Shown here piece by piece: positions 1-64,000 of a DNA stretch of 64,000 nucleotides (the stretch's first letter is position 1; each line of letters opens with the position of its first letter). The stretch lies in NCBI GenBank assembly GCA_002118135.1, contig BDIU01000256.1, positions 126,773-190,772 of the forward strand. Reading direction: 5' to 3'. The notes beneath the pieces are model-generated. The model did not search any database and had not been told where the DNA came from. It worked only from the letters and a program-made list of their open reading frames with translations. The position numbers were made by a program, and so were the translations under genes. The DNA is from Trebouxia sp. TZW2008 (Eukaryota; Chlorophyta; Trebouxiophyceae; Trebouxiales; Trebouxiaceae).

Positions 1-215
1 TACTCCTGTGTCTGTATCACTTTAACGCAAAGATTGTTGCTCAGCAGAAGATATTGGGTCGCACAGCTCACACAACTGCTGTCTTGTAGTCTGACTTCTT
101 GATGCGTTAACTGAGTTACTCCCAATGTAATTGTATACTCATCAAACAGTCATTGATCACAAGTACCATTAGTCAGTGTGCAGTTTGAATCTCAAGCTTT
201 GAACTGTAGGCACAG

Positions 216-3200
216 CGTCAGGCTCAAGAGAAGAGGCAGGCTGAGGAAGAGAAGAAGAAGCAGGAGCAGAAGGCGAAGAAGGATGCAGAGGCAAAGGTCA
301 GCAAATCTGTATGTTGACGCATCTCAAGTTGCCCCTGCATTGTGTTTCATCGGGTTTCGACTCCCACCATAGAAAGCGCAAAAAACATTCAAAACCTGAA
401 CCCTACACCCTAATCAATTCTCTTGACCAAAAATATGGTAAATTTTTCTGGGGGGTCTGAAACCCTACTTCCTGAAATATGATGCATTATCATGTCAGGG
501 CTGAAGTTGTCCCCAACGCTTGCTGCCATGCACCTTGACAGCGTGCCAGTGAAAGACGAATCACGATCATGGTGACTGGACGTGGTGGCATCGCACAGAA
601 GGTGTATTGTAACCGCTCTGTCTAGCATAGTTCTTGGAAATGTCCCTAGCATGCATACATGCCATAATGATTGAGTACAGCTCGCATGTACAGGCTGCAG
701 CAGACAGCAAGAAAGGTCATTTCCAATCTAAGGCTAACAGCATGTGACATGTGATTCCAAAAACACTGATCACACCAAAATTTTTGGACGTAAGCATTCA
801 AGCAGTTGGAACGTAAGCCTTCATGCCGTCATCATGAATGTGGCTGGCATGTACAGGCTGCAGCTGACAGGAAGAAGAAAGAAGCTCCCAAAGCAGAGCC
901 CAAGAAGCAGCCAGAAGCCAAGGCAGAGCCCAAGAAGCAGCCGGAAGCTAAGGCAGCTCCCAAAGCAGCCCCTAAGGCAGCTCCCAAGGAAGCTCCCAAG
1001 GCTGAGCCAAAGAAGACTGAAACAAAGGCTGCAACTTCAGATCCTGAGGCGAAAAAACAAGCTGAGCGGGTATGTTCTGTTGAAGTTACAAGACATCATT
1101 GCATGGTTAGGCATAAGTTGCTGAAATTACAGCACATCATCGCAAATTTGGGCATAATCTGCCGAAGCTACAGCACATCATCACATGATTAGGCATATTC
1201 TGCTGAAGTTGCAGCACATGATTACACAATGAGGCGTAAGAAGCGCCGGCACATCATCACATCAAAAGGCTGAAAGGAGCACCAGCACATCATGTGGTGC
1301 ATGGTCAAAATGCCCTGGCGCATGATCAAAATGCCCTGCTGCAGATGCAAACACCCTGGTGCGTCATCAATATGCCCTGTTCAATATGTTGTCTGACTGA
1401 AGCCGGACTCACTGCAGCCTTTGTTGTGTGAATCAAAGGTGCTTGTTTTCTGTACATTTGTCTTGCACAGTTCATGTCTTGGCTCCTTACAAAAGACTCA
1501 AAACCACTTCTGTGTGGCTGTGCAAATTTTATTGAGTTGCGTTGCTCAGATTCTTGCTTGCTTTGTGTTTGCAGGCAGCAGCAGGAGCCAAGGAAGCTCG
1601 ACAGTGGATTTCAAAGTGGAGAGATGGCGGTGAACCCCAAGAGGGTGGACAAGCGGCCAAAAAAGTGGGTGAATGGTTTTGGCTTTCAGAGTTTGTTGTG
1701 TTTTACTGGACTGTTTCTGAGTGCGCCTTCAAACTTTCTGTTCTGTTTGTGTTCACAGGCAGCAGCAGGAGCCAAGGAGGCTCGGCAGTGGATCTCCAAC
1801 TGGAGAGACGGCAAAACACAAGGTCTGTGCTGTTTGCTGTCTCAGCTGTTTTTGTTACACCCCTGCTGTTATGCCACGCCTGCTGAGACACCTTGCATCT
1901 TGCCGTGGCTCTTGGACACAATCTGCCTCAGGCTTTCAATATGCAGTGAACACCCCACCTGGTTGGAGCATCTGGCAGCATCTGTGTTTTTCGAATATCA
2001 ATTGCTCTTGTTGTGATGCTCAGAACAAGCCAGCCTGTTGAGAAAAGACTCAAGCCACACACACTTAGCACATGTGCTGCAAGGTCATTAGCATTTCAAA
2101 CATCAGACTGTGTCAGCTCAGAAGCAGCTGTCAACGCCAAGCCGCTCCACACCTTTTCATCAATCAGCTCGTCCAATTTTGCAGAACTTTGGGAGCACAT
2201 TTGGAAGGGCACTTAATGGCATCCTGTTTGGCAACGCCTTTGACAAGCTCAAGCTACGCTTGAAACGAGAAGCGTACAATCTTGCGTGCTTACCGTTTCA
2301 GACATCGTGTGAGCTTGTCAAAGTGATTGCTAGCCGGACAGCCGGTGGCACTCGTCACTTGTAGGCAGCTGTGATATTGTTAAATCAGATGACATCGTCT
2401 TGTCTGACTTTCAACAATTGAGCATGAGACATACCCACTCGTAACGCCAAGAGAAGCCAGCCTGGCAAACAGGACTGGTGCTGCACACACTCAACACCTA
2501 ACTAGAATGTGTACTTGATCATAGAATTATCATCACTATTGATGATATTGCATTGTATTTGACAAGATGTCTGTTGGTTGCAGCGTCTGCCAAGCAGTCA
2601 TCAGGGCCTTCAAAGCAGGTGAAGCAGACAACTGCCAAGGCAGCTTCCACTGCTGAGGACATTACTCAGCAGGGAGGGCTGTTGGGCAAGGTATTCAGTG
2701 GCCTGCCCCTGCCCTGGTCAAACGGCAATGGCAAGCAACGGCAGGTACGAAAATTTCTCCTCATAATGGCTGCATTGATTACCCACAGAGGTGTCCTTAC
2801 TCAGAGGCAGATGTGCCAGCATGCGTTGGTCAACTCCTAATTGTGTCGACCTCACAATGACAAGCTGCATTTGGACGTCAGAACCTTACATGCTGCAGTG
2901 TTTGAGTCCCCCCGCCCATTTTGCTTTTGTTATATTGATCAGATAGTGCGCGGACAAGAGCCCAGATGCGGTTTCTTTGTTGCCACAAGCCTGCCTGTGC
3001 AGTTGAGTTAGGCAGTGCCTGTAAATGAAAAATGCAAATGAGCTGTTTGCACTGCATAGTCTGCTCCTCCCAAGTCTCCAGTCAGCACCTCAGGAGGCCA
3101 GCTCAGAGAAGAAGAGCGGCGGGAGCCAGACCAACGCCAACTTCATTGATTGAACCCCTTTTGCCCAACTTTCCCTTGCAGTTTTGTACACCCATGCAGT

Positions 3201-4313
3201 GATTGTGTTATGAAGCAAGAATCTAAATATGATCTTTGTGCTCTACAGTCTGCTCCCGCCAAACCCCAGTCAGCACCTCAGAAGCCCAGCTCAGAGAAGA
3301 AGAGCAGCGGAAGCCAAGCCAGGGCCAACCCCACCTCAGCAGCAGGGGGGTCAGCAGACACTCTTGAGTTGAGGCAACAGCAGGCGCGCAAGTGGATCAA
3401 TGACTGGAGAGCCAGGTAATATTTGCAGTCATGGGTTTTTGCTGATGTCTGTGGTCATGGCATGGCTATTTGCTGGTTGCCTTTTTGCATGTTCTTTCAC
3501 ACCAACAGCATTGGGTTGAAGCAACAGTAGGCGCGCAAGTGGATCAATGACTGGAGAGCCAGGCATTCATCCCAGTGATCAAAAGACTTTTGCTGCCAGC
3601 CTATTGCCATGACGTGCTGTGATGCGAGTACACAACAAGAATAATGCGTGACGCATTGTAGCACAGGCACTAGGTTTGTGTGGCCAAATGGATGTCTCGC
3701 AGGCTGCTTGCAGGCGAATATGTGCCTTTGCTATTGTTTTGACTAAACTTGAGATTATCTGCTGGATACCTGTCTGGGTGGTGGATAGCGTTATGTGCTG
3801 ACATTGACGTCCGCACCTAACACTTGTGGTCTGCAGATTTGCTCATGTATCAACCTGGGTGTGCTTACATGACATTGTAATGCAACACGAGGCAGCCATT
3901 ATGGCTGGTTGTGTTTGGCTATCAACCAGCACAAATAAGTTGCTGGCACAAAGTAGCCTCCCGTCAGATCAGACATCAATCTTGCTGTTGAAATGAGGCC
4001 ACCATCTACAGCATGCCTTCACATCAGGCATACAACAAATATACGCATGATCTTCAATTACCGAAGTAGACGCTTGCTGTCCTTCATTCGCAGGGTAACA
4101 TCCTGTTGTTCGGACACTGTTATGGCACCCTGATTTGCAGGTATCAACAATAGCGGTGTCCGTGATCCCTAAAGAAACAGTCCTGGGGCAATCAAGACTG
4201 CTGCAATGACAGTGGGCATTTGTGAACTAGTTTGCTGCGTTTGTCAAAAACTTACTCTTGTCTGTAGGTCGCTTGAGACCAAGTTGCCAAAAGAAGCCAA
4301 GGCCAAGCAGTGA
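216..4313 (+). CDS. Lys/Ala/Pro-rich protein with WIxxWR motifs (5' end outside window)
   Basis: I do not recognise this family. Phase-closing exons are 216-296, 857-1069, one of 1575-1629 or 1759-1814, 2584-2744, 3249-3415 and 4268-4313 (stop TGA). The first visible exon is a charged helix of Arg/Gln/Glu/Lys. The second carries degenerate repeats of the KAEPKKQPEA / KAAPKAAPK type. The third, present as two alternative copies, encodes GAKEARQWISxWRDG, and the fifth ends with a related motif, ARKWINDWRAR. The protein ends in KLPKEAKAKQ. The composition suggests an intrinsically disordered, very basic protein with two short amphipathic Trp-rich helices; a nucleic-acid, membrane or scaffold role cannot be told from sequence. 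Exons 1575 and 1759 share acceptor context and both end in phase 1, so joining both would shift the frame; only one can be used per transcript. The start codon lies upstream of the window, or 5' exons were missed. Confidence 0.6.
688..720 (+). repeat. Decayed upstream copy of the 857 exon junction
   Basis: The acceptor and exon start at 851 (gtacaggctgcag followed by gacag) is repeated at 688, 163 nt upstream. The copy loses exon similarity after about 25 nt. Confidence 0.6.
1571..1815 (+). repeat. Tandem exon pair encoding GAKEARQWISxWRDG
   Basis: Two exons 184 nt apart (acceptors ending at 1574 and 1758) share the same acceptor context (gcaggcagcagcagg) and an almost identical peptide, ending in Lys-Trp-Arg or Asn-Trp-Arg plus DG. 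Both enter in phase 0 and leave in phase 1, so they look mutually exclusive. Both retain usable-looking donors (G|GTGAAC and G|GTCTGT). Confidence 0.65.
3055..3565 (+). repeat. Junction copies flanking exon 3249-3415
   Basis: At about 3061 the start of exon 3249 (TCTGCTCC, then Pro/Ser/Ala codons) is repeated, 189 nt upstream, with frame-breaking changes. At about 3532 the end of the exon (gcgcaagtggatcaatgac...) is repeated 146 nt downstream, with an in-frame stop just before it. The intact exon lies between the two partial copies. Confidence 0.7.
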
Positions 4314-4845
4314 TGAACCTTGTCCAACTTGGAAGGCCTTCATGGCAAGCAGAGGCACCAAGAGCTATTAACATATTGCAAACGAGAAGAGTTTGCAAAC
4401 CAGTGACTGTTGCCATTGGTATCTATATGCCCATGTTATCTAGATTTGCTGACGTTGCTCACTAGCCATAGGCAGACCGGTTGGCAATTTTGCTGGTCTG
4501 CGCTCTGTTGCCGGGGATTTTGCCAAGGTTACCACCAACATTCGTTGACATGAGGCGTTTTGACATGTCCAGTACCATCACAAGCACGTCGTTCATGCGC
4601 CCAGCACAAACTCTGACATCATCGCTTTGCCAAAGTCAATTGCTCTCAGGCCACTGGAATGTTTATTGAATTGCGTAGTTGCCTTCGGACCTTGTCAGTA
4701 CAACACTCTGCGGTGAGTCATCTGCAGTGACTAAGTCATTAAAGCATACACAGCCATGACTCTCAAGCTAAACATACATTGACTCATGCACTCTGCTAGA
4801 CATCATTTGCTGACGGCATTTCTGTGCGATCATTTGACTTCTGAA
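4314..4845. other. Convergent intergenic region
   Basis: Lies between the stop codons of the Lys-rich gene (+) and the apyrase (-). I see no coding exon, RNA gene or clear repeat here. Confidence 0.5.
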
Positions 4846-7800
4846 CTAATTGTTCAGCATATTGATGGCCGCCCCAAGCGGCCATGCAGCCTCTATTTCC
4901 TCGTTCTTATACTGTATCCGTTTTACTAGAGTGATCTTTGAGTCTGAGGCAATCCTGAAACCCTGTGTGATCAGGCTATGGCAGAAAGACAGATCAAGGC
5001 ACATGAATGGCGCTTGCTTCTCGTCCACCTGTGCAAAAAAAAGGTGATCAGTCCTTGAGTCCTGAATGTCAGCCGCTGCTAGATGCATAGACACGAGCAA
5101 AGAGTACCAGATTGGAAACAGATGTATCTGCAGCAAAGATGTCAAGCAAGGGCACTTCAACGCGTAGGCTGGCTAGGCCACAGGTGACAACTAAGCGCTG
5201 GCCATGGAAGATCACCAGGTTGCAGACAAGAGCAGATGCTCACATGGCTGGGACAAGACTGTGACGATACCCACAGCCTTCACAAACTCACAAAGGGCAT
5301 AGTATGATGAGAAAGCATCGCTCAGCCAATAAGTACCGCTTGTTTTGCGGCGTGCCCCCGGCGCATGTGGTAACATGTGTCATTGTTATGATATGACAAG
5401 CACAGCACTTTTGCAGCCAAAAGCCAGTGAGGACTTACATCAGGGAAAATTGTGTTGATGTCAGAGGCCCTGAGCTTGCAGGCACTCTCAGCGGCTTCCT
5501 GCAAGTCCTCTGGTTTCAGAGTGTAGGTCAGGGCATTGTGATCCTTGATAATCTCTGCATCAGCACAAAAGCTTTTGACTACACTTGCATGCAGACACGG
5601 TAATGTCAAGGCATTATGTTCGTTGATGATCTCAGCACAAATGCACACATCCGAGAGAGTTTTTTTAATTAAAAAATTGCATGCACAAGATGTCAATGCA
5701 ACCTCAGCGCTGTTAGGATAAATTAAAGCGCAAAGCAGTGTGCCCAGTCCTCTGTGTAAGGGCGACCGCTAGTCGCTGTGAGGTACAATTTGCTGGACTG
5801 TCATGACACCAGCAGCACTTAGTGTGTCAGCTATCAGGTTCAAAATTTGCCTGCTCACACTCGTACAACAACAACAAATCACAAGCAGTCAGTGCATCAG
5901 CTATCAGTTATAGTGTCAGGTGCAGATCTTGCCCCCTAAGACAGGGCGGTGACACATATCAGGCGCATTGAGCACAGACATAAGCAGGACAGTGTTGTCA
6001 GGAGCAGATCTTGACTGCTCAGACAGCGCGACAAATATAGAAGAAGAGCTTTCAATGCAAAAGACAGTCCTAACAGTTGCAATATCTACCTGCTTCTACA
6101 GCACGGTCCCAGAAGTAGGAGGAGACATAGAAGGCCTTAGGGGCGTGACCCCCACCCCACGCCCCAGCAAAGCTGCACTCAGTCTAAAGACACACAGAAC
6201 AATTACGTCTCATCAATATGGGACCAATACAAGACATGAGCCAAAAAGGTAACGAGATGCAGCAGTACAGAGGATCTGTAGAAGGCCTTGAGGACGTGCA
6301 TCCCATCCCAAGACCCAGCAAAGCTGCCGTGAGTCTGCAGCCATACAACTCTGCAGTCATGCAAGTTTACACTCACACAACAAGTTACAGGCAAACAGTT
6401 TGAGATGTGCAGTTGAGACTCAGATCGAGGAATGCAGCCAAGCAGTTTCACAAGGCTGCTCTTGCAAAACCAGACTGCAGTGACAGCCACCACATAACCT
6501 GTGTACATGCATACATTGTGTTCATGACTCATGGGGACCAATGGAATGTTACAAAACCCCTACTATATGCAGGAAGCTAGATCACTTGAGCAAAATACCA
6601 GTCAGAAATGCACCTGTTCAGCGCCACAGGGCTCATTCTGTTTGAGCACCAGCTTAACAAGGCGGGCACATGTGGCTGCTGAAGCGCCTTCTGGGTGCGG
6701 TATCAGATCGTACTTCTGGCCTCCATACTCAAACACTCCCTGCATGAGCAGGGATTTGGAAGATGCATCGTCTCATGCTTGATCATTTGTGCTGTGAAAT
6801 GTCAGAAGACGCCTTGACAATGTGAATCTGGCCGTACCAACCCTGTATGAGCGCTTTTGACAAGTGCGTTGTGTGATGCGTGATCAGTCATGCTTTGCGG
6901 GGACAGCAGGTCAAGGCAGAGGCAACGGCCTACTTGCAAGCAGGCTCCTGATACTTATTGCAGTGAGGTTCCTTGTTTCAAGCAAGCTATAGACCAGCAT
7001 GGCATGCATGCCTGGGTAAAAGCAACTTGTTCAGATGACAGGGCTCACGGAGTGGTCAGTGGGAATGCAGGGGTTGGCCCCTCTAGCTTCCTCCCAGGCC
7101 AGCACAGCTGCTCGCCCTGCCATCAGCCCATATCCCAGATAACTGCAACACATCATTGGATGTATTGATGGTAGGGCAATTCCTTGTAAGAATCTAAATC
7201 TGACTTTGTGACCAAGACCAAGTACTGTCAACACAGTATAACGGGGGCCACAGTGGCAATGATGATTCGAGTTCTTTGCTCAAATTGACTCCCGTTTGGA
7301 CATCTGCGTGCATACTGGGTGACATGACCCGGCGTGATGCAGCCATTGTGATTCCAGTATTAAATTTTTTGTTACCGGCAGAAATGCTAGGTTGGCGGCT
7401 CTCAAAACCTGTCTCGCCAAGTCAGTATATTACTTGATGTCAGACGTCTGAGAAGCAGTGGCTGAGTTTGTGAATGTTACAGCGCTCTATCAAGTTTTGC
7501 TCGGTTGCATATGGTGCTGAGCACTGACTGCTCCAATTATCAGCTTGCATATATCAGATGCTGCTTGCTGCTGTTACCCTTGACTTTGGACCTGATCTGA
7601 CTTGGGACTGACCTGTGCACATACACGTTACACTAATAACAATAATAATAATTACATGTTCCAGCATATACTGCTAGGTACGTGTGGCACAAGCCCTATC
7701 TCGCCAGGCAGGCTTGTCTTGAGCGTCGCGATATGGACGCCTGACGTTCAATGCCCTTGTTCAACTGTTGAAAGTCAGACGAAACAATGTCAGTCCAGAT

Positions 7801-10147
7801 CTTCCTTGGGCGACCTGGAGGATTTGATCCCTTGACTTGACCAAACAACATGACCTTAGGCAACCTAGTGTCATCACACTGTCTCCCCGCATCTTTCAAC
7901 TTGGTAACATACAGAGGGCCAGGGGCTGCTTTGTCGCATCTGTCAAGGCAATGGTATCCCTGACTGCCCTGTTGTCTCTTTGACATCATGCTGATCATAG
8001 TCAATCAGACTCAAGACTGATTTGTGCACATCCATACTGTACCAACCACCAATACCCAATTTATTGCGCTGTCTGCTGCTGCTGTTGACATTGATGACGT
8101 ACAGCAAATACAGGACTGACCTGTGCACATACACACTGTACTGTTTGCCACCGCCTTTCAGCCTGGTCACATACAGAGGGTCAGGGGCTGCGCTGGCTTG
8201 GACACATGTCAGGGCAATAGGACCCTTGACTGCCCTGTTGTTCTTTGACATCACGCTGACCATAGTCAAATCAGACTCCAGACTGACCACAAACATACTG
8301 TACGACCTGCCGCTACCCAACTTGTTGTGCTGTCTGCTGCTGCTGTTGCAAAATGATGGTGTACAGCAAATGAAGGACTGACCTGTGCACATACACACTG
8401 TACTGTTTGCCACCGCCTTTCAGCTTGGTGACATACAGAGGGTCAGGCGCTGCTTTGGCTTGAGCCTCTGTCAGGGCAAAGGCCTCTTGCACAGAACCGC
8501 CACCCAGATCAATGGCAGCCATGGTGTCACCCCCATCTTTACCCAGAAAGCCTAACAGGTAGTTTAGGGTCAGCCAGGCAAAGGCACCCTCATCAGAACC
8601 TACAGATCATTCAGTTTTGAGTGGGAAGTCAAGTCGTAGCTTTGCTTTTGCGGCAAGAGGGCGTCTAGACTTAGGGTTTGAAGCTGATGTTTGTGGATTT
8701 CTGAACCATTTTCATGCAGTCCATCGAGGTTGCATTTTGTATACAGCTTTGCAAAATTTGGTCAACCTGACTGGTGTAATGACATGTTGAACTTGCCATG
8801 GCAAAGCATAATTGCACAAGCTGTAGCTAACAGCATAAATGCCCTGCACTTACAGGCAGAAATGTAAGGAGTTGTGCATACCGTCAAGGATGGTGACGCC
8901 TGTCTCTGCATCCAAGTCAAAGGGGCTTTTCCTGAAATAATTTCTGACAGCCGCCAAGATAGCATCTGCTTTGCCATCTGGCAAAAGCCTCAGTCCTGCT
9001 GTTGCCCCCAGCTTGATCTTTGTCTCTGCCTACACCATGCCACACTTCATCCGTAACCTGGTCTGTAAATGGATGATAATGCTAGAATGTTACGTATGTC
9101 TAGCATCAGCGCAAGGTGTGTATGACAATAGACCTGTCCCATCAGGCCAACTTGTGTTGAGTGTACAGACTTCTGACATGCAAGATTCTGCTGATTGTCT
9201 TGCACATGCCAAGACATGAAACAGTGGCGACAAAGTGGCTTCTGATTGGCACTGCATCTGGGCTTTGACGTGTGTAAACAACTTCAAGTAAAGCATGGAC
9301 ACCATGCCCACCAGTCCAAGCACCTGTGTCATGATTGGCTACATTACTCATGTTGTGTGCGCTTACCTGCAACATGCAATGCATAAGTGGGGCGTGCTTG
9401 CTAACCTCACGCATAGACCACGGCACATCTGCACAAATGCTGATCCCTCAGCAACGACTGCATGCCGCTGCTGCAGGATGTACGTTGTGCAGATGGGCTG
9501 TGGACAACACGTGAGAACAGCTACCCATGTGAAGGCGAACTGGACTGAGTGTGATCGAGTGTGAATGCTCTGTTTGCTGCATTGCCAGGCAGAATAGGAT
9601 CTCTGCATACTGCGCCAAGGCATTACAGAGCGTGTTGCAGCCTGCTGCACTACCACCCATAGGTAGTGCGTCTATTGCCACAGGATCACTACATGTTGAA
9701 TAGATGTACCTGGGCTGCTTTTGGCACGGTCTTCAGGGCAAAATCCAGCAGCGGCTGCAAAGATTCAGCGGCTGCCTGTGGATCATCAGCATATGAGCTG
9801 AGACCTGGCTTGAGGGTTTGCAGTGCATCATTTTGGAGCTCCAAGGTGCCCTTGCTTTCCAAGAAGCTGACAACATGCACCCTGCTCCCTGTGCTGCCAG
9901 CGTCAAACACCACTGCATATAGCTCTGTTGCCTTGCCTGTTGGCAAGGGATTTGCATGCTGTGCTTGCTCTATGACTTTGTCGCTGGTGACTGCCTTCGC
10001 AACATCTGATGCTGTGAGATCTGATGGGGAGGACCGTGGCATGACCACAAGTATGAAGAATATTAGCAGCACCTGTGACACAACATCAACAGTCTGCTGA
10101 TCCTGCGCATGCTGCAGCTGATGCAGTTTGCTTGGCTTGCATGGCAT
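4846..10147 (-). CDS. Apyrase (GDA1/CD39 nucleoside di/triphosphatase), 8 exons
   Basis: Exons in transcript order: 10147-9710, 9029-8882, 8599-8383, 7142-7049, 6739-6614, 6177-6090, 5554-5439, 5028-4846; all phases close, giving about 469 aa, the usual size for the family. All five apyrase conserved regions are visible: VFDAGSTGSRVHV (ACR1), GATAGLRLLP (ACR2), SDEGAFAWLTLNYLLG (ACR3), IDLGGGSVQ (ACR4) and EAAWPLGAA near the C-terminus (ACR5). A hydrophobic stretch in the first 40 residues (SQVLLIFFILVV) is a likely signal anchor, placing the catalytic domain in the endomembrane lumen or outside the cell. The family hydrolyses NTPs and NDPs to NMP plus phosphate with divalent cations; whether this copy prefers UDP/GDP (Golgi) or ATP (ecto-apyrase) cannot be read from sequence. 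Introns carry decayed copies of exons 3, 6 and 7. Confidence 0.93.
5580..5645 (-). repeat. Decayed upstream copy of apyrase exon 7 start
   Basis: The acceptor region and first codons of exon 7 (encoding EIIKDHNALT) recur 79 nt upstream in transcript order as a degenerate version (EIINEHNALT, then divergence). Confidence 0.6.
6255..6330 (-). repeat. Decayed upstream copy of apyrase exon 6
   Basis: The intact exon (6177-6090) encodes CSFAGAWGGGHAPKAFYVSS. A second version 151 nt upstream in transcript order encodes SFAGSWDGMHVLKAFYRSS, then loses the frame and the SYFWDRA part. Only the intact exon retains the conserved Cys in phase. Confidence 0.7.
7685..7860 (-). mobile_element. LINE (non-LTR retrotransposon) 3'-end relic
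   Basis: Translated on the minus strand it gives GRPRKIWTDIVSSDFQQLNK followed by GIERQ, typical of the extreme C-terminus of LINE reverse-transcriptase ORFs (GRPR..W.D.V...). The rest of the element is missing. A second, more decayed copy of the same sequence lies at 32046-32200. It sits in an apyrase intron in the same orientation as the gene. Confidence 0.6.
7890..8380 (-). repeat. Downstream copies of apyrase exon 3 end plus donor
   Basis: The end of exon 3 (APDPLYVTKLKGGGKQYSVY, donor at 8382) is repeated in part with its donor and following intron at about 8286, 8121 and 8014, and a weaker piece lies near 7900-7940. The intronic part is repeated too, so the unit spans exon end, donor and intron start. 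The best copy (8121) still encodes APDPLYVTRLKGGGKQYSVY. Confidence 0.75.
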
Positions 10148-10882
10148 AGCATCTGTGTTCTACGCACAGATGCAGCTGCTGTTGCACAAAGCTCAGTTCA
10201 AGCTTGAGCTTGAGCAGTCAACTCACCGGGACGGACACCAATGTCAATACCCCTCTGTACCTGCATGACATACATGAGAGCCTGAGATGGTCTACAAGAC
10301 CATAAACGTCTTGGCATTACCAAAGCGCCTATGTTGCCAGAAAACGAAGATGCGTCGGAACCACCGCCCCACCTGTGCAGCTGTTCGCCGATAGTCTCTT
10401 TCCGCGGCATCTTGCCGCGCCGACGCTTAGCAATACGCGGAGACGCACGCTTCGGATCCAGCAGTCGCGATAGGAGCTTTTTCCCCTGAGCACAGAGGCA
10501 ACACGACTAATAGGGGTTAAACGGGGACTCCGCGGTCAGAGCAAATCTGCTATCGGTGCGTGCAAGTGTTGACGTTGCAGTACAACAAAACGCAGTGTTC
10601 GCCAGTGAAAGTACGCCGCAGGGAGCGCATGCGCAAGCTTACTTAAGGTGATCACAGCCCTGGGAAGTCAAAGCTCTGCAGTGACTTTCTGCCGGTAGGT
10701 ACGCCGTCGATGTCAAAACTGTACGGCGTCATACAAAGTCGCGAAGCATTCAAACTTTGTGCAGTGGCGCTTTGCTTCGAGCCCTAGCTATTGACGTGCT
10801 AAACTTGCGATCGCGTGCGCGATGAGCGAGCTGTACGAAGCACAATCTCACATGTGATAGCGGAAGTCGCCTCTTATCAGGC
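10148..10882. promoter_or_regulatory. Shared upstream region of divergent genes
   Basis: This 735-bp stretch lies between the start codons of the apyrase (-) and the coiled-coil gene (+), so it must hold both 5' UTRs and promoters. It is richer in CG dinucleotides than the surrounding introns, most clearly at 10400-10620. No TATA-like element or repeat could be assigned with confidence. Confidence 0.4.
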
Positions 10883-13211
10883 ATGGCGTTTGTTTTGGCC
10901 GCCTTGGGAGGAGCAGCAGTGGTCGAGATCAGCAAGCTGCTCCATAAAGACAAGCAGTCACCGAAGGACTTTGAAGCGCTTGAAGAAAAGGAAAATGAGC
11001 TGACAGAGCTACTTCAGGTCTGTGCGTAGCTCAAGTGCTCCGCTCATTCGCGATACCAGCACTCGACACCACTGCGGCATGCAGGAGCTGGAAGGGGAAC
11101 TACAAGACGAGCGCAAAGCACGACAGGTCGACAATAAGCGCGTCCTCGAACTGACGTCTATGGCCGAGCGGCTGCAGCAAGTCAAAGAATCTTTGGAGCA
11201 GGAGGCAGCTGCTTTGAAGTCAGAAAAGGCTCAGCTTGTGCACAGAACAGAAACTCTAGTGCAGGAGCAAACACAACTGCGACAGACTTCCGACAAGCTG
11301 AGAACAGACAACAACACCTTGACACAGCAGGTGAATGACGGTCTGTATCTGCTGGCAATTTCTGTATCCGCCATACCCTCAGCTAGAGTCACATTGACTG
11401 CAGGTGAACAGGCTGAAGATAGTAAATCAGGAAGCAGTCAATACCTTTTCTGAACACTTGAAGCGAGTCAAAATCAGAGTGGTGGAGTCATTTGAGAAGT
11501 TCTCCCAGGGATTGCTAGACAGCACTGAACTGTTGGACACTCTCCATGACCTTGGCATGGAAGTCAACTTCTCAGCTGAGTCTCTGGATGCACTGCCAGA
11601 TGTTGCAGGCAGGCCTGGTCTCAAGTAAGCAATACTGCCCCATCAGCAATGCAAGAATGCAGCAGCAATACCTTTCAGGCTTGAGACACACAGCTGAACT
11701 CTCTGTTCTGTGTTGCAGGGACATTGAGCCCCTTGAGGAACAGATGAGAGCAGACTTCAGCAAGCAGGTAAGGGGGCTGGTTTTGAGCAAGTAAGGCAGC
11801 CAATTTGCAAAGACTTCTCTGCGTGCGCATTATTGTATGGCTCACGACAGCTGCAGTTGGTCTGCTGCGCCTATCAGGTTGTGCATTGCTAGCATCACAG
11901 CACTGTGAGGTATTGCTGCAACAAGATCTTGGTGTATGCAGCTGCGCCTCATATCTGACTCGCCTGAGAGACTGGGAATGCTGTTGGCATCTGTAGCTAC
12001 AAATGACTATGAAGAACCAAGCACGTCATCCAAGTAAGGACAATTGGCTTCAGTTGCGCGCCTTCCAAAAAGCTGTCTGTCAAGCTCCTCAGCATGAATG
12101 TGGCAAAGCGCTATCCTCAGCAGTGTAAAATCAGACTGTCTGACAGTAGATTGTATCCATGTGCAGTGTGCCTAGCTTGACCTTTCCAACACTGAAGAGT
12201 CCCCCAAAGGAGCGCAAGAGCTCATCTGTCTTCAACTTCCTGTCTGCACTGAGTCTCACCCCAAGAGACAAAGAGGAGGACAGCTCACAGCAGAGAGTGA
12301 GTCACAGATCTCGTACACATTGTGCATGAATATTCTGCATGTTTCTGGTGCAGAATGTCTGCTGCTTGCTGAATATACTGAGACAGTCTGGCAGCAAGCA
12401 ACTCAGGCTCATCAAAAAGGACTGACACAAATTGTGTGTCAGCACCATTTAACTGTAGTCCTTGTCTTCAGCAAATAGCAGGCTGCAGTGCAGACACACT
12501 GAATGCTGTGTGAAACCCTGACCATGCTTTTCCGCCTGAGAACATAATGTTCAGTACATCAATGTGTATGGTGCAATCAACTGCTGAGCTTGCACAAGCC
12601 GAATCAACAGAAGTTTTGTGCAGGTGCCTGCCTTGAACTTGTCATCTGTGGCGCGAGACTCACCCAGCAGGTCGCCATCACGGGCGCTGCAGCCTGCAGA
12701 GTTTGACAGCAACAGCAGTGGTGCTTTGATCTTCAAGCAGCCGAAAAAGGTAGGGTGCCTGTCAGCATGTCAGCATCAAAGCCGGCAACCTGTATTGCAG
12801 TCCTGTTGCCATTCGTAGATTGTGGCCGTGTGCTTGAAGTGGCTGCCAGAACTGCATGTCAGGCCTTTACACTGTACTCAGAAGATGTCAAATGATGTAT
12901 CAACACAAGAAGGCAAGAAAGCTTCCTGGTTTGAGCTTGTCTTCTGTGCTGGATGTCAGAAATGCAGGTAGGACCCTCAGTGCCGCAATCATGAAAATAA
13001 AGTATGTGTTGCTCGTATGCAGGAGGGCAAGAAGGGTACCAAGTACACATTGAATCTTGCACCAGGCAATGCAGAGAGGACCACGCCTCGCAAGGCAGCA
13101 CCCTCAACCCCCAAGCGCAAGCAGTCTAATGCTGCAGCAGCATTGGAGTTTCCAGACTCTGAAAACAGAGATCCTTTCTCAGGCTCTACAGACATTGTGT
13201 CCAGGCGCTGA
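10883..13211 (+). CDS. Coiled-coil protein with Ser/Pro-rich C-terminus
   Basis: No family recognised. The phase-closing model is exons 10883-11017, 11085-11330, 11404-11624, 11719-11790, 12167-12296, 12624-12749 and 13023-13211 (about 372 aa). The start MAFVLAALGGAAVVEISKLL is hydrophobic and could be a signal anchor or membrane segment. It is followed by about 150 residues of Glu/Lys/Gln/Leu-rich heptads (ELEGELQDERKA, KESLEQEAAALKSEKAQL), a predicted coiled coil. The second half is Ser/Pro/Lys-rich with many SP and TP sites (SPSRSPSRALQP, TPRKAAPSTPKRKQ), suggesting phosphorylation. The exact donor of the fourth exon is uncertain: the earlier donor at 11767 leaves a phase mismatch with 12167. 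A membrane-tethered structural protein is one reading, but that is inference. Confidence 0.65.
12915..12970 (+). repeat. Decayed copy of the 12624 exon start
   Basis: The stretch around 12920 (cctggtttgagcttgtcttc, ending ...atgcag) resembles the first 30 nt of the exon at 12624 (encoding VPALNLSSV), about 300 nt downstream. It does not carry a full reading frame. Confidence 0.4.
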
Positions 13212-13676
13212 GTTTTGCTTGTGTGATATCGGCAGCACTGATTTGTGGGTGCAACCAGGCATCCTTGCTTTGAAAAGGAACATAGCACGCGCAATTGTCA
13301 AAAGCACCTTAGCAGTCATGGTGCTGCTGGCAACAAGGAATGTCAGTATCTGATTTGGAAATATGTCTGAAAGCAGAGGTTGATATGGGAAGTAGGTAGA
13401 TAGCAGATGTTTCTCACTTTGGTGCATACTGTGATGCACCATTGACAATGTGCCCTCATCTGGCTCAGCTTTCAGCAAGGAGGCAAATTTGGTAGACACG
13501 CGGACACATGTTTGTGCAGATGGTAATCAATTGATCTGAGCACACAAGCTGTGCAAATTGATTTGATATTGCATGGCAGCCTAGATCTGATATGCCTGCT
13601 AAGATTCGTTCTCCATGCCAAATCAATGCTGCATGGCTTAAAATTTGTTTCGGCAGAGAGCTGCTATTTCTGCTGC
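13212..13676. other. Convergent intergenic region
   Basis: Separates the stop of the coiled-coil gene (+) and the stop of Lon (-). I see no supported gene in it. Confidence 0.45.
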
Positions 13677-16600
13677 TCACGCATCATATTCAAGGGCCAC
13701 CTTGTACACATCCTCAAATGTGTCAGCAAAGTGAACAGTGAAGCCTTTCCTGACATCATCTGCAGCGCACACATGGTCACAATGAATGTCATTTCAGGGA
13801 CACATTGAGCTTGCTCACATGCAGCTATAACACTCTATAGCCTGCACACTTGACCTGGCCTCAACAATTTGCCTGCCAGAAGCTACAAGCGTGACAGAGT
13901 GTATGACAACAGTGAATCAGCCAGGCAAAGTTGACAATCGTTCATGCATCGACACAGCGACAGATGCCATCTTGACATCATCTGCAGAACTGCTTTACTT
14001 GCATGACTCTGCAAAACTGCTACAACTGCATAGCAACATGCCTCACCTGCCAGCTCATCCCAGTCTTTCTGGTTGCCCTTGGGAAACAGCAGGGTATTCA
14101 CACCGCTGCGGCGCGCTGCTAGAGTCTTTTCTTTGACCCCTCCAATGGGCAGCACACGTCCAGTCAGCGTCACCTCACCTGCACAAGAAGCCATGACCTC
14201 TTCTTGACCTGAAACCATATTTGTCGTATAACAAGGCGTCATACATGTCACAAGAACACACAGAACAAAAACAAAAGTGCAGAGTCAGTCAGTGTCGCCT
14301 CACCTGCACAACAAGCCATGCCCTCTTGTCAACCTGCAGGCATGCTTCTTGTACGCGACGGCATCATGCACATGTCATTGCATCAGCAACGTATCAAAGT
14401 CAACATGTCCAAGCATCAGCATCGTGTCAAAGTCACAAAGTCAACCAGCACAAAAGTTGCCCTTGATGAAAGAAATCAGCTTCTAGCAGACAGGGTCAGG
14501 GCTTGCATGCACACTGTAACATGCTTAGAACTGGGTTTGGATAAACATCAATGCAGGGGCTGGGCTCGATTCTGTCACATATCATCTAACACTCATCATC
14601 CATTCTCACCTGTCATGGCCAGGTCAGGGTTGACTGGTTTGTCCAGTGCTAAGGAGAGTTTGACTGGTTTGTTTGAGGCTAAGGAGAGCAGAGCAGTGAT
14701 CATAGTGTATCCCGCTGAAGGACCACAAAAATGTTGATGTGTTATATGAAGCTAACCTTCACTACCTAGAACTCCACACACTCAAAAGAAAAAGTACTAC
14801 ACACACCAGTCAAAACACACCAGTAAAAGGTCAATGATGATTCTGCTTCCAAGGTGATGTTTGGGTGTGGCAAATGGGAGTGTAGGGGCTGGAGCTTCAT
14901 TGTGTCACTGTTCACTCTCACCTGTCGTGGCTAGATCAAGCTTGGTCAAGTGCCAAAGAGAGAAGAGCAGTGGTCATAGTGCATCCTGCTGCAGGACCAT
15001 GATCGTGTGTAGCACGCAACAGGGGAAGGCAGCGGCTCAAGTCTACTTTGTCGCCTTTGTTATTTTTTCCTTTCAATCTTTTTGTGCTTTGCTTTTCTTT
15101 GTTTCTTTTCTTCACTCTTACCTGTCATGGCTAGGTCAGATTTGACTGATTTGTCTGGAGCCACAGAAAGCAAAGCAGTGACCTTAGTGCAGCCCATTGA
15201 AGGGCTGTCTTTAGGCGTGGCAGGAAGCCTAAGGGCAGGCAGAGGAACAGCAGAAGCTGAAGCTTGCTTCGTCATTGTCTACTCTCACCTGTCATGGCTA
15301 AGTCGGGTTTGACTGGCTTGTCTAGTGCTAAGGACAGTAGAGCAGTGATCATAGTACAGCCGGCCGAAGGACCATCTTTGGGTGTTGCACCAGCCGGCAC
15401 ATGCACATGAATGGCATTGTTCTGGAAGAAATCGCTGCCAGGCTTTTTCCGCTCTAGGAACGCCCGACTGAAGGTGTGTGCAATGCTTGCGCTCTCCTTC
15501 ATGACGTCGCCAAGTTGACCTGCATTCAGAGTGAGACCTTTTAGCAACGACAAGTTTGCGTCTAGTTTGGAGGCTTGATGATGTTTTGGGTACAAGAAAT
15601 CCTGGGGGACATGGCAGAGAAAAGAACTGAAGGAGTAGTTCGATCAGCTGACCTGCAGCAATGTGAAGAAGAATGAAGCAAAGTGACAAAGGAATGACTA
15701 GTGAAGAGCAAAACAAGATGACTGAAGAGAAATTCAAGAGAGAGAAGTGAGACACATGAGATGAAGAAGAGTTTTGAACAACCAACCTGTGGTCCTGAGG
15801 CTGCCTTTGCCCTCCCCTTTCTCCACCCCTGCAGCCTCCACATATAGGCTATTACCTCCCATGGAGGTCCAAGCCAGACCCATGACTACTCCAGGGGGCG
15901 TAGACTCATATATGCGGTCGCTGGCAAAAGGAGGGGGTCCCACGTAATTCTTGAGATCCTTGGGGGTTATGACAATTTTGTCATAGCTGCCTGAGAGCGT
16001 GACAGGTGGCGGTTGCTGGGCTGCATGGGAATCTGGAGGCTGATTCTGGCTTGAGGTTGCTGGTGCATCTGTAGACAACAATGCTGTGATGACTCAACTG
16101 CATTGATGATGACGTGCAGTACTTGTCAGAGCTTTGATGTAGATGAGTGTATGATCCGTGATTATAACCAAGCCATGTTGCAATGCATGCAATGTGCATG
16201 ACCTCTGATGACGTCGTGAATCAGAAAAATTGGAGTTACCACAGTCATTCCAGCAAGAAAGAACCAGGCGCATGCAAGACTGGGCATACTGAACTGCAGT
16301 ACAGAGAGCAAAGCCTCAAAACAGTACTCATGTCACCCGGGAATGTGCACAGCAGCTGTCACGCCTGCACTTCCTATGTCTAGGGTTCACATTTGCGATC
16401 AAGACCCTTAGCGCACCCATACCTGCAATGCCAGTCTCAGGGGGCGATGGCTGAGGGGCGTCATCCCCCAGGCCCACCCCCCCATGCTCAGTCACAGGGT
16501 CCCCAGGCTCTGCTGGGGTCTGCTGGGGATTGCTTGGGGTGGGTCCTGACAGACCCCCTTTTACTAGCTTCAGAGCCACTTTTCGGTAAGTTTTCTCCAA

Positions 16601-19600
16601 AAGCTGCTTGAGGCTTCTCACTCCTGCTTCCCTGTATCAAGTGAAAAACAAGGGTGGTACAACTGTCACAGACTATCTGGTTGCACAGCATTTGTTTTCA
16701 GATTGGCTGGTAGCAAACAAGGCCAGGACATTGTGTCTGGTCTAATGATGCATGCTTGCTTGCAATCACATTGATGTAAGCCTGACAGCAACACCCTGTT
16801 GATCTCAATGCATGCTGTTGCCATCTGAGTCATTTACTCACTGTTGTGGCTCAGCCTGTGGTATCAGAATTACAAGTTTGTGGCGACCATTACAGGTGTA
16901 AAAGATGGCTCCTATTTACTACCAGCCCACTGCCTGTGCGCGCATGAAGGGCTATTGGCTGCGCCACATGCAATCTGCGGACTGCTTGATCTTGGGATCA
17001 TATACTGTAGCCTGTTGTACTGCTCTGTGAACGTTTGGTTCTGCACATGGCAGTTGAGGACAATGCACATACCTGGCATACTCTGTAATGAGGGTGTACA
17101 TGGCATCATCAGTTATGTCAATGCCGTCAGCAGGAACTCCAGACAGCTTCTGGCATTGAGGCTCCAAGTAGCGCCGTGCTATGGCAACCTTCTCGTCCGC
17201 AATGTAGCCAGAGATCCTGATCACCTGTAGCAGCAGCAGCAGCAGCAGCATCAGCAGCAATCAGACAAGTGTGCTGGCATGACCATGTTGCTGCTTCGCT
17301 CTGTCTTGCTCTGTTTTGAAAGCCTAGAAAGGTAGCATTCCCTTTGCTGATGTCAATGCCGTGAGCAGGAACTCCAGATAGCTTCTGGCGTCGAGGCTCT
17401 AAGTAGCACCATGCCATTGCAACCTTCTCATCCGCAATATAGCCAGAGGTTCTGATCACCTGTAGCAACAGCAGAACTTGGACCTGCATGCTGTGTTCGC
17501 GCAAAGTCATTGTTTCTCGCTGGTTTGTTGTGAATTTGCAGCCTATAGAAACATTTTCTAGAACCTCAGCTGTACACACAGCAAGCACATGCGCAGGAAT
17601 TGACAAACCTGAGCATCGACCCACACTTGCACCCTGACTTTTGGGTTTGCTCATTCACCTCTTGAGACCATTGGGTCCAAGCCATTTTCAGAAGCTCAGC
17701 AGCCAGTATTGATGCTGAGGATGAAAACTGTTGGTTTTTATCGGTCCTCAAGGTCAACATTGGCTGTCTGGGTGAATCCTGAAAAATGACTTAGACAGCC
17801 AGCTAAGCAAGAAACAAGCGATTGCAAGATGATTGTAACAATCCCAAGTTGTGACTGGAACTCCATTCTGGCTCTGAGGGATTCATAAGTCGTGTTGAGC
17901 ACACTTGTAATGCAATCGCTCACAAATTTCTTGCACACTTCTTTTCACACGCCCTGAGATGTACCTTACACATCCATCCTGGTCCTGAGGAGTCAAAGAG
18001 TGATGTCCAAAACAGACAAATTGCACAATTGGAGATTCAGGGGGGCATTTTCAGAGGCACAGAAAGCCTCGCAAACCCTGAGCCCTGACCCATACCTCCA
18101 TTTCATCCCTGAGAGGCCCAGGAATGGTGTCCAGCTCATTGGCTGTACACATACACTTGAAGACTGATTGCACAGAAAGCCCAAGAAACCCTAAAATGCT
18201 ACCATACAGTGCTTATGAGCACACTTGGTATGTGGAATTTCTCAATGTAAGGAGGAAGGCAAAGGGGAACAGGGCATTCTGACTGCAGTGGTACCTGTGA
18301 TGGAGAACAAGCCAACCTAAGGACCTCTCTCTGAGTTCCACGACACTGTCGACAAAGGACAGTCATTGTACCTCCATTTTGTCTCTGAGGGGTCCCAGAC
18401 TGGTGTCCAGCACGTTGGCTGCACAACACGCAAAAGTGCAGTAACACAGAAAGCCTACAAGGCCCTGATGAATGACCTATACCTGCATTCTGTCTGAGGG
18501 GTCCTGGAATGGTGTCCAGCACATTGGCTGTGCACGTGAACAGCCACCTTTGCAAATGCCCTACAAGCCCTAAGTGTTACCCATACCTCCATTCTGTCTC
18601 TGAGGGGTCCAGGAATGGTGTCCAGCACATTGGCTGTGCACATGAAAAGCACCTTGCTCAGGTCCACAGGCACGTCCAAATAATGGTCTAGGAATCCGGA
18701 ATTTTGCTCAGGGTCAAGCAATTCCAATAGGGCACTGGCTGGGTCACCCTGATACCCTAAAGAAGAAAGCCAGCATTTGCATGTTGCAGCCTGTCCAAGC
18801 AGTGTAAACATAAGCAAAGTTTGTGAGAACACTTGATCTAAAGCAATAAACTCTGAGCCTTGAATGTTGAAGTGCATCTTATGCAAGTTGATCGATCGCC
18901 ATGAATCCTGGTGAGCACCAGACAGTTGCCTGGATGCCAATTTGCTCATTGCAAGCACGCACAAGCTGAAATTGTTCAATGCGCTAGCCCGTCATGAAGG
19001 TATTAGAGCCTGCACATCTACCAAGCTTGTCAATCTGATCAATGAGCACCATGGGATTGCTGGTGCCCAAGTGCTTGCTGCATATATCCAGGCTGCACAA
19101 GTCGATCAGTCTGTTGTGTCACAAGCAAGCAAAGTTGGTTCGCAAATCAGAGAAGCTGAATTCCACGCCTCTGTCAAGCTTGTCAGTCTCATCAATGAGC
19201 ACCATGGGATTGCTGTTGCCACTGTACTTGAGGCAGATTGCCAACCTGCGCAAGTCAATCAGTCTGTTGTGTCCAGGAATTGAACCCTGTACCTTTGCCA
19301 AGCTTGTCGATCTCATCAGTCATGGTAAGGGGCCTTGGGATTGCTGGTGCCCACGTGCTTGTTGCACATTGCCATAAAGCACAAATCAGTCAGTCTGTGG
19401 TGTCACAACCAAAGGAAGTCATGTGCAAATTAAAAAAACTGAGTTTCACACCTCTGCCAAGCTTGTCAATCTCATCTATGAGCACCATAGGGTTGCTGGT
19501 GCCAGTGGACTTGAGGCACTGCACCATTTTGCCCGGCATCGCCCCCACATACGTCCTTCTATGACCCTTGATCTCAGCCACATCACTCAGCCCTCCCACA

Positions 19601-22600
19601 CTGAACCTGTGACAAGCAGACAAGTTGACACAATATGGACAGACAGCAGCTATACAGCAGCTATACAAAAGGTCCTCTTTGTCAAACACACAGCATTTGC
19701 GCTGTAGTACACCAGCAAAGCTTCATCTTATAGTCACCCTGAGTGGTCCCAAAGGGCCCAATCAAAGACAGGATCAACATGTTACACTATACTTCCGTCA
19801 AAATGAGTGCTCTTCAGTAAATGTTATTTCACACAATCTCTTTTCAATATTGCGTTTTGTGACAAACCTGTAGTACTTGCGCTCCAGAGCTCCAGCGATG
19901 CTGCGCCCCACGCTGGTTTTACCAACCCCAGGGGGCCCTACCAGGCACAAGATTTTGCCCTGAGTGCTGCCCCTCAACCGCCCCACTGCTATGAACTCTA
20001 GGATCCGGTCCTTCACGTCTTCTAGCCCATAATGATCCTCATCCAGAACCTGCATGTGACAGTTGATGCCAGTTCAGGAATGTTGCTCTGTACTTCACAA
20101 TCTGGTTCTTTCAATTGTGCTGCCCTGCTTTCTGCCCCTGAGCCGCCCCACTGCTATCAACTCTAGAATTTGGTCCTTCACGTCTTCCTAGCCCATAGTG
20201 ATCCTCATCCAGAACCTGGACATGGCAATTTGGAGCTTTTCAACTATTATACACTTCACAGTCTGACTGGCATGCCTGCACTGACCATCCCTCTGCGAGC
20301 ATCTGCTATGACTTTTGTGGAGTCCTGTCCTGAAGTACTGAACTGTGCAGTCCAGGGAAATTCTGTCATGTTTTTGGACATCTAGCCCTGTCAATTTCTT
20401 GGACAAGTATGTCTTGCTTGACAAGCAGAGCACTCAACACGCACATAGTGTCACACAGTCATCATGCCCAGATAGTCATTGCTATCACACTGACCGCCTG
20501 TGCATTCTGAACGTCTAAGGGCTCTTGCATGTAGTGTCTTGCAACACAATTGTTTGGGGGTGTGTCACTATGTCATAGACTGCCTGAACCTCATGGACAC
20601 ATAGTCATTGCCACTGTGTGGCACATGCGACCAGCCTGCTTGGCTGGCTAAAGCATGTAAAACTGCACTCTCTCTCTCCAGAGGATAGCTGTAAACCACC
20701 CCCAATGACTTGAGGAGCAATCCTGTAACACTTAGTTCATTTTGCGCAACAGGCACAGCACGCACATAGCACACACCATATGGCCAATCTCATCATTAAA
20801 GTCAGGTTGATCTGATTGCATGCTGAATGTCGAAGCGCTCTTGTGTGGAGTGTCCCCAGGGGACAGCTGCCAGCCAGTGCAGGCAATTGACAAATGTCTC
20901 ATCATGCTGAGGATTCTCACAGCGTGTATATACAATCAGAAGTGCAGAGATATCAGACCGACCTTCTGTGCACACACCTTCCCACTCTTTGACTTTTCAT
21001 ACACTAACCTTCTGTGCATGTTCAATGTCCAATCGCCTATGTGTGTAGTGTCCCCAGGGGATAGCTGTCAGTCCCTTGTTGAGACAAGTGCTAAACAGGC
21101 AAAGTATGCACACAGCACACAATCACTGTACATTCACCCGAGTCAGACCAACCTTCCATGCATGCTAAATGTCTAAGCGCTTTTGCTTGTGGTGCTGTCA
21201 GAGGATAGCTGCCAAGCACCCCAGATGACTTACACATGCTTGTTTAGAAAGAAAAAGATATGAATGAGAAAACTTTAGTATGAGAATTAAACCTGTTTAT
21301 GCAGGGAAACGAGATCTTTTTATCGGGGCACAATGAACAAAACAAGACAGAAATATTGAACCTCCTGTTCGCTTTGCTCAGCAAGCACCGCTTTGCTCAG
21401 CAAGCACAGCACGCACACAGCACACGTGTAGGGTCAAACTCATCTTCACAGTCAGGCTGACCTTCTGTGCATGCTGGATGTCTGTCCGGTCCCGTGTGTT
21501 GTGTCCCCATGGGATGACTGTCAGCCACTGCAAGCGATTGACAATTGTCTTACCTTGCTCACGAGGCAGATCATGCACACAGCATACACCTATAACCAAG
21601 ATTTCACTTGCGTCAGACCGGCCTTTTGTGCTCACAAATCACCCTCTTGCAGATAAAATAAGGGGTTACGCTTTCCAGCACATGTGCTAGGTGTGTATCA
21701 CCCTCTTGTGACCGTTGCCAGACTGACCTTCTGTGCATGCTGGATGTCTAGGCGCTCTTGCATATAGTGTCCCCAGGGGATAGCTGTCAGCCAGTCCAAG
21801 TAATTGACAAGTGTCGTACCTTGCTTGATTGGCACAGGATGCACTCAGCACGCACACATGGTCAGGTCGTTACCATTGTCAGACACCCACAATTGCCAGA
21901 CTGACCTTTTGTGCATGCTGAATGTCTAGTCGCTCTTGTGTGTAGTGTCCCCAGGGAATAGCTGTCAGCCAGTCCAAGTAATTTCTCGCGACATTAAACT
22001 CGCTGCTGGCTGACTCCAGGTTTGACAGCTTGGCCATTTCCTCATCGATCACGCGCCGTGCTTCAGCTGGAATGCGGTCCTTGTGCGGCTCGATCCTATC
22101 AGCAAATCTGCAATGACGCAATGCACCAAGTTGCTGAGTTGGTGATGCATGTCTGATACTGTGAGTATGCTTCGAAGTTTGACAGCTTGGCCGATTCCTC
22201 ATCAATCACACGCCGCACTTCTGCAGGGATGCGGTCCTTGTGGCGCTTCATCCACTCAGCAAACCTTCAGTGAAAGACGCAGGCATGACTTGAAGTTGCT
22301 GCTGACTGAGCCTGGGTATGACAGCTTAGGCATCCCTTCTTCAATCACACGCCGCACTGCAGCTGGACTGCGGGCCTTGTGCGGCTTGATCCTATCAGCA
22401 AACCTGCAAAATAGCAAATGGAAGTCTGTGTTCTAGGGTGAATTCATAAATGCAGAGTGCATGCGTTCATGGAGAATCAACCCCATGGCGCGCTTCAGCT
22501 GGAATGCGGTCCTTGTGCAGCTTTATCCTATCTGCAAATCTGCAATGGCGCAATAACGCAGAGATATGGTCTCAACAATGCTCCTGCCTCACTAGACCAA

Positions 22601-25600
22601 GCAGCTTATGACCTCAAGCAAATCCCAGCACAAGAGGATCAACAGGGTGCTGCTGTTCCTGAAAGAAAACAACAAGATATCAACAAGATAGCAACAAGAA
22701 TATCAACAAGATATCAACAAGATATCAACAAGAATATAACGTTCGTATTGTTAGCTTTTGCAGACATGTACCCCAGAGAGCACTTGCAGTTAATGAGTGC
22801 TCATTCCATGTCTCATGCGTCATTGGCACATGTGAATTTGCTCCCCCTCATGAACAAAATGTGCTCTGTCAGTCATCTGTTGGTCATGTCAAACTCCAGA
22901 GATGCACTTCAGTTGTATTTGATGAGGAAGGCAGATTGAGGCAGACACATATGCAGCTTATTTTGCACCATGGCGGTGTTGCCACTAAGCTCCTTCTTCA
23001 CGCTCTTCAGCTGCGTCAGTGTCAAGTGCATCATGCTTTGTCAGTGGCATGTCAACTGTGCAAAGTGCCATCCGCTATGTTGCATATCCACTTGATCAGA
23101 TGATGCAGTGGATGCATGGCCTACTTTTGCACCATTGCCGTTTTGTCATCCCGCTCCATTCCTAGTTCCTTCTTGATGCTCTTCAGCTGCTCCATAAGTA
23201 GGTATCGCCGCTGATCTCGGCTGATCTTCTCCTCAACGCGTTTACCAATGTCAGCTTGCAGCTTGCACAGCTCAATCTCCTTCTTCAACAGCAGCAGCAC
23301 TGCATTGGCCCTGTACCAGCATTCATCTTGAAAAGTTTGACATGCGCAGCACAGCACAGTGGTGAGCGCTGATGGCTGTGGTCCTGATTCAGCAGCAGCA
23401 AAAAAGCAGATGCCCTGCAGTAGGGTTCAAGTGCTGCGATGCAAGAGGATTTCAAGGGTTGCCAATATCAGTTGGAAGCTTACACAGCTCTATCTCCTTC
23501 TTCAACAGCAGCAGCACTGCATTGGCCCTGCACCAGCATTCATTTTGAAAAGTTTGACAAGTGCAGCACAGCACAGTGGTGAGCGATGATGGCTATTGTC
23601 CTGGTCAGCAGCAGCAAAAAGGAAGGTGCCCTGCAGTAGAATTCAAGTGCTGTGACGCAAGAGGATTTAAAGGGTTGCCAATGTCAGCCTGAAGCTTACA
23701 CAGCTCTGACTCCTTCTTCAACAGCAGCAGCACTGCGTTGGCCCTGCACCGGCAATGAGTTACTGAAAGCCTGACAATATCAACATATGCAGCTAGCGCA
23801 GCTCTATCTCCTTTTTCAGCGGCAGCAGCACTGGATGAGACCTTTGGCGGCCACTTGCTAGTTGTGTGCACAGCACAGCACAGCACAGCACAGCACAGCA
23901 CAGCACAGCACAGCACAGCGATTAGGTGTGACAGGACCATGCAGCCTGGAGGCGGACAAGGACAACAGCAGTGAGGTGTTGTCCATGTCTGACTCCAGCT
24001 TGCATGGCCCTATCTCCATCCTCAACAGCAGCAGCGTAACTTTTGTCCTGCACAGACCAGCACCACGCAGCAAAGCGATCAGGTGTGACAGGACCATGCA
24101 GCCCGGAGGCGGACAAGGACAACAGCAGTGAGGTGTTGTCCATGTCTGACTCCAGCTTGCACAGCTCTATCCTCTGCCTGAGCAGCAACAGCACTGCATT
24201 GTCTCTGCAGCAACTTTGTGCTGCAGTTGCTGGCTGTGCACTGAGAAAGCATCAACATATGCAGCAGAACACAGCACAAGGGTGACATGTTGTCAGTGTC
24301 TGCCTCTGGCTTGCGCAGCTCTATCTCCAGCTTACGTAGCTCTGTCCCCTGCTTGAGCAGCAGCAGCGCTGCGTTGGTCCAGCACCGTTTGCTGCATTTT
24401 GCGGGCTGTGTGATTTAACATGCATTGCACAGCACAATGATGAGTGGTAGTTGTCTGTGTGTCTCCTTGAAAAGCTCTGTTGTATATCTATATAGCAGCA
24501 GCAGCAGCAACAGCAGCAGCACTGTAGTCTTGCAGCAATGTTGGCTTGCTGAGCTTTGCAAGCATGTTCAGCAGGGCTGAGCTTGGGTCTTTCTGAAGAT
24601 GATCGATGTGACAACAGCGTCAGCTTCTGCCCTGAGATGTGCAGCATACTTTGCAGGTATGCTGAGCTCTGCAAGCATGCTCAGTGGATCAAACCTTGAG
24701 GGTTTTTGAGTGTTGACATTGCAGCAAGAACATCTGCTTCTGGGTTGGGATTGGAGCTGACAACTTGTCAAATATGCTCAGCTCCTCAAGCACGCTTTGC
24801 AGACCAGTCTCTTGAGCACTTGTAAGCGCCGCAGCCATGTCAACAAGCATGCACGCTCAGCAGATTCAGAGTTGCGGCAAGGTCTAACACTGTCACCGCA
24901 GCAAAGACAGCAGCACCTGCCTGGCATTGTCATCTTGCACCTGTCAGGTATGCTGAGCTCTGCCAGCACAGTTTGCAAGTTGACCTCTTGAGCGCTCGTA
25001 AGGGCCGCAGCCATGTCAGCAAGCATGCTCAGCGGATTCAACTCCAAGGCAACAATAGCAGCATTTGTTTGAAGGTTTGAATCACACACCTGTCAGGTAT
25101 GCTGAGCTCTGCAAGCACGCTTTGCAAGTCAGCTTCTTGAGCGCTTGTAAGGGCCGCAGCCATATCAGCAAGCCGACTCAAGTCTTGAAAGTCACTGCCA
25201 AACTGGAAGGAGCTTTGTAGCTGTTCCCTGTAGATGGGGTGCTGCGCCAAGAGGTCCTTCAGTGTGGATACCAGCTCCATGTATGTGGCTTTGACTATGT
25301 CGTCGCTGGAGTTGTAAGGCAGGTCTTTCAGATGCTCCACTGCAACCTTTAGAGGCCGCTTTTGCACCTGTATCAGCAGTAGCAACAGTGTTCATTGTGC
25401 TTGGACTTGTATATTGAAGTGACGGGCCAAGGTGTTGGAACCAGCTCCATGTATGTGGCTTTGACTGTGTCGTCGCTGGATTTATAGGGCAGGTCTTTCA
25501 TATGTTCTACTGCAACCTTGAGGGGCTGCTTTTGCACCTGTATCAGCAGCCATAGCATTCACTGTTGTGCTGCTTATACTTCCAGGAATTGAGCTAACAG

Positions 25601-27913
25601 GTCCTTCAGTGTTGGAACCAGCTCCATGTATATGGCTTTGACTGTGTGGTTGCTAGGATTGTAATGCAGGTGTTTGAAGTGCTCTACTGCAACCTTCAGA
25701 AGTCCCTTTTGCACCCACACTCAAAGCAGCTGTTGAGATGATCTGCTTTCTTTGTTTGAAACGCTGACACATCCCTTACTGACAATGCGCCTACTCACCA
25801 CTTCCAACTACAAGGAACGCAAACAGGCAGGGCAGATGTGACAACCACCCGCAGTACGCAACAATGTTCCTGCAGAGGTGTATAGAAGTCACCAAAGAGC
25901 AACAAAGCAAGCTGTCGCTCTTTGTTGCATGACTGTGCATATTCAGATCAGACATAACCAGGGGCTGTCTGCATAGAAGAAATTCTATGCGTTCAACCAA
26001 GTATCACACTTTTGTCATGGTCTTGCTGTTGTGGAGAGTCTCCCATCAGGATGCAACAGCGGGACACTGACAAAAGTGTGACAATTGATAATTAGCATAC
26101 ATCTCCTGCTTGCAAGGCAGATCAGCATACAGTGTTTTGTTGTCTAGTGATGATCGGTATAGTGACAGTCTTGACACAACAACAATGAAACTGCAAAACA
26201 AGCACTGCATTCTGACTGCAATGCTATTCCTGAGTAGTGACGACTTGATGTGGTGACAAACAGTCGCAACTTCCTTGGTGACAAACGCAGTCCTTGCATC
26301 AAAGAGTCGGCATACATCCCCTGCTTGCAAGGCGGATCAGCAAAAAAATCCTGAGCACACAGAGTCTGTGCAAAGTTTCCAATGGATTACATACATACAG
26401 AAAATGCATGCTAGTTGGGCTCAAAAGGCCTTGCTACGTACGTATAGTCACCAAGCGGTGGATTGGTGCATGCAAGCTTGCTTGCATCAAGCTTTGGTGC
26501 TTGCATCAAAGCATGCTATCAATACAATGATGAAGCACATTCCCCTGACATTTCTCTGTAGTTGACACAAAGCACGCAACAAACCTTCTTGAGTGGCCCC
26601 AAGACTGCAGAACAGTCTTTGTGTAAGCATGTTGCCAAAAGGCAGGCAGGCTGACCTGTTTAGTACGTTTCAGCCTGCGATGGCCCAGCAACAGCAACTG
26701 CGCCCGTTTGGGGTCTATCGGCACAATGGTGTGCACTTGCGCAAATGTGCCGACTTCGCACAGCTGCTGATCACTGGTGAGCCGGCGATGATCTGATCCA
26801 ACAACCTGCTCTGATCCAGATGAGTTTGATGAATCATCTGCTGAAGAAGAGGAAGATGCTTTGGGGCTGTCGCCATCAGCCTCAAATGCAGAGGAAGAGG
26901 AAGGATCAGATGCTGAATCAGCGTCTGCTGAGGGCACAGCTGACGCAGTGCTTGATGAGGACTCTGAAGCTGCCGAGTCAGCTCCAAATGACTCAGCGCC
27001 AGCTGACTCAGCTGCTGACATGCCTTCTGTGCTTTTCTGCTGCCACATGAATGCCCCAACATAGGCTTGAGCCCTGTCACAACAATTAAGGCCTGTGTCA
27101 CATTTGAGCATCAGCCGAATCAGTGTAGCCTTCATCAGCGCAAATCCATGTACATGAGCCCATGACAGCCTGTTGAGCGCTCGTGCACATATAGCTCATG
27201 AATGCTACAAACCTAATTTTGAAGTATGGCAGTTCAAGCGTTCATGAATGACGTGAAGAACGGCCATGCAAGTCACACTGCAGATTGCCAACAATAGCTG
27301 CGCTATATGAGTGAGACCTGGCCAATGCAAAGGTCTCAGCCGCAGTCAGAGACTGCCTTGTGCAGAGCTCACCCACTGCGCTTCAAGTCCAGGATTTCAT
27401 CAATCAGCTTTGGGTCTTGCACAAGCACAGGTTGCAAACTGCCAGGGAACAGCGGGCGCCGTTGCAGTGCTACTGCAAACACCTGCACATGGGGGCATGA
27501 GTTGTCATGCGATGGCGTTGGTCGTGCAAACTACAGTAGAATGCTCAGATCTTGCCTCTCGGTGTCTTTGCTCGGGGGATGAGGGGACGAGAGCGCCTGC
27601 AGCCGGATCATTTTTTGTGGATTCCACCCCTTGACCCGTCACGCTGCGCAACCGCCAAATTTCGTCAAGTGCACTGAACCGAGCTCGCTGCTGCCATGAG
27701 TGCAGTCGTAAGGCAGCGGCTATACCTGCGCCATATTCGCGACGACAAACTGCTGTCGTCACTGCCTCCTTTCTCTTCCGAGAAGCGTCGCACCCCGAGA
27801 TGCTGCTCTGCAGCGCTGCAGCGGCTGCTGCTGGGCAGCAGTGAGCGTGACCATTGCCGCAGGGCAGCGCCCAGTTGACTGCTGCGCAAGTGTGGAAGCT
27901 GCATGTCATGCAA
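13677..27913 (-). CDS. LON1: Mitochondrial Lon protease (ATP-dependent, S16), 15 exons
   Basis: Exons in transcript order: about 27913-27726 (transit peptide; donor uncertain), 27482-27373, 27073-26656, 25367-25090, 23310-23125, 22107-21906, 20049-19868, 19606-19452, 18756-18587, 17224-17073, 16631-16423, 16068-15787, 15519-15289, 14178-14047, 13759-13677. Every join from exon 2 on closes phase; the product is about 990-1000 aa. The N-terminus ([15 protein letters not shown] ... GVRRFSEE) looks like a mitochondrial presequence with an Arg-rich cleavage site. Then come the Lon N-domain ([23 protein letters not shown]), Walker [14 protein letters not shown], Walker [12 protein letters not shown], and the protease domain with catalytic Ser in DGPSAGCTM and Lys in [14 protein letters not shown]. 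The C-terminus is [15 protein letters not shown]. The known role is degradation of damaged matrix proteins. A roughly 80-residue Ser/Ala/acidic insert lies in the N-domain exon and a Pro-rich insert between the ATPase and protease domains. Introns hold many decayed junction copies. Confidence 0.93.
14280..14330 (-). repeat. Upstream copy of Lon exon 14 start
   Basis: The acceptor and exon start near 14178 (cctcacctgcac on the plus strand) recur at about 14296, 125 nt upstream in transcript order. Confidence 0.55.
14600..15235 (-). repeat. Downstream copies of Lon exon 13 end plus donor
   Basis: The end of exon 13 (LAMTGE with its donor, cacctgtcatggct at 15287) recurs at 15119, 14919 and 14607 (steps of 168, 200 and 312 nt). 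The 15119 copy still encodes a degenerate catalytic-Ser region ([18 protein letters not shown]), with the Ala after the serine replaced by Met. The others are more eroded. Confidence 0.75.
17340..17470 (-). repeat. Upstream copy of Lon exon 10
   Basis: A 236-nt upstream copy of the exon 10 start, encoding [20 protein letters not shown] and then [13 protein letters not shown]. The intact exon reads [20 protein letters not shown]. The copy breaks off before the end of the exon. The stretch at 17227-17262 also holds a (CAG)n run at the intact acceptor. Confidence 0.75.
18090..18550 (-). repeat. Downstream copies of Lon exon 9 end plus donor
   Basis: The exon 9 end ([19 protein letters not shown], donor at 18586) is repeated with its donor context at 18516, 18407 and 18131 (ccagcacatt-type tag; intact tag at 18622), steps of 106, 109 and 276 nt. 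Each copy keeps a decayed [11 protein letters not shown] peptide. Confidence 0.8.
19010..19380 (-). repeat. Downstream copies of the Lon Walker B exon end
   Basis: The end of exon 8 ([16 protein letters not shown], tag caagcttgtc at 19459) is repeated at 19299, 19175 and 19022, steps of 160, 124 and 153 nt. The 19175 copy encodes [16 protein letters not shown]. None keeps the first half of the exon. Confidence 0.8.
20130..20225 (-). repeat. Upstream copy of Lon exon 7 start
   Basis: The start of exon 7 ([17 protein letters not shown]) recurs 166 nt upstream in transcript order (atccagaacc at 20041 and 20207), with one inserted base near 20190 that breaks the frame and loss of the Walker A half. 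Confidence 0.75.
20490..21800 (-). repeat. Downstream copies of Lon exon 6 end plus donor
   Basis: The exon 6 end ([20 protein letters not shown] then QHAQK, donor at 21905) is repeated in part near 21733, 21467, 21157, 21013, 20816 and 20499. Each shows the gtgcatgctg(a/g)atgtct tag and variants of the ccccaggggatagctgtcag tract, with increasing decay away from the exon. Confidence 0.75.
22175..22545 (-). repeat. Upstream copies of Lon exon 6 start
   Basis: Three partial copies (near 22190-22260, 22330-22410 and 22480-22545) of the exon 6 start encoding [20 protein letters not shown], each with the intron end that precedes it. All are interrupted and end within the first half of the exon. 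Confidence 0.75.
22660..22742. repeat. ATCAACAAGAT-type microsatellite
   Basis: Imperfect tandem repeat of a(t)caacaagat units inside a Lon intron. Confidence 0.8.
23460..24400 (-). repeat. Upstream copies of Lon exon 5 start
   Basis: The exon 5 start ([20 protein letters not shown], tag cagctc at 23268) is repeated at about 23485, 23701, 23799, 24005, 24162 and 24317, giving steps of 217, 216, 98, 206, 157 and 155 nt. The copies retain LLLKKE.ELCKL-type peptides of falling quality. Only 23310-23125 continues into the full exon. Confidence 0.8.
23868..23921. repeat. (CACAG)n microsatellite
   Basis: About ten consecutive cacag units in a Lon intron, within the exon 5 copy array. Short ORFs through it are artefacts. 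Confidence 0.85.
24490..24520. repeat. (AGC)n microsatellite
   Basis: Run of agc/aac trinucleotides in a Lon intron. Confidence 0.7.
24640..25080 (-). repeat. Downstream copies of Lon exon 4 end plus donor
   Basis: The exon 4 end ([20 protein letters not shown] then AELSIPDR) is repeated near 24950-25040 ([20 protein letters not shown]), then more decayed near 24780-24840 and 24650-24700. Confidence 0.75.
25420..25720 (-). repeat. Upstream copies of Lon exon 4 start
   Basis: Two copies of the exon 4 start ([18 protein letters not shown]). The shared tag tgcaacctt lies at 25341 (intact), 25511 and 25688, steps of 170 and 177 nt. The nearer copy keeps its acceptor and reads [18 protein letters not shown]. 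The farther one has lost the AG. Confidence 0.8.
26085..26345. repeat. Direct repeat in Lon intron 3
   Basis: The tract gcatacatc(t/c)cctgcttgc, followed by aaggc(a/g)gatcagca, occurs at about 26096 and 26310. It is not a copy of a recognised exon; an unrecognised exon copy is possible. Confidence 0.55.
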
Positions 27914-28388
27914 TCAGGCCGAAGCGCGCGTTCCCACAACAGCGCGGCCCAGCAGATCAACTGTGCGTATCATCATCAGCGTCCTACTGCAAGACCAGGC
28001 AAGTCAAGGCATGCATCGGGAGTAGCTGTTGCGTGCAACAGAACGTTCCTACACCTTGACTTGACTTGCGTCACTGCTGGCGTTTTGTGTTTGACGTGAA
28101 GCATCAGAGAGAGGCTCAGGACGAGACTGATCACCACCAGCAGACATTTGCTTCGCTTCATCTGCTCTGTCAGCTGAGGGCAATGGTGGCCTCAACATGT
28201 CTGTAACACCAATGTGATGCTGGAGGTCTGCCTGCACCCCGGACAGTTTCACAGCTTGTGATGGCATCAGTAGCCAAACCAGTCCCCGAGCACAAAGCCA
28301 GTCGCGAACCAAAAAGTGAGCTTGCTGTTGTGATGCCATCAATGTAGATGTCCGCAATCGCAAGAGTCATGTCTATCTGCTGACGCAG
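27914..28388. promoter_or_regulatory. Shared upstream region of divergent Lon and CDC50 genes
   Basis: Roughly 475 bp between the Lon start codon (-) and the first supported CDC50 exon (+). The missing CDC50 start exon should lie here or just upstream. A minus-strand open frame (28363-28049) also spans it, with a Ser/Asp/Gln-rich stretch, but there is no support that it is a gene. Confidence 0.35.
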
Positions 28389-31300
28389 ACTCGAAGTTCA
28401 CGCAGCAGGAGCTGCCGGCTCTGAAACCCTTGTTGAGTCCAGTCAAGGTAGTTACCTCTCACTGTACTTGCCTTGTTATCCCTCCTCAATATTAAGTGCA
28501 TTGATGCGCAGGTGTCTGCTGTGTTCTTCGGTATTGCACTGGTCTTCATCCCTATAGGCGCAGCGTGCTTGGCAGCCTCAGCTGGGGTAAGGCTTTGCAA
28601 GGGCCTCAATTGCATTCTCATCATCAGACATGTTTTACAATGTCTGTTGACTCCTGCCTGCAGGTTGTAGAAGTCTCAGCAAGATACGATGACACCTGCA
28701 TAAGTGGTAGCAACCCCTCGCAGCGGGATGCAAACCTTGTTCAGGTGCTTAATGTTGCTGAGCAAATCTGCTCAAAGTGCCTGGCATGACTACTGCGTTG
28801 TACAGGTTGTACATGCTGACAGAATCAGGCATGCAACTGCAGACAGAGGGTGTTGGTACCACTTGCAATGTGACTCTGCGTGCTCCTCGACACATGAAGC
28901 CTCCAATCTTTCTGTACTATGAGCTCGACAACTACTATCAAAATCACAGAAGGTGAGCTCTGCCATCTATTGCACATCAGCTCAGCACTGATTATCATTC
29001 GCACACAATGCTGCTGATATGTTTGACTGAGGAGGCCATTTGTTCCAAGTTGTCAAACAGGATGTGGCTGGCACATCTATGGCTGACTATGTCTTGCTTC
29101 AGTGACATCAATCCATCAATATACAAAGTTGGCTTTGTATAGACCAACACCACCAAGCACATGCTGCTCTTACCTGATCAAGGAAACTGCATCGCCAGAT
29201 GTTTGCACAGCAGATTCTGAGGATCCAATATTGCATCAGCTTGAACGATCATTGCAGCAGCATGAACACCTTGTGTATGACAGGTGATGCTTGGCATTGG
29301 CACATCCTGCTGCAGTGTCTGCTGCTGCCAAGTTTTGCATGAGTCTAGTTTGCATTGAGGGTCCACAGCATTCAGTTTGAGCCCAGCAGCAGAGCTCTAT
29401 GCTCTACCGTAGCTGTGGTCAGGACATCATGTGTCTGATCATAGCTTGCTTCTGATTTCTGCTGGGGTGCGGCTGTCCAAGGCCAGCGCGTTCAGGCTTA
29501 CCATTGTCAGCATAAACGTTCTGTTAAGCACACTTTGTCTTGGGTGCCTTCCAGCACCAAGTCGCTGTTTCAATTCTTGCTCTGTTACAAGCCCTGTCAA
29601 GGAGTGCTTCTACAGATGTGGCTTGAATTTGCAGATATGTGAAGAGCAGGAGTGACACTCAGCTGAGAGGCACTGAAAATGACCTCAGTGCCACTTCTAC
29701 ATGTCCTCCAGAGCAACTGCTGCAAGGAGATAGCAGCAAGCTCATCCTGCCTTGCGGTCTCATTGCATGGTCATACTTCAATGACACATACACGGTAAGG
29801 TACACTCCTCTTGAGGCTCCAGCCTTCAGGTCTTCTGATTGTGATCTATCCAGCCATGTACTTCTGAAGAGGTGGGAACGCTGTGTTAGTGCAGCATCCC
29901 AATGCTATGCCTTCAATGCTGTGCATGCAGGTCAGCACCATCTAGCACCCTGTTATGAATTGATCTGTATGGGCAGGAATCACCAGTGCAATGTCATGTT
30001 TCAGGACAAGGTCAGACCTGTCCACAAAGTACACAAGTCGTCAGTGCTCACCAGGCAGCATGAAGCAGGTGTTAGCCCGCTTTGGTTCTGGCAGACAGGA
30101 TGCAAAAAGCAGATTGCTCAACATTGCTTGACCATGAAACAGCTTGCTCAAAACGGTGCCCACTCAATCAGACCACTGACAAAGAACCCGCTCTGTCAAG
30201 GCCTGTGTCACATGTGGTCCAGGTGACAGCTGACATTGGAGGCACAGCTGCTGCAGTGCCTGTCAGTGAGATAGCTCGACCGCTTCACAATGCTGAATAT
30301 CAAGTCAGCTTGCTCACAATCAGCCCACTTGTTCACTTTGATGCCATAAAGACATGTCTTGTCTCAAGGCTTGTGTCACATGTGGTCCAGGTGACAGCTG
30401 ACGTTGGAGGCACAGCTGCTGCAGTGCCTGTCAGTGAGCTGACACAGCTGTACCGCTTCACGCTGCTTCACTATCAAGTCAGTTTGCTCAGAACACAGCC
30501 CACTGTTCAGGTTGATGAGCTGAAGAATTGTCTTGTCTCAAGGCTTGTATCACATGTGATTCAGGAGGCAGCTGATGTTGGAGGTACAGGTGCCCATGGG
30601 TCAAGACTCGTGCCAAGTGTGATTTGGGTGAAAGCTGACAGTTACACAGCTGACCTTAGCAACACAGTTGCCATCATTCTGAAGACTTGTGTGACATGCT
30701 TGCAGGTGACAGCTGACATTGGCGGCACAGCTGCCGCAGTGCCTGTCAGTGAGACCAGCATTGCATGGCGGAGCGACATTGAGCACAAGTTTGGGAGCCA
30801 GAGCGCTGAGTACTTCAATCTGCAGGAGTATGCAGGCAGCAGGGGTGGCAGCACCATCACAGGTAGACTTCACTGTAGTGTCAAGGCTGTAAAGCTCTTA
30901 TATCTAAGCAGTGCATGTCAAAGCCATTGGTTTGAGAGGCCGACAAGCAAGCAATTGTGATCTTGTACTTCAATCTGCAGCAGTATGCAGGGGTGGCAGC
31001 ACCATCACAGGTAGGCTCAAGCTCAGCATCACTACGTCATGTATAATTTCAAGACTGTCTAGGTTGCTACTGTGACCCGGCAGTGCAGGGTGAGACAGTT
31101 CTGACAGATGCGCAACAAAAGCTTTTGTGCTGCCATGCTTGCTGCTGAGTGCCTTCTTCTGAATATCATCAGCGTAGCATATGTATGATGTTGTGTTTGC
31201 TTCTTGATTCCTCCCCCTGTGGCATTAGAAACTAATGCACATCCAGCTTATACACTTGCACCCCACGTCAAAGTCCATGCAATAGTGGTCTTGATAACAC

Positions 31301-31810
31301 AGGTTTGTGAGACTTATTTCACTTTGACTGCATGTCAACAGGCATCAGATCGTGTCGGCATTGCAGTCAGACTGTTCATGCAGGAGAGAATCCTTGCATC
31401 AGTTTCTGCAATCTGAAACAAGCACCTGAACATTTACTGCTTTTGCAGGTGCTCTCAATGCAGATGAGCATTTTATTGTGTGGATGCGCACAGCAGCGCT
31501 GTCAAATTTCAGAAAGCTGTGGGGTCGCATCAACACAGACATTCCCAAGGGCACCAGCATCACCATTGCGATTGCAAACAGATACAACACCTACAGGTTC
31601 AACGGTCAGAAGAAAGTCGTGCTGAGCACCACATCTTGGCTAGGAGGCAAAAATGACTTTCTGGGCATAGCTTACATTGTTGTAGGAGGCGTCAGCTTCT
31701 TGTGTGGGTGCCTGTTCTTTCTCTTGCAGTGGCGGTTCCCACGACCGCGTGGTGATGTGTCGTTCTTGTCGTGGAATGCTCACTCAACCATTAGCGCAAG
31801 CTTGCAGTGA
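28389..31810 (+). CDS. CDC50/LEM3 family protein (ALA-interacting subunit, flippase beta subunit)
   Basis: Supported exons: 28389-28447, 28512-28586, 28664-28744, 28843-28952, 29635-29794, 30706-30862, 31449-31810 (stop). Phases close from the second exon on; the start exon was not found. Family landmarks are clear: SKFTQQELPALKPLLSP at the N-terminus, a first membrane segment (VSAVFFGIALVFIPIGAA), PPIFLYYELDNYYQNHRR, IAWRSDIEHKFG, VWMRTAALSNFRKLWGRI, LSTTSWLGGKNDFLGIAYIV and a second membrane segment before PRPRGD. CDC50 proteins bind P4-ATPases and are needed for their ER exit and lipid flipping; this one should act in the secretory pathway or plasma membrane. Cys residues in the lumenal loop (TTCNVTL, CISGSN, CPPEQ, LPCG) fit the known disulphide pattern. 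Partial copies of exon 30706 lie on both sides of it. Confidence 0.9.
30075..30600 (+). repeat. Upstream tandem copies of a CDC50 exon junction
   Basis: The acceptor and start of exon 30706 (VTADIGGTAAAVPVSE) is repeated upstream. The tag ggcacagctg lies at 30241, 30409, about 30583 (degenerate) and 30724 (intact), steps of 168, 174 and 141 nt. The units also repeat intron sequence before the acceptor (gtctcaaggcttgtgtcaca), so this is a true head-to-tail array. Copies lose the exon after about 50 nt. Confidence 0.88.
30961..31013 (+). repeat. Downstream copy of the same CDC50 exon end plus donor
   Basis: The end of exon 30706-30862 (ttcaatctgcag...accatcacag|GTAG) recurs here with a donor-like GTAGGC, about 150 nt downstream, shortened by a few codons. 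Confidence 0.8.
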
Positions 31811-32400
31811 CAACAGACATGCAGCAGCTGGACAAGTTCATTCATAAGGATGTCTTGTCCTGAAATTACAATGATTTGATATCATGATGACATTTTACGT
31901 TATGTTTGTTATGACAATGTTATTGTTTCTTATGACATTGCTATCAGACCATGCAGCGTATGCACAGCAGTATCAGATGCTTGATTGGCAGTTGCAGAGC
32001 ATAGGCTTAGAAATCATAGCGATTACACATTCCAGCAGATGTGCCAGGTGTGTGTGGCCCAAATGTTGTCTCGCCAGGCAGGCTTGTTCTGCGCGTCTTT
32101 TAAGGACGTCTCATGTCCAACTGTTGAAAGTCAGACAAGACAGTGTCATTTTAGATCTTCGTAGGCTGACCTGGAGGGTTTGAACCTCTGATGACCAAAC
32201 CAGAGGCTTGCAAGATCCCAAAAGCATGCACAATTTTGGGCATCAAAGGCAGGCCACCACCTAAGAGAGAAGCCTTTCACAACTTTATTGACAACTTGCA
32301 TATCTGAACCCATACATCATATTCAAGCTGCAGAAGTAGGGCAAAGATAGGCCTGCAAATGGCATTTGCCACTCCAGGCTTTTGGTGGGATTTAGTGATT
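31811..32400. other. Downstream flank of CDC50, with a LINE relic
   Basis: No gene supported. The part at 32046-32200 is a decayed copy of the LINE 3' end seen at 7685-7860 (shared tctcgccaggcaggcttgt and caactgttgaaagtcagac). On the minus strand it resembles the same GRPR..W...V tail with stops. Confidence 0.45.
32046..32200 (-). mobile_element. Second, decayed LINE 3'-end relic
   Basis: Similar over about 150 nt to the element at 7685-7860 but with frame breaks. Confidence 0.5.
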
Positions 32401-32419
32401 TTGAGCGCTGACAGGCTAG

Positions 32420-32870
32420 TGAGACATGGGCTGGTGTCCGCCAAGGTGGACTACTGTGAGCAGGTTGAGCTGTGTAAGATGGTCTGGTGTGGGCTATATT
32501 TGGTGGGCTAGTGTAGGTTCTACCTGGTGGGCTAGTGTAGGCTCTACCTGTTGGGCTAGTGTGGGCGGGCGGGTCAGCGTAAGCTATATATGGCGGGCTA
32601 GTGTAGGCTATATATGGTGGGCTAGTGTGGGCCATGGTGGGCTAAAATGGGCGATATATGGTGGGCGACTGTGGGTCATGGTGGGCTGTATATGGTAGGC
32701 TATATATGGTGGGCTAGTGTGGGCCATAGTGGGCTAGTGAGGGTCATGGTGGGCTAGTGAGGGTCATGGTGGGCTAGCTAATGCGCGCTGCATACAGTGG
32801 GCTAGTGTGGGCCACGGTGAGCTACTGTGGGCAGGTGGGCTAAAGGGGCCATGTCGAGCAACTTGGTAGG
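32420..32870. repeat. GTGGGCTA-type minisatellite
   Basis: About 450 bp of irregular tandem units built on ggtgggctagtgtgggc with interspersed tatatatggt. The proline/serine/tyrosine-rich open frames through it (TSPPYIAYTSPP on the minus strand) follow from the repeat and are not taken as a gene. Confidence 0.85.
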
Positions 32871-34165
32871 CAGGTAAAGATGTTTGGCCATCAGACTGGG
32901 CTGTGCTGATGGGCAATCATCACTGGAGATACCACTCCCCTATAAGGCCTGCCAGCAGAACATTTCAGGCAGCAAATATGGCTCTCAGGAAAACCTAGGT
33001 TTGAGATTGGCGAATGATAAACCACACTGTACCGTCTGCGCGGCGATAGCAGCTGTGCTGAAGCATGCACTGACGCCTATTGAGCGGGGCGGTGTGCGTG
33101 AGTTATAAAGATGCGCTCACTGTGACGCCTTTCGGTGAGATGTGAGCACGATCAAAGTGATCAGCGCCAGGTGACCCCTTCTCCGGTGCTTTACCCCTTG
33201 CTATCAGTGGTAAATGCAAGCTGCAGCAGGAATCGGAAGCGCAGGGACGGCAGCTGTCGAGTGCCAACTGTTAGCGCAGCTGCTGCAACTGACCACTGCA
33301 AAAAGTGTTACCCACAGCAGAGCCTGGTTTCAGCAGAGCCTGGTCTGCTCTGGCACAAGCACACTTGCATCTCAAGCTGTCACCTGACAGCAGCAGCGAG
33401 AGGCTTCATAGCTCATAGCTATGGTCTCTGAACAGCTTTCACCTGCCAAAGCTGCTGATAGCAGTGCTGCTTGTATTCTGAAAAGTATGCAAAATCTGTC
33501 AAGAAAGTCTCAGCTGCTCATAAGGTTGTTGGGATTGCTGATGCCTGACCAGGCTGTATTGGCAAAGTCTCCTAGCATCAACAGCGCTGAAGTGCCAATG
33601 TGCAGTCTCATCAGCAGTGCATTTGCAACTACTTCCATCATGCCCAAGCCATCATGCAATCTCTGCAGCCTCTCAGACACTTGCTGCAGCTGCCAGAGTT
33701 CAGATGTCCCTCAATTGTTGCTGACATGCACTATTTTATAGGAGCACTGCTGCATAATACATGAGCACGCTTCTTCAAAACACATGAGCAGTCTTCGTTT
33801 CAGTTATTGCAACACACGTGACATGCCCAGCAGAGAATGCATTTGCCACAGCATTGTGCCTTAATTCTGATGCTGCAAGTCTGCCTGTTACATCACTACC
33901 ATGTGTTCATCAGTCACTCAACATAACTTGCCTTACAAAGCATGTGCAACAGCAGGCACACATAGCATCCAAGCACATGTACATAAACAAATCCAACCTG
34001 AAACTAGAAATATTTTACGCAACAGACGGCGCTACTGCCAAATTGACTCGCTAATGATACAACACTCTGCCACAACTGCTTCTTCACTGTCATCTGATGA
34101 TGTCTTGAGCCTGTTTTGAGGCTGGATGATGCTGATGAAGATAACATCATTTCAGCTTGACCCAC
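32871..34165. other. Intergenic region with uncertain open frames
   Basis: No gene is firmly supported. A minus-strand frame at 33510-33708 (ending in a stop) has a coding-like helical composition (QVSERLQRLHDGLGMMEVV, then LHIGTSALLMLGDF). A 106-codon plus-strand frame (33421-33741) overlaps it. One of them may be an exon of a gene whose other parts I could not place. Confidence 0.3.
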
Positions 34166-37100
34166 TCAGCGGTCTGCCATGGCACTATCAGGCTGATTTG
34201 AGGTCCTGTATGGAGCTTGAGCCCAGCTGTTGTTGGGAGGCTGCTGTGTGTTCTGACTGCCAGTTTGAGAACCCTGCAGTACATGCAAGCATTCAGAACC
34301 AAAAAAACATACTTCGAAAGAACTTGACAAACCGAACAAAAGACCTTTCTCTGTTGTTCTCTGTTGAATTTTGGCTGTCAAACCAGTCATGTCAATGCTG
34401 TGTACTATGCTGTGTCTCTGTGATTTTCTGTTGTTCTCTGTTAACACTTTTTTTGCTGGAACACCAGTCATGTCAATGCTGTGTACTTGGGAACAATAAC
34501 ACGCCGTTGCTGACAGTGAATGTTGTGGTGCATGGATGAATGACAACAAACTGCAAATAAAGGGATGCCGCACAGCAAGCAGCATGACAGATGCCTGCGA
34601 TGATAATGCAACAATGCAAATGGCAGCATGCACTGTCCTGCAGTTCAGCTGAGACAGCTCGTGTGACTGACAAGGCGTGCAACAACAGAAACATGTTTGA
34701 TACGGTTTCTGAGTGTGCAGATGCTTGGTTCAATCGCTCACTGCATTGCCACTGCCATTGCCTGCTGGAATCTGCTGTTGACCCATATTGCCAGATCCCT
34801 CCCTAGCACCATTTGACGAGTCCTGTGGTTGTCCTCGAGCACCAGCTGTCTGAGCACTGGACTGAGACTCAGCACGCTGGTTTGGCATGCTCTGAGGGGA
34901 TACCCTACCCTTCTGTGACCCTGACCCATAGCCTGAGCCTGCTGCTGGCTGCCTCACATTTGACTGGTACTGGCCGCTGCTTGAGGTCTGTTGCTGAGTT
35001 GAGTAAGAAGACCTTGTCTGAGGCATGCCAGGTCTCTGTGACAGACTAGGCCTGTCACCAGCGCCTTGGCCTTGAGATGGAAGGCTCAAAGCTGGCTGTG
35101 TACCACCAGCAGTGCGACGTCTGGGATCAAATCTGGGTTCTATCACTGAAGCCTCTGCCCTGCTTGCGGTGCGCCGCTGCTGTTCAAGTTTGTTTGAGGC
35201 AGTACCAGCGGAGGTGGGCTGCCGCATGGGGGATTGTTGCTTGATGGCCCAGTCTTCACGTGCCTGGGGGGGCGGCTGGGGGGCCCACTGCTGCCCCTGT
35301 GAGGGGGGTTGGGAGGGGGGTTGCTGGGGACCAGGCTGAGACTGCTGAAACTGCATCTGTGCAGGGAAGCGCTGCTCTGGTGCTCCGTTTGCTTGCGGCT
35401 GTGAGTTGCCCTGTTGACGTGGCTGAGACCACTCGGGGGGGCTTTGCTGCTGTTGTGGGGGGTACTGATTCTGCATCTGACCTTGCTGCTGCTGCTGCTG
35501 CTGTTGAGGGCCCCAGCCAGCAGGTTCAGCCTCCCTGGGTGAGTCATACTGCAGCTGAGAGTCATACTGGAGCTGAGGCTGAAGCTGGGAGGAGTAATCT
35601 GGCTGGCGGGCAGGCGGCAAGGCTCGGGATGCTGGGTTGCGCGCTCTGCTGAAGCTGTTGTACAGCTTCAAAGCGTCTGGTGATGGCTTTGCCAAAACCT
35701 GCAGCAACAGAGCAAGCCTTTGAAATCAGCCAGGATCATTGACACAAGCTCTGCCTGCTTGATGCTCCTTGCAAGATGCCAACAGAGGTGACATGAGCGC
35801 AGAGTGACACAACTGTGCAACCTGCAGGAGCAATGAGATCCTGTGTTGAAAAGTTTCAGCCAGGCAGAATCAATGCCATATGCTCCTCCTGCTTGTGCCA
35901 CTTGCAATATATCCCAGGGAGTAAGAGAGACACGCAGTCTGCTTCACGCAATTTGCGGTAGATGTCAGCAGAGGCAACAACAACAAATAACACAGTCAGT
36001 TCAGTGAGTCAGGCAGGCAGCAGGGGTGGCCAATTTACCTCGCCAGTGTGAGCTTCATGCGCCAGCCCATTTTGAACATACCACTGTACATACTCAGGAT
36101 CATCGCGGTATTGGGTGACATCAGTAGTTGAATCAGCTTCTCCTGACAGCTTTTTCTGCAGCACATTGTGAACCTGAAGTTTGGTATAGCGTATGATGCC
36201 TGTGGAGCAACAGGACAAGAATTGAGCATTTTCACATTCTTGTTGCGTCCCGCTGGCAGCAATCAGCATGAGCCATCCAGTGGAGGACAGTTCAATGCTA
36301 CTGTCAAGACTGCAGTCAAGCTGGGTGAACAAACCAGACAAATCAACCAAATCATAGACTGGCTGTAACATTGGGTAACACAGCATTGATACCTCACGAC
36401 ACAAAATCAAAACATCAACATGAGCATGAGCATGAGCATGAGCATGAGCATGAGCATGAGCATGAGCATCAACAGAACAAGTCATGCACATGCACCCAGA
36501 TCAAATGCTCAGCAGACAGGCAACTCACATAACACTGACACGTGGCCAAGTTTACAATGTTGCCAAACACACAAGACACCATGATTATGTCTTGCAAAGC
36601 GTTTTTCTGGGTCTGTTGACAGTGCAGTGCAGAGATGGGGACCCTGGCCAGTTGAACCCATCTAATGCGTGCATGAGAATTCTGTGTGAGGCACGGTGCA
36701 CTATCCTTAAAACACAAATGAATAGACGCAGACGACGCTGAGTGAAGACTTTTATGAGACCCACATAACACCAAAACCCAGACTCTGCAATGTGCTTACA
36801 TGCCTGCCCATTGCTGGAGACTGAAGGGGAGAGGTTGGGCCTACCGGTAGCAAGTTGCTGACTTTGTCAAACAAGCCGCTGGTGAGCTGCTCTACATAAG
36901 CCTCAGACCCTGGCTGAAGTGTGATGGAGTTCCAGTTGATGTTGGCAATGTCTTGTGCTTGAATCTTGTAGCAGGCAAACAGCCTGACAGGCAGAGCTGG
37001 TATGCCCAGCTTGTCTATGATGACGCTGGTGATGCGGCCATCATCAGGGCTGAACTCAAAATCTCGCACCTGTATAGCAATGCTTCCGTGTCATCTGCTG

Positions 37101-37878
37101 ACGATTCTGAAGCATTCAGAAAGATAAACAGCATGATCATTATCAGTGAGCGACGGAAGCCTCTGTGAATAGAGGCAGCCTGAGCACAGCATGCAAGTAT
37201 GAGCTAAGTCTCAAGCATTCAAGCAAGACTCCACAGGCAGCGAGGCTCAACCGTGCAGATGTCATGATCTCCAGGAGGTAGTGAAACAAGCACAAGACAT
37301 GCTGGAGCATAATTCCCGGTGTTGCAGATGATCACCTTGCCCATGACTTTGCCGTCTGATGTCTTGACAGGTGTTCCCACAACTTTGACATATCCCAACC
37401 CTTTGGTCAGCGGCTCTTGCATCACAGCGCGGTCGTCATGCACCAGGAGAACGTCAGCAATCTGTCTGAGGCTCAGTAAGCTGATCTGCTGAGGTTCGTC
37501 GCCAGGAAGCAGATCATTTGACTTCTTGAAGCTTAGTGACACCACTTTGAGTGTCTGTGGGTCAGCAATGAGGTGGTCCACAACGCCCAGAATGAATCCC
37601 TTGGTACGGGTCACAACTTGTTTGTTGGCCAGCTGGCTTCTTGGCAGGACAAACATGTCTTGCGGCGCCGGGGCTGTCCTGACCAGCTGAGAACTGGCTG
37701 CCTGTCTGGTTTGCTGTGCAGCGGAGGCGACAATAAGCTTGTGGCTTGCGGCCTTCCGGAGGCCATGACAGGCGGCAGGAGATCCAGTGCTGCTCACTGA
37801 CGGTCGAAAAGGCTTTCTGAAGGTCAGCACACCGGTGCGGTGCAGTCGGCAAGGCGTGTGCATATGCACAGTTGCCAT
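34166..37878 (-). CDS. Plastid-type PRC-barrel protein with long Gln/Pro-rich tail
   Basis: Exons in transcript order: 37878-37336, 37069-36845, 36173-36039, 35698-34742, 34273-34166; all phases close (about 655 aa). The N-terminal 70 residues are Arg/Ser/Ala-rich with few acidic residues, like a chloroplast transit peptide. Two PRC-barrel-like units follow: the first includes TRTKGFILGVVDHLIADPQT and VGTPVKTSDGKVMGKV, the second VRDFEFSPDDGRITSVIID and IPALPVRLFACYKIQAQDI. Then comes a helical linker (VHNVLQKKLSGEADST, YRDDPEYVQWYVQNGLA) and over 350 residues of Gln/Pro/Ser/Gly low complexity, including a short polyGln run. PRC barrels occur in photosynthetic reaction-centre H subunits and in RimM; the paired-barrel form is known from cyanobacteria and plastids. 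The function here is inferred only. The terminal exon was chosen because a donor at 34741 joins in phase to a frame of the same composition ending MADR; reading through instead would stop at 34730. Confidence 0.8.
34370..34500. repeat. Direct repeat in the last PRC-gene intron
   Basis: Two copies of gtcatgtcaatgctgtgtac about 85 nt apart with flanking similarity (ttctctgtt...). They lie between the last two exons. Confidence 0.6.
36415..36472. repeat. (CATGAG)n microsatellite
   Basis: About nine catgag hexamers in an intron of the PRC-barrel gene. Confidence 0.85.
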
Positions 37879-38381
37879 CGTTTGCCTTGAGCGTCAACTG
37901 CCCTTCAGACAGTCACATACGAGCGCGCGGTGAGCAGTGCGGTTAAGCCAGTTAGGTCTGAGATAGACCTCCGCCAAATTGACATTCAGGCTGTTGCAAC
38001 GCATCGCAAGTCGTACATCGCAAGTCAACGACGGTGTAAGAAGAAGAAGCCTTCTTCCTGTTGAGAACAGTGTTTCAGCCAGAGTTTCAACGCAAAAGTA
38101 CGACCTTGCAGTGCTGTTGCAGCTCAATCATAGTCAGTAGACTCAGCTTTACTACCTTGCAGAGACAAGCTGCACGTACAATCAGTTCTTGCACAGCAAC
38201 ACTCTGTTGAGAACCTGTCTGACCTAACGGAAGCTTGATCAGTTAGGTCTAACAACACACACCAGGTCGTGAGCACTTGAGTGGCTCAGTACACAGACGC
38301 TTTGCTGCCTGACGCATCAGGCTGGAACGCAAAGCCGAGCGAAAGCGATCCTCGGCGAGCTTCTGGTCAAACCTACGTTCG
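37879..38381. promoter_or_regulatory. Shared upstream region of divergent PRC-barrel and LIKE-COV genes
   Basis: 503 bp between two divergent start codons. A gttaggtct sequence occurs at about 37950 and 38240, and its complement (gacctaac) at about 38222, so 38222-38250 could form a hairpin. I assign no factor to it. Confidence 0.4.
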
Positions 38382-40170
38382 ATGGGCAAGAATGAAGACG
38401 AAATACAACCACTAAATCCTGAAGACAGTCTAGTGGATGTTGTCACGGGCGAAGATAGCCCAAAATCTAAGTCACCTAGGCATGGGCACTCGACATCGAA
38501 AGAGGCAAGCATGAAAGCACGGCAGACGTCCACAATTCTGCTTGAGCACATGTCAGTGCAGACAGTACACGCACCGCTCGACACATCTCCATCTGTTGCT
38601 CCTTCAACATGTTTGCTACTTTCAGCGACCTGATTTTGGAATGACCTTGATATCCATGGTCATTTTGCAGGTTGCAACAGCAGTTACATCCAGCTTTGTT
38701 TCAAGGCGCTTCCTGAGTGGCTGGTAGGTTGCCATGTGCACCTTTCATTGCTTGAGCTTGCGCCATATTGCCATGCCCAAGTCATGCTGTGCAGTGCTGC
38801 TCTGTATCCAGTGATCGGATCAAAACACTGAAGTCATGCTGTGCAGTGCTGTCCTATTTCCATTGGTCGTCACAGTGTATGTGACGTGGTGGTTCCTGAC
38901 ATTTTTTGACAATTTCTTCTCGGTGAGATGTTGCTGACCGCTCAAAAATGTTATCAACTCTGCTGTTGGTTAAGATCTGCAAGCGTTTGACATCAGCAGG
39001 CTGCTGCTGCAGCCAGTTTATGAAGCCTTGTTTGGCTTCCATGTGTTTGGTCTGGGTTTCATCACATCTATGGCTTTTATTTTTTGCACAGGTAAGGCCA
39101 GCACAGCATGACGCAACGATGCAGCGATCCAGCAAATTTGGCACATGTCTCACGCTGCAATCATGAATGTATGCGCTTCATTGGCACCGATGCAGAGTAG
39201 ATGGCAAAGGGATGCATTTGTGTCAGCACATAGCATGCTGTTTTGCACCAAGTGTGCATGGCAGGGCCAGATGCTGTTCTTTTGATGCTGCCATATCTCA
39301 TGACCCTGACAGCGTGTGCTGATGGGCACAGGAGTTTTTGTCTCGTCTTGGTTGGGCAGTCTTTTGTTGCAAGTTGGGGAATGGATCATCAAGAAACTAC
39401 CTCTTGTCAAACACATATACTCAGCAGCCAAACAAGTCAGTGCAGCTGTGAACCCTGCAAATGAGACTACACAGTCTTTCAGAGAATGTGTGCTCATACG
39501 GCATCCTCGGCATGGAGAGTTTGCCTTTGGCTTCATCACAGGGCAAACTCTGTTGCAGGTGAAACAGTGCATGCCTTAATTATGTTGTACAAGCGTCCAG
39601 GCAGCTTTTTCAAGACACAGCAGCGACAAAGGCATTGTCTGTTTGATGCACTCGTGTCATCGTGCGCATGTTTGCAGCTAGCAGTGCAGAATAAGCTTGA
39701 CTCAGCCGTCATTGGCATGCATTGCTTTCAGGATTGACATTCTGTAAGGTCCCGGGTCCCCAGATGTTCAAGGAGTCACTGTGCTGTTGCAGGACGTGCA
39801 TGGAGATTCACAGTTGTTCAGTGTATATGTGCCCACAAACCATATCTACGTTGGGGATGTCTTCCTTCTGGGCAAGTCAGATATCATCAAGGTCAACCTA
39901 TCTGTCAGGGAAGGTTTAGGTAAGCCAAGATCAGACTAATCAGCTTCAAGCAGTATATGCTCTGCACTTCAGCCAGGCACAGCGTCAAGCATGCCACCTC
40001 TGTTGTCATACGTTCAAGTTTCTGTCCTGCAAGTACGCATGTCTTTTGCTTCCGCATGTGCAGCTATATTTGCTTTGTGTGTTTGTTGCAAGTACCTGCT
40101 TTGTGTTGCAGAAATTGTGGTATCAGTTGGGATGGCGTTACCACAAAACCTGATGTCAATCCAGCGATGA
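38382..40170 (+). CDS. LIKE-COV (DUF502) integral membrane protein, 7 exons
   Basis: Exons: 38382-38564, 38671-38723, 38847-38922, 39013-39091, 39332-39558, 39793-39919, 40112-40170; all phases close (267 aa), close to plant homologues. The hydrophilic acidic/Ser N-terminus (MGKNEDEIQPLNPEDSLVDV) is followed by membrane segments (AVLFPLVVTVYVTWWFLTFF; FGLGFITSMAFIFCTGVFVS). Then come the family core GEWIIKKLPLVKHIYSAAKQ, IRHPRHGEFAFGFITG, YVPTNHIYVGDVFLLGKSDI, NLSVREG and the C-terminus VSVGMALPQNLMS. The plant family includes COV1, which affects vascular patterning and Golgi/trans-Golgi organisation; in an alga an endomembrane role is likely. The donor of exon 1 was chosen by phase. A short decoy of the 38847 acceptor (catgctgtgcagtgctg) lies at about 38785. 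Confidence 0.92.
38780..38815 (+). repeat. Decayed copy of the LIKE-COV exon 3 acceptor
   Basis: The sequence gtcatgctgtgcagtgctg occurs just before exon 3 (about 38833) and again about 50 nt upstream, with similar following bases (ctctgtatcc versus tcctatttcc). Confidence 0.55.
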
Positions 40171-41273
40171 GCCTATCCATTACTGTCGACATTTGTCTAT
40201 ACATGCATGCAAACCTTTTTTGTCAGCTGGATATGTGCCAAGTTGCGCTGACCGCATGTCTGTAAGCAGAGCCTCCAGCGCAACTGCAGCTACATAAGCT
40301 GCTATCAGCTGATGAACTTAGCTCAATTGTGTGCTTCTACCGTGTACCAAAGTAGCTCGTCTTTACCTTTAGACAGTCTCAAAGTACAGCTCTGCGCGTG
40401 GTTCCACACAGTTCACCTTGTAGCAGCTGCATCCAGTGTCCTGGTGATCACTCGAGCTTGAAACCTGCCAAGCGCAGCTTGCCTATCTTCTCTTTCACCA
40501 TGTGTTTCTTAGCTTGGCTGCCAAGCTCAGCATTTCATGAACACTTTGTTGAAACGAGCTGTAACATGCTCCTCGTATTTGGTATTTGACTTCCTATGGC
40601 GCCCATACTGCTTGAGCTACTGCCGCGTCATTGAGCACTGATATTTGCGCGCACATAATTGAGCAGTATCAGCATGCCATCCATTTGTGTCGTCAACTTT
40701 GGCCCTTGCAACCAGTGCTGAATGTTGCCTTTTGACTCTACTTCATCGTAACATGCTTACAGCGAGCAGGGTGCAAGGTGCGCAGCTCACCAGGTAGGGA
40801 TCTTGTCGCGTCACTGCACCATTGGGCAGACATAGTCCTGCAGACGGCCTGTATTTGGGGTAATCAACATCGCTGCGACTCGACGTCAGGTGTGCAGAGT
40901 TATTGCTGTACATCACTTGTTGTCGAGCATCGTCTCGCTCGTTCTCAAGTCAGCTGCGCCGTCTAGTTGGCAGTCGAAGCTGCCAATCAAGACTGTTGCA
41001 TTGCCAAAGCTGTGACATCGCCAGTGTGAACGACACCTCGACCTTGTACGGCACCGAAACAGCGCGCACTTGTGCTGCTGCGTTGACACGCGACAGCGCA
41101 ACATGGGGCGCAGAAGGGCCTTAGTGCAGGCGTGCACCTGTCAGAAGCCCCTGCGCAGTTACACTGGGCTGAAGCTCTGAGATTCTGCAAAGTAGGCCGG
41201 ACCCCAATATCAGAGTGCAGCTGATTGCTTGGTGACCTTAGTCAGCAGCAGCTGCAGTCATCTTCAAGGCGCC
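40171..41273. other. Intergenic region between LIKE-COV and the TOG gene
   Basis: About 1.1 kb holding the LIKE-COV 3' UTR (a tgtaa tract at about 40260 is a candidate algal polyadenylation signal) and the TOG gene promoter. No coding exon recognised; open frames near 40900-41190 lack family similarity. Confidence 0.4.
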
Positions 41274-44200
41274 ATGGAATTTGGCTTTGTGCCTGACAGT
41301 GTCGTCAAGGAGCTTGCAGAGACAAACAATTGGAAGGTAACAGCATAGGCCTTTGCTTTGCTGCATCAGCCTGCACCTGGCTCATATACCTTCTTGATTC
41401 AGATATTCTCATTGCTGTATCCAATATAATGGTACCTGCTTGTCAAATACTTGTGTTGCCTTGTCCAGGCCAGATCAGCTGCTGTGGACAAGCTATACAG
41501 CGCATTGCAAAAAGTGCAAGACAAAGATGTCTTGCTGCCGACCCTTTCCAAACTGCTGGAGTTTCTGTCTGCTCTTGGGAATGATGCCAACTTCAAGATA
41601 TCACTGGCCACTATGCAAATCCTGGCAGACTTGGCACTCAAGCTTGGATCAGATATCCGACCATATTTGGGGTACGGCACTCAGTTTCCTACAATGCCTG
41701 TACTGTGCATGTACCATGGCTATATGCTGCATTGTCTTTACTGCTGTGCCTTTTGCTTGCCTCTTGCATCTCATACAAGTAGTCAACAGCCTCAAATGTT
41801 GCAGCTACCCGCCTGCCTGCATTGAGACCGGGCGCTGCTGACTGCACACTGCCTTGCCAGCGCTGCTTCTCTTCTGCGCCTCACTTCTGCAAGCAGAGGC
41901 TAACGTTGCAGAGACATCATGCCCGCTGTGATCAGCAAGCTAGGGGACGTCAAAGTGGCAGTGAGGCAGGCCAACAACAAGCTGCTGGCCGTGCTGATGG
42001 ACGACTTGCAGCCTGGCACCGTTCTGGAAGGCCTGTCTATGGCCCTTGTGCACAGCAACTGGAAAGCCAGAGGGACTGCAGTCGACATTCACTCAGCAGC
42101 TCCATTCTTGCAGGGACATCATGCCTGCTGTGATCAGCAAGCTAGGGGACAACAAGGTGGCAGTGAGGCAGGCCAACAACAAGCTGCTGGCCGTGCTGAT
42201 GGACGTCTTGCAGCCTGGCGCCATTCTGGAAGGCCTGTCTATGGCCCTTGTGCACAGCAACTGGAAAGTTAGAGAGGCCGCAGTCAATGTGTTCACTCAG
42301 GTGCTCCCATCTTACATACACATCTGGTTGTGGCATGCCTGTACCTTCTGTTGCCCTTGTACACAGCAAATGAAAAGGTCAGAGAGGCTGCAGCCAATGT
42401 GTTCACTCAGGTGCTCGCATATTTCACAGGATTCGTCTGGCATGCCTATGTCAAGTCTATAAGCTGTTTTTGCAAGCACTGTAGATGCACCTATCTTTGC
42501 ATACTGTGCAATCACATGTCATCAGCGTGCTTTTTGAACCTGCTTTTGCTTGTGCCACAGATTGATGATGTACAACATCCTGGCAGTTTTGGCCTGCCAT
42601 CGCAGTTGCTGTGCCACCTGAGCCATCTTTCATAGTCAGTTGATCCTTGACAATGCTTGAGAACGAGATGTATCATCAGCCCAAAGTGGATAACAAAGCA
42701 TGACCATTTGCAGTCCCAATAGCACACCTATGTCGCCTCACGTCAGCACAGTATAGCTCACGTCTTGAGCGCAGTTACGCTTCTTCACACTGCAGCTTGC
42801 TAAGGCATTAAGGCTGTTGCTTTTGAGCGTCAGCATGAGGCATCACCACACAACCATTCTCAGTGTGTGTACTATATGTGCAGGCTCTGCTAGCGCACAC
42901 TCAGGCGCAGTTTGTGTACAGCCGCATTGTGCGGATGCTGGTGTGTGCACTGAGTGACGGGCACCACAGAGTGGCAGCCTATGAATCAGCTCTCATTATA
43001 TTCAGCATGCATGCAGGCTCTGCTTGCACACACTTGGGCGCACTTTGAGTACAGCCGAATCGTGCGGATGCTGGTGTGTGCACTGAGTGACGAGCACCAC
43101 AGAGTGTCAGCAGCAGCCATTGAGGCCTTGGCAGTTGTGCACCACCGCATAGGAGATGAGATCCAGGGTCTGTTGGTGGAGTCTGGGGCATCTGTGCCGG
43201 CAAGACTGATGTTGGCGGGGCGTTTTGCCAGCAGGGATTTGCCAGCCTTGAAGGCAGACGGTGCTATAGACAATGAGGTGAGGGCATTCTTGCATGCATG
43301 CTGAAAGCAGATGTTGCTGTAGGGGGGAAGAGCAGCTGTTGAATGCATGTCTGCTGTGTGATAAGCTCAAGGCAAAGCTTAGGCCTGGTGCTTCTGTGCC
43401 TGCAAGACTGATGTTAGTTGGGCAATTTGCCAGCAGGAGTTTGCCAGCTTTGAAAGCAGATGGTGGTGTAGAGCATGAGGCGAGGCATTTTCTGCATGCA
43501 TGTTGAAAGCAGATATTGCTGGGAAGCACCCAAGAGCGGGATGATAGGGCTAGGGGTGGCAGATTGGCGGCTGACATGCTGCTCAAATCTATCAGACAGC
43601 TGCAAGCCACAGGACCCTTTATGACAGGATGAAGGATGTCATGAACTCTTTGCTCAACAGTTCTGTGGCAGCACCGTTTTGGCCAACCATCATCAAAACC
43701 CTAAGCTTGGCAGTTGTAGCCTTCTTCAGCATTGTACGCTTTGCCAGATGGCTTTGGCATGATTGCCATCCAGCGCTTAAGTGCTTCGCAACTCAGCAGC
43801 TAGAACATCTTCTGACTGCAAGTGTTGACTATTGAAGGAGCCTGCCACCAGGAGCATGACCGTTCTGTATATCTTTGCATACAACAGGGGTATGTTTGTA
43901 GGTTTTGGCAGGGCCTGAGATGAGCCTGAAGGGCACACAAGTCTCGCCAAACCAGAAACACCCCTCCCTGATATCATCTCCCGCCAAAACCGCCCTGCCA
44001 GGCGTTCCCGTCACCTCTTCCCGGCTAATGCGCAACAGCAGTAGCCTACGAGCCAAGGGAGGGGATTCAGCTTTCCCAGGGTTAGCAACTTTGGTGGGAG
44101 GGTCCCCCGACATCAGCCCAGGGGGTTTGGCTGTCATTAAGGTATACTGTCATGCAAACTGCATGACTCACACGAGAAACTAAACCTCAGACATAGCGTG

Positions 44201-47200
44201 GTCACATTGCACGCTGTGATTCTGCTGAGCTAGTTGTGTAGGCAGACAACATATGATCGACATAAAACATGTGCTTTTTGGGAAGAGTTGTGCTCAATTG
44301 TGCACATGCACTTGTCTCTGGACAAATCCAGACAGAAGTTTGCAGCTGCACAATACATGCAGTTGTCTCTGGACAAATCCACACTGAAGTTTACAGCTGC
44401 ACAGTAAGCTGGTGACTGAGTAGATGAAGTCTGTCTGTGCAGGAAGGAGGGGTGATCGGGGACAAAGCAGGGGTAGAGGGGCTGGGTGTGGTTGGGGTGG
44501 GCGCTCCTGGCATGCCCACAGCTGCAGCACGTGAGCCCACAGCTGTGCTGCTCCAGCGCAAGACCAGCAATCTGCGGCCAAATGCAGCAGCAGCCTTTGC
44601 TTCAGGCAGCAATGACAGCAGCCTTGCAGCTGAGCCAGAAGCCATCAGTCATGCATCAGTCATGCAGGCTGCTGAGTCACCACAGCATGAAAGGGCAGGA
44701 CGTAGACGACCGCGAGCAGGCAATGTAGCGGCAGCCATGCGCGACTCTGCTGACTCAGCGTCATCTCTTCTGGGTGCTTTGTCTACCAGCAATGTAGACT
44801 CAGTGGAGGGCAGTTTGGAGGCAGGGGCAGGGCCTCAGGCCTTCCAGCTGAAATGGCCCCTCCAGCCACAGCCTGTCAACACTGCCCACAGCCACTTGAC
44901 CAATGCAGCAGCCAAGCTGGCAGCTGCTGCAGACAGATACAGCAGTGCAGTGGGGTCCAGCAAGTCTCCAACTGTGCAGCTGTCAGTCAAGCCGTCAGAC
45001 AGATTCAGTCATTCAGCAGAAAGCAGTTCGTCTGCAGTCTTGCAGCTGATGAGTCCTATCTCAGACAGCAATGCTAGGGAAGGCAGGAAAAGTGCACTCA
45101 GCCGGAGATCAGCTCAGAGCTCAGTGTACAGCTCTGAGACAGGACTCTTGGTGCAGTCTGACCCTTTTGCCTCCAGGCCTCTCTTGGCCTTTGACACCAT
45201 GCTGAGCCCTAGTGCTAAGGTGTGCAGACAGACACACAAACCAAAAACACACACTAGTGGTAGCTAAGGACAAGCCGTAGCTTTCACACACACAAGCGTA
45301 CTGTCATGTGCATCTTGACACACATGTCATCAGCCTTGTTGGCTGACTACCAACGAGCACATCTCCTTCTCGTCCTTCTCTTATGCTTGAGTTGTTTTCA
45401 ACCTGACTCATCTGCTCTGTGAGCAACAGGCATTGTTTGGCGGCTGTATGCTGGAAGTGTTTGACTTACGTTTGACACCTGCATTTAACTTGTTTGAAAT
45501 GGCTCGTTGGGATGCAGGATGATGCAGCTGGGGGCAGGGCAAAAAGGCAGGGGGCAGGAGCCAGAAGGGCCCTGTTTGCTGGGCATGTACTGGGAGCAGA
45601 TGACTGGCCTGTGGCTGCCAGTAGGAATCTGGATGCTCCTGAGATGGGCAGCCCCCCCAGCAGCGATGAGGAGGATGAGTCATCCACTGAGTCATCATCT
45701 GATGTACGCCTTTATACCAATGCTTGCACAACTTGAAGCCTGATGTGGAATTTCCCTGATTGCAAAGGATTTGGCTTGCCAATGCCATGAGAGACACCGT
45801 CACAAAGTCAACAGTTGCTGCGTGCAGCTGTGGTGGTACTACAGCAACTTCATTTGCTTGATCACCACCCGTTGTGCATGTTTTATCAGTGACATGCACA
45901 TACCCTGGTCTGCAAGGATATGAAACATACCATGTACAAGCTACAGCTGTCACTTTGCCTCCTCTAGACTCCTTCACAGAACATCACAGCGCTTCAGCAA
46001 TCAAGCTATGTCTTACAAATTCTCCCCAAAGTTCATTGACCAGAAGCTTCTTTGAGGAATTGTCTGCAATGTTCTGAGCATAGCCTTGGCTGTGGCATGT
46101 GAGCGCACTGACAATTCAGCACGTACTCCCTTTTAGCTAGCTGTGCATTGTTGCAGAGCACCTCTCCCCCTGACTCACCCGCCAGAGCCGCCCCACCTTC
46201 ACCCTTTGGGGCCCTAAGGGGGGTCCCTAGGGCTCACAGCGCCTTTGTCCCCACTCGAGCTCACGCACTCGCAGAGTCAAGTCTGCTGAGTGCTGAGTCA
46301 GCGCCACCAATGGCTGAGGGTTTGCCAGGTGGCGGCCTGGGAATGGTCAATGGAGACAGCCAATCTGTTGACTCACCCAAGAAAGCTGGCAGATTGCAAC
46401 ACCTGAAGATGAGAGTTGCTGTAAGCACCATTTGCTTGTGCTTGGCTGACTGAATGACTGATCATAGCACTCAGCCATGTGTTCGCCCAGCCAGCCAGCC
46501 ATTCAATCTTTTGTCTGTTTATGCATTTCTTTGTCGGCCTGTGGATCGATGCTCGCCTTGCAGCCGTTCATCATCTTTCAAGTCATGCATGTGTGGTTGT
46601 TCATTGCTTAGAACACTGCTGCTCTACGCGAGGTAAATTCTCGAGCATGAAGTCAGTATGACTGCATGCGTGGTGCTGCATGCATGGATGGGTCAAGCTC
46701 GCGACAATGCCTAATTTGCAAAGGATCCGTGTGTGAACTGCATGGCCTGCCTTGCTGCAGGAAGCACGCAAGACAGTGACTGCCGGTGCTGCTTTCAGAC
46801 CATTTCCTGGAGATGACTGGCAAGCTTCTGGTATGCCAGCCACCTTTCTTCAAAGTAACAAGAGTAACGTGCTGTCCAGGCCATCCTTAAGATGTATGCA
46901 TGATTGCTTGAAGATTTGCAATGTTTTCCACTTGCTGCTAGCTTGTTATCGCTCATGCATCATTGTCATTGCTAACTCAAGCTCAGTGAATCACCATAAT
47001 CTCCATTCCTGTGATTGATACTCTTCAATACTTTGATATCATGTATTGGCGCCACGTATTGCGTATTCCATAGTTTGCACTGCTTCTTGGTAATTCATAC
47101 TCTCAAACAATATGTATTGCATATTATGTATTGGGTATTGAGCATTATGTATGGTGATGCACTACTCAAGCTTGCTAGCATCTGTCCTCAGCTTGTGGTT

Positions 47201-50200
47201 CTCAAGTATAATACATACATGGATACACACATACATATCTTCCAGGATGTAAGTAAGTGGAAGGTGGTATACATATGGATGTAAGGTGTTGCTGAAATGT
47301 TACGCAGTGTGCGGTCAACATTTTTATGGTGCTTTGATCAACAGTCACAATCACTTCTGTCCTATCATTTGATTTCATCATCAAAAACATCACGACAGAT
47401 ACTGCAGGCAAAACCATGGGCTCTGGTTCTGTCGTGTAACCTGCCTGGAACGCATGCAACCATGCACATTACATAAATGTATCATTGCATGGCGCTGGTC
47501 AGCTAGGGTGAATTGCCTCAGAGCTTCCCACTGTTTCAGCCCTTGCTTGATCAGCTTGTCACTGGTGCTGTACACCTTTGCAGTTGACCTTGATTGGCTG
47601 AGGCGCATCGCCTTGTGCAGGTCGGAGAGCTGGTGCAGGAGAACAGCCCTATGGTGTAGGGCCCTTGGAGACATGCCCTCCTCCAGGGTCTCTATTTGCT
47701 GACTCAAACGTTGCCAGAGATGTGTCTTCTGAAGAAATGATGACCGTGCCTAAGAGCCCTCCTAAACAGATTGTAGGCTCTCTCCCCCAGCATTGACTCC
47801 TTCTGAATGTGAAATAGTATGTGAACGATCCTGTGCATTTATGCAAGCCTGCATATGCGCATGCATTGCCACAACATGCCAGTTGTGTAGCTGTAGCAAG
47901 CCAGGTAGGCATACAAAGCTGTTATGCAAAGGCCTGCAACATCACTGCATGAGCCTGTAATCTGAGCCCACTGTTGTCTGGCTGTGTCTTGTGCTTGTGC
48001 TTCCTCTGTTTTGCAAGATTGTCATGACTGTGGGTTAAGCAGGTACCCAGAAGGAAGATCAGGGTGTCCCCGCCAACGGAGGGCCTGGATGCCTTCAGCC
48101 CTTCCCCCTTCAACCCTCCTAGCCCCTCTGCCTCCAGGTGCCTTATTCACCTTTTGCTGCTGGTCTCACTTGCAACACACCTCCTGTATAAGCAAGCTTT
48201 CTCAAACAGCTTTGCAAGGCATTTGCAACTTCGATGTCATCGTTGACTTGAAGAGACTTGTTATAGGTGATAGACAGATGCATCAGACATTGAGAGTAAA
48301 TTTTCCGCCCGCGGGACCTTCTCATTCAGTGACCCCTCCCACTTCAGACCCCTTCACATCATTGCAGGTCCTATACTAATGTCAAATTGATCAGTTGCAA
48401 TGCCGGTCTGACGCTAACAGTGACTTGTCCACCTCAAAAGGCCGCTCAGTCCGAGTGAAGGTCTTCCATGGACTCAATCACTTTGCACGCAGGTCTGACA
48501 TTGAAAGTGAATCGTCAACCCCTGTGACCCCCTCAGTCAGCACCCCCTCGCGGCTTAGACCCCTCAGCAGCGCTCTAGATGATCGAGCCAACAGCCTCTC
48601 CAGTGCAGCGTCTTCAGATGACATCCCTTCAGCCCAAGATCTGCAACCCACCAGCAACCCACCAGGGCTGCTGACCACTGTCTTGCAGCAGTTACAGCAG
48701 GCCAATATTGCTAAGCGCAAGGAGCTTGACTGGCAGACGCAGAATCAGGTGTGTTATCATCTTCATTCATTTCGTTCATTTCACACGCATTCTAGGCAGG
48801 CTCAGCAGGCCCAGCTAGGTACGTAAAGGTGCAATCAACTGTCTCCGATCAGTTCTGTCTTGTGCTAATCTAAACCATTTAAACTGACAGCAGAGGGTGC
48901 AGAGACTGTTGTACACGGTTGACTGCCAAGTATCCCTGGGTCTACCCTTTGCATTTGTGGCTGAGAGCTGTCCAAACATACACTGAAAGGGCAGTCTGTC
49001 CTGTGGCACGCGTGCTGTGTGACCCAGCCACCTAAGTCTCCTATGGGTGACCACTTGATCAAGGCTAGGCAGTTTGCAGAGGGACCTGATGCTATCATTG
49101 GTTTGTTTGTCACGCCAGCTAAGCCCACACAAGGATCTCAGACAATTCATCTGGAAGACTTCAAGGCAATTTATGTGGCCCTTCAAAGCTGGCCATGTCT
49201 CGCAACCATACAGCAGCACAGATAACACAACACTCTTGAAAATCAGCACCTTCCTGGCAAGTGTCAAATTCTTGCAGGACCACACATGAGCCCTCAAACT
49301 ATGCCAAGCAGCACTAGCATTGGCAATCCTGTGACTGATCTCAGTGTCCAATTTGCCGCTGCTAGTGAACATGCTGCCAAGGTACTTGAATTTATGTACC
49401 ACCTCAATTGCTGCACCACGCACATGAAGACCTAACTCAGCTGCCTCAGATTCAGCATTCCTGCCGACAATCAAGACCTTGGTCTTGCTAGTGCTGACTG
49501 TCAGCCCCCATTCAGAAAAAACCTTGTCAACAAGCTGCACTGAGGCTTTCAAAATTGCCACATCCTCAGCAATGAGGGCAATGTCATCAGCGTACAGCAA
49601 AATCCACATCAACTCTGAATGGGTGGGGCGATCGACTGTCTTCAAATCACCATCAATCCTGTACTGAAGGGTAACACCTGACTGTTGCAGCAGCGCCTAG
49701 TGGTGCATCATTGCAGGGTCAGCTGCTCAGCTTTGTGCTGCTGGCTCTGCCCTCTGCCATCTTCAGACGCATGCATGCTCTGAAGCTATGTGCCCAAAGC
49801 CTAGCTTTGAGCATTACACTGAGTCAGGAAGTCGTTCTGGGTGCAGCACACATTGACAGCAGCTGTGTGCAATGCAGGCGCTGAATGGGGGCCGGCGTCT
49901 GGTTGCGCATCATTCCGGTGTGCTGTTGCCTCAGCTGCACAACTTTGTGCTGCTGGCCCTGCCATCTGTGGAAGCTCTCCGAAGCACCACATCCAAAATA
50001 GGCATGCTCCTGTTGCAGGTAAATTGTGTCAGTATTTATCTAGCAGCTGCCAAAATGCTCAACACTAGTGATATCATCGCGTGCTGTGTTTCATGCTGCA
50101 GCTGTGTATAATTGCAGCATAGATTGTGATGCAGCCATATCTCCTAGCTGTGCGGTTCCTACGCAGTGTGACCATCAAAAAAGAGCGCCTTGATGTGTCT

Positions 50201-53200
50201 TTTGCTTTATGGTCAAGTTACATGCATGCTGCACGTTACTGCATACGGTGACAAAACACTGCACTGACTTTGTCTAAGCCCCTTGAGAGCATCAATGTGT
50301 ACTTGCAGGAGATGTTCATCAACTTGAGACGAGGGCTAGACAATGAGCTTGACGCCATTGTCACTGTCTTGGCCAAGCGCTCTGGAGAGGTACGCAATTG
50401 ATGTTTCAAGTTGTATGTTGTTCATGTAAGCATAAATGGTTTTTCTGTTGAATTGTTGTTCTATTGTGCACATGCAAATCTGATTTTGTTCATCAACTTG
50501 TTTTTTTTAAATTGATAGAATTCAGTAGAGATTCTCACATCAACTTCCATGCAAGCCATGCTTGCTGCTTTGCAATGCAACGAATTTGTCCAGTTGCTCT
50601 GAGGCACACGGCCAATTTGCCCTGCAACAGAATCAGACAACCGTGCCAAAATCAATCCATGGAGTTGTAAGGTTCCTCCGTTAATCACTGCACAAACAGG
50701 CATTATTTTTACGTTAGAGCTTTCAAGATGTGATGAGTCCAAGATGGGTGTTCGTCTTGCAGGTGCCGCAACAAATTCCATATACAGTGAACTCTCTTTG
50801 TAAGGACACTCGATGTAAGGACAATCTTCACGTAAGGACAGCGCCATTAGTAACCAATCACTGCATTCTGACTGCACTGGTCCCTCTGAGTAAGGACAAT
50901 TCGATGTAAGGACAAGATGCTTGGGAACCAAAGCAGTCGTTACAAAGAGAGTTCACTGTATGTGAATGCTCTTTGGCTTGCAGATGTCTGTTGGTGGCAG
51001 GGACAGCTTTCTGGCAGCTCAGTCAGACAAGACAATGGCAACCATGGTAGAAAGCTGCCCTGAGGACAAAGTGGCCACTGCCGTCATACAAACATTACAG
51101 TTATCTGAAAATACTTTCTTTCCTTGCAGGTATGTGTTGGTGGCAGGGATAATTTTCTAGCGGCTGAGTCAGACAAGATAATGGCCATAGTGGTGGAGAG
51201 CTGCCCTGAGAGCAGAGTGACCACTGCACTGTTGGCCCATGTGCTGCACAGGAGCCCACGACTCATACAATTGACGCAAATTTTCCTGGCTTGCAGGTGT
51301 CTGTTGGAGGCAGGGACAATTTTCTAGCGGCTGAGTCAGACAAGACAATGGCCATGATGGTGGAGAGCTGCTCTGAGAGCAAAGTGGCCACTGCATTGCT
51401 GGCCCATGTGCTGCACAAGAGCCCACAAGTCAGAGCCAAGATTGCATCACACCTTGATTCCCTAGTTCAAGGAGAGCATCTCAGTAGGCTTGCAGGTATG
51501 TCATGTCAAATGCAAGGCTGTGCTGCATAGTTTCCATGTTGATTTCCTTTGCTTCTGGCCCATGTGCTGCACAAGAGCCCACAAATCAGAGCCTAAAGTG
51601 CGTCACACCTTGACCTTTGGTCCAACAGGAGCGTCCCTGTAGGCTTGCAGGTATGGCTGTTAAGGCCATATCACTCAGCTGGCCAATGATGTGCTGCTTG
51701 CAAAGCATTGACCGAGATCGTCTTACAGGTACACATCACGTGCTGCTGTATTATGTTAAGAATTACACAAGTATGGGTGCAGCGTGTGATACACTTGAAG
51801 TATGCTGAAATGACTGCATGCGACTGTGTCTGCAGCGTGCTACATGTTTATGTCACAATAATGTACTACAGGAGCTGCTGGTCAGTTGGAGAAGGTGTTC
51901 AAGGCAGCCGTGGGGTTCCTTGAAGAGGGCAGCCTAGATGCCAGGACCTATGGCAAGCGCATCATTTGGCAGGTGACAACTCTGCCATGCACTCACAGGG
52001 ATTCAGGCAAAAGAAGTGGTGAAAGCACATTTGCAAACAGAGGCGCAGTGTTGAGGTGCAGTAACAAGAGTTTGATTACTAGCATGACATGTGAGGGCAA
52101 TGCACGTGTTGGCAGCATGTGCGACCGCCACATATGAGTCCATGGACTGCGCCCAGATTGGATGCAGCAGCATGTGTCTTTGCATGACGAACAAATGAGT
52201 TTGTCAGGGCGGTCTGGGTGGTGGCAGCATGTGACACTTCTTGGTTGGTGCACAGCTGAGGCGCATGTCGAGACGCATTTGCAGCGCAGCGCAGTCGTAG
52301 TAAACTCCTTCACACTATATGTTGTGGCAGGTGGGCATAATGCTGCACATGCATTGCATACATGTGGAAGGCACCAAGACAGCACAGTCAAATGACAGGC
52401 CTGTTGTTTGGCAGGTGGCTCAGATGTTGCGCATGGAGGAGGTGAAGGGGCTGGTGGGGCGGGTGGTAGGGGAGCCCAAGCAGCGCAAGGTGTGGGAGGT
52501 GGTAGACAGCCCCCAGGGTCCCCCCGGCCTACCCCTCAAGCCCGCCTACAGCTCAAGATCACCATCTTCCAGACAGGTAAATTTCTGATGTCTGCAGACT
52601 TCCTGCTATTCTTGGTTGTCTCCAGCCATGCTTCTGCCTTGCGTGATGCACAGGATTTGAACATTACTACTCTGTCGTGTAGTCATGCCTCTGCTTCACC
52701 AACAGCTGCTCCTTAGCGTTGATCTTCTTAGCCTGGGTCTTGATGGTTTTGACAAAAGCTTTATTATGCAGGGTTTGATGAGTCCCTGGGGTAGCAGCGG
52801 CCTTGACCTGCCTAGCAGCCCTTCTTCTCCTGCAAACTCTAGCAGACCCATAGCCCTGCAAACCCCACCCCGCAGCACCCGCTCCCCCATGGCAGCCAAG
52901 GGGGTTTCAGTCACACTCGCAGAAGAGCCCCGCAACATGCCTGCTTCTTCATCATACACTCTGCTGTCAGAGTACAACCCATTTGCTGGCTCACCGGCAT
53001 CACCAAGCAGTGTTGGAGGCTATGGGTCAGCAGGGTTTGTGTCAGGGTCTGGGTCCAACACAGGGGTCCAGCAACTAGCCCCGGGGGGGTTGGGGTTGGG
53101 TGAACAGAGGGGTAGTAAGGGGTTAGGGCGAGCTGGCGGGTATGCAGCTAAGGCTGCTTTTGCCAATAATTTGAAGGAGCCATCAGCAATAGCAGCAGGC

Positions 53201-53260
53201 AGGAGTAGAAGAAGAACATCAGGCAGCTCAGATCAAGCAGACAGCAATGGACGGCTATGA
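41274..53260 (+). CDS. TOG-array (TOGARAM/crescerin/CHE-12-like) microtubule-binding protein
   Basis: Well-supported exons: 41274-41336, 41469-41671, 42114-42300, 43017-43277, 43912-44141, 44443-45219, 45518-45703, 46157-46420, 46761-46830, an exon near 48045-48137, one ending at 48748, then 49878-50018, 50309-50389, 51297-51495, 51872-51972, 52415-52576, 52772-53260 (stop). N-terminal HEAT/TOG repeats read VPDSVVKELAETNNWK, ISKLGDNKVAVRQANNKLLA, LVHSNWKVREAAVNVFTQ. A long Ser/Pro/Ala-rich linker follows, then a C-terminal TOG-like array (GVLLPQLHNFVLLALPSV, INLRRGLDNELDAIVTVLAK, SKVATALLAHVLHKSPQVR, ARTYGKRIIWQ) and a Ser/Gly-rich tail. The order N-TOG, disordered linker, C-TOG fits TOGARAM proteins, which regulate axonemal microtubules; a CLASP is the main alternative. 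Phase does not close between 43277 and 43912 nor between 46830 and the next exon, so at least two exons are unplaced. Introns hold junction copies, a LINE fragment and a MITE. Confidence 0.75.
41905..42090 (+). repeat. Near-identical upstream duplicate of TOG exon 42114
   Basis: The exon start at 41912 and the intact exon at 42114 (202 nt apart) encode almost the same 53 residues (MPAVISKLGDxKVAVRQANN ... SNWK). The first copy ends in cactcagcag|ctcc, lacking a GT donor, so the second must be used. This is one of the youngest-looking copies in the window. Confidence 0.85.
42345..42412 (+). repeat. Downstream copy of TOG exon 42114 end plus donor
   Basis: The exon end (REAAVNVFTQ|gtgctc at 42300) recurs at 42410 as REAAANVFTQ|gtgctc, 110 nt downstream. 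Confidence 0.8.
42876..42980 (+). repeat. Upstream copy of TOG exon 43017
   Basis: ALLAHTQAQFVYSRIVRMLV with its acceptor, 134 nt before the intact exon (ALLAHTWAHFEYSRIVRMLV). It breaks after CALSDGHHRVA. Confidence 0.85.
43385..43510 (+). repeat. Downstream copy of TOG exon 43017 end
   Basis: GASVPARLMLVGQFASRSLP ... HEA repeats the exon end (GASVPARLMLAGRFASRDLP) about 203 nt downstream, including the region of the donor (gatggtggtgtagagcatgag|gcgag), where GT has become GC. Confidence 0.8.
47390..47730 (-). other. Coding-like antisense open frame inside a TOG intron
   Basis: A minus-strand frame of about 105 codons begins near the middle of the intron. Up to about 47460 it has a helical, Gln/Leu/Arg-rich composition (LSQQIETLEEGMSPRALHHR, LLHQLSDLHKAMRLSQSRST). 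No family recognised; a nested gene exon, a transposon remnant or chance are all possible. Confidence 0.3.
48815..49690 (-). mobile_element. 5'-truncated LINE reverse transcriptase fragment
   Basis: About 280 uninterrupted codons on the minus strand begin at GVTLQYRIDGDLK. They contain the RT catalytic box (LLYADDIALIAED), the following GLTVSTSKTKVL and FKYLGSMFTSSGKLDTEI blocks, a LLYGCETWPAL segment, and the C-terminal RRLRWLGHTAR and GRPRDTW motifs of non-LTR elements. RT blocks before the YADD motif are missing, which fits 5' truncation by target-primed reverse transcription. It lies antisense in an intron of the TOG gene and abuts a decayed exon copy at about 49690. It is a different family from the relics at 7685 and 32046. 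No poly(A) or target-site duplication could be defined. Confidence 0.88.
49688..49790 (+). repeat. Decayed upstream copy of TOG exon 49878
   Basis: The stretch gcctagtggtgcatcattgc...tttgtgctgctggctctgcc resembles the exon at 49878 (...LVAHHSGVLLPQLHNFVLLA) with a deletion and frame break. The shared tgctgctgg(c)tctgcc tags are 213 nt apart (49735 and 49948). Confidence 0.75.
50785..50958. mobile_element. Pogo/Tigger-like MITE, 174 bp
   Basis: Terminal inverted repeats are perfect for at least 20 bp: cagtgaactctctttgtaa at the left and its reverse complement at the right, flanked by TA on both sides (TA target-site duplication). Subterminal gtaaggaca repeats follow the left end. CAGT termini with TA duplications fit Tc1/mariner, pogo type. 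No transposase is encoded, so this is non-autonomous. It lies in a TOG intron just before a junction-copy array. Confidence 0.88.
50980..51275 (+). repeat. Two upstream copies of TOG exon 51297
   Basis: The exon start (VSVGGRDNFLAAESDKTMAM) occurs at about 50983, 51129 and 51297 (tag ttgg(t/a)ggcag at 50991, 51137 and 51304; steps 146 and 167 nt). The second copy stays open into ALLAHVLHRSPRL. All three keep acceptor-like gcag ends. Confidence 0.88.
51550..51655 (+). repeat. Downstream copy of TOG exon 51297 end plus donor
   Basis: The exon end (ctggcccatgtgctgcacaa ... cttgcag|gtatgt at 51495) recurs ending at about 51653 with cttgcag|gtatgg, 158 nt downstream, with small deletions. Confidence 0.82.
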
Positions 53261-54582
53261 CAGCAGCCTTGCTGCATCATTGCTATGATGCAGAAGATGT
53301 CTCACACACAAGCTTTCAAGTCAGACAAAGCTTAAGTAGTTATCAGTTTTAGCTGAAGGGTGCGTTGGTATCATGGAGCTGCTCAATCACGGAAGGAGCA
53401 GCGCGTTCCAGACAAACCATGCACAGGTCAGTGTGGTAGTCAACAGTGTGCATTCATCTTTTCTGCTAAAAGAGACTTTGACCTTCAGAATTTGCTGACA
53501 GTCAGCAGTCTTTCCTAGATCTTAGCTTGTGCAGGAGTGCAGTGCTACAAGCTGCTGGTGGCGCAGCGTCAATGTCTCTTTAGATCGCTTTACAGTGAAT
53601 AAATGTCATGACTGCTCTATCTCAAGCTTGTTCAGAAAGCCTTGAAGGATGCTAATGATGTTAACTTGTGTAGCCTTAATCTCAGACAGACTCCAGATCA
53701 ATCATCGACACAGAGGCTGTGATGCGCGCAACACATTCGATACGTGCATGTCATGGTCACTGTGTGAGATGGCCATCAAAATCAACGTCATGATGCAGCT
53801 TTGAATTTGCATGCACGCAAATCGAAGCTTGCAGATAGACAAGGCCTCAGCATGTGTTTTTTGCTCGAGGCCTAAGTTCTCATGTCACTCATCTGCTGTG
53901 CATCAAGGCAGTCATGTGAGAGTCGCATCATGTCGAGAGCTGCATACAGTACTGTCACACTATCTGCCTGAATACAACGTTAACGCAACGTTAATTCTGT
54001 GTCGCAACAGGCTGGTGACGGACATGCTCTGAGACACAATGGTCATTTGGGCATGAGAGCATCTGTGACACAACTGACGCCTAAGTCTGATGCAAAGCCC
54101 GCTCGATTCAGCACAGAATGCACTGTCTGCAGGCCCTTCTGATGCTGCGCCCCCCATGCTGTTGCAAGAGGAAATCCTCTTCTTCGATGCTTGAGCTGTG
54201 CCTTGAAAGCGTGGCCACATGGACCTCTCGATCACTTCTCTTTGAGAGTACGATCAAAGCCTGAAATCGTTGCCGTTCGATGCTCGGACTGCGAGCAGCT
54301 GCACAAATCTTCCGCCAAACACAATCTTCACCTGCTTGTGCACAGCTTGTCAAGAACACCGGCTCAAACTACCTCCAGGTGCGGCGTCTTTACGCGCTTC
54401 AAGCCGCATCGCATTGCAGTTCGTTTCATTGAAGTCGCCTGGTTGACACGCATGAGTTGTACACATGCGTCAAAAGCCGCAGATTTGACCTACTAAATGC
54501 AGATCCATTGCGGCTTGAACGCATGCTGCATGCCATAACTGAAGTCAACGCTTAGCTGACATCGTTGCTACTACTACTGCAG
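53261..54582. other. Intergenic region upstream of the Lin0512 gene
   Basis: About 1.3 kb. A minus-strand open frame (54359-54108) and overlapping frames exist but have no family similarity or splice context. Promoter elements were not recognised. Confidence 0.4.
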
Positions 54583-56254
54583 ATGGCTACAGCACACACA
54601 CAAAACGCAAAACTTCGCACCCCTAAGGGTTTCAACAAAGTTCTTGCCGTCAACGTTGGCTTCGGTGTTGACCAGCATGGCCAAGATGCAACTGTAAGTG
54701 TGGTCTGCTATGTTGCTTGCACACTTCCTCACACCAGCGGCAACTGTTGCGTGTGCTGCAGGAGGCAGCAGTCAGAGCTGTCAAGAACGCAATGAACAGC
54801 ACTGCACTCCCAGGAGTGCTTTCTCTGATCCCAGGTAGGCATGGTGCATCACACCGGCTGCTTTCATGACAGCAGATGACGTGCAAAAAGCGTACTTTGT
54901 CCTGCCACAGTCTGCGACAGTCTGTGCGCTCTGGAAGCACGGTCACAGACTGCATCATCCAATAAAGCATTATCCTGAATCATGCAGGTGGTCATGACAA
55001 GGTCAAAATCAAGGCCAAAATTGGTGTCCCAGATTCGGTGAGCCTGCAATCCAATCTACTGACACATCACAGCGTTGTTGCAAAGTATGATGTGTTACAA
55101 GAGCTCACTTGCAAATGTGTTCTGCAGGCAACAGTAGATGTTGAGGCCGTTAAGAAGGTAATTTTGGCTCTGGCAATGCGTGCAAGCAACTATTGCACTG
55201 CTTAAGGTGGCGTATTGCGCTGCTGCAGCGAGATGTGCATGTATTGCTAACAGTGCTGTGCTGTTTGGAGTGTACCATCTGTTGCACACATTTATGCAAA
55301 TCACTGCATCATTCATCAGCATGTGTGCCATTCCAGGCTTTCTACTACGGACATGTAGATGTAAAGGCTGTCCCTGGAGGGCTTCGCACACACAGCGGCA
55401 TCATCTACCCTCAGTCAGGTGCGACATACTTTCTGCCTTTTCTAGTTGATCACATGTCATGGCACCTTATTTTGACTAGCAGCACTCAACGCATCATGTT
55501 TGCATGCTTCGGGTGTCACTGCATAAGCTTCTCATCCAGCAACAGCAACATGGCACCAGCAATCCCTATCTGCTAGCATGTCAGGGTGTGGTTGTGCTTG
55601 TTGCTGCTCCACATTGCGCCTGTGACTCAACAGCTGTCACTCGTTCAATCACAGCAAGGCCACTGCAGCAACGGCCCGTGGCGAAGTCTAGCAGCAGAAT
55701 GCTTGAGTCTTTGAGCACATCACTTCTAGTGCTGGATCACCTCTAGCTGCACAGAACTGACGGCGAGTTGCGTTTGAGGTGTCTGAGCACTAAGAAACGA
55801 CGTGCTGAACAAAAAGCGCGTTCAGCTGCTAGACTCTCCGGTTCTGTGCTTACACTGGCTGGGCTTCAGACAATGAACACTGTGGTGCTCATGCATTGCT
55901 CTGCCAACAGAGCCCCCTTAGCCTGCTCATTTTGCCTCATTCAACGTGTAAGAAAGCAAGGCTTGGGGCGAAACATGGTGCTAGGACCAATGCTTGGGCG
56001 TGCAGAGGCAGTGTATCCTGGCCTTCAGACAACAGCAACAGTTGGTGCCAGCTTGTTGCTGTATACAAGATTGGAACTTGTCCATCAAACATTGCAAGCA
56101 TTGCAAGTTGTGCTGCCTGACTTCAGGTGACCCAGAGAGCAAGGACGAGGTCGAGGCAGACACCAGTGGTGATGAGACAGACCCAGTAGACCCAGGCCAC
56201 AAGGCCAGAGACGAAATGTTCGTTGCTGTTGCATCCATCCGTGTTGGGTACTGA
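54583..56254 (+). CDS. Lin0512-family conserved protein
   Basis: Exons: 54583-54693, 54762-54834, 54988-55037, 55128-55157, 55337-55418, 56127-56254; all phases close (157 aa). The family pattern is clear: VNVGFGVDQHGQDAT, then EAAVRAVKNAMNSTALPG, KVKIKAKIGVPDSATVDVEA, FYYGHVDVKAVPGGLRTHSG and the end DEMFVAVASIRVGY. Lin0512 proteins are small, found mainly in bacteria and in some fungi and algae, and have no established function. A short acidic insert (KDEVEADTSGDETDPVDP) precedes the last strand. The ATG sits directly after a tgcag, so an upstream coding exon cannot be excluded. The 708-nt last intron shows no exon copies that I can see, unlike most larger genes here. Confidence 0.82.
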
Positions 56255-57028
56255 GCAAGCCTCCATGCTCGCGCCTCTCAGCATGCATCTACTTCGGCTT
56301 CTACACACCTGAACTGAAGATCCTTTTCGCCATTCTGTGAACGTCAAAGTCAATATCTGAGTAACGTTTGTGAAACACAAAGCCCGTCTCATGACACGTG
56401 AAAGCATATGCATGTGCAAAGGTCCTTGTGCTTTGCATAACAAGGAGCAGGATCCAAGGAGTCCCAGCTGTCAAATTATTACCGTCCACATCCTCATGAT
56501 GCTGAGCTGCAAAGTTAGCCCAGCGAACAGCATGCAGCTAGATTTGCAGCGGCGAGGTGATCTGCATGATGGCATCAACCACTGCAACAAAAGCGTTTTT
56601 GTGCATACTGTGCAGCAAGCAAGGCTCAACCTGAGCGTGATGACCACAACAAGACCCTATGCAACCAGCTGCTGAAATCAAACGAGTTGTGTACAATGGA
56701 TCCATAATTCAATACCAGCAATGCAGTTTCTGCATCGATGTCACATGAAAAAAAAAGTACAAACGCTGCATTGACTTCTGACCTCTGTCAATAGCCTGAT
56801 TCACAATCATTGCTTGCACTTAGCGCAAATCTCCGAAGCTGAAATCCTAGCTGTTCAAATCAAACACATAATGCAATTTGTCATGTGTCTTTGCAATGAA
56901 CATGTCAATGAGTTGTAGACATTAGACCAGACTTGCTAGCTTACAGCCCACCCTGTCACATAAAACAAAGCACTGTGCTGCCATGTTTTTGCTGACTACA
57001 AACAGTCAATGCAGTCACTGCAGGGATG
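56255..57028. other. Convergent intergenic region
   Basis: Between the ends of the Lin0512 gene (+) and the unknown gene (-). No feature supported beyond 3' UTRs; a poly-A run occurs at about 56750. Confidence 0.4.
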
Positions 57029-58148
57029 TTAATGCTGTCTGAGCTTTGCTTGCGTTCTTTGCTGCAAACTTTCGGGGCCTGTTTGGTTAAGTTGCAAATC
57101 AGGGTTCACTGCTGAATTTATGTTTCTTGTGGGATCCACTTTCCTTGAGCCCGCTCTACTCTCGCTGCTTGGGCCATTTGACAGCTTGTTGTCAGGAGCA
57201 GCATTTGCACTTTGTCTGTGCAATTGATCCTCTGCATCGTTAACAGCATCATCTGCTTTTTTCACGTCAGGTTTGGCTCGTACCTCTGCTGACTGTGGGC
57301 TTGCGCCATTCCACCTGCACAGCATGATACACTGGTGTGCGTATAGACCTCATTACACGCCAGATTGGATCCACGGAGCAGCCTGACATATTTGACATTT
57401 CAGCAGCTTAGCCTTCAAAGCAGAAATGAGCATCAAGGCTTACCAGCTTTTCCAATATCTGATGGTGACCCACTCTTGCTTGAACCACTTGAACCAGCCA
57501 TATCGGTGCATGAGACCAACAAGGAACGGCAGCAACAGGTGCAGCGGCACGCAGACGGGACCTATACAGATCTGTAGGCACAACATGCAAGCCTTGGCAG
57601 GGCCTGATCAGCGAGAGCTTGACTCAGACTGAAAGCTGCAAAGACACACTCACCGTTACCATTTTGGTGACCTGTTTTCCCTCCAAGAGGTCTGCTTGGG
57701 CTGCAGGCGTGCACTGATGCAGCTGTGCAAAGCGCTTCGCTTGCAGAGCACGGTCAATGACTAACTCGCATGCTCTGCCTTACATAAAATTACTCATATG
57801 CATGGTAGGATTCCCAGTCAACGTTCTACTCCTCAACCGCAGGTGAATTGCGCGACCTGCATGCCGTTCGTGTTGCATTGCCGTTTGATGACACCTCACC
57901 TGCAAGAATCCGTTAAAGTCTTCAACGCTTACAGCTCGTATTCGCCGCACCAGTATCGACAGACGTTGCGTGCAGGTGTTCCTCTGCAGGAGCTGTAGGT
58001 AGCGTTTTGAAACCCAACCTGTTGGAATAATAGACGCATACTTCGAGGCTGCGGCAAAATGCCTGCAGCTTGATTTTGAGAATCGAGCGTTCTTAGCAGA
58101 CTTGATCAGACTGTGAGGCAGCAGTCTTAAGCAGTCCATGCCTTCCAA
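57029..58148 (-). CDS. Unknown protein with Trp-rich hydrophobic segment
   Basis: Not recognised. Exons in transcript order: 58148-57900, 57774-57654 (or starting a few bases later), 57571-57444, 57314-57029 (stop TAA). The last three join in phase; the acceptor of the second is uncertain because phase only closes if it starts at about 57764. The N-terminus is basic and Ser-rich (SLIKSAKNARFSKSSCRHFA), like an organelle-targeting sequence. The middle holds one likely membrane or amphipathic segment (GPVCVPLHLLLPFLVGLMHR) followed by YGWFKWFKQEWVTIRYWKSW. The C-terminal 90 residues are Asp/Asn/Gln-rich and probably disordered. A small organelle membrane protein is one reading. Its start lies only 48 bp from that of the divergent GT14 gene. 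Confidence 0.65.
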
Positions 58149-58196
58149 GCTTGCACTGAACCTGTTGACTCAAGAAATGCTGTGAGGGTATCGAGC
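58149..58196. promoter_or_regulatory. 48-bp space between divergent start codons
   Basis: If both start codons are right, the two genes have overlapping or near-zero 5' UTRs and a shared core promoter. Downstream ATGs (58139 on minus, 58212 on plus) would widen the gap only slightly. Confidence 0.45.
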
Positions 58197-60108
58197 ATGT
58201 TGGTCGCCCGGATGCAACGGCTGGCCATCAGCCTCCTGCTGCTAGTCTCCCTCCCCCATCATGCAAATTGTACAGCAAATGCTCCAAGTGACATCTCCTT
58301 CTTCCTAGGCGATGGTCAAACAGAGCAACTCACAGACACAGGTGAATTTTGTTGAGCGCAAAAGCACTGCAGAAATTTGCCGCCTTAGCACAGCATGATC
58401 CTGCCAAGTGTTTTGCACCAGTCTTAAACCAGTCACTGACAGGCTGAGACAACTGCTTGACCATGTAGAGGGCATCAGAAGCTGCAGCAATGCTTTGCAA
58501 AGCTTCTACAACCGCTCCAAGCAGCTGGCAGATCTTGAGAACGGCGACTGGCAGGAGTCTGAGATGGACAGACAACTGTGCAGAGCTGGCCTATGGTGTT
58601 GCTCTCAACTGTTTACATACCAGAATCTATTTGCTCTCTGCTGTTTACATACCAGAATCTATTTGCTCTCTGCTATTTACATACCAGAATCTTGCATGCA
58701 TAGATTAAGCAGCCAAATCAGAAACAAGAGTATTGTCCTGCTTGCATGTGTCAGCATCAGGATTGCCTGATGAACGCAAAGTCAGCTCATCCTGCTGAAC
58801 ATTGCAAAGGATCCTTTAAATATGCTGGCAGTGTATTGGCAGGCAACAGAGTGTACTGCATCATCACAATGCTTGCTTACACATGAAACTGCTGTCTTGA
58901 GTGTGTTTGCGTCTTTAGCAACACAGGGCTTGCCGGTCATAAAAGCTGTTCTTTGGTTGTTGCGTGCTAGGGGCTGCAATCACTCCATTGACGGAAGGTC
59001 ACAAGGCAAGTGCCCTGCCAAAGCTCCAAATGAAGTACGGATTGCATTCATCGTTCTGGTTTCAGACAGCAGCTGGAAGGGTTCGCCTGACATTTCAGTG
59101 CTACAAGAAATGCTACATGTCCTGGATGATCCAGCGTTTCAGATTTTAGTTCACGTGGATCAGAACAGCAGCCCGCAGCTGAAGGCAGCGGTGGCTGAAT
59201 TGATGCAACAGCCCAGGATAGCTATGGTCAAAAATCAATTGAAATGCACATGGGGAGGTGAGATGCTTTCCAGTTTGATACCAAGATCTGCAAAGGATCT
59301 GCCAAAAGCCGATGAGTACTTGCCTAAAAGTGAAAGGACATTCCGGAGTGCATGCCACAGCCATCAAGTATGCATGCTGGTCAACTAGATTAGCATTGGC
59401 ATTGACACAACATGTGTATTTGCAGGTGCATCTATTACTGCGGCTCAATTGAGCGCATTGGCAGACACCTATCATGGCTATGAAGCCAACTGTGCAGATT
59501 TTGTCATCAATCTGAGCAGCGCTGATTTTCCTGTGAAAACCGCTAAGGCCATTCAATCGCACCTCATGAACAGCACAGAACACAGCTTTTTTGACTTTTT
59601 TGGGAAGGAAGGATCCAGTGACAGGTTTCATGACGGCCCAGACCCTGACACAAACCCTAAGGGGAACCAGATGTTTATTGTACCAGAGTGCTGGGAGCGT
59701 CCGGTCAGCATCAGACGCATAGACATGCAACAACACCACAGTCAGCGTCGCCATCCCGTTCTAGAGTCCTGGCAGATGGTCATTAGTAGCCAGTTCTGGG
59801 TTCTGAATCGGGCAGCATTGCAACACTTAGTCACAAATCAGCATGTGCAGTACTTGTGGCATTTTCTGCAGCACACACCAGTGACTGATGAAAGCTTTAT
59901 AGCCACTGCAGTACATAATGATCCAGCTCTGAGAGCATCAGTTCGACAAGGCGCTTTCAGATTCATTGGCAAACGGCAATTTGGCAGACTGGTGAATGAG
60001 GGGGACCTTCTTCCATTGCAGTCTTGCAGATATCTGTTTGCCAGGAAGTTCATGTCTGGCGCTGATGCTCTTAGGCTGACAAATACATCCAGAACGCAGT
60101 GCACGTGA
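58197..60108 (+). CDS. GT14 glycosyltransferase (core-2/I-branching or xylosyltransferase-like)
   Basis: Exons: 58197-58341, about 58409-58595, 58971-59257, 59426-60108 (stop); phases close (about 433 aa). The N-terminus (MQRLAISLLLLVSLPHHANC) is a signal peptide or type II anchor. The catalytic domain shows the GT14 pattern: RIAFIVLVSDSSW, FQILVHVDQNSS, CTWGGEML-like segment then ADFVINLSSADFPVKTAKAI, and the late ESWQMVISSQFWVLNRAAL and TDESFIATAVHN blocks. These enzymes act in the Golgi, moving GlcNAc or xylose from a UDP-sugar onto glycans or proteins. The acceptor of exon 2 is a choice between two phase-compatible sites (58409 or 58433); earlier frames hit a stop, so no frameshift needs to be assumed. 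In plants and algae, relatives are usually arabinogalactan glucuronosyltransferases, which is an alternative activity. Confidence 0.83.
58612..58692. repeat. 32-nt tandem repeat, 2.5 copies
   Basis: Units tttacataccagaatctatt + tgctctctgctg at 58612, 58644 and (partial) 58676, nearly identical, in intron 2 of the GT14 gene just after its donor. Confidence 0.9.
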
Positions 60109-61016
60109 CTGCAGCCACAATTGTTGGTGGCTACCTGTGATTGATGTCTGGTTGGTGACAGTATGTCTGTTTGTGCAATTGGGTTTATACAGTCATTGAA
60201 CCAGTTGAATTGGCATTTACATTGTGTACATTCCCTACATCGCCTATCTGTCATCGATTGCTTTGTGCAGCCTCAGTTAGATTTGATGTTTGGGTATGCA
60301 CAACCATTGCCAGCAACAACACTGTATTTGGTTGGCAGTTGATTATGACGGTGCCGGGTCATATGGCAATGGTTCAAGATGCCCTTGTCATCTGGTTCGG
60401 CTGTTCAGACTTTGGCATATTCTTATTTTCGCAGTCCATCTTAGTTAAACAGCCGACCCACAATATATCTTTGCCTGAAGTGGCATTTGGCTGTCCTTGA
60501 AGTAATCTGTGTCCCAGCCCTTGATCGTATGCTCATGTTTATGACCTCGTTTGTGGAGCTCGAGCATGCAGTGAGCATGTTAATCAAGATGCATTTGTGT
60601 GTATCGGTGTTGCGGCGTCATGTACAACAGTCTGTTAGAGGACCCTCACGCCTGTCCACAATTTACAGCATTCCACTGCGATGCAGCGAGCCTGCGATGT
60701 TCTGTATGCAGATGTGGTGTGCAGAACAGGCCATACTTGGAGCTTCAGACTTCAATGCAGAGGAATTATAGGCCCATGGGTGTAATCACATGCATCAAGC
60801 CATCATGCCTGTGCGCCTCACTTCTGCTTGATTTACTTTCTGCCTTGCTCAACATTCGTTCACTTGCATGCCAAGGGTTGTTGCAAGCAATGCGACGGAG
60901 CATTAGGCAAAATTGAGTCTGGAGATTGCTGGTCGACTCTTCTTCATCTCGCTGCTATGTGAAGCAAGCTTGCCGCGACTCCGACACTACGACGCGCTGG
61001 GCACCGCTGTCAAGGC
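60109..61016. other. Intergenic region between GT14 and kinase genes
   Basis: No gene recognised. Presumed GT14 3' UTR and kinase promoter. Confidence 0.4.
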
Positions 61017-63730
61017 ATGCCTGTGCTGAGCAAAGGTTGCCGTTTCCGCGACATTGGCAGTACCACCAGCCGAAGCTGGACCGTCCTCCGCAAGATCGGT
61101 GAGGGACAGTCTGCAGAAGTGTTCTCCGTCAAATGCGATGAGGAGCCCTCGGTTCAGGTATGCTTACACGGTGATCAGGTACGAATGTACACAGCCAACC
61201 CAAACTGACTCGCTGCTTGTGCTTTCAGCGTGCTGTCAAGATCGAACGCGAACCCGGAGTCCGCACCCTCAAAGCCGAGCTGAAGGTGAACGAGCGCTGC
61301 TTTCACAGTCTGCTGGAGCAATGCTATAGCTGGAGTTGATCATCAGAAGTTCTGTATCCTCAAAACAGTTTTTGCTCTGTCAGGTTCTCAAGCAGCTTCA
61401 AAATAGTCAACATGCTTGTCAACTCATTGACTATGGCATTTATCAAGGCCATGAGTACATTATCATGGAGCTGCTGGGATGTAATGCTGTTGAGTTGCGC
61501 AAATCTCAAGCCCCGCAGGGTAGATGGGGCACACACACCGTCAAGCAACTAGGTGAGGCTTGGCAAGGCTTGCTGGCACGTCATTCAGTGTGAACGCAAC
61601 TTTTGCAAACACATAGACGCATTCCCCAAACTTGAGTGCATGACATGTCTGCTTGTACATGTTGACACATGCATTACAGCTTTTCCCAGGGTGTATGCAT
61701 GATATGTCTAACACACACTGATGCCACGCGCTGGCTGCAGGTCTGCTGATGCTGGCAGGATTGCAAGAGATGCATGAAGTTGGTCTGATCCACCGAGATG
61801 TGAAACCAGCCAACTTTGGTGTCAGTCCAGCAGCATATACAATGAGCGCAGACAGGGACTTTCAAGGTGAGCACCTGCATCCTCCAGCAAGATTTGCGCC
61901 TTGAACAATCCCCTGCTCTCGAGTGCAGATTAGTAAACTGAAGCATTGTTTAGACTGCACTTGATTGTAGTGCACTTCTTGGACTTGAATGAGGAGCCAT
62001 ACTGCAGACAGCTAAACATGCTGGTGTAATAGCATGCCTACGTGCTGCACAGCATTTGCCAAAAGCAAACTTTCACCAAGTCACCTCCACAAATCTGCTT
62101 AGATTGCCAAGCTGCAAGGCTGGGCTCTCACTTTTACGCACCCTGCGACAATCACTGGATGTTGCTTGTCACCATGCTGCATGCATGCTGTTCCAGATAG
62201 AAGACAGCCAGATTAGGTATGCACTCATGTTTGCATATGTCAGGTTTTGAAAACCATCACCAAATTAGTCCTTGCTGCAGTCGACATGATTTGTGTCTGC
62301 AGCAAGGAGCTTGAAAGTCTTCTGTCATTTTGTGAATGCTAACAAAGTACTGCAGCCTTCCAGAATGCAAAGCTCATTGCTGCAGGCAATCTCAAGGTGA
62401 TTGACTTTGGTTTATCCAAGAGGTACAAAGACGACCTAGGCAGGGTGATTCCCAGGAAGGAGGGCAGGGCTGGCTTTAGGGGCAGCACTGCTTATGCCTC
62501 TGTCTATGCCCATGAGGAGCTGGAACAAGGTGATGATGCCAGCAATTATACTCAGAAAATACCATACTTCATCTCTGACCATTTTTGGGTTGTGTATGCT
62601 TGAGAGTGCTGATATTCGGGGCAGTACTGCTTATGCCTCTGTCTATGCCCAGGAGGAGCTGGAGCAAGGTGATCATCCTGACAACTTCTATCATGTCAGA
62701 GACTGTGTAGAACCGGCTGTCCTTGGAATCCTTGTACCTTGCCTTGAGAGTAGATACTTGTTACGGCCACTGCAATAGAGACCAATCAGTCTGTCCTCTA
62801 CTGGCAACTGGACAAAAATAAGGCAGAGCAGAGAGCGGCAGGCCAAGCAGGCATCTGAAAAACAAGCTCATGGACCTTGACATGTGTGATGTTCCCTTCT
62901 ACAGGCAGGCGAGATGACTTTTGGAGCTGGCTGTATGTGTTGGTGAAAATGTTGGATGATGGCTTTTGCTCGCAACTGTCAAAGACAAGGCAGACAGGCA
63001 GGCCAAACATGTCAGCAGGCACCTCAACAGCAATCTCATGAACCCTGACATGCATGCTGTCCTCATTCACAGGCAGGCGAGATGACCTCTGGAGCTGGCT
63101 GTATGTGATGGTTGAGATGTTAGATGGGGGTCTGTGCTGGCGGCTGGGCAAGGCAGGCAGGCTGAAGATGCAAGCAGGCACCTCAATAGCAAGCTCATGG
63201 ACCCTGACACACAGGCTGCCGCATTGTGCAGACAGACGAGATGACCTTTGGAGCTGGGTACACGTGTTGTTGAGATGCTGGACACAGCAAAGCTTGAGCA
63301 GCAAGCTTCAGATCATTTTCTGCAGACGCCAGCACTGGTCTTCCTGTTCTCTTTGACATATGCTGTCATTGTGTGCAGGCAGACGAGATGACCTCTGGAG
63401 CTGGCTGTATGTGTTAGTTGAGATGTTAGATGGTGGTTTGTGCTGGCGGCTGGGCAAAGACAAAGCAAGCAGGCAGGCTGAAGACGCCAGCAGGCATCTC
63501 AATGGCAAGCCTATGGACCCTGACAAGCAGAGGAAGAAGGAGTTTGCGCTCAAGAAGAAGCGTGCTGCGCTGACTAATCCAGACCTCCTAACAGCTACGG
63601 TTGTTGTCCCAGGTACAGCCCCTTGCTGCTGTCATGACTCGGCACTGCTCAACTGATTTGACGATGCTATCCTGTTTCATTGGCAGCTGTTGAATTGTTA
63701 CCTGTGAAGTCAGAGAACTTGCAGGCATAA
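61017..63730 (+). CDS. Casein kinase 1-like (CK1/TTBK group) protein kinase, C-lobe shortened
   Basis: Exons: 61017-61157, 61229-61285, 61384-61552, 61741-61866, 62386-62529, 63379-63612, 63687-63730 (stop); all phases close (about 304 aa). Kinase landmarks: glycine loop KIGEGQSAEVFSV, catalytic Lys in RAVKIER, ELKVLKQL (alpha C Glu), hinge IMELLG, catalytic loop LIHRDVKPANFG, VIDFGLSKRY (metal-binding Asp), substrate loop RGSTAYASVYAHEELEQ, and RRDDLWSWLYVLVEMLDGG. The HRDVKPANF and DFGLSKRY forms are typical of CK1/tau-tubulin kinases (Ser/Thr kinases). After this block the usual C-lobe helices are not seen; instead there is a Lys-rich helix (KQRKKEFALKKKRAALTNPD) and a short tail. The last exon may instead continue to others beyond the window, so the ending is uncertain. 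Partial copies of two exons crowd the intron 62530-63378. Confidence 0.85.
62615..62672 (+). repeat. Downstream copy of kinase exon 62386 end plus donor
   Basis: RGSTAYASVYAQEELEQG with donor gtgatc, 139 nt after the intact RGSTAYASVYAHEELEQG|gtgatg. Phase and frame are preserved. Confidence 0.88.
62898..63300 (+). repeat. Three upstream copies of kinase exon 63379 start
   Basis: The gatgac tag of the exon start (RRDDLWSWLYVLVEMLDGGL) lies at 62913, 63081, 63240 and 63387 (intact), steps of 168, 159 and 147 nt. The first three read RRDDFWSWLYVLVKMLDDGF, RRDDLWSWLYVMVEMLDGGL and RRDDLWSWVHVLLR, each after an acceptor-like acag or gcag. All lose the frame further on. Confidence 0.9.
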
Positions 63731-64000
63731 CACTTTTGTGGGCGCAAATTGTCAAGCAAAGCCTGATGCTGCATTGTTGTAGACATCAAATTCAACAAAT
63801 GCTCTGCTGAGCATCTGCTACTGCGCTGATTGCGGATCTTGAATCCGACCTCGCACTGTCTGTGACATCTGAAGAGAAGCTGCATGTCATATGCTGCAAA
63901 CATGTCCTGGCACAGCATTTCAGACCTACATTTAAGCGTCTACAACCCGTACATCTGTCAGCCAAAGATCACCATAACCTCTGACACAGATACCACATTC
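63731..64000. other. Window end, no feature supported
   Basis: Short stretch after the proposed kinase stop. It may hold further kinase exons or the 3' UTR; none could be shown. Confidence 0.3.

Follow-up and report, generated by a model that had tools for sequence, protein, structure and literature searches.

Genes and local repeats in the window

The window, which is the whole 64-kb stretch of DNA analysed here, was taken from an assembly of 68.5 Mb in 527 contigs. It contains a Lon protease gene, a CDC50 gene and further genes or gene candidates, with local repeats at or beside them. The following features were located.

680..1812, plus strand: short repeats (34 to 127 bp, shifts 82-184) in the putative Lys-rich gene
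7893..8489, minus strand: tandem array (262 bp) adjoining the apyrase gene, the exon assignment of the array being only putative
13680..25373, minus strand: Lon protease gene, 12 exons used and 11 GT-AG introns, from tblastn of P0001 and splice placement
14609..15288, minus strand: Lon donor-type array, real junction 15288, copies at 15121, 14921, 14639 and 14609
17224..17459, minus strand: Lon acceptor-type single copy, real junction 17224, copy at 17459
18095..18586, minus strand: Lon donor-type array, real junction 18586, copies at 18482, 18371 and 18095
19015..19451, minus strand: Lon donor-type array, real junction 19451, copies at 19168 and 19015
20049..20215, minus strand: Lon acceptor-type single copy, real junction 20049, copy at 20215
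20494..21905, minus strand: Lon donor-type array, real junction 21905, copies at 21727, 21461, 21152, 21008, 20810 and 20494
22107..22539, minus strand: Lon acceptor-type array, real junction 22107, copies at 22264, 22403 and 22539
23310..24379, minus strand: Lon acceptor-type array, real junction 23310, copies at 23527, 23743, 23841, 24047, 24204 and 24379
24649..25089, minus strand: Lon donor-type array, real junction 25089, copies at 24940, 24764 and 24649
27048-26653, minus strand: further N-terminal Lon match, from the P0001 alignment
30196..31018, plus strand: CDC50 gene array region, exon matched at 30706-30873
41906..42426, plus strand: TOG/HEAT-repeat gene, 217-bp repeat at shift 202 with 88% identity and a further partial copy
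62801..63529, minus strand: tandem array (168 bp) in the putative 'kinase'

The exons of Lon were fixed by tblastn of the intronless protein P0001 of a relative (879 aa, on a 3052-base contig that is probably a transcript) onto the window, and the homology together with the 11 placed GT-AG introns confirmed the identity previously proposed for them. P0001 headed the Lon matches; next came a protein recorded as Corchorus capsularis (56% identity), then Coccomyxa (82-83%, covering 63% of the query), and also Myrmecia and entries labelled Astpho2 and Botrbrau1, which we take to be Asterochloris and Botryococcus, respectively. The proposed CDC50 exon was likewise supported by homology and by PF03381, with matches including those to Myrmecia bisecta (60%, full query), a fragment (91% over 53%) and Trebouxia sp. 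C0004 (79% over 65%). The matches suggest a trebouxiophyte green alga, perhaps one close to Trebouxia. Copies of its start lie upstream, matched at 30223 and 30391 (array 30196-30593, period ∼170), and a copy of its end lies downstream at 30965-31018. For the other genes named in the preliminary description the repeats were present, but the gene identities were weaker. The TOG frame 42001-42459 barely passed the HEAT cut-off, with two TOG models below theirs; apyrase was recognised in the neighbouring exon only (PF01150 in 9692-10159), and the array frame 7893-8489 gave no Pfam match; there was none either in the frames tested for the 'kinase' (62801-63307) and the Lys-rich gene (797-1189), whose exon assignments are thus unconfirmed.

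Local direct repeats were spread along the entire window and covered 16.1% of it. TRF returned 30 rows of tandem repeats, and self-comparison by blastn gave 103 pairs, of which 96 were direct and 84 were direct at shifts of ≤700. Only three distant pairs reached ≥50 bits in the 64-kb window; no dispersed transposon or introner family was seen within it, and such a source was provisionally set aside. Introners (PMC9860276) reportedly likewise affect many introns across a genome; the present copies, in contrast, are related to their own exon. The three strongest far-apart pairs (window 7651-7846, 32022-32200 and also 2015-2430; 72-88% identity, 24-30 kb apart) are perhaps a transposon remnant. 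Two further elements were noted in the window: a low-complexity minisatellite at 32480-32853 (units of ∼20-24 and 88 bp), which differs from the exon-derived arrays, and a 293-aa open frame at 48815-49696 on the minus strand with a YADD motif, presumably of the kind found in reverse transcriptases of non-LTR retrotransposons.

The repeats were not confined to the window. When 28 loci were surveyed together with the window (305.7 kb in all), the local pairs obtained at a cut-off of 45 bits and shifts of ≤1500 numbered 309 direct and 18 inverted; one dinucleotide shuffle per sequence gave 0 direct and 1 inverted, and a chance origin was therefore discarded. The direct pairs fell into 140 arrays with a median span of 284.5 bp; 76 of the 309 were head-to-tail and 233 were spaced, the shift exceeding the homology length. 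Local direct repeats were also present in 17 of 20 further 10-kb stretches (≥50 bits, shift ≤700), covering 5.6-43% of a stretch, and no local repeat at ≥50 bits was seen in the remaining three (L012, L014 and L017). These stretches, which are unannotated, were round positions on 20 contigs from the kinase match list and are not strictly random. Taken with the shuffles, the survey bears out a recurring local duplication process. The minimum shift per array was most often 140-180 bp, dropped sharply above ∼180 and was ≤178 in 115 of the 140 arrays. A nucleosome-like unit length was considered, but the claim was dropped because the lower limit of 75 bp on the shifts is probably a BLAST limit close to the main diagonal, and because TRF unit lengths were broad (75-175, with many short units).

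Polarity and state of the copies

The orientation of the copies was analysed in Lon and in a second set of eight loci with PF00118 matches (CCT and relatives). Phase, splice score and position in the profile guided the joining of exons, which gave 49 introns with donors mostly AG/GT and acceptors mostly TGCAG/G (slash, splice site); after exclusion of two doubtful introns of CCT_C144, 47 introns with 94 junctions were analysed.

It had been proposed that copies upstream of an exon repeat its start and copies downstream repeat its end. This was the case in 41 of 41 exon-intron pairs (30 in Lon, 11 in the CCT loci), two Lon pairs at offsets -177 and -347 with the partner in unannotated sequence having been excluded from the count. 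Exon-end copies thus follow the donor and exon-start copies precede the acceptor, within existing introns. The junction itself was included in 35 pairs, and the remaining six ended ≤15 bp from it; residual intron-side homology (z ≥2.0) was detected in 21 of 36 junction pairs, and breakpoints inside the exon were common to the copies in several families. A strict scan for exon edge plus splice site, with the threshold set from introns of other genes, detected a copy for 24 of the 94 junctions. Of the copies detected, 60 lay in the intron of the junction itself (44.4 kb), 4 in the second intron flanking the exon (33.1 kb; own-intron excess P = 1e-10) and 21 in the gene's remaining introns (255.8 kb; own-intron excess P = 8e-33). 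A recount at a slightly different threshold gave 61, 5 and 23, respectively; the 23 exceeded the threshold by ≤2.0 and the 5 by ≤5.6, and the own-intron copies had a median margin of 16.4, with 44 of 61 at ≥6. The polarity is forced if an exon is kept intact through tandem duplication, because whichever copy remains attached to the body of the exon is, by definition, the live one, and the polarity is therefore no evidence of aiming.

The polarity and locality bear directly on local templated insertion, in which a polymerase jumps and copies a nearby exon piece into the intron with no tandem duplication. The excess of spaced pairs (233/309) is what such insertion could leave. However, a free insertion should place exon-end copies upstream and exon-start copies downstream as well, and these are nearly absent (4 versus 60); nor does it need every pair to reach within 15 bp of a junction, as all 41 do, and inverted copies are few. 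Free templated insertion was dropped on the polarity in both counts, and we regard templated insertion as very unlikely. Tandem duplication accounts for pairs that are direct, local and made of contiguous units, as the 309 direct pairs against 18 inverted and the 76 in head-to-tail configuration are.

Lon is the extreme rather than the typical gene, since 13 of its 22 junctions had a copy in the strict scan, compared with 11 of 72 in the CCT loci and none in three of these loci. The Lon introns carrying junction copies (1, 2, 3, 5, 6 and 10) are 695-1856 bp long, and those without junction families (4, 7, 8, 9 and 11) are 261-441 bp. In the acceptor array at 23310..24379, the identity of the exon part fell with distance from the junction (.90,.88,.86,.80,.78 and.77). 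Together with the local direct repeats throughout the window and the polarity in Lon and the CCT loci, these data confirm the earlier account of head-to-tail, decaying copies near exon-intron junctions. The link with intron growth that it proposed was also supported: repeat-bearing introns had a median length of 709.5 bp (n = 16) versus 287 bp for the others (n = 31; P = 1.6e-6), although the comparison is partly circular because long introns offer more room.

A second clear example, beyond the window, of degraded donor and acceptor copies was observed at L018 8564-9383, an 820-bp intron of an M3-peptidase gene flanked by PF01432 positions 196-237 and 240-283. It holds one exon-end copy of 94% identity and four or five weaker matches (the weak ones assessed without a null), followed by two copies of the start of the next exon. 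The spacer beside the 94% copy resembles a degraded copy, and the intron might be an old array that was partly refreshed by gene conversion.

Substitution in the copies was near-neutral. Mismatches between parent and copy at the three codon positions were.116/.121/.248 in gapped and.204/.188/.315 in ungapped alignments, and those between copies were.209/.179/.237 and.300/.275/.336, respectively, a pattern that fits a parent under constraint and copies almost free of it. The decoy splice sites suggested earlier were indeed present: the GT had survived in 17 of the 21 copied donors and the AG in 15 of the 16 copied acceptors, a retention somewhat biased because the counted pairs must reach near the junction. 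In 15 of 37 cases the copied splice site scored as high as the real one or higher, with means of 6.0 for copies and 8.8 for real sites. None of the 37 copies could be used as an in-frame, stop-free alternative donor or acceptor, and a role as functional alternative splice sites was accordingly discarded. The copies look like near-neutral decoys.

Some features could nevertheless be read as a sign that the copies are functional, as alternative exons, alternative splice sites or regulatory poison exons under selection. GT or AG was retained in 32 of 37 copies, and stops were fewer than simulated (7 in 815 codons versus 17.1 ± 4.1 in a uniform simulation). Gaps were few in the exon-derived parts compared with the intron side (1 per 209 versus 8 per 90 mismatches between parent and copy, 2 per 287 versus 3 per 25 between copies), and five highly similar pairs, a small set picked post hoc, showed a third-position excess (mismatches 12/8/35 by codon position). 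We still consider this reading quite improbable: besides the lack of in-frame alternative sites, copy-copy mismatches were nearly even across codon positions, the Lon exons were collinear with the protein of the relative without a duplicated segment, and by eye the inner edge of the copies had no consistent second splice site.

Placement, edges and age of the duplications

The preliminary description held that the process is centred on splice junctions, and asked whether tandem units are enriched there over intron interiors and intergenic DNA. No significant excess was obtained in the nine loci. When the repeat map was rotated against the exon map within each locus, 16 of 94 junctions were fully covered versus 12.0 ± 2.9 in rotated maps (P = 0.125). 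Exon coverage was 1366 bp compared with 1430 ± 295 bp, and intron coverage was 6710 bp compared with 4795 ± 644 bp, an excess that arises in part because the unannotated flanks are poor in repeats. Among independent families, 17 involved a junction and 3 were intron-interior. By random placement of the observed unit lengths on repeat-free introns (median 287 bp) and exons (median 188.5 bp), 68% of the tolerated duplications were predicted to cross a junction, compared with 17 of 20 observed (P = 0.075). Junction copies are probably easier to detect, which would shrink this gap further. The rotation and family tests have low power, resting on nine loci of which Lon was picked because of the finding itself.

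These data also weigh on the alternative of a process directed at exon-intron junctions, which would duplicate them specifically and might be coupled to transcription, R-loops or splicing. Across all loci, donor-like motifs are more frequent at the edges of spaced repeats (2.64 per kb versus 0.48 in the background), as are acceptor-like motifs (6.7 versus 3.4), and most families involve a junction, as such a process would predict. The rotation without significant enrichment and the closeness of 17:3 to the geometric expectation, even before the detectability of junction copies is allowed for, speak against it, as do the three intron-internal families and exon-internal breakpoints that vary from family to family. 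A junction-centred process is not needed to explain the observation, and we judge it unlikely.

The edges of the copies also speak in its favour. An exon-only edge (≥28 exon and ≤16 intron bases), ending a few bases past the junction, was found in 23 of 41 exon-intron pairs, and Lon copies at +178, -432 and +215 had ∼90% exon identity without intron-side homology. Such edges arise in part because the parent exon is frozen, whereas on the intron side both partners accumulate changes. When tandem duplication followed by neutral decay was simulated with 0.13 substitutions per lineage, exon-only edges appeared in 1%, 6% and 24% of the pairs for indel ratios of 0.05, 0.15 and 0.3, respectively; only with 0.2 substitutions combined with an indel ratio of 0.3 (0.60) was the observed fraction matched, and the codon positions suggest 0.12-0.13 substitutions, below the value needed. 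Simulated decay at matching divergence did not yield the sharp edges.

The most similar pairs also departed from simple neutral decay. When each array was represented by its best pair, 13 pairs showed ≥88% identity over ≥95 bp, and 10 of these were spaced with a sharp edge, although under tandem duplication the homology of the most similar pairs should approach the shift; simulation at 0.05 substitutions per lineage (mean identity 87-91%) gave only 1-10% spaced pairs. The spaced, sharp-edged pairs therefore lower the claim of plain tandem duplication alone. Because the most similar pairs were spaced, against the simulation, gene conversion was added to the explanation and is likely to have acted besides tandem duplication. 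For the sharp edges, few gaps and few stops together, either gene conversion or constraint on the copies would have to be added.

Young duplicates were scarce. The identities of the best pairs were distributed as 2 (65-70%), 25 (70-75%), 37 (75-80%), 31 (80-85%), 32 (85-90%) and 13 (90-95%), and none of the 140 best pairs in the 305.7 kb reached ≥95%. Among all 309 pairs, only two short ones reached 96% (55 bp in L018 and 28 bp in the window), and perfect short-unit pairs of 49 bp in L030 and 26 bp in L023 were also seen. A steady process should leave more young pairs, so that duplication at a constant rate up to the present is unlikely; the wave may have ended, or the assembly may have collapsed the longer units among the young copies. 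A wholly artefactual origin of the repeats, by haplotype mis-joins or false repeats, would likewise draw on the coexistence of these perfect short pairs with an empty class at ≥95%, since young longer copies were perhaps collapsed. Graded identities, mostly of 70-94%, in 17 of 20 stretches are unexpected from the joining of near-identical haplotypes, and an artefact seems to us extremely improbable. As to the sequence itself, 292 kb of that surveyed was without any N.

Proposed origin and relation to known systems

We consider it probable that a past wave of short tandem duplication, unaimed at splice sites and tolerated where a unit crossed one junction, lengthened the introns. Units mostly of 75-180 bp would have been duplicated in tandem over much of the genome, at a time when introns were ∼290 bp long. 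A unit lying wholly within an exon, or holding a whole exon, would disturb the mRNA and presumably be lost by selection; one across exactly one junction, or internal to an intron, would be tolerated. With units this long compared with the introns, a junction would be crossed by most of the duplications that are tolerated. The live junction would remain with the copy that is continuous with the remainder of the exon, and the other copy would become a dead, decaying decoy, and repeated events would push older copies deeper into the lengthening intron. The exon-derived part would be recognisable longest, because the parent exon is held constant. Now and then the live exon end may have overwritten old copies by gene conversion, giving the most similar, sharp-edged pairs.

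In the literature surveyed (mostly titles and abstract openings, with few subscription journals), no account of introns filled with copies of their own junctions was found. Several known systems are similar in part. Internal gene or exon duplication, like the present arrays, gives tandem copies of gene segments with splice sites; whole exons are kept, or alternative introns are produced from tandem arrays. Here, in contrast, partial exons were copied, and the in-frame joining expected of alternative or mutually exclusive exons was seen for none of the 37 copies. Patch-mediated repair in plants, reportedly treated by Vaughn and Bennetzen in 2014, is said to give short tandem duplications from break repair. 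Such duplications are also treated in PMC8355091 (CST/Pol alpha-primase, mammals), with human insertions of <100 bp. They share the head-to-tail duplication of short local stretches, but here most units are 75-180 bp, there are several copies per intron, and fresh copies are nearly lacking, no pair of long units being young enough for its breakpoints to be read.

The proposed mechanism resembles intron gain by tandem genomic duplication, in which, as described in PMC3443670, a duplicated stretch with a splice site gives a second site and the duplicate becomes intronic; PMC4974935 reportedly concerns the same process. In the present case, however, introns were lengthened, not created: the duplicated unit straddles a junction that was already there, and its copies come to lie within an intron already present. 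The signature of such a gain, an intron start resembling the downstream exon start and an intron end resembling the upstream exon end, was not found.

A bolder view, which we find doubtful, would make the introns largely graveyards of their own junctions. A duplication burst stopping a few bases from the splice site, perhaps tied to transcription or splicing, would be joined by gene conversion in which the live exon end is written onto dead copies, keeping decoys almost as strong as the real sites (15 of 37 at least equal), and the spliceosome would then have to choose by position and not by sequence.

The unaimed tandem duplication favoured here would be a concrete way for short introns to grow longer with no need of transposons. 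The decoy exon pieces look coding, so that gene prediction in this genome would be misled by them. Introns with up to six copies of a junction, most of them with an intact GT or AG, also offer a natural experiment on splice-site choice.
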